DNA of 25,476 nucleotides from positions 1 to 25,476 of the IMG/VR virus record IMGVR_UViG_3300006641_000163. One strand, written 5' to 3'. The first letter of the stretch is position 1. Each line of letters begins with the position of its first letter. A program made the position numbers and the translations under genes. The notes under the pieces were generated by a model. That model searched no databases and was not told the origin of the DNA. It worked only from the letters and a program-made list of their open reading frames with translations. The DNA is from a virus. Shown one piece after another: positions 1 through 25,476 of this stretch.

Positions 1-164
1 GCCTGGCTGGGGCAGATCAGGCGGTACTGAGGCAGGCTGCCGTTGATGTGGCCGTCGGGCATGGCCAGCATGACAACCTGGTACTCCTTGGTCGAGACCA
101 GCTGCGTGGCAACCGTCGCCCCTGTGCCAGGGGTGACGGCGATCGAGTCGTTGGGCAGCGCCAT
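1..164 (-). CDS. Virion-type small protein, C-terminus cut by window edge
   Basis: An open frame runs leftward from an ATG at 164 to the window edge, giving 54 residues that begin MALPNDSIAVTPGTG. The Ala/Gly/Thr/Val-rich, charge-poor composition suits a beta-rich virion component such as a head decoration or tail protein. It is the most distal visible gene of the late operon, 8 bp after the stop of the upstream gene. No catalytic motif is visible. I do not recognise a specific family; the virion role rests on position and composition. Confidence 0.6.
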   Translation of the reverse strand, partial: MALPNDSIAVTPGTGATVATQLVSTKEYQVVMLAMPDGHINGSLPQYRLICPSQ

Positions 165-172
165 GATCTACC

Positions 173-577
173 TCAGAGCTGGAAGATTCCAGACGCATTC
201 CAGGTGATCGTGATGTCGCCACCGTTCGGGGTGACGGGCAGACCCGTGACGCCGGTGTCGATGTAGGCCACCAGGCGCGACGTGCCCGCAGTGCCGGTGT
301 CGATGTAGATCACCAGAGCCTCGGCGCTGCTGCCAGTCACCGCGGTGTAGGTCACGTCGCCGCCGTCGAACAGTCCGTTGGCGACGGACTTGGTGGCGCC
401 GATGGTCTGCGCAGTGCCCACCACGCCCGTCAGCGACGTGAGGAATTCATGCGCCGCGTTGTAGGTGTATGTGCCGGTGTCTACCAGCGCCACCTTCACC
501 GTGCCGGTGAGCAAGTTGGCATTGGTGGCTGCGCCAAGGATGATTTCCTTGTACTTGGGGTAGATTGCATTGGCCAT
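173..577 (-). CDS. Putative virion structural protein, 134 aa
   Basis: This protein of 134 residues begins MANAIYPKYKEIILGA and ends ITITWNASGIFQL. It is rich in Gly, Thr, Val and Ala, has few charges and has no predicted membrane helix or coil, so a beta-sandwich fold is likely. It lies in the late operon, 10 bp downstream of a coiled-coil gene, in the stretch after the portal where scaffold, coat and decoration genes usually lie. Small proteins with this start are common in phage genomes as uncharacterised structural proteins. A head decoration or tail-tube role is possible, but the sequence does not settle it. Confidence 0.6.
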   Translation of the reverse strand: MANAIYPKYKEIILGAATNANLLTGTVKVALVDTGTYTYNAAHEFLTSLTGVVGTAQTIGATKSVANGLFDGGDVTYTAVTGSSAEALVIYIDTGTAGTSRLVAYIDTGVTGLPVTPNGGDITITWNASGIFQL

Positions 578-587
578 GGTGGACTCC

Positions 588-1127
588 TTAGATCATGGAC
601 TTCAGGGCGGCGATCTTCTGCTCGTACTCGACGCGCAGCTTCTCGGCAGCAGCCTGCAGGTTGCGGGCGCTGGCCAGCTCGCTGTCGGCCTGGGCCTCGC
701 GCATGTCGGCCTCGGCAGAGCGCTTGACGTTGGCCGCGGCATCGGATTCGACCTTGGCCTTGGCATTGGCCAGCGCCTCGCGCTCGCCTGCCATCCAGCC
801 GTCGAACTTCTCGCGCTCGGCCTTCATTGCAGCGCGCACGGCCTCGGCATCGGCAGAGGCCTGCGCAGCGCGTGCAGACTCCTCGCGTGCCTTGGCCAGC
901 GCAGCGTTGGCATCGGCCGCAGCGAGCTGAGCCACCGAGTTAGTAGCGTCGGCCTCGGCCTTCGCCTCGCGAGCTGCAGCAGCCTCAGCGGCCGCCGCGT
1001 CTTGCGCGGACTTGATCTGATCGAGCACGGCTTTGAGCTTGCTCGGGTCCTTGGCCATCTCGAGGAAGGCCAGGAGGTTTGCCGCAGTGTCAACCGCCAC
1101 GGCCGAAGGGGTGATGTTGATGTTCAT
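588..1127 (-). CDS. Alanine-rich coiled-coil protein, candidate scaffold
   Basis: The 179-residue product is strongly helical. From about residue 37 to the end it is an almost unbroken Ala/Glu/Lys/Arg heptad-like coil, with no Cys and few aromatics. The N-terminal part (NINITPSAVAVDTAANLLAF) is more hydrophobic. Phage scaffolding proteins and some tail accessory proteins have this make-up, and the place in a late operon, two genes after the portal, would suit a scaffold. The high Ala content makes homology assignment by eye unreliable. An ATG with an upstream purine-rich site gives the start at 1127. Confidence 0.55.
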   Translation of the reverse strand: MNINITPSAVAVDTAANLLAFLEMAKDPSKLKAVLDQIKSAQDAAAAEAAAAREAKAEADATNSVAQLAAADANAALAKAREESARAAQASADAEAVRAAMKAEREKFDGWMAGEREALANAKAKVESDAAANVKRSAEADMREAQADSELASARNLQAAAEKLRVEYEQKIAALKSMI

Positions 1128-1137
1128 GAGAGCTCCG

Positions 1138-1440
1138 TTAGGTAGTGGAAATGACCGCGATCTTCAGGCCGGGGCGAACGCCCAGGTACTCGGTGCCCCC
1201 GGCGCCGATTCTCATCGACGTGGAGGCAGCCGTGGGGTTTGCGCCGATGGCGACGCGGCATGCCACATCGGCGTGGAGACGAACGAAACGGGTCGTGTCG
1301 GCGAACGCGCCCGACTGGGCTGACGCGCCACCGATCACAACCTGCTGGTTCACCAGCGCAGGCTCCTGGCCAGCGGGCACCAGATGCCCACGGCCGGCAG
1401 CCGTCAGCTCCTGGTACTCGGTGATGTCCAGTATTGCCAT
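1138..1440 (-). CDS. Putative virion protein, 100 aa
   Basis: This protein of 100 residues begins MAILDITEYQELTAAG and ends RPGLKIAVISTT. The second half (VRLHADVACRVAIG, then RIGAGGTEYLGVRPG) alternates hydrophobic and small residues, as in a compact beta-barrel. It sits 9 bp after the portal stop in the same leftward operon. Small proteins of this kind next to portal and coat genes are often head-fibre or decoration proteins. No enzyme motif is visible, and the exact role is unassigned. Confidence 0.55.
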   Translation of the reverse strand: MAILDITEYQELTAAGRGHLVPAGQEPALVNQQVVIGGASAQSGAFADTTRFVRLHADVACRVAIGANPTAASTSMRIGAGGTEYLGVRPGLKIAVISTT

Positions 1441-1449
1441 TGTGATGCC

Positions 1450-3648
1450 TCAGATGCCAGCGCCGGTGTTGACACGCAGCGCAGCCTCCGCGTTGAAGAT
1501 CTGACGCTCGTTGTCGATCTTCAGTGCCTCGAGGCGCTCCTTCGCGGCGATCTGCTCGCGAGTGAGCTGGGCGTCCTGGCCGAGCTTGGTCAGCGCCAGG
1601 TCGCGCTCGATGCCGGCCTCGGTCATCGCGATCTCGTACTCGGCCTGCTCGCGCTGGCGGTTGTACTCAGTCTGCTGAGCCTGCTGGGCGCGGACCTCCT
1701 TGTTGTCCGCCAGCTTGGCCATGTCGACCTCGGCCTTGATCTTGGCAGCCTCGATGCGAGGATCGGCCGGCGCGCCCTGCTGGGCCTGCGCCTGCATCTC
1801 CTGCTGCACCTGATCCTCGGGCTTGAGCAGCTCCTCAGGGTTGACCTTGAACGCCTTGAGGATGGCCTTGAGCTCCTCGCGCTCTTTGAGGTGCGGGATG
1901 TAGCGCGGGTTGTTCGTGATGTTGGCCAGGTTCAGCAAGGCCTGGTTCTGGATGTCGCGCTCAATCAGCGCGGTGGACCCGCGGGCGTCGATCTCGTAGT
2001 CGCCCTTGATGGCCGGGTCTGGATCGTTGGCCATCTTCCAGTCGTAGTACCTGCCGATGTGCGGCCTGGTGATCGTGTCGTCGTACAGCTTCACGCGCTG
2101 ACGCAGCACGGCGTTGGCGTTGTTGTACAGCATGACCATGCCGCCGACGGTCTCGGGCGCACTGCCCTGCTCGCCGCCCATGATCTGCGGCATGCTGGAC
2201 TCGGTGTCGGCGAACTGCATGGCAGCCTGCGCAATGGCCAGCAGCTCCTGCAGGTGCGAGTTGAACTCGAACACCGTCATGGCCGCACGCACGTCGTCGA
2301 GCTCGTCCTTGGCCAGCCAGACCTTGTTGGGCGTGATCTCGTAGCTGCCGTTCTGCGGGATCACCATGCCCTTCTTGATGACGATCTGGCCGCCCAGCGA
2401 GGTGCGCCCGTTGTCCATCACCTGGCGCCAGGCGCTGTTGACCACTCTCTGCTGGTGCTCGAGCTCGTCGGGCAGGCCGTAGCCGAACGGGCTGTCGTCG
2501 GCCTTGCGCCAGCAGTAGACGTCTACCGGCAGCGTGCGGTCCACGACCCACGACTCCATCGCACCCACGACCTTGTCGTTGACGATCACGAGCACGCCGA
2601 AGTCCACGTCGGTCAGCGGGTCGCCCGTGCGGCTGGAGAGCATCTCCATCTCTTCGGGCTCGATCTCGCCGTGGTACGTCCACATCTCGTAGGCGTCCTC
2701 GTTGATCATGTCGCGGATGATCCGGCCCTCGGCCACGCGCAGCTTCTGCGGCGGCGAGCGCAGCACCTCGCGGATGGCGTCCTCGTCGTAGCCTGGCAGG
2801 CCCACGAGCTGGCGCAGTTGCTTGCGCGTGACCATGCGGCGCATGAAGAATCCGCGGCCGGCCTGGTGGTCGTTGCCGCAGCTCGGGTCGAAGAAGCAGT
2901 CCCACGGGTCCATGCGCATGCTGGCCGGGACGATCGACTCGTTGATCTGCAGCGTCTGCGTGCCGCCGGCTTGAGGCAGCCAGACCTTGCTGGTCTGACG
3001 TGCAGGGAACGGGCCGTACAGCACCATCGTGCCCAGGCGCACGGCATCCTCGATGCCCTTGCGGCTCTCGCCGTTGTACTTGCACTCGGTCAGGCTGTCG
3101 TCGATCGAACGCTCCATGGCCTCGGCTGCCTGCTTGGCAGCCTCCATGATCGCGTTGGCCTCGTCGTTGGCGGTGAAGCCAGTGGGCTGGCCGGTGGCCG
3201 GGTCGACGGTCTGGGCGTTACTGCCCATCATGTCGGCCAGCTCAGGCATCGGCGTGGGACGGATGCCCCAGTTGCGGTCGTCCACGGGGAACAGGATCTC
3301 GCACATGCGCGCCACGGCCTGATCGACCTTCGGGCGCACGATGTTGATCACGACCCTCGAGCGCGTGCCGTCCTGCGCCTTGCGCGCAGGCGGGCCGTTG
3401 CGCAGGGTGTTCTCGAACTCGCCGGTGCTGTTGGTGTGCTCACCGAAGTAGAGCTGGGCGTTCTTGCGCCAGCGCTTCTCGACGTCGGTGTTGGTGGCGC
3501 GTGACTGCACCCACTGGTCGCGCATCTTGGCGAAGACGGCGTACAGGCGCTCGATCTCGCCCTTCTGGCGGTTGTCGAACTCTTCCTTGGTCAGCACGTC
3601 GTCGCCGACCATGTAGGCGACTTCGGGCGGTAGATCTTTGGGGTCCAT
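1450..3648 (-). CDS. Portal protein, P22-like length
   Basis: At 732 residues the protein matches the size of P22-type portals (725 residues) rather than the roughly 500-residue HK97 type. The portal forms the dodecameric ring at the capsid vertex through which terminase pumps DNA and to which the tail attaches. The core is mixed alpha/beta with features such as TRSRVVINIVRPKVDQAVARM near residue 100 and CYWRKADDSPFGYGLPDELE in the middle. The last 130 or so residues are a Gln/Ala/Glu-rich helix, which fits the C-terminal barrel seen in P22-like portals. It lies directly after the large terminase gene with a 9-bp gap, the standard order. The call combines length, neighbours and general similarity. 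Confidence 0.85.
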   Translation of the reverse strand: MDPKDLPPEVAYMVGDDVLTKEEFDNRQKGEIERLYAVFAKMRDQWVQSRATNTDVEKRWRKNAQLYFGEHTNSTGEFENTLRNGPPARKAQDGTRSRVVINIVRPKVDQAVARMCEILFPVDDRNWGIRPTPMPELADMMGSNAQTVDPATGQPTGFTANDEANAIMEAAKQAAEAMERSIDDSLTECKYNGESRKGIEDAVRLGTMVLYGPFPARQTSKVWLPQAGGTQTLQINESIVPASMRMDPWDCFFDPSCGNDHQAGRGFFMRRMVTRKQLRQLVGLPGYDEDAIREVLRSPPQKLRVAEGRIIRDMINEDAYEMWTYHGEIEPEEMEMLSSRTGDPLTDVDFGVLVIVNDKVVGAMESWVVDRTLPVDVYCWRKADDSPFGYGLPDELEHQQRVVNSAWRQVMDNGRTSLGGQIVIKKGMVIPQNGSYEITPNKVWLAKDELDDVRAAMTVFEFNSHLQELLAIAQAAMQFADTESSMPQIMGGEQGSAPETVGGMVMLYNNANAVLRQRVKLYDDTITRPHIGRYYDWKMANDPDPAIKGDYEIDARGSTALIERDIQNQALLNLANITNNPRYIPHLKEREELKAILKAFKVNPEELLKPEDQVQQEMQAQAQQGAPADPRIEAAKIKAEVDMAKLADNKEVRAQQAQQTEYNRQREQAEYEIAMTEAGIERDLALTKLGQDAQLTREQIAAKERLEALKIDNERQIFNAEAALRVNTGAGI

Positions 3649-3657
3649 GGTGATCCT

Positions 3658-5154
3658 TTAGTAGCCGGTCACTTCGTCGAGGACCTGCCACGCAGCCTCA
3701 GCGCCTCGGGGCACTTCCCACTCTTCCTCTTCGTCCGGCCACGGCAGAGTCAGCGAAGGCTCGTCGATGCGCGCCAGGCAGTCCATGCCGTCGTCGAATC
3801 GACCCACCGGGAAGGTGGCGTACTCGACCTCCAGCAGCTCCTGGATCAGGTCGTGCGGGTTGCCCTGCACGTCGGTGTAGTTGAGCTGCTGAGGCAGCCA
3901 CATGCGGCCACCCTCGAACCACGGGATGAGCCTGCGGATGCGGGCGTTCTTCTCCACCGCGCCAGCCACCTCGGTGATCTTGAAACGGTACTGCCGGCGC
4001 TCCATCTCCGCCTGGATGTGCGGGATGTCCGCCTGCATGCCGTAGCGCTCGTAGCGCGTCTGCATCGGCTTGTGCTTCTTGTGCAGAGCGAACAGCGCAT
4101 CAGCGCGCTGCGTCAGCGTCATGCGGTCGATCACGCCGTCTACGAGGAAAGCATTGCCGTCGTGCGCCAGTCCCACGACCCACATCACAGTGCGGTCGCT
4201 GCGCTTGCGCTTGGTGCCTTCCTTGGCCGTCTGCGGGTCACCCGCCGGGTCGACCAGGATGACCTTGTTCATCTTCTTGGGCGCGTTGTTGAAGCGCACG
4301 ATCCACGAGCGCTTGAACTCCGCACCCTCGGCCGGGCGTGGCTCCTGCTGGTACAGCGAGATCCACGAGCGCGGGTCGGACTGCGCCTGGCGCACCATCT
4401 CGTCGGTGAACCACTCCTTCCACAGGCGGTCACCCGGCTTGCGCCCCAGCAGGTCGTTGTCGCCAGCAATCATCGGCAGCTTGATGACGTGCCAGCGCTG
4501 CGGCTCACGCTCGAGCAGGCGCCCGGCCAGGTCGTCTTCGTGCCACCGCGTCATGATGACCACGATGCGGCCGTGCGGCTTCAGACGGGTCAGCAGGTCG
4601 TTGGTCCACCAGTCCCAGGTCTTCTCGCGCACGCGCTCGGAGTCTGCGTCCTCGCGGCTGCGCACCGGGTCGTCGACCACGATCAGGTCGCCGCGTCGGC
4701 CGGTGATGGATCCGCCCACGCCCACCGCGGTGTACTCGCCGCCGTGGTTAGTGCCCCAGCGGCCAGCGGCCGTGCTGTCGGCGGCCAGCGCCACCTGCGG
4801 GAACAGGGCGCGGAACTGCTCGTCGTCCACGCCGTTGCGCACCCGGCGGCCGAATCGCTCGGCCAGCTCTGCAGTGTGCGAGGCGCCGATCAGGCTGAGC
4901 TGCGGGTTGCGGCCGACGAAGTACTCGGGGAAGTAGACCGAGCCGTAGGTGGACTTGGCCGAGCCTGGCGGCATCATCACGAGCAGCCGGTCGATCTCGC
5001 CCTTCTCCACCTTGTCCAAGGCCTCGGTCAGCAGGACGTGGTGCTGGGCCAGGCGCATGTCGTCTGGCAGGCGGTAGGCGCAGTAGTGCGAGAACGACTC
5101 GCGCGCCTTCTTGCGCGCCAGCAGCTCAACCGCAGCCTGCGATGGATCAAGCAC
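3658..5154 (-). CDS. terL: Terminase large subunit (packaging ATPase-nuclease)
   Basis: The 498-residue product has the terminase layout. Walker A-like MPPGSAKST is at residues 61-69, Walker B LIVVDD at about 157-162, and the coupling motif MTRWHEDD at 201-208. The RNase H-like nuclease half follows, with acidic positions at D302 (LVDPAGD) and at FDDGMD (453-458). It drives ATP-dependent DNA translocation into proheads and cuts the concatemer. The ATG at 5154 overlaps the end of the small-subunit gene by 8 bp, and the portal follows after 9 bp. PPGSAKS-type P-loops are usual in headful (pac) terminases, but the packaging mode cannot be proven from the protein. Confidence 0.95.
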   Translation of the reverse strand: MLDPSQAAVELLARKKARESFSHYCAYRLPDDMRLAQHHVLLTEALDKVEKGEIDRLLVMMPPGSAKSTYGSVYFPEYFVGRNPQLSLIGASHTAELAERFGRRVRNGVDDEQFRALFPQVALAADSTAAGRWGTNHGGEYTAVGVGGSITGRRGDLIVVDDPVRSREDADSERVREKTWDWWTNDLLTRLKPHGRIVVIMTRWHEDDLAGRLLEREPQRWHVIKLPMIAGDNDLLGRKPGDRLWKEWFTDEMVRQAQSDPRSWISLYQQEPRPAEGAEFKRSWIVRFNNAPKKMNKVILVDPAGDPQTAKEGTKRKRSDRTVMWVVGLAHDGNAFLVDGVIDRMTLTQRADALFALHKKHKPMQTRYERYGMQADIPHIQAEMERRQYRFKITEVAGAVEKNARIRRLIPWFEGGRMWLPQQLNYTDVQGNPHDLIQELLEVEYATFPVGRFDDGMDCLARIDEPSLTLPWPDEEEEWEVPRGAEAAWQVLDEVTGY

Positions 5155-5623
5155 CTGCCGCCCCCTTCACCACGCCCCTGGAGGCGATCTCCATGAGCTG
5201 CTCGTCGGTCAGGGCCACCATCTTGACAGGCCCGCCGTCCTTGCCGGTGAGCTCCACCTTGGACTTGTCGCCGTAGTCGCGTCCATTGATCTTGGCCGCC
5301 ACCTTCAGGTTGGCGTCGATCGCCACCCGCAGGCCGGCCGCATCGCCCAGCATCCCCGCCTCGCGGGCGTAGTCCACTGCCGCCTCGACCAGAGTGTGCG
5401 AGCGGTGGATGTGGATGTCGGCGTAGGCTTCCCGGGTGTCGGGGTTGTTCAGCAGGATGTCGCGCAAGCGGTTGCTGCTGATCTTGAACGGCATCGACTC
5501 GGCGATCAGGCGCATGGATTCACCCGCCATGTAGCGCTCGAAGATGTCGTCAGCCATGGCCAGCACCTGGCGCTTGACGGCTTCGCGTTCCTCGGCGATT
5601 CGTGCGTATTCAGCTTTGTCCAC
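5147..5623 (-). CDS. terS: Terminase small subunit; start moved downstream
   Basis: The frame is open from a GTG at 5740, but its first dozen or so codons would be the terminator hairpin at 5699-5726, and the following peptide (GLEPAFCFLSPGRL and on) looks non-coding. Convincing coding starts at VDKAEYARIAEEREAVKRQ. I therefore place the start at GTG 5623, giving 158 residues; GTG 5674 and ATG 5557 are alternatives, and none has a strong ribosome site. The N-terminal helices and MAGESMRLIAES resemble the DNA-binding helix-turn-helix of small terminases, followed by an oligomerisation core. It recognises phage DNA and passes it to TerL, whose gene overlaps by 8 bp. Confidence 0.75.
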   Translation of the reverse strand: MDKAEYARIAEEREAVKRQVLAMADDIFERYMAGESMRLIAESMPFKISSNRLRDILLNNPDTREAYADIHIHRSHTLVEAAVDYAREAGMLGDAAGLRVAIDANLKVAAKINGRDYGDKSKVELTGKDGGPVKMVALTDEQLMEIASRGVVKGAAGA

Positions 5624-5698
5624 GGCATTCAGGTTGAACCCGGGCAAGCATCCAGCAGTGGGAGACGAGGTCACTGCGATCAGCCGGCCCGGGCTCAG

Positions 5699-5726
5699 AA
5701 AACAAAAAGCCGGCTCAAGGCCGGCT
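5699..5726 (-). terminator. Intrinsic terminator, leftward
   Basis: Read on the minus strand, a perfect 7-bp stem AGCCGGC/GCCGGCT with a CTTGA loop is followed by TTTTTGTTTT. It lies between the leftward promoter at 5754-5783 and the terminase genes. Leftward transcripts would therefore stop before the late operon unless they read through. Confidence 0.85.
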
Positions 5727-5753
5727 GGATTTGGAGACACTTACCCGGGGCGG

Positions 5754-5783
5754 AATATACCTCGACGTCTACATCAAGGTCAA
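5754..5783 (-). promoter_or_regulatory. Leftward sigma70-type promoter, candidate late promoter
   Basis: On the minus strand a -35 box TTGACC (5778-5783) and a -10 box TATATT (5754-5759) are separated by 18 bp. The -35 overlaps the stop codon of the upstream gene. Initiation near 5747 would make an RNA of roughly 48 nt ending at the terminator at 5699-5726. That arrangement is like the Q-dependent lambda pR'/tR' pair. The boxes are seen; the late-promoter role is inferred. Confidence 0.6.
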
Positions 5784-6100
5784 TCGGTAGTCAAGTCGAT
5801 GCGCTCGAGGCCGTTCCTGGTGGCGTTGGCCAGGTACTTCAGCGCCACGATCATCGTGCGCCTGCGGCTAGGAAAGCCCCAGGTCTTCATCAGGTAGACC
5901 AGGTCTGCGTAGCCGTCGTTGCTTACGTCCAGCGTGAAGATGCGATCGCTGTTGGTGGTGCGGTGTTTGCGCTGGCGATCGCGGTTTGTCAGCGGCAGCT
6001 TGGCCTTTTCGAGCGAGTCGGCGAACTCAACGGCCAGCGCACGGACGACGAGGTGCGGGCTCTTGATCAGTCCGCGAGTAACGGCACGCGGGACTCGCAT
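5780..6100 (-). CDS. Small basic protein, possible ribbon-helix-helix regulator
   Basis: The ATG at 6100 has GGAG about 6 nt upstream and gives 106 residues. An upstream in-frame ATG at 6193 lies well inside the preceding gene and is less likely. The C-terminal half reads as a strand (RIFTLDVSND) followed by two helices around MKTWGFPSRRRTMIVALKYLA, which resembles a ribbon-helix-helix DNA-binding fold. It is the last gene before the late promoter and terminator, the place of the antiterminator or late regulator in lambdoid phages, so a regulatory role is plausible. I do not recognise a named family, and the fold call is tentative. Confidence 0.55.
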   Translation of the reverse strand: MRVPRAVTRGLIKSPHLVVRALAVEFADSLEKAKLPLTNRDRQRKHRTTNSDRIFTLDVSNDGYADLVYLMKTWGFPSRRRTMIVALKYLANATRNGLERIDLTTD

Positions 6101-6267
6101 GGGCTCTCCAGCTCCCAGCGTCCGATCCAGACCTGGCGCGTCGCGCTTGGATGCACCGGGCTGTTGTCTATGTTTCGCTTGCATGTTTCGCACTCCTTGC
6201 GGCCCGAGCCTGCGCAGCGTGCGAAGTCGGGCGGTGAGAACTTGTAGAGGTTGCTGGCCGTAATCAT
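6067..6267 (-). CDS. Small Cys-containing phage protein, 66 aa
   Basis: The ATG at 6267 overlaps the preceding stop codon in an ATGA and has a GAAAGG site upstream. A longer in-frame start at 6336 would run deep into the neighbouring gene and was not used. The product has KECETCKRNIDNSPVHPSATRQVWIG, a C-x2-C pair followed by a His/Pro/Trp pattern that recurs in small phage proteins and may bind zinc. Its 3' end overlaps the next gene by 34 bp. Function unknown. Confidence 0.65.
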   Translation of the reverse strand: MITASNLYKFSPPDFARCAGSGRKECETCKRNIDNSPVHPSATRQVWIGRWELESPCESRVPLLAD

Positions 6268-6452
6268 GCCTGGCCTTTCAGCCAGCGCTCGATCGCCCTG
6301 GCGAAGTGATGATGAAAGCCCCCGTTCTGGTGCCACAGGTTGGCGATAACCTCGTCGGTCAGCGTGCGCTCAGGTTTTGGCAGTGCGGGCTCGCAATCGC
6401 ACTTGCCATCAATGTACGGGCTCCAACAGGTGCCGCAGACGGTTCTGCTCAT
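6264..6452 (-). CDS. Small Cys-rich protein, possible zinc-binding, 62 aa
   Basis: The 62-residue product starts MSRTVCGTCWSPYIDGKCDCEP, which gives CxxC and CxC pairs in the first 20 residues, a likely zinc knuckle. A helical tail follows with LTDEVIANLWHQNGGFHHHFARAIERWLKG. The start codon overlaps the stop of the upstream HTH gene and its own stop overlaps the next start, both as ATGA, so it sits in a tightly coupled leftward operon. Function unknown. Confidence 0.65.
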   Translation of the reverse strand: MSRTVCGTCWSPYIDGKCDCEPALPKPERTLTDEVIANLWHQNGGFHHHFARAIERWLKGQA

Positions 6453-6685
6453 CTTCCGATCTCCTTCAGCAAGCGCGGGCCTGCGGTGTAGTGCCAGCGC
6501 CAGCCCAACCGCGCTGTGGCATCCGGCTTGCGCTCCCTACAGACCCAGCCCTTCACTTCAGCGTACTCAAGCGACTTCTTGACGCTGTCCTGATGCAAAT
6601 CCCATTTCGCTGCAATGTCGGCCGATGTCAGCTCTTCGTCGGGGTTTATGGCGAACCACACGGCCACCGATGTCACGATCGTCAT
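6449..6685 (-). CDS. Small winged-helix-like protein
   Basis: The ATG at 6685 is chosen because GGAGG lies 5 nt upstream; an in-frame ATG at 6757 would overlap the preceding gene. The 78-residue product contains EELTSADIAAKWDLHQDSVKKSLEYAEVKGWVCRERK, a typical winged helix-turn-helix sequence with a recognition helix and a wing, ending in WRWHYTAGPRLL. It may be a small DNA-binding regulator or a replication accessory protein. No partner or target can be read from the sequence. Confidence 0.6.
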   Translation of the reverse strand: MTIVTSVAVWFAINPDEELTSADIAAKWDLHQDSVKKSLEYAEVKGWVCRERKPDATARLGWRWHYTAGPRLLKEIGR

Positions 6686-6728
6686 GCTGGCCTCCAAGCA
6701 AACACGCTGTCGTTGGCGAAGCTGGGCT

Positions 6729-7013
6729 TCATGCTTGAGCCCTTGCGTCGTATTCATGCCAATGCTTCTCGCAGATCATGCCGAAGGCAGTGCTGCCATC
6801 TCTGTCCCAGTACGCAGGGACGCCGCCGTATTGCGACGGGCAGCCGCATGACAGGGTGAAGTTTGGCCGCTCCGGCTGCTCCAGCGCGGCGCGGAGGGCA
6901 TCAATCGCTTGCCATCGTTCAGGTCTGTTTGCCTTGTTCGTGAAGCCCCACTCGTCGGCCATGAACTCCAACGCCTCCAGCGCCTGCTGGGCGGCGGTTC
7001 TCAGGTCAGTCAT
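6729..7013 (-). CDS. Small phage protein, 94 aa
   Basis: The start at 7013 is 1 bp after the stop of the preceding 59-residue gene and has GGGGG upstream. The N-terminal part (LRTAAQQALEALEFMADEWG, then WQAIDALRAALEQ) is the helical pattern seen in many small phage proteins of unknown role. The C-terminal part carries CGCPSQYGG and CEKHWHEYD, a possible metal site. It is translationally coupled within the leftward accessory operon. Confidence 0.6.
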   Translation of the reverse strand: MTDLRTAAQQALEALEFMADEWGFTNKANRPERWQAIDALRAALEQPERPNFTLSCGCPSQYGGVPAYWDRDGSTAFGMICEKHWHEYDARAQA

Positions 7014-7014
7014 T

Positions 7015-7194
7015 TCATTTCCCCCAAAACATGAAAAAAGGAAAGTCATGCTCGGTGTAGTCTCGCTTCTCCAACGACGGCGCATACTCCCACGCATGGA
7101 AATCCGCCAAAGACAGGCCCTTCTCCGATGGCAAGTAGAGCACTCGCCGATAGCCGATGAGGTTCATGAAGTGCCACCAAGCCCAGCGGATCAT
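7015..7194 (-). CDS. Short aromatic-rich protein, 59 aa
   Basis: This short frame runs from ATG 7194 to TGA 7015. Its start overlaps the upstream stop codon in ATGA, AAGGAG lies about 9 nt upstream, and the next gene starts 1 bp after its stop. The product begins MIRWAWWHFMNLIGYRRVL and ends FPFFMFWGK. It is unusually rich in Trp, Phe and Tyr and may be membrane-associated. No family recognised. Exact packing between two coupled genes is the main support. Confidence 0.6.
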   Translation of the reverse strand: MIRWAWWHFMNLIGYRRVLYLPSEKGLSLADFHAWEYAPSLEKRDYTEHDFPFFMFWGK

Positions 7195-7508
7195 TTCATG
7201 CTCCTTCCAATCTCAGCCGCAGCCCTGACGATGGCGCGGCGGGTGGCGGCGTAGGGGTCGTTTCCAAAGACTTCAACGGCTCCGCGTCCGCAGTTTGCAC
7301 CGACTTTTTCACCGTCAAAATTGACACCCATCTTCAACTTCACCGCCAGCCGCAGCGCATCGCCGTCGTCGGTGAGTGGGTTCCATGAGATGCGTTCATG
7401 CTTGGCAATTGGCGAGTAAAAGCCGTTCTCAATCCACACGCAGTCCTTGATCCAGTCAATCCCCGCCGCCTTCGCAGCGGCCTCAAGCAGTTCTCGGTCA
7501 GTACCCAT
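7191..7508 (-). CDS. Conserved-type small phage protein, 105 aa
   Basis: The product of 105 residues contains WNPLTDDGDALRLAVKL and a C-terminal YAATRRAIVRAAAEIG. This pattern is widespread in uncharacterised proteins from phages of Gram-negative hosts. There is no visible catalytic motif. The start at 7508 overlaps the end of the upstream gene by 11 bp, and its stop overlaps the next start, so translation is probably coupled. Confidence 0.65.
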   Translation of the reverse strand: MGTDRELLEAAAKAAGIDWIKDCVWIENGFYSPIAKHERISWNPLTDDGDALRLAVKLKMGVNFDGEKVGANCGRGAVEVFGNDPYAATRRAIVRAAAEIGRSMK

Positions 7509-7719
7509 GTGGTGTGCTCCCTTCCATCCATTCCGGCTTCTTGGGCAGCGGTGCCCAGCCGATGTAGCCCGGCTTGCCGGGCGAGTACTGGCCGTACACG
7601 GCGACGCCGCCCTCGGTCAGCAACTGGACTTTGGCCGACAGCGGGCACGCCTCGAGCGGCCGCCAGTAGTACGTCTGGTCCACGGCGGCCGCTTTGTCGT
7701 TGGTGAGCTTGACGGTCAT
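7498..7719 (-). CDS. Hypothetical phage protein, 73 aa
   Basis: The ATG at 7719 overlaps the preceding TGA as ATGA and has a GGGGG ribosome site. A longer in-frame start at 7752 was rejected because it lies inside the upstream gene. The product reads as a compact beta-rich protein (YYWRPLEACPLSAKVQLLTE, then GQYSPGKPGYIGWAPLPKKP). Proteins ending in a GWAPLPKKP-like motif are frequent as small phage hypotheticals. Function unknown. Confidence 0.65.
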   Translation of the reverse strand: MTVKLTNDKAAAVDQTYYWRPLEACPLSAKVQLLTEGGVAVYGQYSPGKPGYIGWAPLPKKPEWMEGSTPHGY

Positions 7720-8099
7720 GCTTGCCCCCTTGCGCGGATGGCTGCGGCGCACTTGTCGATGCCGGCGTGATACAGGCGCACATCGCTGTCGTGCCGCAGT
7801 GCGCGCAGCATGACGTCCTCGTCGCCGGACTTGATCGCATTAGCGGCGCGCAGAGCAGCGCGTGCTTCTTCTCTCAAGTCGCGCTGATCCTCACACACCT
7901 TCGCGCACGCCTCGCGCTCCTCTTTGATCGCGGCCTCGCATTCATCGTGAACGATCTTGTGCCAGCCGATGTCACGCTCTGATGCGACAAGGGTGGCGAA
8001 GCGTTCAAGTTTTTGCTCATCAGCCATTGCAATGCCAAGCCCCGGCTGAAACGCCATTCCAGCCTCCCGCGCCATGCGGATGATGTCGTCGCGGGTCAT
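7716..8099 (-). CDS. Helical phage protein, 127 aa
   Basis: The product is 127 residues and mostly helical. It has an N-terminal DDIIRMAREAGM segment and a central EREACAKVCEDQ followed by AIRARG at the end, a combination common in phage hypotheticals. Two Cys in the C-x3-C spacing lie near residue 64. Both ends overlap neighbours by ATGA. No enzymatic function is recognised. Confidence 0.65.
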   Translation of the reverse strand: MTRDDIIRMAREAGMAFQPGLGIAMADEQKLERFATLVASERDIGWHKIVHDECEAAIKEEREACAKVCEDQRDLREEARAALRAANAIKSGDEDVMLRALRHDSDVRLYHAGIDKCAAAIRARGQA

Positions 8100-8329
8100 G
8101 CTTGCCCCTCCGCTTTGGCGATGGCGGCGCGGGCGTTATGCAAAGCCATCCCATATGCGCTTAGATCTGGCGCAGTGGTTAAGCTTTTCAACGCCTCCAG
8201 CAGTTCCTGATTCACCGCATGCAGGCGGCGCAGTTCGGCGGCGGCTTGTGCTTGTTCTGGATCGCCAACGTGCAGACTGCACGACTCAAGCGCATCAGCC
8301 AGCCGCAGGGCTTCGGGTTGTGTGGTCAT
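8096..8329 (-). CDS. Small helical phage protein, 77 aa
   Basis: The ATG at 8329 is preferred over a GTG at 8335 because GAGGT lies 4 nt upstream. The product MTTQPEALRLADALE, then AAAELRRLHAVNQELLEALKSL, is two amphipathic helices of a kind found in very many phage accessory regions. It could dimerise as a short coil. Function unknown. Confidence 0.65.
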   Translation of the reverse strand: MTTQPEALRLADALESCSLHVGDPEQAQAAAELRRLHAVNQELLEALKSLTTAPDLSAYGMALHNARAAIAKAEGQA

Positions 8330-8336
8330 GCTCACC

Positions 8337-8504
8337 TCACGCGATCAGCAGCCCCACGACCACCAGCACCACGACGGCCGCAACGACCAACGCAAAGAGG
8401 CCCACGGCCTCGAGCTGCTGATCGTCGCCGTCGCGCAGCTCGCACGCCTCAGGCGTGGAGCATGCCTCGCGTCCCTGGTTGCAGGGGCCATGGCAGTGCT
8501 TCAT
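8337..8504 (-). CDS. Small single-span membrane protein, 55 aa
   Basis: The ATG at 8504 overlaps the upstream stop (ATGA). The first 30 residues are soluble and Cys-rich (KHCHGPCNQGREACSTPEAC, four Cys). Residues 33-55 form one hydrophobic helix of Val, Ala, Leu and Ile that runs to the C-terminus. It is probably an inner-membrane protein with a cytoplasmic Cys-rich domain; a holin-like or superinfection role is possible but unsupported. Its location among accessory genes gives no functional hint. Confidence 0.6.
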   Translation of the reverse strand: MKHCHGPCNQGREACSTPEACELRDGDDQQLEAVGLFALVVAAVVVLVVVGLLIA

Positions 8505-8701
8505 TGCTCGGCCCCCTGCTGAGTCTCGGCCTCCAGTTGCGAACGCAGGCGATCGATGCGCGTCTCGTGGTACAGCACCATCGCGCTGGCGTAGTCGCGT
8601 GCGGACTGAGCCTCGAGCAGGGCCCGGCGTGCGTCGTCGAGTTCGGTGGCCATGATGGCGGCGGGCGCAGGTTTGCGCAGCAGGTTGATGAAGGCCTTCA
8701 C
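8501..8701 (-). CDS. Short coiled-coil protein, GTG start, 66 aa
   Basis: The GTG at 8701 overlaps the preceding TGA (GTGA), and GGAGG lies about 8 nt upstream. The product begins with a short basic segment (KAFINLLRKPAPAA), followed by a long amphipathic helix (ATELDDARRALLEAQSARDY, then YHETRIDRLRSQLEAE). This helix type is common in phage accessory proteins. No function is recognised. Confidence 0.6.
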   Translation of the reverse strand: MKAFINLLRKPAPAAIMATELDDARRALLEAQSARDYASAMVLYHETRIDRLRSQLEAETQQGAEQ

Positions 8702-8841
8702 AGCAGCGCCTCCCCGACGTCGTCGAGCATCTCGGCAACAGCCTGAGCAGGCGTGGGCTTCTTGAACCAGTCGGCCGGCAGAAGCTGGCGGCCGTCCTCG
8801 TCGTACTGAGGGAACGGCCAGTTGGGGTTGAACTCTTTCAT
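8698..8841 (-). CDS. Very short protein, first gene of a leftward operon, 47 aa
   Basis: A frame of 48 codons runs from ATG 8841 (GGAG 7 nt upstream) to TGA 8698, which overlaps the next GTG. The product is MKEFNPNWPFPQYDEDGRQL, then PADWFKKPTPAQAVAEMLDD and VGEALL. It directly follows a promoter at 8877-8906, so it would be the first gene of that transcript. Function unknown; the coding call rests on ribosome site, coupling and codon use like its neighbours. Confidence 0.6.
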   Translation of the reverse strand: MKEFNPNWPFPQYDEDGRQLLPADWFKKPTPAQAVAEMLDDVGEALL

Positions 8842-8876
8842 CGTCGTCTCCGATGCGTGCAACAGCGCACAGTCCG

Positions 8877-8906
8877 AGTATAAGCAATGTGATGTTTCAA
8901 CCGCAA
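8877..8906 (-). promoter_or_regulatory. Leftward promoter with operator-like half-site
   Basis: On the minus strand TTGCGG (8901-8906) and TATACT (8877-8882) are 18 bp apart. The spacer contains CATCACATTGC (8884-8894), matching the recurrent operator core ATCACA-tTG. The promoter would drive the small-gene operon that starts at 8841, under the same regulator as the early rightward units. Confidence 0.55.
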
Positions 8907-9247
8907 GCCCTGTCGACGTAGTCGGCTAACAGCATGCCGGCGCGCTGCAGCAGCTCGTCGTGGTTCTCTGCGCGCTCGATGTGCTTGCGCTTCCAGTCCC
9001 AGAACTGCCAGCACAGGGCGCTGAACTCGGCCGGGTGCTTGGCCGACAGCCACTCGAGGCCGGCGCGGCAGGCGCGGACCTCCAAGCTGCTGTAGCCGTC
9101 GGCGTCCTCGGACTGCGCCAGCTCCGGCAGCAGGCGGCGGAACATGGGGCTGACCTCGCCCCAGGTGAGCTCGGTCTGAGCTCCGCGCCAGTCGTCGCTG
9201 ACGCAAATGCTCACCAGCTCGCCGATCCAGTCGGGCTGAAGTCTCAT
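8897..9247 (-). CDS. Unknown helical protein, 116 aa
   Basis: The ATG at 9247 overlaps the RusA-like stop (ATGA); an in-frame ATG at 9253 is possible. The product is rich in Trp and Leu (WIGELVSICVSDDWRGAQTE, then LPELAQSEDADGYSSLEVRA and LCWQFWDWKRKHIERAE). It has the look of a helical regulator and lies next to the resolvase, where lambdoid phages place antiterminator-type genes, but no antiterminator motif or zinc site is visible. Its 3' end overlaps the -35 region of the promoter at 8877-8906. Confidence 0.6.
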   Translation of the reverse strand: MRLQPDWIGELVSICVSDDWRGAQTELTWGEVSPMFRRLLPELAQSEDADGYSSLEVRACRAGLEWLSAKHPAEFSALCWQFWDWKRKHIERAENHDELLQRAGMLLADYVDRACG

Positions 9248-9627
9248 CGGCATGTCATCCGCACGAGAACCTGGCCGCCCTTGACCGGCTCGCCGACCTC
9301 GAACGACAGCCGCCAGTGGCGGTCGTCGACCCCGGTGGCGTCGGCCAGGCCGTCCAGGCCTGCCTTCATGCTGGCCAGCATGTTGTCCCAGTCCCGGCCG
9401 CGCTTGTCGGGCGGGAAGAAGGTCAGATCGACCGCCAGGCTCGTTTTGCCGGCCAGGACAGCCCGTACCCCTGCCGCGGTCGCGATCGCCCGGCAGCGGG
9501 CCCGGAAAGCCTTCTTGGCCTTGGCTGTGGTGGCCCAGTGCTGGCGAGCGTTGGGGGACAACTTGGGTGAAGGCCAGGGCAGATCCAGGTCAAAAGTTAG
9601 CGTCTGCTCACCAGGCATTTCGGTCAT
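9244..9627 (-). CDS. rusA: RusA-like Holliday junction resolvase
   Basis: This 127-residue protein (start ATG 9627, GGAAGGGGG upstream) has the RusA layout. PSPKLSPNARQHW lies near the N-terminus. The acidic motif RGRDWDN is at residues 77-82 (D79 and D81 as metal ligands), a helix with K88 follows, and GVDDRHW with D101/D102 is near the C-terminus. RusA dimers cut four-way junctions during phage recombination and resolve branched DNA before packaging. A longer frame reaches 9711, but its extra residues cover the repeat region. It is the first gene left of the putative origin. Confidence 0.85.
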   Translation of the reverse strand: MTEMPGEQTLTFDLDLPWPSPKLSPNARQHWATTAKAKKAFRARCRAIATAAGVRAVLAGKTSLAVDLTFFPPDKRGRDWDNMLASMKAGLDGLADATGVDDRHWRLSFEVGEPVKGGQVLVRMTCR

Positions 9628-9648
9628 CGGCAACCCCCTTCCGCTCAG

Positions 9649-9958
9649 CATCCGCAACCTCTTAGAGGGTTGCGGATGAGCGGATGAAGCCGGCCCGCTT
9701 TTCTTACGCATCTCATCCGCACGGATGAGAACCCGCGTATTTGCTTGCTTTCCAGCGTAGTGCCCACTAACTTAGACGCTTGACTTGCGGATGAGATGCG
9801 GATGAGAACCCCGTGCGGATGACCCCAAAAAACGGTTCTCATCCGCAAGCTAGAATTTTGTTGAGCTTTCGCTCGTAAGTCTATGTCAGCACTCATCTTT
9901 TACCTCCAACTACTTCACAACTGTAAATGTCATCCGCAAGCCCCCGTGCGGATGAGAA
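9649..9958. repeat. Cluster of GCGGATGAGAA repeats (iteron-like), candidate origin
   Basis: Eleven copies of a GCGGATGA-core repeat occur in 310 bp. Seven are on the plus strand (starting at 9672, 9680, 9722, 9787, 9798, 9815, 9948) and four on the minus strand (ending at 9655, 9720, 9846, 9937). The longest form is about GCGGATGAGAACC. Two pairs are perfect or near-perfect palindromes: TCTCATCCG-CA-CGGATGAGA at 9711-9730, and arms CATCCGCAAC/GTTGCGGATG at 9649-9678. A repeat-free, AT-richer stretch lies at 9847-9928 and holds an operator-like TTCACAACTGT (9914-9924). Irregular spacing excludes CRISPR. The position beside the primase-helicase gene suggests a replication origin. No gene is convincing between 9628 and 10000. 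Confidence 0.65.
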
Positions 9959-10000
9959 TGTCGTCAAAGTAAGGCTTGGTTGACACTTTCCGTTTACACC

Positions 10001-12031
10001 TCAGTCAGCCGATCTAGACGCTTCCTGCGCCTCGATCGCGAGCTCCGCGGTCATTGAAAGGTGGTCGATCGCCTGCTCTGTGAGCTCCCATCCGTTCTTG
10101 CGATTGGCCCCCTGGACGGCCATTCCGTTGTCCTTCATGGCCTTCATGATGTTGCTCAGAGCGCGCTCGGAGCAGCCCAGGTTGGTGGCCATGACAGGCG
10201 CGCCAGGCCAGCCCTTTTGCATCAGCTTGACCACGTCGATGGCATTGATGGGCTGGCCGTTGATGCGTGATCCGACCTTGATGTCGAGCGGGTTGCCGTC
10301 GAACTGAATGTAGGCGCCGGTGATCTCGACGTCGCACGAGTCCACCACCCCGAGGCCGATCTGGGTAATCTTGAAGCGCTTGGCCTCAGGCATCTCGGCG
10401 TCCTTCATCTTGGTCACCTTGAGCTCCAAGATGCCGCCGGTGCCCTTGACCTGGAACTCCTGGTCCATGGCCGCCTTGAAGGCGCTGGAGCCTCTGGCGC
10501 GGTCCATCTCGTGGCCTGAGTGGTGGACGGTCAGGTTGTGGCAGTGGTACTCGCGCCTGATCTCGTCTGTGGCCTCGATGAAGCGGTTGGCGTCCTGCTG
10601 CTTGTTCTCGTCTCCGTCGCCAAAGTTGCGGGCCAGGGTGTCGATGACGACCAGCGCCGGGATCTGGCCAGTCTCGGCGATCATGCGGTTGATTTCGGCC
10701 TTGAGCTTGTCTGGTGCGTCCGGGTCCAGCATCTGCACGGCGTGGTTGGACTTGAAGAGCGGCGTGTCCTTGGTGATGGCCACCCCAGTGGCCTTGGACC
10801 ATGCTGCAAAACGCCTGGCCAGGCCCTGGTGGCCCTCGCCTGCGATGTAGAACACGGCGCCCTGCTTGACTGGGCATCCGAACCAAGGCGTGCCTGTGGC
10901 CACGCTGCAGGCCATGGACACGGCCACAAAGCTCTTGCCACCGCCTGACGGGCCGTAGAGCATGCCGAGCGCGTCCGCCTCGACGTATCCCTCGATGATC
11001 CAGTCGATGGACTTGATCTCGCCCAGCAGCTCGTGGACGGGGGTGAACAGGGGCTTGTCGGGCAGGATCTCGCCCGTCTCGTTGTCGATCGTGGGTGGAG
11101 GTGCCAGCGGCCGAAACTTCTCCTGCGCCGTGCTCACGCTGCGTGGGATGTCGTTGTAGCGTGCGAGCCAGCGGTCGTCCTTCGGCGCCAGGGAGGCGTC
11201 CATCAGGCCACGCAGCAGGTTGACGATCGCCCCGCCCTTGGCGCCTGAGGCCACCATGCTGGCGGCCACCATGTTCAGGCTGTCGTGCAGGTTCTCGCCG
11301 CGGATGATGTTGGTCGTCAGGATGCGCAGCCGCTCATCCTGCTCGCCCATGTGCATGGACGGTGCGGATGCCTCATGCGCATGCTCTGTGCGCAGGGTCT
11401 CAAGGTCGATGCCGAAGATGGCGGCGGCGTCTTCGAGGCTGTAGCGTGCCTTGGGGTTCCAGTACTCCACGACGTGAGCGAACGGCCCGCTGTCTCGTGG
11501 CTTCTGGTTCTGCCCGATGGGCAGGCGGACGTACCGCACGGCGTTGTTGCCCGACTTGTCCGCCTTGATGTAGCCCCGCTCGGCCATCGCGGTGACCAGC
11601 CGGGTGACGAGCTCGAGGTTCGCGCAGTCGGGGTCCTTGGTGTCGAGCAGGATGCCGATCTGGCGCTTGCCGGGGCTGGTCTCGATGCCCCAGCTTGGCG
11701 TGCCCTGCAGGTCTTCTGGATTGACGTCGTCGGCCACCAGCGCCAGCAGGCGCGTGAAGTGGCTCTTGCGCCGGTGCATGACGCCTTCGAGGGGTCTGAC
11801 CGCGCCCACCGAGAAGTAGGTGTTCTGCCTGCCCCACCCGTCGACCTCGGCCGCGTGCAGGGCTGGGTTGTAGGCCTTGCCTGACCAGCTCGCCTGGTCC
11901 GAGTTGGGGTTGCCGATGAAGGCGTTGACCCACACCGTCGATCCGCGAGGGGCTGCAGCGAGCACCTCCTGGAGGAACTCGCTGTTGGTCACGACTACAC
12001 CATTGTGATGTTCATTGCTGCTGCTGTTCAC
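10001..12031 (-). CDS. Primase-helicase: RepB-like primase plus RepA-like ATPase
   Basis: This is a 676-residue fusion. The N-terminal third matches a RepB/archaeo-eukaryotic-type primase: ALVADDVN (D101/D102), ETSPGKRQIGILLD (117-130) and RYVRLPIGQNQK (166-176). The middle is a RepA-like RecA-fold helicase: Walker A GPSGGGKS (360-367), GEG (398-400), Walker B VVIDTLAR (461-468), then VHHSGH (502-507) and RGSSA (513-517). The C-terminal 70 residues look like a winged helix (VMATNLGCSERALSNIMKAM). It would unwind and prime phage DNA, with iterons just downstream as likely target. The start is GTG 12031, with AAGGG upstream. An operator-like site lies inside codons 7-13. Confidence 0.85.
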   Translation of the reverse strand: MNSSSNEHHNGVVVTNSEFLQEVLAAAPRGSTVWVNAFIGNPNSDQASWSGKAYNPALHAAEVDGWGRQNTYFSVGAVRPLEGVMHRRKSHFTRLLALVADDVNPEDLQGTPSWGIETSPGKRQIGILLDTKDPDCANLELVTRLVTAMAERGYIKADKSGNNAVRYVRLPIGQNQKPRDSGPFAHVVEYWNPKARYSLEDAAAIFGIDLETLRTEHAHEASAPSMHMGEQDERLRILTTNIIRGENLHDSLNMVAASMVASGAKGGAIVNLLRGLMDASLAPKDDRWLARYNDIPRSVSTAQEKFRPLAPPPTIDNETGEILPDKPLFTPVHELLGEIKSIDWIIEGYVEADALGMLYGPSGGGKSFVAVSMACSVATGTPWFGCPVKQGAVFYIAGEGHQGLARRFAAWSKATGVAITKDTPLFKSNHAVQMLDPDAPDKLKAEINRMIAETGQIPALVVIDTLARNFGDGDENKQQDANRFIEATDEIRREYHCHNLTVHHSGHEMDRARGSSAFKAAMDQEFQVKGTGGILELKVTKMKDAEMPEAKRFKITQIGLGVVDSCDVEITGAYIQFDGNPLDIKVGSRINGQPINAIDVVKLMQKGWPGAPVMATNLGCSERALSNIMKAMKDNGMAVQGANRKNGWELTEQAIDHLSMTAELAIEAQEASRSAD
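11996..12011. promoter_or_regulatory. Operator-like site inside start of primase-helicase gene
   Basis: The minus strand reads ACATCACAATGGTGTA, matching the recurrent TATCACAAtGnTG core. It lies about 20-36 bp downstream of the GTG start and encodes His-His-Asn-Gly. Binding here would block elongation rather than initiation. It may be a weaker member of the family. Confidence 0.45.
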
Positions 12032-12189
12032 GCGAGCCCTTCCCTACTTTGGGGGAAGTGTGCCCGGCTGCTGAGGGTGCTGCCATCTTGTTCTTCCACT
12101 GAGAACGCCACACTGTGAAACCTTCGGCAGGCGGGTGTGGTGACCGCTCTTCGGGAGCTACCCTAGCCGAGGCCCAATTCTGTCCGTCA

Positions 12190-12205
12190 GATCACCATTG
12201 TGATA
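12190..12205. promoter_or_regulatory. Operator-like palindrome upstream of primase-helicase
   Basis: The sequence GATCACCATTGTGATA has perfect ATCAC/GTGAT arms. It lies in the 210-bp space between cro and the primase-helicase gene, which also holds a weaker relative at 12109-12121 (CACACTGTGAAA). I could not assign convincing -35 and -10 boxes for the replication gene in this gap; cro readthrough is possible. Confidence 0.55.
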
Positions 12206-12241
12206 CCTGCGCAAAACGATAAGCGGCGCTTGCGCCCGACT

Positions 12242-12253
12242 TCACGCTCGTGA
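12242..12253. promoter_or_regulatory. Operator-like palindrome at the cro stop codon
   Basis: TCACG-CT-CGTGA is a perfect 12-bp palindrome that includes the cro stop codon. It is continuous with GATA on one side, resembling the TATCACA-nn-TGTGATA family. Confidence 0.4.
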
Positions 12254-12442
12254 TACCTTTTTGCCCAGGATCTCGGGGGAGGCGCGTAGCTTACCCCGAG
12301 TGATGTGCTCGATCCTGAGCTGCTGCAAGTGAGGGATGCGGCCACGCGCTTTCCAGTTGGACAGCGTGGGCTGGGTCACGCCCAGCTTGGTGGCTGCTGC
12401 CACCTGCGTGCCGAAGTGCGCGATGAGGTCGTCGAAGTCCAT
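12242..12442 (-). CDS. Cro-like HTH regulator, 66 aa
   Basis: From ATG 12442 the 66-residue product is a single helix-turn-helix domain (TQVAAATKLGVTQPTLSNWK, residues 12-31). It is followed by RIEHITRGKLRAS, the pattern of YdaS/Cro-type phage regulators. It diverges from the CI-like gene and shares the promoter region with it, as in a lysis-lysogeny switch. Its promoter is at 12473-12501; the leader is about 24 nt and no strong ribosome site is visible. The last codons (GTATCACGAGCGTGA) form an operator-like palindrome at 12242-12253. An upstream in-frame extension to 12562 was rejected because it would cross the promoter. Confidence 0.8.
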   Translation of the reverse strand: MDFDDLIAHFGTQVAAATKLGVTQPTLSNWKARGRIPHLQQLRIEHITRGKLRASPEILGKKVSRA

Positions 12443-12472
12443 TTTGTGGAATGCAGAGTTGCGAATTCGCAG

Positions 12473-12501
12473 AGTATAGGGCGTGTGATGTTCACAGACA
12501 A
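12473..12501 (-). promoter_or_regulatory. cro promoter with operator
   Basis: On the minus strand TTGTCT (12496-12501) and TATACT (12473-12478) are separated by 17 bp. The spacer carries TGTGATGTTCACA (12484-12496), a palindrome with arms TGTGA/TCACA. A bound regulator would occlude RNA polymerase. The divergent repressor leader contains an AGAACCT/AGGTTCT hairpin (12509-12529) with a 7-nt loop, and I could not identify the repressor promoter with confidence. Confidence 0.7.
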
Positions 12502-12554
12502 CAACACCAGAACCTGCCGTCAAGGTTCTGACAGCTTCCGCTCGTCGTTTGTCC

Positions 12555-12899
12555 ATGACCAAGAACTTTGAGAAGCTGACGATCGGCGATAGGCTGCGCT
12601 ACCTGATCGAGGTGCGCGAGTACACGCAAGTAGAGCTGGCGGCCAAGATTGGTCTAACCCAAGCCGCCATCTCGAACATCGTGACGAACTCATCTCGCAA
12701 ACCGAGTGCGCCAACCCTGCTCAAGCTCGCTGCCGCACTGCAAGCCAACCCCGACTGGATCCTGACAGGACAGGGCCAGCCGTTTGAGATCAACACCATC
12801 AGCGCCCAGTCCGAGAAAGACCTCCTGGAAGCGTTCCGCAACATGGACGACCAGGCCAAGGTAGCCCTCCTCGCCGCGGCCAAGGCGATGGCCAAGTAA
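12555..12899 (+). CDS. CI-like HTH repressor without peptidase domain, 114 aa
   Basis: The 114-residue product (ATG 12555; TTG 12549 also possible) has an HTH_3/XRE domain with TQVELAAKIGLTQAAISNIV at residues 24-43 and a helix LLKLAAALQANPDWILTGQG typical of CI-like repressors. The C-terminal 35 residues are helical (SEKDLLEAFRNMDDQAKVAL) and suit dimerisation. There is no LexA/S24 Ser-Lys peptidase domain, so RecA-triggered self-cleavage is not expected. It diverges from cro. No strong ribosome site is visible, which fits a weakly translated or leaderless message. It is a prime candidate to bind the dispersed operator sites. Confidence 0.8.
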   Translation: MTKNFEKLTIGDRLRYLIEVREYTQVELAAKIGLTQAAISNIVTNSSRKPSAPTLLKLAAALQANPDWILTGQGQPFEINTISAQSEKDLLEAFRNMDDQAKVALLAAAKAMAK

Positions 12900-12923
12900 C
12901 CCCCGGCCTGCGGGCCCCGACAG

Positions 12924-12982
12924 TATCACAATGCCCATACATTTTTGTCAACCAATCGCCCATGGACTTCACAACTGTGATG
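12924..12982 (+). promoter_or_regulatory. Paired operator sites before first rightward unit
   Basis: TATCACAATGCCCATA (12924-12939) and TTCACAACTGTGATG (12968-12982) lie 44 bp apart, start to start. The second has a perfect TCACA-AC-TGTGA core and runs into TGTAAT (12981-12986) as a -10 box. The matching -35 position (GCCCAT) is poor, unlike the later modules. This region would control the gene at 13021. Confidence 0.6.
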
Positions 12983-13020
12983 TAATCAATCCCGTCAAGA
13001 GATCAACACGGAGCAACGAG

Positions 13021-13218
13021 ATGCACCACAACAGCTTCAACTTCGAGTACGCCAACGCCACGTCCGCCGAGCTCACCGAGTGGGAAGACGCCGCCCTCCA
13101 GCGCGAGTACGAAAAACAGCAACACGAATACGACGAGTACCAGGCGTGGCAAGACGAGCGCTACGAAGAGTCTGTGCGCAAGTCCTACGAAGCCCGCGGC
13201 CTGGCCAACATTTACTGA
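13021..13218 (+). CDS. Small acidic coiled protein, 65 aa
   Basis: The ATG at 13021 follows GGAG by 7 nt and is preferred over an in-frame ATG at 12931, which would translate the operator region. The product is charged and Tyr/Gln/Glu-rich (ELTEWEDAALQREYEKQQHE, then YDEYQAWQDERYEESVRKSY), a single long acidic helix. Acidic small early proteins are often DNA mimics or inhibitors, but nothing here proves that. It is the first gene of the rightward early region. Confidence 0.6.
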   Translation: MHHNSFNFEYANATSAELTEWEDAALQREYEKQQHEYDEYQAWQDERYEESVRKSYEARGLANIY

Positions 13219-13231
13219 TAGGAGAACCAGC

Positions 13232-13579
13232 ATGATCACTCCCAGCATCAAAGCCCTGCGCACCATCACTTCCAACCTGACTGCTGCGCGCCGCGCAAAA
13301 GCCATTCTCAACATGTCTCGAGCAGAACTCGAAGTCCTGCCCGCTGCAGCCGCACGCATCCGCGAGTGCTACAACCCGCCGAGCACGCCCGACCTGCGCA
13401 TGACCGTACTCAATGACTTGCTCTGCACTCACGGCGTAGAAGCATTCCGTCTGCGCGACGGCAGCAACGTCATGTATCTGAACGCCGGCGACACCTACAC
13501 GCCGACGATCGTGCGGATGCGCGGCAACTACTACGTCCGCGACTGGGGCTCGATTGCTGAGCGCCACGCAGCAGAGTGA
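13232..13579 (+). CDS. Unknown early protein, 115 aa
   Basis: Start ATG 13232, with AGGAG 8 nt upstream, 13 bp after the preceding stop. The N-terminal half is helical and basic (IKALRTITSNLTAARRAKAI). The C-terminal half looks like a small beta domain (VEAFRLRDGSNVMYLNAGDT, then TIVRMRGNYYVRDWGS). I do not recognise it. It ends just before the dual-operator promoter at 13582. Confidence 0.6.
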   Translation: MITPSIKALRTITSNLTAARRAKAILNMSRAELEVLPAAAARIRECYNPPSTPDLRMTVLNDLLCTHGVEAFRLRDGSNVMYLNAGDTYTPTIVRMRGNYYVRDWGSIAERHAAE

Positions 13580-13581
13580 TG

Positions 13582-13623
13582 AATCACATTGCTGTTGACC
13601 TGACTTCACACTTGTGATGTAAT
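13582..13623 (+). promoter_or_regulatory. Dual-operator promoter module 1
   Basis: The -35 TTGACC (13595-13600) and -10 TGTAAT (13618-13623) are 17 bp apart. One operator copy, AATCACATTGCTG (13582-13594), sits immediately upstream of the -35. A second, TTCACACTTGTGATG (13605-13619), with perfect TCACA/TGTGA arms, fills the spacer. The two start exactly 23 bp apart. It drives the gene at 13656. Confidence 0.75.
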
Positions 13624-13655
13624 CCTCTTGTCCCAGCAATCAACCGGAGAGCAGC

Positions 13656-13922
13656 ATGAAGGTTTTTGAATTCGACCCCTCCACCGGCAAGCGCGGCGCT
13701 CAGATCGCCGACATCCAGCGTCCCGACTTCCTGCGCAACACCGGCATGGCCAAGTGCGCCCTGCCCCGCGCAGCCCGCGACACCCAGTGGGCCGTGGCCA
13801 CTGAGGCCTTCGGCCGCAACAACGAGCGGATCGAGTTCGACCGGCCGGTGTGCTTCTGCCTCGGTCAGTGGACCGCCGGCACCGACACGACCTGGCAGTG
13901 GTACGCGCTGCTTCCCAACTGA
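13656..13922 (+). CDS. Unknown early protein, 88 aa
   Basis: Start ATG 13656 with CCGGAGAG upstream. The product MKVFEFDPSTGKRGAQIADI, then IEFDRPVCFCLGQWTAGTDT and WQWYALLPN, appears as a small beta-rich domain. No known motif. It is the first gene of a unit that also includes the gene at 13941, 18 bp downstream. Confidence 0.6.
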   Translation: MKVFEFDPSTGKRGAQIADIQRPDFLRNTGMAKCALPRAARDTQWAVATEAFGRNNERIEFDRPVCFCLGQWTAGTDTTWQWYALLPN

Positions 13923-13940
13923 CATCAACCGGAGACCCAC

Positions 13941-14360
13941 ATGCGCAACCTCACCTTCCCCAACGGTTCCAAGTTCTCCCGCTTCGACGACGTCAAGAAC
14001 GCCGTCAGCGGCGCCTACCAGGACGCACTGCGGTGGTCCAAGCGCGACATCGGCGCCGGCTGCTACCGCAGCCGCGGCAAGTGGCTCAAGGCGATCGACG
14101 CCAACGGCAACCTCCTGGCCGGCGACTGCGACTCGTGGGAGTGGGACGGCACGCTCAAGTCCCTGATCGCCGCGATCAACGAGACCAGGTTCGGCGAGCC
14201 CAAGGCCGTGGCCCTGTTCCTCGAGGGCGGCGTCGACTACGCGGCCAGCCTGCGCGACTTCAGCGACGGCGCCTACGACCCGTGGGTCGGCGAGTGGTCT
14301 GTCGCAGTCTGGGAGAAGCCCGAATATCACAATGCTGTTGACAGCACTTCACAGACGTGA
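13941..14360 (+). CDS. Unknown early protein, 139 aa, C-terminus made of operator DNA
   Basis: Start ATG 13941 with CCGGAGA upstream. The product is Trp/Gly/Asp-rich (AYQDALRWSKRDIGAGCYRS, then GDCDSWEWDGTLKSL). The last eleven residues (YHNAVDSTSQT) and the stop codon are encoded by the dual-operator promoter module at 14325-14366, so they were probably acquired with that DNA and are not part of the folded domain. Function unknown. Confidence 0.6.
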   Translation: MRNLTFPNGSKFSRFDDVKNAVSGAYQDALRWSKRDIGAGCYRSRGKWLKAIDANGNLLAGDCDSWEWDGTLKSLIAAINETRFGEPKAVALFLEGGVDYAASLRDFSDGAYDPWVGEWSVAVWEKPEYHNAVDSTSQT

Positions 14361-14366
14361 TGTAAT
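14325..14366 (+). promoter_or_regulatory. Dual-operator promoter module 2
   Basis: The -35 TTGACA (14338-14343) is consensus, the spacer is 17 bp, and the -10 is TGTAAT (14361-14366). TATCACAATGCTG (14325-14337) abuts the -35 and TTCACAGACGTGATG (14348-14362) fills the spacer, 23 bp start to start. The module overlaps the end of the upstream gene and drives the unit at 14424. Confidence 0.8.
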
Positions 14367-14389
14367 CACTTCGTCAGAGATGACACCGG

Positions 14390-14405
14390 CCCGGCGGATC
14401 CCGGG
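14390..14405 (+). promoter_or_regulatory. Leader hairpin shared by three early transcripts (copy 1)
   Basis: CCCGG-CGGATC-CCGGG lies in the 5' leader of the transcript from module 2, flanked by GACACCGG and GACG. Near-identical hairpins occur in the leaders at 15250-15265 and 16600-16614. No U-tract follows, so it is not an ordinary terminator. Confidence 0.55.
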
Positions 14406-14423
14406 ACGCGACAGGAGTCCGAT

Positions 14424-14732
14424 ATGACCACCATTCGTTTGATCGTCGAGCACAACCGCCTGAGCTTTCCGTTCGGCGGCACCGACTTCAGCAAGCCCGG
14501 CTGCCCTACCAGCCGCGACGTGTCCTCCATCCTTGCCCGCCGCTACGACGCCGGCGACTTCGACACGATCTCGTGGCCGCTGCCACGCGGCAAAGCCAAG
14601 CGCGAGAGTGCGCTTAGAAACCTTGCCTACGCCCTGTTCGACGAGCGCGAGTGCAACGACCTCTTCCCCTACGACGCCGTGATCGAGCTGCCTGACGGCA
14701 CCGTGTTCAATTTCGACGACCTTGTCCGCTGA
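14424..14732 (+). CDS. Unknown early protein, 102 aa
   Basis: Start ATG 14424 with AGGAG upstream. The product has RLIVEHNRLSFPFGGTDFSK, then SILARRYDAGDFDTISWPLP and DAVIELPDGTVFNFDDLVR. It looks like a small alpha/beta protein. First gene after module 2 and its leader hairpin; the next gene starts 15 bp later. No family recognised. Confidence 0.6.
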   Translation: MTTIRLIVEHNRLSFPFGGTDFSKPGCPTSRDVSSILARRYDAGDFDTISWPLPRGKAKRESALRNLAYALFDERECNDLFPYDAVIELPDGTVFNFDDLVR

Positions 14733-14746
14733 ACGGAGACATCACC

Positions 14747-15217
14747 ATGCTGTACTTCAAGATCGATGACAACCAGAACGTCGTGGCCATCGCCGAGCAG
14801 ATGCCCGCCGAGCTCAACACCCCCAACGGCTACACGTTGTGGAGCCGCCAGATGGACGGCACGCGCCACGCCGGCTGGCTCAACCGCAACGACATGCCCG
14901 ACATCGAGTACGCGCAGATGATCGCGGCCGGCGCCTCGACCTTCACCGGCAAGCCCTACATCGCGATCGACTCCGGCCCTGACGTGGCGCCCCGCTTCAA
15001 CGTGATCCGCGCCCCTGCGGTCGGCGACGACGTCAGCATGGCCTTCAACGGCGACTACTACCCCGTCGGCAAAATCCTCAAGATCAGCAAGTCGCTCAAG
15101 CAGGTCACCACCAGCAGCGGCCGCAAGTTCTACCGCCGCGGCACCAGCGGCGCCTGGCTCAACGGCTACTTCGCCTTGATCCAGGGCACCGTCAGCCGCC
15201 TCAACCCTGAGTTCTGA
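14747..15217 (+). CDS. Unknown early protein, 156 aa
   Basis: Start ATG 14747 with CGGAGA upstream, in the same unit as the gene at 14424. The N-terminal half is a small domain (YFKIDDNQNVVAIAEQMPAE). The C-terminal half, after VIRAPAVGDDVSMAFNGDYY, contains a basic strand-rich segment (GKILKISKSLKQVTTSSGRK) that looks like an SH3/KOW-like barrel. A nucleic acid-binding role is possible. No catalytic motif is seen. Confidence 0.6.
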   Translation: MLYFKIDDNQNVVAIAEQMPAELNTPNGYTLWSRQMDGTRHAGWLNRNDMPDIEYAQMIAAGASTFTGKPYIAIDSGPDVAPRFNVIRAPAVGDDVSMAFNGDYYPVGKILKISKSLKQVTTSSGRKFYRRGTSGAWLNGYFALIQGTVSRLNPEF

Positions 15218-15239
15218 AGTATCACAACTGTGATATGAT
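15211..15239 (+). promoter_or_regulatory. Promoter with perfect-arm operator
   Basis: TATCACA-AC-TGTGATA (15220-15235) has perfect 7-bp arms, the best single operator in the window. It overlaps a -10 box TATGAT (15234-15239). The -35 region 17 bp upstream (GTTCTG) is weak, so the start site call is less secure than for the dual modules. It drives the gene at 15284. Confidence 0.65.
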
Positions 15240-15249
15240 GCAGACCTGG

Positions 15250-15265
15250 CCCGGCAGTTTCCGGG
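15250..15265 (+). promoter_or_regulatory. Leader hairpin shared by three early transcripts (copy 2)
   Basis: CCCGG-CAGTTT-CCGGG lies 11 bp after the -10 of the operator promoter at 15211-15239, flanked by CCTGG and GACG. The stem is identical to the copies at 14390 and 16600 while the loop differs, so the stem appears to be the conserved part. Confidence 0.55.
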
Positions 15266-15283
15266 ACGTCAACGGAGACCGAG

Positions 15284-15517
15284 ATGCGAGTTTTTTCTCC
15301 CCAAGAGCAGCAAGACCTGCTCGCCACCGTCGACCGCAACATCGCGATGTTCAAGACCTACACCGGCGCGCACGCCGAAGCCGTGCTCGCTGAGCTGATC
15401 GACGGCCGCGCTGCTGCTGTCGAGTCCTTCGCCGGCCGCCTCGACTGGTACGAGGTCCCGTACCGGATTCGCGAGCTGCGCCAAGTGATGCCCGAGTGGG
15501 GCACCCGCGGCACCTGA
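15284..15517 (+). CDS. Unknown early protein, 77 aa
   Basis: Start ATG 15284 with CGGAGA upstream. The product is a short helical protein (VFSPQEQQDLLATVDRNIAM, then HAEAVLAELIDGRAAAVESF, ending VMPEWGTRGT). First gene after the operator promoter at 15211-15239, followed 24 bp later by the gene at 15542. Function unknown. Confidence 0.6.
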   Translation: MRVFSPQEQQDLLATVDRNIAMFKTYTGAHAEAVLAELIDGRAAAVESFAGRLDWYEVPYRIRELRQVMPEWGTRGT

Positions 15518-15541
15518 TCAATCACCAACCGGAGACGACGA

Positions 15542-15841
15542 ATGAGCTACTCAAACCCCATGCACCACGACACCATGAAGCCCATGCCCCCCAAGTTCCG
15601 CAGCGCCTTCGCTGCCTTCAAGAAGATGGGCGTGCCCGTCTACCAGCACCCCGACGACAGCCGCAACTTCTCGATCGACGCCGAGGCGTCTGACGCCGAG
15701 CGGTGGGTCGACTACTACGGCAACCCGTACCGCGAAGACCTCGTGTTCGGTGTCCACATCGACCTCGAGCGCGAGCTGCAGAAGCGCGGCCTGTACGCCG
15801 AGTGGGTCAACCCCGGCCGCCTGGCCGTGTACGAGGGCTGA
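15542..15841 (+). CDS. Unknown early protein, 99 aa
   Basis: Start ATG 15542 with CCGGAGA upstream. The product contains FRSAFAAFKKMGVPVYQHPD, then WVDYYGNPYREDLVFGVHID and ends GRLAVYEG. It looks like a compact alpha/beta fold. The stop overlaps the next ATG (TGATG), implying coupled translation. Function unknown. Confidence 0.6.
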   Translation: MSYSNPMHHDTMKPMPPKFRSAFAAFKKMGVPVYQHPDDSRNFSIDAEASDAERWVDYYGNPYREDLVFGVHIDLERELQKRGLYAEWVNPGRLAVYEG

Positions 15842-16086
15842 TGATGAGAGTCCGCATCATCGTCGGCGCAGAGGCCGCCTACGCCTCAATCCAGACCTCC
15901 GGCGCCTTCATGGACGTGCGCCTGGAGCCAGGCCGGTCAGCGGCGCGTTCGCTGCGCGAGACGGCCGAGGAGTGGCGCGAGAAAGCCGCCAGGCTGCAGC
16001 AGCGCGCCATGTATCTCACCGAGGCCGCGGCCCAGCTCGAGGAAGACGAGAAGGCCGGCCGCAAGTACGCATCGAGGGTAACGTGA
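15841..16086 (+). CDS. Small protein with helical coil, 81 aa
   Basis: The ATG at 15841 overlaps the upstream stop; a second ATG follows directly. The N-terminal part is a short beta segment (RVRIIVGAEAAYASIQTSGA). From about residue 38 it is a long charged helix (LRETAEEWREKAARLQQRAM and on). The stop overlaps the GTG of the HD-domain gene, so the two are likely translated together and could interact. Function unknown. Confidence 0.6.
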   Translation: MMRVRIIVGAEAAYASIQTSGAFMDVRLEPGRSAARSLRETAEEWREKAARLQQRAMYLTEAAAQLEEDEKAGRKYASRVT

Positions 16087-16562
16087 AAGAAGATCTACTC
16101 AACGCCATCGAGATCGCAGCCGTGGCCCACGATGGCCAGGTCGACGGTGCCGGCAGGCCGTACCTCCTGCACTGCCTGGCCGTGATGCGCACGGTGGCCA
16201 AGAAGCTGCCGAACAACATTGACGCCCAGGTGGCCGCGGTGCTGCACGACGTGCTCGAGGACACGTCGTTGACGACGCACAGTCTGCGTCGGCACGGCGT
16301 CAGCGAGGAGGCAATCTTCCTTGCGGTCATCCTCAGTCGCGAGCCCGACGAGACTTACGAGCAGTTCATCGGCACCATCATCAAAGCCGGCCCGGTGGCC
16401 ATCACGATCAAGCTCGCCGACATCAAGCACAACCTGTCGCGCATCGACGGCCTGCCGGCTGAACGCCGCGCCAGGCTCGAGCCACGCTACCGGGCAGCCA
16501 AAAAGAAGTTGACTGTTGCACTCAAGTATCACAATGGTGTTGCACAGACTTCACAACTGTGA
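16083..16562 (+). CDS. RelA/SpoT-type HD hydrolase, candidate (p)ppGpp hydrolase
   Basis: From GTG 16083 (GTGA overlap, GAGGG upstream) the product is 159 residues, the size of stand-alone small alarmone hydrolases such as MESH1. The motif order fits: AAVAHDGQVDGAGRPYLLH with H30, VAAVLHDVLEDT with H55, D56, E59 and D60, and TIKLADIKHNLSR with D113 and N117. There is no synthetase domain. Members with this set use a metal to remove pyrophosphate from (p)ppGpp. Lowering the stringent response during infection is a plausible role, but related HD proteins can hydrolyse other nucleotides. The last twelve residues are encoded by operator module 3. Confidence 0.75.
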   Translation: MKEDLLNAIEIAAVAHDGQVDGAGRPYLLHCLAVMRTVAKKLPNNIDAQVAAVLHDVLEDTSLTTHSLRRHGVSEEAIFLAVILSREPDETYEQFIGTIIKAGPVAITIKLADIKHNLSRIDGLPAERRARLEPRYRAAKKKLTVALKYHNGVAQTSQL

Positions 16563-16569
16563 TGAAATC
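16528..16569 (+). promoter_or_regulatory. Dual-operator promoter module 3
   Basis: TATCACAATGGTG (16528-16540) precedes the -35 TTGCAC (16541-16546). The 17-bp spacer holds TTCACAACTGTGATG (16551-16565), and the -10 is TGAAAT (16564-16569). The operators again start exactly 23 bp apart. The module overlaps the end of the HD-hydrolase gene and drives the unit at 16633. Confidence 0.75.
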
Positions 16570-16599
16570 ACTCTTGTCGACGGAGCAGTCGACACCGAC

Positions 16600-16614
16600 C
16601 CGGCGGCACCGGGC
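16600..16614 (+). promoter_or_regulatory. Leader hairpin shared by three early transcripts (copy 3)
   Basis: CCCGG-CGGCA-CCGGG lies in the leader from module 3, flanked by GACACCGA and CGC. Just upstream is a second inverted repeat, GTCGAC-GGAGCA-GTCGAC (16577-16594). The shared flank GACACCG with copy 1 suggests that promoter and leader were duplicated together. Confidence 0.55.
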
Positions 16615-16632
16615 GCTCCAGAAGGACGCAAC

Positions 16633-16839
16633 ATGAAGCTCGAGATCCTGATCAAGTCTGTGTACGGCAACACGCTGTACTACCCGCTCAACGACGCCGC
16701 CCGCGCCCTCGCCGCGATCGCCGGCAAGAAGACGTTCTCGGCGAAAGACCTGCAGATCGCCTACACGCAGCTCGGCTTCGAGATCGACTACGTCGACGCC
16801 GCGTCTTTCCTGAAGCCTGAGCTGCTGCTCGCGGCCTAA
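16633..16839 (+). CDS. Unknown early protein, 68 aa
   Basis: Start ATG 16633 with AAGGA upstream; a longer frame from 16516 would translate the operator module and was rejected. The product begins KLEILIKSVYGNTLYYPLND and contains FSAKDLQIAYTQLGFEIDYV. Small one-domain proteins of this kind occur widely in phages next to the type found at 16853. Function unknown. Confidence 0.6.
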   Translation: MKLEILIKSVYGNTLYYPLNDAARALAAIAGKKTFSAKDLQIAYTQLGFEIDYVDAASFLKPELLLAA

Positions 16840-16852
16840 TCGGAGACCCACC

Positions 16853-17032
16853 ATGAACCTCGCAAACGTAGTGATGATCGCCGAGGGCGCGATGCCCGCC
16901 GACAGCGAAGAGCAGTACATCGAAGCCTGGCAGCAACTGATCGACACCGGCCTGTGCTGGAGGCTGCAAGGCTTCTTCGGCCGCACGGCCCAGCACCTGA
17001 TCGAGCAAGGCATCTGCAGCCCCGCCAACTAA
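16853..17032 (+). CDS. Short conserved-type phage protein, 59 aa
   Basis: The frame runs from ATG 16853 (CGGAGA upstream, 13 bp after the previous stop) to TAA 17032. The product contains YIEAWQQLIDTGLCWRLQGF, then FGRTAQHLIEQGICSP. This LIDTGLxWxLQGxxGR pattern recurs in many phages as a short protein of unknown function. It fits exactly between coupled neighbours and its codon use matches theirs. Confidence 0.7.
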   Translation: MNLANVVMIAEGAMPADSEEQYIEAWQQLIDTGLCWRLQGFFGRTAQHLIEQGICSPAN

Positions 17033-17042
17033 GGAGACCACC

Positions 17043-17474
17043 ATGTCCGCATACCTCGTACCCGACTACCACATCAACGCGCTCGTGAGCTGGGCTCGCG
17101 ACCGTCACGGCTCCGGCGCTGTCAGCTACTACTGGGGCGGCCGCCGTCGCGAAGTCCGCGGCGACGAGAAGCGCATCGCCTCGGTGCTGTACGCCGAGAA
17201 CGTGCGCAGCGTCAACAGCCGCTACAAGGAGCACGACCCCGCGCACGGCTTCAAGTTCCAGTACGTCTCCAACGTGCTCAACCCGATCGACGTGATCAAG
17301 GGCTGCCACGGCTACGGCTACCAGGCCTGCGAGACCGACGACTGGGAGCAGAGCGAAGCGTTCGCCATCATCGCGGCCATCAGCCAGTCCGCCATCCGCG
17401 CCCTGCCCGGCTACGAAGACAGCAACGCCTGGTGCATCAGCGGCCCCAATTTCAACCTGAAGGAGACAGCATGA
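17043..17474 (+). CDS. Conserved-type phage protein, 143 aa
   Basis: Start ATG 17043 with AAGGAG upstream. The product begins MSAYLVPDYHINALVSWARD, a start that I associate with a widespread uncharacterised phage family. It continues with VNSRYKEHDPAHGFKFQYVS and CHGYGYQACETDDWEQSEAF. Several Cys, His and Tyr could build a metal or substrate site, but none is assigned. It overlaps the next gene by ATGA. Confidence 0.65.
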   Translation: MSAYLVPDYHINALVSWARDRHGSGAVSYYWGGRRREVRGDEKRIASVLYAENVRSVNSRYKEHDPAHGFKFQYVSNVLNPIDVIKGCHGYGYQACETDDWEQSEAFAIIAAISQSAIRALPGYEDSNAWCISGPNFNLKETA

Positions 17475-17677
17475 ACAAGCTCAACATCAAGGCCGCAAGC
17501 CTTTCTGTCATGCACGGCCACCCGCTGGACCGCCGCGGCTGCTACGTCGACGTCACGCTGCACCTCAGCGACGACCAGATTAAGGACGCGCTGTACGAGC
17601 TCATCAGTTCGCTGCGGCTTTCAGAGGTCGAGCACATGCTGCGCAACGAGTTCCCAGACCTGTTCGAAAGCGCTTGA
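17471..17677 (+). CDS. Unknown early protein, 68 aa
   Basis: The ATG at 17471 overlaps the previous TGA and follows AGGAGA. The product contains MHGHPLDRRGCYVDVTLHLS, then DDQIKDALYELISSLRLSEV and ends EFPDLFESA. Probably an alpha/beta single domain. Its stop lies within the promoter at 17674-17701. Function unknown. Confidence 0.6.
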   Translation: MNKLNIKAASLSVMHGHPLDRRGCYVDVTLHLSDDQIKDALYELISSLRLSEVEHMLRNEFPDLFESA

Positions 17678-17701
17678 CCAGCATCACAATGCTGATACAC
17701 T
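17674..17701 (+). promoter_or_regulatory. Promoter with operator in spacer
   Basis: The -35 TTGACC (17674-17679) and -10 TACACT (17696-17701) are 16 bp apart, and the spacer is filled by CATCACAATGCTGATA (17682-17697). The operator also forms a CAGCAT-CACA-ATGCTG inverted repeat. It drives the gene at 17748 and overlaps the end of the upstream gene. Confidence 0.7.
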
Positions 17702-17747
17702 TCTAACCGAGACGCACGTTTTTTAACCACTCCGAAAGGACGACACC

Positions 17748-18131
17748 ATGCAAGCATTCACTCTCTCCGAGCTCATCGCAGCTCGCATCGCCGCCAAGCG
17801 GATCGAAGACGAGGCCATCGCCGAGCGCCGCGCCGTCGACAAGGCAATCGCCGACATGCTGAAGGACCCGGCCAAGCCCGAGGGCTCCATCAGCCAGCGC
17901 ACCGAAGGCTGCAAGGTCACCGTGACCTACAAGATCGACCGCAAGGTCGACAGCGACAAGCTGCAGGCGGCTTGGTCGCAGCTCTCGGCCGGCGCCTCTG
18001 AGGCATTCAAGTGGAAGGCCGACGTCAGCGTCAGCGCCTTGCGCAAGCTGAGCCCGGCTGACGCCGCGGCTGCCGCGGTGTTCATCACCAGCAAGGAAGG
18101 CAGCCCCTCGATCACGATCGAAGCGGTCTGA
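17748..18131 (+). CDS. Phage protein upstream of recombination genes, 127 aa
   Basis: Start ATG 17748 with GAAAGGA upstream. The N-terminal third is a charged helix (LIAARIAAKRIEDEAIAERR). The rest has EGCKVTVTYKIDRKVDSDKL, then WKADVSVSALRKLSPADAAA and ends SPSITIEAV. Similar small proteins often precede a Sak4-like ATPase and a DUF669 protein, so an accessory role in recombination or replication is possible. It is followed by a terminator at 18142-18167. Confidence 0.65.
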   Translation: MQAFTLSELIAARIAAKRIEDEAIAERRAVDKAIADMLKDPAKPEGSISQRTEGCKVTVTYKIDRKVDSDKLQAAWSQLSAGASEAFKWKADVSVSALRKLSPADAAAAAVFITSKEGSPSITIEAV

Positions 18132-18141
18132 TCTCTTCCCC

Positions 18142-18167
18142 GGGCAATATCACATTGCCCATTTTTT
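18142..18167 (+). terminator. Rightward terminator containing an operator-like core
   Basis: GGGCAAT-ATCAC-ATTGCCC is a perfect 7-bp stem with a 5-nt loop, followed by ATTTTTT. It also contains TATCACATTG (18148-18157), matching the operator core. It lies 20 bp before the start of the Sak4-like gene and no promoter is visible in between, so the recombination genes would depend on readthrough. Confidence 0.75.
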
Positions 18168-18186
18168 CACCTTGCCTGGAGACGAC

Positions 18187-18879
18187 ATGGCAATCACCCT
18201 TACTTCCACCAAAGACAGCGCCGCGCTCAACGGCCTGAAGTTCCTGGTCCACGGCCCTGCTGGCGCCGGCAAGACCTCGCTCTGCGCCACGACCGGCGAG
18301 CCCACTGTGATCATCAGCGCCGAGTCCGGCCTGCTGTCACTGCGTGGCGTCGACATCCCGGTCATCGAGGTCAAGACTTTGGACCAGCTCTACGAGGCCT
18401 ACGACTTCGTCGTGAACACCGAGCAGGGCCAGGCCTTCAAGTGGGTCTGCCTGGACTCCATCTCGGAGATCGCCGAGGTGGTGCTCAACCACGAGAAGAA
18501 GGTCGCGAAGGATCCGCGCCAGGCCTACGGTGCGCTGGCCGAGAAGATGACGGATCTGATCCGCGCCTTCCGCGACCTGCCCGGCCGCAACGTGTACTTC
18601 TCCTGCAAGCAGGAGCGCGCCAAGGACGAGCAGTCGGGCGCGATGCTGTACTACCCCGCCATGCCCGGCAACATGCTCAAGCAGGGCGTCGGCTACTTCT
18701 TCGACTTCGTGTTCGCCCTGCGCATCGAGAAGGATGCGGACGGCAACCCGACCCGCTGGTTGCAGACCAGCCGCGACTACAACTACGAGGCCAAGGACCG
18801 CTCCGGCAGCCTCGAGATGTTCGAGTCCCCCGACCTGTCGGCAATCGCCGCCAAGGTCATCTCCACCATCGCCAACTAA
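18187..18879 (+). CDS. Sak4-like RecA-fold ATPase (AAA_24), recombinase candidate
   Basis: From ATG 18187 (GGAG upstream) the product is 230 residues. Walker A is GPAGAGKT (23-30), followed by TVIISAESG (40-48). Walker B WVCLDS ends at D90-S91, and an LQTSRDYNYEAKDRSG segment lies near the C-terminus. This is the single-domain RecA-like ATPase family of phages that includes Sak4, a single-strand annealing or recombination protein. The following DUF669 gene supports this, since Sak4 proteins are often paired with an SSB. An in-frame upstream ATG at 18172 lacks a ribosome site. Confidence 0.8.
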   Translation: MAITLTSTKDSAALNGLKFLVHGPAGAGKTSLCATTGEPTVIISAESGLLSLRGVDIPVIEVKTLDQLYEAYDFVVNTEQGQAFKWVCLDSISEIAEVVLNHEKKVAKDPRQAYGALAEKMTDLIRAFRDLPGRNVYFSCKQERAKDEQSGAMLYYPAMPGNMLKQGVGYFFDFVFALRIEKDADGNPTRWLQTSRDYNYEAKDRSGSLEMFESPDLSAIAAKVISTIAN

Positions 18880-18899
18880 CTCCCGAAAGGACACCCATC

Positions 18900-19406
18900 A
18901 TGGCGCAATTTGAGTTCAACACCGACAGCGTTCAGAAGCGCGAAAACAGCTACGAGCTGCTGCCCGCAGGCTGGTACACCGCGCAGGTCACCGAGTCGGA
19001 GATCGTGCCCCTGAAGTCTGGCAACGGCCAGGCCCTGAAGCTCACCATCGAGGTGCTGCAGGACGGCTACCGCGGCCGCAAGGTGTGGGCCCGCCTGAAC
19101 GTGCGGCACACCAACCAGCAGGCCGAGAGCATCGCTCAGCAGCAACTGCGCGAGCTCTGCGAGTCCATCGGCCTGGCGCGCTTTCGCGACACCAGCGAGC
19201 TGCACAACAAGCCGATGCAGATCAAGGTCAAGATCCGCAAGGACGAGTCCGGCCAGTACGAAGACCAGAACGACGTCAACGGCTTCAAGCCCGCGGCCGG
19301 TGGCGCAGCTCCCATGGCTGCCGCCGCACCTCGTACCGCTGCACCTGCAGCCAACGCACCAGCGGCCGGCGCGGCCGTGCCCCCGTGGCAGAAGCGCGCC
19401 GCTTGA
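18900..19406 (+). CDS. DUF669 protein, SSB-like
   Basis: The 168-residue product from ATG 18900 has the DUF669 layout. ENSYELLPAGWYTAQVTESE leads into LKLTIEVLQDGYRGRKVWAR, and IAQQQLRELCESIGLARFRD follows, then KVKIRKDESGQYEDQNDVNG. The tail from about residue 130 is Ala/Pro/Gly-rich and low complexity, ending PPWQKRAA, like the flexible C-terminal tails of single-stranded DNA-binding proteins. It would coat ssDNA for the Sak4-like ATPase encoded 20 bp upstream. DUF669 is recognised by pattern; the SSB role is family inference. Confidence 0.8.
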   Translation: MAQFEFNTDSVQKRENSYELLPAGWYTAQVTESEIVPLKSGNGQALKLTIEVLQDGYRGRKVWARLNVRHTNQQAESIAQQQLRELCESIGLARFRDTSELHNKPMQIKVKIRKDESGQYEDQNDVNGFKPAAGGAAPMAAAAPRTAAPAANAPAAGAAVPPWQKRAA

Positions 19407-19430
19407 TTCCCGCAACAACAGGAGAAGCCT

Positions 19431-19610
19431 GTGAATGAAGTGACCGTGACCCTACCGATCGACTCGATCAACGCCGCCCTGGTGGCGTTGTCGAAGTTCC
19501 CCTATGACCAGGCCCAGCCGCACATCGACCTGATCAAGTCCCGTGTCGATGCGGTGATCAAGGCCGCGCAGGACGCGCAACCCGCTGAAGAAGGAGAACC
19601 GCAGCAATGA
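19431..19610 (+). CDS. Short helical protein, GTG start, 59 aa
   Basis: The frame runs from GTG 19431 (AGGAGA upstream) to TGA 19610, which overlaps the next ATG as ATGA. The product is NEVTVTLPIDSINAALVALS, then FPYDQAQPHIDLIKSRVDAV. It resembles short phage proteins of two helices. It is packed between coupled genes. Function unknown. Confidence 0.6.
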   Translation: MNEVTVTLPIDSINAALVALSKFPYDQAQPHIDLIKSRVDAVIKAAQDAQPAEEGEPQQ

Positions 19611-19807
19611 GCACCCGTATCTACGCCGTCGAGGGCCCGCAGGGCTTCCACCTAGTGGAGGCCGGCACCAAGGTCGGCGCCCTGCGACACGTCGCCGAGA
19701 AGCACTTCACCGTCTCGGTGGCCAACCAGAAGACCCTGGTGGCCGCCATGAAGGACGGCGTGCAGATCGAGACGGCAGGCGCCGACGAGAACCCGTCAAC
19801 GCCATGA
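19607..19807 (+). CDS. Small phage protein, 66 aa
   Basis: Start ATG 19607 overlaps the upstream stop, with AAGGAG upstream. The product STRIYAVEGPQGFHLVEAGT, then HVAEKHFTVSVANQKTLVAA, ends in a short acidic tail. Proteins of this type are common small phage hypotheticals; this one could be a minimal alpha/beta domain. A 109-bp structured gap follows before the nuclease gene. Confidence 0.65.
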   Translation: MSTRIYAVEGPQGFHLVEAGTKVGALRHVAEKHFTVSVANQKTLVAAMKDGVQIETAGADENPSTP

Positions 19808-19814
19808 CCCGTGT

Positions 19815-19913
19815 AGGCCCGCAAGGGCCTGCAGCGGTGAGGGGCCGGCCGGGGAGGGCCGCCCCGCGCGCCAGTAACAGGCCCCTCACCCCTGCAACGA
19901 CACGAGGAGTGTC
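19815..19913 (+). promoter_or_regulatory. Structured leader with hairpins and a ribosome site in a loop
   Basis: Three nested signals precede the nuclease start at 19917. AGGCCC-GCAA-GGGCCT (19815-19830) is a 6-bp stem with a GNRA loop. GGTGAGGGGCC/GGCCCCTCACC (19836-19846 and 19880-19890) is an 11-bp perfect inverted repeat with a 33-nt GC-rich loop. GACAC-GAGGA-GTGTC (19899-19913) places the GAGGA ribosome site in a hairpin loop. No U-tract follows, so translational or transcript-processing control is more likely than termination. Confidence 0.6.
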
Positions 19914-19916
19914 CCC

Positions 19917-20975
19917 ATGGCCACAGTGCCCGAACCCATGCACACCACTGCCGAGATGATCTACCGGGCCTACGAGTCCGACGCAGACGACGGCCACCGC
20001 CCGCACCTGGGCGCATCCCTGATCGGCCACGCTTGCGAGCGCTACCTGTGGCTGACCTTCCGATGGGCCGGATCGAAGAAGCATTCAGGCCGGATGCTGC
20101 GCCTGTTCAAGGCCGGCAATGACTTCGAGCCGCGCATCGTGGCCGAGCTACGCCGCATCGGAGTCGAGGTCCACGATGTTGCGCCGGACGGTAAGCAGTG
20201 GCGCGTGTCGAGCATCGGCGGCCACTTCGCTGGCCACATGGACGGCGCCGCAAGGGGATTCCCCGAGGCGCCCAAGGCGTGGTCGGTCGTCGAGTTCAAG
20301 ACCCACAACGCCAAGTCTTTTGCGGCCTTGCTGAAGGATGGTGTGCAGAAGTCCAAGCCCCAGCATTACGCGCAGATGCAGACCTACATGGGCCTGACCG
20401 GCATGGTCCGCGCCATGTACATCGCGGAGAACAAAGACACCAGCGAGCTCTACGCTGAGTGGGTCCACTTTGACGAGGTCGAGTTCGCCAAGATCATGGC
20501 CCGCGCCGAGCGCGTGATCACTGCGGCCGAGCCGCCGCTGCGCTGCTCGAACGACCCGAGCTGGTACGTCTGCAAGATGTGCGACTTCCACCCCCTGTGC
20601 CATGGCGAGGAGGCGCCCGACGTCAACTGCCGCACCTGCGCGCACAGCACGCCCGTGGTCGAAGGCGAGGACGGCAAGTGGAACTGCCGCGAGTTTGGCG
20701 AGGTGGGCCTGATCGCCCAGCGTGAGTCGCACCAGTGCAGCACGCACCGCTACATCCCCATCCTGCTCGAGCGCTTCGCGACGCAGAAGTACTATGTCAA
20801 TGGTGATGTCGTGTACGAGCACGAGCACGGCACGTTTGCCAACGGCCAGGGCGACGGCGCGCTGAGCTCGCTGGAGATCAAGGCCTGCGAGCAGAAGGTG
20901 ATGCTGGCTGATGCGTCGAAGCTCAAGGGCGAGCTGCAGAAGCAGGGCTTCTTCGATGCGAGGGTCGTGAAGTGA
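19917..20975 (+). CDS. Cas4/RecB-like PD-(D/E)XK nuclease with Cys cluster
   Basis: The 352-residue product from ATG 19917 has the RecB-family nuclease core: GHMDGA with D109, VVEFKTHN with E126 and K128, and PQHYAQMQTYM (148-158, Q-x3-Y type). One Cys before the core (C40, GHACERYLW) and three after it (C219, C222 and C228 in CKMCDFHPLC) match the 4Fe-4S ligand order of Cas4 and AddB. A second set (C238, C241, C257, C274) may bind zinc. It would resect DNA ends for the Sak4-like ATPase and DUF669 protein upstream. Its stop overlaps the next GTG. This is a phage exonuclease by context; no CRISPR is present. Confidence 0.8.
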   Translation: MATVPEPMHTTAEMIYRAYESDADDGHRPHLGASLIGHACERYLWLTFRWAGSKKHSGRMLRLFKAGNDFEPRIVAELRRIGVEVHDVAPDGKQWRVSSIGGHFAGHMDGAARGFPEAPKAWSVVEFKTHNAKSFAALLKDGVQKSKPQHYAQMQTYMGLTGMVRAMYIAENKDTSELYAEWVHFDEVEFAKIMARAERVITAAEPPLRCSNDPSWYVCKMCDFHPLCHGEEAPDVNCRTCAHSTPVVEGEDGKWNCREFGEVGLIAQRESHQCSTHRYIPILLERFATQKYYVNGDVVYEHEHGTFANGQGDGALSSLEIKACEQKVMLADASKLKGELQKQGFFDARVVK

Positions 20976-21235
20976 ATCGCGAAGAGCTGGCCGAGGAGTT
21001 CGGCGAAGAGCTTCTGTTCCTGGATCCGCCGGAGTCCTTCGATCGCTGCATCGTTGGCGTGGCGCACCGCTGCGGCATGGAGCCGGTCGTGGTGTACGAC
21101 CAGGACGAGGTAATCAGCAGCCTGATGCTGGGGGGCATGGACCGCGAAGAGGCCGAGGAGTGGTTCAGCTTCAACACTGCCGGCGCCTACGTCGGGCCGC
21201 GCACGCCAATGTTCCTGATCAAGGGGGTCGCATGA
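20972..21235 (+). CDS. Small phage protein, 87 aa, GTG start
   Basis: The GTG at 20972 overlaps the nuclease stop (GTGA). The product NREELAEEFGEELLFLDPPE, then FDRCIVGVAHRCGMEPVVVY and MDREEAEEWFSFNTAGAYVG, ends TPMFLIKGVA. It belongs to a frequent type of phage protein with the pattern EEAxEWFxFNTxGAYVGxxTP. Function unknown. Its stop overlaps the helicase start by ATGA, so the three genes are coupled. Confidence 0.7.
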   Translation: MNREELAEEFGEELLFLDPPESFDRCIVGVAHRCGMEPVVVYDQDEVISSLMLGGMDREEAEEWFSFNTAGAYVGPRTPMFLIKGVA

Positions 21236-22842
21236 AGCTGCGCGACTACCAAGCCCGCGCCCTGGACGAGCTCTGGGAGTGGTTCAGCCGGCACGAGGGC
21301 GGCAACCCCATCGTCGAGGCCTGCGTCGGCGCCGGCAAGAGCCTGATGATCGCGGCCCTGGCGCAGCGCGCTGACGCCCAGTATCCGGGCACCAGGGTGC
21401 TGGTGCTGGTCCACCAGAAGGAGCTGCTCGAGCAGAACATCGAGAAGCTGCTGAAGATCTGGCCGACCGCGGACGTGGGCCTGTACTCGGCGGCCATCGG
21501 CAAAAAGCAGATGGGGTGCCAGCTCACCTACGCCACGATCGGCAGCATCTACAAGCAGGCGCACCGCCTCGGCCGCATCGACATCGTGCTGGCCGACGAG
21601 TGCCATCTGATCAACCCAAAACAGACTGGGATGTGGCGCACATTCCTGGCTGACCTGACCAAGTACAACCCGTACACCCGCGTGATCGGCTGGACAGGCA
21701 CCCCATTCCGCGGCAACGGCGTGTGGGCCACGGCCGGAGAAGAGCCGCTGTTCACCAACGTCGCCACCAGGGTGACGATGAAGGAACTGCTGGGCTTGAA
21801 GTTCCTGTCCCCACTGGTGCCAGCCCCGACCGTGGCCAGGGTGGACGCACGCGGCGTGCGCACATCCGGCGACGACTACGTCGTCAGCGAGCTGGCCAAG
21901 GTCACCGACAGGGCCGACCTTGTCGAGGCCACATGCCAGGAGATCGTCGAGCTTGCCCGCGACCGCAAGCGGTGGCTGGTGTTCGCCGTGACGATCGAGC
22001 ACGCCGAGCACGTCAGGGACGCGCTACAGCGCCGCGGAGTGACGGCTGAGGTGGTGAGTGCGGAGACCCCGAAACAAGAGCGTGCAGCCCTGATTACGGC
22101 CTTCCGCGGGGGCAGGATCCGCTGCCTGGTGAACGTGGCCGTGCTGACCACCGGCTTCGACGTCCCGGAGGTGGACTTCATAGCCCTGCTGCGTGCGACC
22201 AAGAGCCCGGTGCTGTACGTCCAGATCGCCGGCCGCGGGATGCGGATCGTCGACGGAAAGACCGACTGTCTGTGGGCCGACTTCACCGACACCACAATCG
22301 AGATGGGCCCGGTCGACGAGGTCAAGGGACGCATGCCCAGCACCAAGCGCAAGGGCGAGGCGCCCAGCAAGTTGTGCCCCGAGTGCGGCAGCAAGAACCT
22401 GGCGGCCGCGACGCAGTGCGTCGACTGCAACTTCAAGTTCCCGGAGCCTGAGCGCATCAAGCACGGCGACCAGGCCTCGAGCGCGGCCATCCTCAGCAGC
22501 CAGGCCAAGACGATGATGGAGATGGTGCCAGTCACCGACGTGCGCTATCGGCTGCACCAGAAAGACGGCGGCACCGAGAGCCTGCGCGTGGAGTATTACG
22601 ACGGCTTCCAGCGCGTGGCTTCTGAGTGGGTGTGCCTCAGCCACGAGGGCTACGCACGCAAGAAGGCCGAGGCCTGGTGGGCCATGCGCGCCAAGATCGA
22701 CGCCGTGCCTCACGACACCGAGGAAGCCCTCAAGTGGCTGGAGTACGACGACCAGATCCTGCGCAGGCCCGCGGCCGTGATCGTCAACCGGGCCGGGCAG
22801 TACCCGACCATCGTGTCTCACCAGTGGGACCAGCCAGCATGA
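21232..22842 (+). CDS. Superfamily 2 DEAD-like helicase with C-terminal zinc ribbon
   Basis: From ATG 21232 the product is 536 residues. Motif I is ACVGAGKS (30-37), motif II ADECH (121-125), motif III TGTPF (155-159), motif V TTGFDVP (306-312) and motif VI QIAGRGMR (331-338). After the helicase core a zinc ribbon, CPEC...CVDC (C382, C385, C396, C399), is followed by a roughly 135-residue C-terminal domain rich in Trp and Tyr. It is a UvrB/ResIII-like DNA helicase typical of phage recombination or replication modules, probably working with the nuclease. An ATG 72 bp upstream in frame was rejected because it lies within the previous gene. Confidence 0.85.
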   Translation: MKLRDYQARALDELWEWFSRHEGGNPIVEACVGAGKSLMIAALAQRADAQYPGTRVLVLVHQKELLEQNIEKLLKIWPTADVGLYSAAIGKKQMGCQLTYATIGSIYKQAHRLGRIDIVLADECHLINPKQTGMWRTFLADLTKYNPYTRVIGWTGTPFRGNGVWATAGEEPLFTNVATRVTMKELLGLKFLSPLVPAPTVARVDARGVRTSGDDYVVSELAKVTDRADLVEATCQEIVELARDRKRWLVFAVTIEHAEHVRDALQRRGVTAEVVSAETPKQERAALITAFRGGRIRCLVNVAVLTTGFDVPEVDFIALLRATKSPVLYVQIAGRGMRIVDGKTDCLWADFTDTTIEMGPVDEVKGRMPSTKRKGEAPSKLCPECGSKNLAAATQCVDCNFKFPEPERIKHGDQASSAAILSSQAKTMMEMVPVTDVRYRLHQKDGGTESLRVEYYDGFQRVASEWVCLSHEGYARKKAEAWWAMRAKIDAVPHDTEEALKWLEYDDQILRRPAAVIVNRAGQYPTIVSHQWDQPA

Positions 22843-23033
22843 CCAAGACCGAACTGAAGATCCGCATCGACATGCACCGCCAAATGCTCAAGGGACTCGA
22901 GAGCATCGAGGTCGGTTGCAGGACGTGCGAGCACTACGCGATGCCGGAGTGCGACAAGTGGAACGCAGCACCGCCGCCCGACATCGTGGCCAGCGGATGC
23001 GACGAGTGGCGCTGGGACGGAATACCTTTTTGA
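22839..23033 (+). CDS. Small Cys-containing phage protein, 64 aa
   Basis: Start ATG 22839 overlaps the helicase stop (ATGA). A helical N-terminus (KTELKIRIDMHRQMLKGLES) is followed by CRTCEHYAMPECDKWNAAPP and GCDEWRWDGIPF, giving four Cys that probably bind zinc. The ending GCDEWxxDxIPF is common in phage proteins of this size. Function unknown. Confidence 0.7.
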   Translation: MTKTELKIRIDMHRQMLKGLESIEVGCRTCEHYAMPECDKWNAAPPPDIVASGCDEWRWDGIPF

Positions 23034-23045
23034 CGGGAGCCAGAC

Positions 23046-23267
23046 ATGACGATTGACATGGTCAACAGCCCGCCGCACTACGCAAAGGGCGACATTGAGT
23101 GCATCGACGCGATTGCCGTGGCGACGGCAGATCTGCAAGGCATGGAGGCGGTCTGCACTGCCAATGCGATGAAGTACCTCTGGCGCTGGAAGTTTAAGAA
23201 CGGCGTCCAGGACTTGGAGAAAGCGCGCTGGTACATCGAACGACTGATCCAGGAAATGAGCAAGTGA
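23046..23267 (+). CDS. DUF3310 protein, 73 aa
   Basis: Start ATG 23046. The product has the DUF3310 signature: VNSPPHYAKGDIECIDAIAV at the N-terminus, then ANAMKYLWRWKFKNGVQDLE and a final helix ARWYIERLIQEM. DUF3310 proteins are common in phages, sometimes labelled nucleotide kinase-like without firm proof. The stop overlaps the next ATG by one base. Confidence 0.8.
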   Translation: MTIDMVNSPPHYAKGDIECIDAIAVATADLQGMEAVCTANAMKYLWRWKFKNGVQDLEKARWYIERLIQEMSK

Positions 23268-23389
23268 TGAAGAACCTCGCGAGCATGCTGGCCATTGCCA
23301 GCCTATGGTTCCTGTCGCTGATCGGAATGGGCTTCATCGCTCGCTCAATGTATGAGCTAGTGATGATCGGCTGGAGGTCGTGGCCATGA
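23267..23389 (+). CDS. Very small membrane protein, 40 aa
   Basis: This 41-codon frame from ATG 23267 overlaps the previous stop, and its own stop overlaps the next start. The product MKNLASMLAIASLWFLSLIG, then MGFIARSMYELVMIGWRSWP, has one hydrophobic helix at about residues 5-24. Exact packing in the operon makes it likely real. A role in membrane signalling or host takeover is possible but unsupported. Confidence 0.5.
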   Translation: MKNLASMLAIASLWFLSLIGMGFIARSMYELVMIGWRSWP

Positions 23390-23604
23390 GCGAGATCCTC
23401 ACCGAGCAAGAGCTGATGGTGATCAGCGACGCCAGCACCAGGCCCACCATGCTGGCCTGGCTGCAGTCCAATGGCATCCCCTACCTCGTCGCCCGATCGG
23501 GCTGGCCGCGTGTGCACCGCAAGGCGATCGAGCGCGCACTGGGCGTGGTGCCGGACGAGAAGCCGGCCAAGGACTTCGTCTTCAACTTCGACGGCCTCAA
23601 GTGA
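23386..23604 (+). CDS. DUF4224 protein, possible excisionase, 72 aa
   Basis: The ATG at 23386 has GGAGG 8 nt upstream and is preferred over GTG 23380. The product matches DUF4224: ILTEQELMVISDASTRPTML, then LQSNGIPYLVARSGWPRVHR and AIERALGV. These small proteins usually sit just before a tyrosine integrase and are thought to act as directionality factors. The stop overlaps the integrase GTG (GTGA). Confidence 0.8.
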   Translation: MSEILTEQELMVISDASTRPTMLAWLQSNGIPYLVARSGWPRVHRKAIERALGVVPDEKPAKDFVFNFDGLK

Positions 23605-24662
23605 GAAAGCGCATCCCCCACTTCCACGAGAAGCGCGGCAAGAACTGGGTCGCGTACTACCACGTCGTGCGCAAGGGCGACAAGGTGGTGTGGACCAGCC
23701 TGGGCACTGACCGATCGGCAGCGCTGCGCAAGTGGGCTGAGTTCGAGATGCAGCCGGTGCCGGCTGAGGCGGGGTCGTTCGACGCGATCATCGGGCAGTA
23801 CATGAAGTGGGCCCGGGCCGCGGTCGAAGACGGCACCCTGGCGCCTCGCACCTACGAGGACCGGGAGAAGTACCAGAAGGTCATGCTCACCGTGTTCGGT
23901 GGCAAGCCCTTCGAGGCCATCGAGTCCCAGCACGTCAGGCTCTACATCGACAAGCGCAGCGCCAAGATCAGCGCCAAGAAGGAGATGCGGTTCCTGTCGG
24001 TGCTCTGGAACTGGGCACGCGAGCGCGGCATCACGCGGCTGTCGAACCCGGTGGCCGGCGTGAAGATGCCCAAGGAGGAGGGGCGCGACATCGAGGTCCG
24101 GCCGCAGGACTACTGGCTGGTCTGGGAGTGCGGCGACCAACTGGTCAAGGACGTCCTCGAGCTGGCCGCCCGGCTGGGCACGCGCCCGCAGGAAGTGTTC
24201 GACCTGTCGTGGGACAAGATCGACCTGGCCGCAGCCCCGATGACCGTCAAGGTATGGCAGAACAAGGTCAAGAGCTGGCGCACCGTGATCGCAGACCCCG
24301 AGCTGGAGGCCATCCTGGCCCGCCTGAGAGGCGATCTGGCCCGTCCTAAGGGCAAGGTACTGGTCGACGAAAACGGCGCAGCCTTGAACCCGCTGGGGGC
24401 CTTCCGCTACCGCTTCCTGCAGGCCCGAACCGATGCCATGGCCAAGGCCGAGGCGGAGGGGCTGGACCACCAGGACTTCCAGCTCCGGGACCTGCGGCCG
24501 ATGGCGGGCCTGGCGATGCTGGATGCGCAGGGCATGGACGCGGCGCGCCGACTGCTGGGTCACAGCACCGAGCGGATGACCGCCCACTACACCACGCAGC
24601 GCCGCGGCCAGGTCTCGGAGGCTGCCAAAATTGTTAGAAGTACTTCTAACCCATCACAATGA
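23601..24662 (+). CDS. int: Tyrosine recombinase (phage integrase)
   Basis: The 353-residue product from GTG 23601 has an N-terminal arm-binding domain, a core-binding domain (about 60-150, FDAIIGQYMKWARAAVEDGT) and a catalytic domain. Catalytic residues are R195 (LGTRPQEVFDLSW), K222 or K224 in the basic turn, R299 in LRDLRPMAG, H321 in LLGHS and Y330 in AHYTTQ. The usual His of H-x-x-R is R296. It would recombine attP with the host tRNA-Cys gene; a tRNA-Cys 3' fragment lies 27 bp downstream. Its last codons and stop (CCA TCA CAA TGA) lie in an operator-like palindrome. Confidence 0.9.
   Translation: MRKRIPHFHEKRGKNWVAYYHVVRKGDKVVWTSLGTDRSAALRKWAEFEMQPVPAEAGSFDAIIGQYMKWARAAVEDGTLAPRTYEDREKYQKVMLTVFGGKPFEAIESQHVRLYIDKRSAKISAKKEMRFLSVLWNWARERGITRLSNPVAGVKMPKEEGRDIEVRPQDYWLVWECGDQLVKDVLELAARLGTRPQEVFDLSWDKIDLAAAPMTVKVWQNKVKSWRTVIADPELEAILARLRGDLARPKGKVLVDENGAALNPLGAFRYRFLQARTDAMAKAEAEGLDHQDFQLRDLRPMAGLAMLDAQGMDAARRLLGHSTERMTAHYTTQRRGQVSEAAKIVRSTSNPSQ
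24633..24650. repeat. Perfect 18-bp palindrome near attP
   Basis: GTTAGAAGTACTTCTAAC is a perfect palindrome inside the last integrase codons. Half-sites recur at 24801-24808 (GTTCTAAC) and 24866-24873 (GTTAGAAG), on the other side of the tRNA fragment. This pattern suits arm-type integrase or excisionase binding sites. Confidence 0.55.
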
Positions 24663-24665
24663 TGG
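24651..24665. promoter_or_regulatory. Operator-like palindrome at integrase stop
   Basis: CCATCA-CAA-TGATGG is a perfect inverted repeat and contains the ATCACAATG core. It includes the integrase stop codon. With the next site (24810-24819) it forms a pair flanking the tRNA fragment. Confidence 0.5.
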
Positions 24666-24688
24666 AGTTCGTAAGTGCTTGATTTCAT

Positions 24689-24737
24689 TGGAGGCGGGAG
24701 TCGGAATCGAACCGGCGTCCACGGCTTTGCAGGCCGG
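24689..24737 (-). other. attP core: 3' part of tRNA-Cys
   Basis: On the minus strand the 3' end of a tRNA-Cys can be read: CCGGC stem, CTGCAAA anticodon loop (GCA at 24728-24730), GCCGT, a 4-nt variable region, T-arm with TTCGATT loop, and TCCCGCC-T-CCA. U73 and the 4-nt variable region fit tRNA-Cys. The T-stem has one mismatch. No matching GGCGGGA 5' acceptor strand or D-arm exists, so this is a fragment, not a gene. It lies 27 bp from the integrase stop, the usual place for an attachment core that restores the host tRNA on integration. Confidence 0.8.
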
Positions 24738-24809
24738 TGCCACCGGAGGCCCGAGAGCCAGTATCCATGCGGGTTTCCGGCCGGTTCGGCTGGTCGGCTC
24801 GTTCTAACA

Positions 24810-24819
24810 TATCACAATG
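24810..24819. promoter_or_regulatory. Operator-like site downstream of attP
   Basis: TATCACAATG is preceded by TTCTAACA. The 18-bp TTCTAACATATCACAATG (24802-24819) matches TTCTAACCCATCACAATG (24644-24661) at 16 of 18 positions, so the two flank the tRNA fragment as direct repeats. No convincing -35/-10 pair is seen. The rest of 24738-24891 shows no gene. Confidence 0.45.
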
Positions 24820-24891
24820 CCTATCGCCCGGCAGGCAGCACCAATGCTGGGCGCAACCCTTGAAAGTTAGAAGCAGAAAGGAAGGCCGCTG

Positions 24892-25203
24892 ATGAGCGCA
24901 ACCTATGCCATCGCCAACGTGCAGCACGCACTGCAGGCGCTGAAGGAGAAGATCCCATCCGACCAGTGGGGCGAGACCCCGCTGCCCGTCATCGCCGCCC
25001 CGGGCTGGTGGATGGAAGAGGTCAGGCAGGAGCTAGGCGTGCCGCCCGGGTTCGAGCCTGGCGAGATCCACGGCTGCCATGTCACCCGGCAGGACACGGT
25101 CACCGAGCCGGTGCTGATCGACCACGACGGCAAGGTCTACCCGATCCTGCCGCAGTGGCTGCGCGCCAAGTCCGCGGCCGACAGCGAGGGGGGTGAGGTA
25201 TGA
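24892..25203 (+). CDS. Unknown phage protein, 103 aa
   Basis: Start ATG 24892 with AAGGAAGG upstream. The product has an N-terminal helix (NVQHALQALKEKIPSDQW), then VIAAPGWWMEEVRQELGVPP and VLIDHDGKVYPILPQWL. No family recognised. It is the first gene beyond attP and is coupled by ATGA to the next gene, which is of clear phage type. This argues that the sequence beyond the att core is still phage. Confidence 0.65.
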   Translation: MSATYAIANVQHALQALKEKIPSDQWGETPLPVIAAPGWWMEEVRQELGVPPGFEPGEIHGCHVTRQDTVTEPVLIDHDGKVYPILPQWLRAKSAADSEGGEV

Positions 25204-25430
25204 ACGAACCCAAGACAGGCGGGCCGGCGTTTCCAGTGCTGAAGCACTACGCCAACGGGCACATCGAGCAAGTTGCAGAAGGCATGACCCTGCGCGATTA
25301 CTTCGCGGCGAAGGCAATACAAGGGATGCTTGCCTCAACAGTCGGCGATGAAACCTGGGGAGCGCCTAACGATGCCGCCGTAACCGCCTATGTGTATGCC
25401 GACGCCATGTTGAAAGTGAGGCAAGAATGA
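25200..25430 (+). CDS. Conserved-type small phage protein, 76 aa
   Basis: Start ATG 25200 overlaps the previous stop (ATGA). The product contains TGGPAFPVLKHYANGHIEQV, then GMTLRDYFAAKAIQGML and AAVTAYVYADAMLKVR. The GGPAFP...GMTLRDYFAAKAxQ...YxxADAML pattern is very common in phages and prophages of Proteobacteria. Function unknown. Its stop overlaps the next start. Confidence 0.75.
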   Translation: MNEPKTGGPAFPVLKHYANGHIEQVAEGMTLRDYFAAKAIQGMLASTVGDETWGAPNDAAVTAYVYADAMLKVRQE

Positions 25431-25476
25431 ACCGCAACAGTTACCGCGAGGTCGAGCTCCAGGTCGTGCGCTGGGC
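25427..25476 (+). CDS. Start of a gene cut by the window edge
   Basis: ATG 25427 overlaps the preceding TGA (ATGA). Only 16 full codons are visible (MNRNSYREVELQVVRW). A start of this kind resembles small MazG-like pyrophosphatases of phages, but so few residues cannot support that call. Confidence 0.5.
   Translation, partial: MNRNSYREVELQVVRW

Follow-up and report, generated by a model that had tools for sequence, protein, structure and literature searches.

Dispersed, oriented operator-like sites in a phage with divergent cro- and CI-like genes, and their likeness to stoperators

So far as we know, the only stoperators characterised are those of actinobacterial phages, which have an unusual repressor. 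In L5 and cluster A phages, 20-30 dispersed sites lie in Pleft and, for the most part, in short gaps between genes, and follow the direction of transcription; the L5 repressor blocks elongation at sites away from promoters, and repression is lost when sites are reversed (PMC6550527, PMC9283540). L5-type repressors bind as monomers to 13-14 bp sites without dyad symmetry, and the solved repressor of TipsytheTRex has two DNA-binding domains (PMC9283540). In the lytic derivative D29, the repressor was lost and the sites were kept (PMC5712189). Six operators are known in lambda and five in phiKO2/N15, where they are 16 bp long (PMC4997575). About 20 asymmetric intergenic repeats with one orientation relative to transcription and no assigned role were described in the T1-like phages T1, Stevie and TLS, and the authors drew the comparison with stoperators (PMC4319613, PMC11447400).

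A dispersed repeat was studied here in a complete IMG/VR record of 25,476 bp, the whole of which is called the window. The sequence-only reading had listed 19 copies of an operator-like core, and the described sequence was present at all 19 places. Matches to TATCACAnnTGTGATA with no more than three mismatches numbered seven in the window and 0.23 per shuffle (shuffle maximum 2), ATCACAATG was found nine times (0.13 in shuffles) and TCACAnnTGTGA eight times with both strands counted (0.05 in shuffles). The window was also scanned with a matrix of 74 training sites from relatives, which left out the window and its near-twin but was not fully independent, because these sites first came from the window's matrix; 16 sites scored at least 13 bits (0.17 in shuffles) and 13 reached 15 bits or more (0.05 on average in shuffles, never more than 1). 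This dependence does not affect the reversed and shuffled controls. A match at 20793 scored as a site, yet lies in a conserved coding stretch (YVNGDV), so it was left out of the count; in-gene matches encoding RYHVAVLANAK were dismissed as conserved coding sequence.

The repeat had been described as one operator-like sequence. It does recur, but as either a near-palindrome or an asymmetric form. Sites are 16-bp dyads in which one half is weak, alongside which complete palindromes also occur. The asymmetric form, TATCACAA|TGCTTATA, consists of a strong and a weak half-site and was found in promoter spacers, in the gap between the Shine-Dalgarno sequence and the start codon, 5' of the Shine-Dalgarno sequence or in a terminator. 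It probably represents a weak dyad, because the reverse complement of its second half, TATAAGCA, resembles the half-site. At start-codon copies, the ATG within TATCACAATG is the start codon itself. The half-site TATCACA resembles TATCACC of lambda.

The near-palindromic form (for example, CTTCACAnnTGTGATG and TATCACAnnTGTGATA) covers the spacer and -10 in rightward promoters and was found in the window at 12967, 13604, 14347, 15220 and 16549. The operator at 12967-12982 is joined to an extended -10, TGATGTAAT. Those at 13604-13619 (TTGACC-17-TGTAAT), 14347-14362 (TTGACA-17-TGTAAT) and 16549-16564 (TTGCAC-17-TGAAAT) occupy the spacer/-10 of promoters with a -35, 17 bp and a -10, and run into TGTAAT or TGAAAT. 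At the same three promoters, plus-strand asymmetric sites overlap the start of the -35 (13582-13597 on TTGACC, 13595-13600; 14325-14340 on TTGACA, 14338-14343) or adjoin it (16527-16542 at TTGCAC, 16540-16545); the last is lost or altered in G003, G004 and L006. The copy at 15220-15235, TATCACAACTGTGATA, which had been singled out as the best, is a perfect palindrome with 0 mismatches; it overlaps a -10-like TATGAT and is retained in relatives having the region. Two asymmetric sites also lie within promoters: 17682-17697 (plus strand), in the spacer of TTGACC-16-TACACT, is conserved in most relatives, and 8879-8894 (minus strand), in a leftward promoter TTGCGG-18-TATACT, is retained in relatives.

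Asymmetric sites were also found on the minus strand at the start of a rep-like gene (11995-12010) and in the cro-rep junction (12190-12205, TATCACAATGGTGATC), and on the plus strand 3' of CI and 5' of the first right-arm unit (12924-12939), over the integrase stop codon (24652-24667) and, at 24810-24825, 3' of a tRNA-Cys-like putative attP stretch (about 24690-24745). Another plus-strand copy, 18148-18163, lies 5' of a sak4-like gene (18187-18879) in a terminator-like hairpin at 18142-18160 (GGGCAAT-ATCAC-ATTGCCC-ATTTTTT; the whole element spans 18142-18163). The listed copies were real, but the range is wider than the 16 kb first given, since two start-codon sites had been overlooked: 1432-1447 on the minus strand (CATCACAATGGCAATA), whose ATG starts the gene 1138-1440, and 14740-14755 on the plus strand (GGAGA-CATCACC-ATG), at the start codon of the gene 14747-15217. 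The copy listed at 9914 (9913-9928, CTTCACAACTGTAAAT) is identical in relatives but weak, at 10 bits, and therefore doubtful. Two minus-strand copies have low matrix scores but are conserved in relatives: 12475-12490, CATCACACGCCC followed by -10 TATACT, lies in the cro promoter (TTGTCT-17-TATACT) and is kept in most cro-CI gaps, and 12240-12255, a degenerate palindrome (TATCACGAGCGTGAAG) at the cro stop codon, has equivalents in many CI-bearing loci.

The cro-like gene (12242-12442, minus strand) encodes a 66-aa protein of the P22_Cro family (PF14549, E 1.5e-15; 57.1 bits against a gathering score of 30.2) with recognition helix TQPTLSNW and with PDB relatives 3bd1 and P22 Cro 1rzs. The divergent CI-like gene (12555-12899, plus strand) encodes 114 aa with one HTH_3 domain (PF01381, E 9.8e-12), recognition helix TQAAISNI and a helical C-terminus predicted by an AlphaFold2 model of moderate confidence (pLDDT 78). 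No peptidase or C-terminal cleavage domain was found in CI by the profile search or in the model; some lambdoid relatives likewise have no such domain. In alignments, Q-x-x-x-S-N was common to the recognition helices of Cro and CI. The gap between the two genes holds a single weak operator, and no second conserved palindrome was found in this gap among the relatives compared. An inverted repeat there, CAGAACCT-n7-AGGTTCTG (12508-12530), was rejected as a candidate CI-specific operator because it is not conserved in relatives.

Searching viral contigs with Cro and CI recovered related phages of 57-59 kb and fragments. Records of the 57-59 kb relatives, read whole, contained 20-32 sites each at no less than 14 bits, with 0-1 in reversed controls. 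No close cultured relative was found; the search gave only one DNA match, in sak4, and portal matches with less than 35% identity. A CI alignment search of GTDB genomes for a prophage with this CI gave no match, and a Cro alignment search gave short partial matches only, without site excess. After near-identical contexts were collapsed, 150 distinct sites remained; by approximate gene calls, made with a simple codon-usage finder written for this analysis, 112 of them were intergenic or at gene edges in DNA that is 91% coding.

Among 90 distinct intergenic asymmetric copies with a clear direction, 85 point with transcription and 5 against it (19/0 on start codons, 24/0 in promoter spacers and 42/5 in the remaining intergenic class, p = 2.5e-8). 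Because in-gene matches are also mostly co-directional (26/6), this bias may be partly coding or compositional rather than regulatory, and part of it arises since the ATG and the extended -10 TG belong to the site itself. A first orientation count of 64 with and 0 against was discarded because its class definition had excluded opposing sites. In 19 distinct asymmetric sites, the ATG of TATCACAATG coincides exactly with a start codon preceded by a Shine-Dalgarno sequence, as in AGGAG-TATCACA-ATG. Outside start codons, promoter-like elements flank 25 of 68 distinct asymmetric sites, compared with 2.2 when the flanks were shuffled.

The relatives included phages without CI. In L004, L005, L006, L007 and L010, Cro is kept and no CI match was found, although L007, in which about 110 bp of DNA precede cro, is assigned by its close similarity to L006; in L009, Cro is kept and CI is reduced to its first 22 residues. 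G003, G004, G006 and G007 contain L004, L005, L009 and L010, and the HTH_3-type matches in these four records were to Cro only. An integrase match was obtained in five CI-bearing records; none was obtained in G006 (59 kb) or in G001, the near-twin of the window, in which CI is present.

All 19 CI-bearing loci have a site within 100 bp 3' of cro, and none of the seven loci that lack a CI match and whose DNA upstream of cro was available (L004-L007, L010, L014 and L102) does; this correlation was first seen in the loci on which it was then tested, and its CI-minus side amounts to about four lineages (the L004 clade, L010 and the distant L014 and L102). L008 breaks off within cro and gives no information here. 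L009, with its CI stub, has kept the post-cro site, and in L004-L007 the rep-start copy 200 bp further on past cro remains. Wherever the region is present, the CI-minus clade retains the promoter operators 8879, 12475, 12967, 13604, 14347, 15220, 16549 and 17682, while 12190, 12240 and 18148 are gone. At the sak4-like gene junction, a site was found in 12 of 15 genomes and was co-directional every time, whereas its position varies: -39/-42, in a terminator-like hairpin; -27/-28, before the Shine-Dalgarno sequence; or -7, on the start codon. This constant presence with shifting position speaks for selection to have a site at this junction. The CI-minus clade has kept a hairpin at this junction (GGGCAG...CTGCCC-ATTTTTT) and lost the site. 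In the simplest interpretation, the promoter operators are kept up by Cro, and retention of the junction sites depends on CI. This reading leaves the start-codon copies unexplained; they are retained in the CI-minus clade, where divergence is small, and count against a CI-only role, which would not predict them.

Viral contigs were also searched with ACTTCACAnnTGTGATRTA. Outside this group, phages of 46-49% G+C were found to carry two to four copies of the same palindrome near a Cro-type gene, whose product is either 45% identical to Cro or a 59-aa protein with KQxVVSNW; no CI match was found within the stretches covered. L069, with Cro 49% and CI 45% identical, has 20 sites, against one in its reversed control. 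In L070, with the Cro helix RPQNYTVW, sites were in no excess compared with the reversed sequence. Palindrome and repeat searches in L070, and a palindrome search in L014, revealed no dispersed operator with a different sequence.

On this evidence, it is probable that two small HTH regulators, Cro and CI, read the 16-bp operators and that CI adds an L5-type stoperator use of them. From the sequence comparisons, we infer binding by both proteins, a division of labour between them and a block to elongation. The comparisons point to a half-site shared by Cro and CI: both would recognise TATCACAA. Near-palindromes and asymmetric copies in promoter spacers would block initiation at most early units, with Cro alone acting in lytic growth and CI in the lysogen. 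Asymmetric copies in junctions, on start codons and in the terminator, with the strong half-site upstream, would serve as L5-type stoperators, at which CI may halt RNA polymerase that got past the promoters, so that the prophage would be silent along its length. The earlier proposal of a genome-wide regulon of small HTH repressor type, resembling L5 stoperators, is well supported by comparative genomics, through the excess over shuffles, the conserved orthologous junctions, the placement at promoters and junctions and the orientation with transcription. Its attribution to a single repressor is probably wrong, because promoter operators outlast CI while the two tested junctions track CI.

It could instead be supposed that Cro alone reads all sites, that the target of CI is elsewhere and that the dispersed sites tune lytic expression rather than silence a prophage. 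Sites do persist in CI-less phages, including those on start codons, and the same palindrome occurs in unrelated phages having only a Cro-type protein. However, the cro-rep and sak4 junction sites are gone from the CI-minus phages, the cro-CI gap shows no conserved second palindrome that CI could claim, and CI too carries the Q-x-x-x-S-N recognition residues; we consider this explanation rather unlikely. It also seems quite unlikely that only the promoter operators function and that the junction and start-codon copies are weak internal promoters or promoter relics without any elongation block. About one third of the distinct asymmetric intergenic sites do lie in promoter-like spacers, and the site includes an extended -10 TG, but 19 sites occupy the gap between the Shine-Dalgarno sequence and the start codon, where there is no room for a -10, the terminator copy at 18148 has no -10, and the sak4 junction retains a site despite its changing position.

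The co-directional orientation and the exact start-codon register would also be expected if the motif worked in RNA, as a translational or processing element at start codons; a related suggestion is that it is the site of a host regulator. Many copies, however, lie in promoter spacers, which are not transcribed from that promoter, and palindromic copies exist. Moreover, phages of quite different G+C share the site along with a Cro-type protein, and L070, with its different Cro helix, has no sites. Either version is very improbable.

If the preferred reading, in which Cro and CI share the operators and CI also uses stoperators, is true, a small HTH repressor acting on a dyad site in the geometry of stoperators would show that an ordinary CI/Cro switch can give rise to genome-wide silencing. 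The natural CI-plus and CI-minus relatives make it readily testable whether a given site serves the lysogen or the lytic cycle. Because the halves of a near-palindrome can be swapped here, the question of why stoperators are oriented becomes directly testable. A broader claim, which we stop just short of favouring, is that silencing of a whole genome by oriented stoperators arose independently, outside actinobacterial phages, in a lambdoid-type CI/Cro pair: a small repressor that binds a dyad would block elongation directionally, some sites would double as start codons or sit in intrinsic terminators, and CI-less descendants would drop the stoperators while Cro preserved the promoter operators.

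Among known systems, P1 C1 and the phiC31 repressors are each a case of one repressor with many scattered operators; their repressor families and operator sequences differ from those described here. The T1-like repeats share with the present sites an asymmetric, intergenic character and an orientation with respect to transcription, but those phages are lytic, and their repeat has no known reader and a different sequence (consensus VWATAGCAYKWWTTGYTAAAAV). The lambdoid switches of lambda, P22 and N15/phiKO2 are similar in their divergent cro and repressor genes, a Cro of the P22-Cro family and, in phiKO2/N15, 16-bp operators; they differ in that the present phages have 20-32 sites, some of them in gene junctions, a CI that has no cleavable domain and, between cro and CI, a single weak operator. 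With L5-type phages, the present ones share at least 20 dispersed, mostly intergenic sites oriented with transcription, and L009/G006 resembles D29 in having lost the repressor yet kept sites. Unlike in L5, many early promoters carry operators here and a Cro-type partner is present. The L5-type repressor has an HTH and a second DNA-binding domain in about 180 aa, whereas CI has 114 aa and one HTH, and the 13-14 bp non-dyad site is replaced here by a 16-bp imperfect palindrome. With its dyad site and its single-HTH CI, the present system is not a member of the L5 type, though alike in anatomy. Apparently, it is a lambda-like CI/Cro pair reused for genome-wide silencing of the kind known from L5.

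Directly downstream of the integrase gene in the window, the minus strand at 24690-24745 was found to resemble the 3' part of tRNA-Cys (CTGCAAAGCCG...GGTTCGATTCCGACTCCCGCCTCCA); ARAGORN called no complete tRNA. It is probably the attP core, which could point to the identity of the host. In G001 (L029-L031), a 57.9-kb record that is a close twin of the window with CI intact, no integrase was matched by protein or by Pfam profile. This result could reflect a different integration system, a gap or recent loss.

In L009, the CI gene was broken off after approximately 22 codons (9740-9890) and adjoined GCGCTACTGTT direct repeats, and this truncation looks like a recent loss of the repressor. Between cro and CI, the window carried an inverted repeat with perfect 8-bp arms, CAGAACCT-n7-AGGTTCTG (12508-12530), which was not present in relatives. 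Downstream of CI, a leftward promoter-like element, TTGACA-18-GATACT (12922-12951, minus strand; 10/12 match), overlay the operator-like site 12924 and was directed back into CI, where it might give rise to an antisense transcript.

Several GCGGATGAG / CTCATCCGC repeats were present in the intergenic stretch that separates the RusA-like gene from rep (9660-9960), which is possibly an iteron-like or origin region.

The palindromic operator of the window was also shared by a distinct phage group (L080, L081, L091, L099, L108 and L121) with a G+C content of 46-49% and tiny Cro/YdaS-like proteins, in which it occurred in few copies.

Follow-up and report, generated by a model that had tools for sequence, protein, structure and literature searches.

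Dual-site early promoters, dispersed asymmetric sites and a hairpin leader in a putative lambda-like phage group

The cro/cI region

The stretch of DNA analysed here (the window; 25,476 nt, positions 1 to 25,476 of IMG/VR record IMGVR_UViG_3300006641_000163) carries divergent cI- and cro-like genes, a feature of the lambda/P22 type, and a series of predicted early promoters on the plus strand; three of these, cassettes A to C, combine an asymmetric site with a palindrome.

12241–12254, plus strand: CG-centred palindrome in a PRE-like antisense promoter (assigned by eye) at the 3' end of cro, directed towards cI
12242–12442, minus strand: cro-like gene, 66 aa (P22_Cro, PF14549, E 1.5e-15)
12555–12899, plus strand: cI-like XRE repressor gene, 114 aa (HTH_3, PF01381, E 9.8e-12)
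12925–12934, plus strand: asymmetric site 43 bp upstream of the promoter D palindrome (site scan and spacing table)
12968–12981, plus strand: palindrome of promoter D, PL-like and the first promoter after cI (palindrome scan)
13582–13623, plus strand: cassette A, with asymmetric site at 13583, -35 at 13595–13600, palindrome at 13605–13618 and -10 at 13618–13623
14325–14366, plus strand: cassette B, with asymmetric site at 14326, -35 at 14338–14343, palindrome at 14348–14361 and -10 at 14361–14366
15221–15234, plus strand: palindrome of promoter E (palindrome scan), with no upstream asymmetric site
16527–16568, plus strand: cassette C, with asymmetric site at 16528, -35 at 16540–16545, palindrome at 16550–16563 and -10 at 16563–16568

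The structure matches of the cro-like protein include chain 1rzs, which we take to be P22 Cro, and the PDB matches of CI include P22 C2/434 repressor chains; the recognition segments of the two proteins are alike (TQAAISN in CI, TQPTLSN in Cro). A Pfam search of CI returned only HTH families, with neither a peptidase (self-cleavage) domain nor a second DNA-binding domain. While cro was found in all 12 records searched, cI was found in eight; the other four have none at the usual place. All 14 loci that have both genes contain the sequence of the antisense promoter, TTCACN3CGTGATAC; none of the four without cI does. Beside the gene pair itself, a palindrome lies at promoter D; the cro promoter has only a conserved TGTGAT half-site next to a -10-like box.

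The relatives are a family of uncultured phages, through which the sites described below are scattered. In tblastn searches against cultured phages all matches were below 60% identity for CI, the AAA_24 protein, Cro, the primase-helicase, the phrog_9742 protein and the integrase, and an alignment of CI gave five weak, unrelated matches in genome contigs. In IMG/VR, a scan with a CI alignment brought up no relatives in the range from 36% to 74% identity; therefore, a change in the recognition helix cannot be matched to a change in the sites.

Architecture of the promoter cassettes

The initial annotation had described three promoters with two operator-like sites each, and these are borne out: the pattern ATCACAWTGNTGTTGN6CTTCACANNNGTGATG has three exact matches in the window (13583, 14326 and 16528, all on the plus strand) where none is expected, and none of 100 dinucleotide shuffles of the window gives a match. 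Direct reading likewise confirms the 17-bp spacers between -35 and -10 (TTGACC/TGTAAT, TTGACA/TGTAAT and TTGCAC/TGAAAT), and the view of the cassettes as regulated dual-site promoters is supported. The coordinates given for the first two hold, while the third starts at 16527, one base to the left of the 16528 assigned to it. The dual arrangement also stands, but not the likeness of the sites: the upstream one is a single copy of an asymmetric element, tATCACA(A/T)TG(C/G) (TATCACAATG), whereas the downstream one is a near-perfect dyad, WTCACN4GTGAW, overlapping the promoter spacer and the extended -10; common to both classes is the half-site ATCACA. Counted in register, from ATCACA to TTCACA, the two sites are 22 bp apart; the 23 bp of the initial annotation result when TATCACA, rather than ATCACA, is paired with TTCACA.

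The three cassettes are a subset of a larger set, as the window holds seven palindromes (0.08 expected) and 11 asymmetric sites matching ATCACAWTGS (0.12 expected), numbers that none of 100 shuffles reproduced. Two of these palindromes (12968 and 15221) belong to further early promoters, D and E, which have no upstream site at 22 bp. In IMG/VR the corrected cassette pattern has 24 matches on 17 contigs, all of which had previously been reached by protein search.

Spacing in relatives and exchange through cassettes

The notion of a fixed spacing is refuted by related phages, in which the distance is 22, 23, 24 or 43 bp or the upstream site is absent. Of 76 distinct palindrome contexts, many of them homologous copies, 18 have an exact upstream site at 22 bp, two at 23 bp, four at 24 bp and five at 43 bp; one has a site with one mismatch at 21 bp and two have such a site at 24 bp, and the other 44 have no upstream site with 0–1 mismatch within 50 nt. 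All of these distances (21–24 and 43 bp) are near whole helical turns and would be compatible with cooperative dimers on one face of the DNA.

It had also been proposed that the cassette was copied or moved as a unit, which is partly borne out, though in another sense. Duplication of the cassette itself found no support, but gene blocks have been exchanged through cassettes: in four relatives (L007, L023, L025 and L042) a hybrid cassette is flanked upstream by the sequence preceding A and downstream by that following B, and what these relatives lack is precisely the pair of genes that separates the two cassettes in the window. Cassettes therefore act as joints for the exchange of gene blocks.

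Asymmetric sites along the genome

The genome-wide set of sites, the hairpin leader and the adjoining cro and cI genes had all escaped the initial annotation. In the window and seven related records there are 85 asymmetric sites, 74 of them in the related records (7 to 18 per record; reversed-pattern control, 0), where the sites are homologous rather than independent. Their asymmetry is evident from the base table. Eighty-two of the 85 are co-directional with transcription, and 68 lie outside called genes; most of the 85 occupy short gaps between genes or coincide with start codons, as judged by gene starts from a simple in-house gene finder whose chosen ATG some of the sites contain; of those inside genes, 15 are co-directional and two opposite. 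In the window alone, nine of 11 sites are not fully within a gene, although just 10.8% of positions qualify (binomial p 9e-8). Examples outside the cassettes, from the site scan unless stated otherwise, are:

1437–1446, minus strand: site overlapping the start codon of a minus-strand gene
8884–8893, minus strand: site within a promoter-like spacer, ahead of a minus-strand gene (site and -10 scans)
12000–12009, minus strand: site at the start of the primase-helicase gene
12195–12204, minus strand: site between cro and the primase-helicase gene
17674–17701, plus strand: promoter-like TTGACC-16-TACACT with the asymmetric site at 17683 as spacer
18142–18160, plus strand: terminator-like hairpin with the asymmetric site at 18149 in its loop and 3' arm (a scan for such hairpins found five, against 5.0 in shuffles)
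24811–24820, plus strand: site in the gap that follows the integrase gene

Measured from the start of ATCACA, a -10-like hexamer follows at 10–14 bases in 25 of the 85 sites and at 15–21 bases in none; these sites would therefore also serve as promoter operators, that is, have a role at the DNA level. Counts in the phage group are 103 sites in 287.7 kb and 55 in 149.6 kb; 52 loci related only via one other gene have two in 482.1 kb, a count made irrespective of their cro/cI content. Reversed and complemented control patterns gave no match in 919 kb. Three named phages have a short DNA match; one of them, Limnohabitans phage DC33, has two matches to the asymmetric site, no more than chance would give, as two are reached in 16 of 100 shuffles. 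At the sequence level, both site classes are restricted to this phage group.

Leader RNA

Most early promoters are followed by a covarying hairpin leader, which consists of two stem-loops directly after the predicted promoters B and C, and of one after E.

14362–14415, plus strand: leader of cassette B, two hairpins (CM match, 56.6 bits; the modelled stretch starts inside the -10)
15235–15275, plus strand: leader of promoter E, second hairpin only (CM match, 38.1 bits)
16564–16623, plus strand: leader of cassette C, two hairpins (CM match, 46.2 bits)

In the alignment 96.6% of cells are paired and six of nine pairs show two-sided changes; none of 500 shuffles reaches either value. The covariance model found 82 matches, one of which (L010, minus strand, E 0.069) is probably due to chance; in the 52 distant loci the best E was 0.1, taken as none. 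No Rfam family covers the leader; int-alpA (RF02996) was noted separately. Our guess is that the leader probably functions in antitermination or in stability of the 5' end; it is a new candidate for either kind of element.

Possible function of the sites

We consider it probable that these are the early promoters of a lambda-like temperate phage with CI/Cro operators, combined with genome-wide asymmetric sites resembling stoperators and with a leader RNA. The site classes, with their statistics, orientation and placement, the leader covariation and the recombination through cassettes can be read from the DNA; CI and Cro as binders, with TATCACAATGC as their predicted target, and roadblocking we infer. 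In every early promoter the spacer and extended -10 would contain a palindromic operator for CI/Cro, to which cassettes A to C would add, just upstream of the -35, an asymmetric site from the genome-wide set with the ATCACA half-site. Bound repressor would close the promoters, CI in lysogens and probably Cro in lytic growth, and at those asymmetric sites that lie in gaps, over start codons or within other promoter spacers it would block local initiation or passing polymerase in the manner of L5 stoperators; many early transcripts would then start with the conserved one- or two-hairpin leader.

The four records without cI keep cro and 25 sites in 95.2 kb; therefore, Cro probably binds the sites too, and silencing of the prophage by CI cannot be their only role, although it is possible that the sites are merely left over after a recent loss of cI. 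Against the explanation stand the TG[C/G] in the middle of the asymmetric site, which breaks the dyad and is not readily accounted for by reading through dimeric CI or Cro, the CI without the second DNA-binding domain that L5-type repressors have, and the asymmetric sites within genes. Rather doubtful is the more far-reaching proposal of a stoperator network outside the actinobacteriophages, read by the 66-aa Cro and CI, in which Cro would lower transcription genome-wide during lytic growth and the leader would guard early transcripts from termination; phages without cI would then keep the network because Cro still uses the sites.

The C1 repressor of phage P1 has asymmetric operators, and it is conceivable, if on balance unlikely, that all sites here are CI/Cro promoter operators of a plain lambda-like network, the asymmetric ones being weak or asymmetric versions that pose no roadblock to elongation. 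About 25 of the 85 lying in promoter-like spacers would agree with this, as would their helical phase with the palindromes and the replacement of the palindrome by the asymmetric type in some promoters (for instance at 11132 of L015); it accounts poorly, however, for the near-complete co-direction and for the many sites on stop/start junctions without a recognised promoter, such as TGAGGTATCACAATG. The nearly strict orientation, the overlap with start codons and the persistence without cI could also be explained if UAUCACAAUGC acted in the mRNA near start codons, either as an operator of translation or as a small-RNA target, its likeness to the palindrome half-site being incidental. We regard this as improbable, as the half-site is identical to that of the promoter palindromes, which are located upstream of predicted transcript starts, about a quarter of the sites lie between -35 and -10, and the helical phasing is shared with the palindromes. 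Coincidence or an artefact of codon usage, to which we give practically no credence and in favour of which nothing was found, is ruled out by the reversed and complemented controls together with the shuffles. Under the stoperator-like explanation favoured here, the position of the network beside cro/cI, and the existence of natural phages without cI, which separate the two candidate regulators, bring two questions within reach of a test: can a roadblock with a direction be formed by Cro or by a small repressor of the lambda type, and do phage modules use promoter cassettes as joints?

Comparison with known systems

In the lambda immunity region the antisense promoter PRE lies at the 3' end of cro and is directed towards cI. 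The present locus is like that of lambda/P22 in its predicted antisense promoter, in the divergent cI/cro genes and in the early promoters with predicted operators; it differs in that operators are repeated down the early operon and along the genome, and in a CI without self-cleavage domain. The predicted leaders, which place two stem-loops immediately after a predicted early promoter, resemble putL and putR of HK022, described as two stem-loops of about 70 nt with putL right after PL (PMC9378689); they are, however, shorter, present at several promoters and sometimes reduced to one hairpin, with no sequence match established.

The T1-like phages (T1, Stevie and TLS), described as lytic, have 22-bp repeats which are likewise asymmetric, intergenic and co-directional and were likened to stoperators by the authors, whose accounts cited here give them no known role or binder (PMC4319613, PMC11447400); the repeats are unrelated in sequence to the present sites, for which cro/cI offers candidate binders. 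The closest parallel in layout may be the stoperators of Cluster A mycobacteriophages (L5 gp71, Bxb1, TipsytheTRex), reported as short, asymmetric, dispersed sites, mainly intergenic and co-directional, some of them in promoters (PMC9283540, PMC3029335, PMC6550527). Shared are the many dispersed asymmetric sites, oriented with transcription and mostly intergenic; the site sequence differs, and the Cluster A repressor has about 183 residues with an HTH and a stoperator domain, as opposed to 114 aa and a single HTH domain in the CI found here. Further, palindromic operators coexist with the asymmetric sites in this phage group, and sites are kept in the records lacking cI. Stoperators are established in Cluster A actinobacteriophages, where, going by the account cited, a divergent cro/cI pair is not part of the arrangement (PMC6550527); here, a stoperator-like network would adjoin just such a compact pair.

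Two classes of site

Two motifs recur in the window. Type 1, the palindrome WTCACN4GTGAW, occurs seven times (0.08 expected) and type 2, the asymmetric ATCACAWTGS, usually preceded by T, occurs 11 times (0.12 expected). In early promoters, type 1 overlaps the spacer and reaches into an extended -10 (TGATGTAAT; TGATATAAT in more distant relatives). The dyad of type 2 is interrupted by TG, as seen in a base table; because the search pattern for that table already contained TG[C/G], the prominence of TG[C/G] rests on counts of the bases following ATCACA. Among 137 intergenic or gene-end occurrences these were most commonly ATGC (23), TTGC (21), ATGG (14) and ATGA (13); the 32 coding occurrences had no clear preference.

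Seven related records contain 74 type 2 occurrences (reversed control, 0), and 82 of the 85 sites obtained by including the 11 of the window are co-directional with transcription. Frequently, a stop codon is followed by a few bases and tATCACAATG, the ATG of which starts the next gene. About a quarter of the sites (25 of 85 distinct sites, from a slightly different set of loci) have a -10-like hexamer beginning 10–14 bases past the start of ATCACA. Only two sites were present in 482 kb from 52 loci related through one gene only. A terminator-like hairpin, GGGCAATATCACATTGCCC, containing a type 2 site is found at 18142-18168 and recurs in many relatives (L013, 14604; L010, 4129).

Promoter cassettes

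Type 2, a -35, type 1 and a -10 are combined in three cassettes:

13582-13623, plus strand, cassette A
14325-14366, plus strand, cassette B
16527-16568, plus strand, cassette C

The initial annotation had described these as repeated dual-operator promoters, and they indeed exceed chance (common pattern at 13583, 14326 and 16528; 0/100 shuffles), with promoter boxes and 17-bp spacers as described. Its fixed distance of 23 bp between the sites was not borne out: counted in register it is 22 bp in the window, and relatives refute fixed spacing, the upstream site lying at 22, 23, 24 or 43 bp or being absent. In 76 distinct palindrome contexts, a few of which are type 2 sites themselves, an exact type 2-like site (G permitted as sixth base) lies upstream in 29, at 22 (n = 18), 23 (2), 24 (4) or 43 bp (5); three more have a one-mismatch site at 21 or 24 bp, and 44 have none. 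Among 5000 random 50-nt windows, 70 contained an exact site. Every observed distance is close to whole helical turns, which is compatible with side-by-side binding. An IMG/VR pattern search gave 24 cassette matches on 17 contigs, all members of the phage group found by protein search. In cassettes B and C the gene upstream also runs in frame into the cassette, which provides its final codons and stop (14325-14360, ..EYHNAVDSTSQT*; 16527-16562, ..KYHNGVAQTSQL*).

The cassettes also appear as recombination joints. Four related loci (L007, L023, L025, L042) combine the upstream flank of A with the downstream flank of B; there, the homolog of gene 13232 (95–100% identical) directly adjoins gene B without genes 13656 and 13941, both of which are present wherever A's own downstream flank occurs (window, L035, L037, L040). 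The breakpoint differs among the hybrids, A's CCTGAC being retained in L023 and B's AGCAC in the other three. The flanks of cassette C assort too. Module exchange through the cassettes counts among the unusual features.

cro, cI and a predicted antisense promoter

Two regulator genes diverge:

12442-12242, minus strand, P22-Cro-like gene
12555-12899, plus strand, cI-like XRE gene

Replication genes lie on the minus strand, and small genes, recombination genes and the integrase gene on the plus strand, a layout resembling that of lambda. CI and Cro have similar recognition segments (TQAAISN and TQPTLSN, respectively), which fits a half-site common to both site types. Of 12 records searched, all contain cro and eight cI; in the region read beside cro, cI was not seen in G006, G009, G010 and G011, fragments in which it might lie elsewhere. 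These four retain 25 type 2 sites in 95.2 kb.

Where cro ends, a CG-centred palindrome lies within an antisense PRE-like promoter; it is present at 14/14 loci with cI and cro and at 0/4 loci lacking cI (L010, a record that begins within this region and has no cro, was excluded). That its presence tracks cI suggests that this predicted promoter serves cI expression. In four relatives (L035, L037, L040, L046) the interval from cro to the early promoter holds no cI, and the antisense promoter sequence is likewise missing; no integrase homolog was found in these fragmentary records, which are possibly from virulent derivatives. Between cro and the primase-helicase gene, 12108-12173 (minus strand) matches int-alpA RNA (RF02996; 36.0 bits, gathering score 35.8), and L046 has a near match in the same kind of position (3284-3348, minus strand).

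A leader RNA

A leader with hairpin 2 (CCNGGC(A/G)G..CCNGG) follows promoters B, C and E (palindrome of E, 15221-15234) and most early promoters of relatives, and is absent at A and D of the window (palindrome of D, 12968-12981); those of B and C additionally carry hairpin 1 near the presumed transcript start. Across 20 leaders, standard pairs fill 96.6% of pair cells and six of nine pairs show two-sided changes, values reached by 0/500 shuffles; slid structures drop to 26–62%. Further pair types were unexceptional (85/500). A covariance model gave 82 matches at 47 loci, 20 of them the leaders that built it, and 81 lie on the early-transcribed strand. No Rfam match covers the leaders in the window, L009 or L046.

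Other observations

A perfect palindrome, GTTAGAAGTACTTCTAAC (24633-24650), lies where the integrase gene ends, with more TTCTAAC/GTTAGAAG copies nearby (24680-24875) and, in between, a stretch resembling by eye the 3′ portion of a tRNA-Cys gene; ARAGORN found no tRNA. Together these are a possible attP with arm-type sites. L020 (PQ492659.1), Limnohabitans phage DC33, is a circular record of 39 kb that includes a 9.4-kb gene; its filing under Inoviridae looks erroneous.

Comparison with known systems

The operator-bearing early promoters of a temperate phage are the ordinary part of these findings. Unusual are the dispersed, oriented sites beside a lambda-type switch, their persistence without cI, and the promoter-linked leader RNA. 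A search with a limited set of terms found neither the type 2 site nor the leader in the published literature. Stoperators are the dispersed, transcription-oriented repressor sites of Cluster A mycobacteriophages; beyond actinobacteriophages, the literature consulted names T1-like phages and a cyanophage of Nostoc as possible examples, none with a demonstrated binder. The Kpn2I C-protein roadblock paper (PMC6237814) suggests that small regulators broadly like these can act as roadblocks. For the leader, the function of which is putative, the nearest functional parallel is the put RNA of HK022 (PMC9378689).
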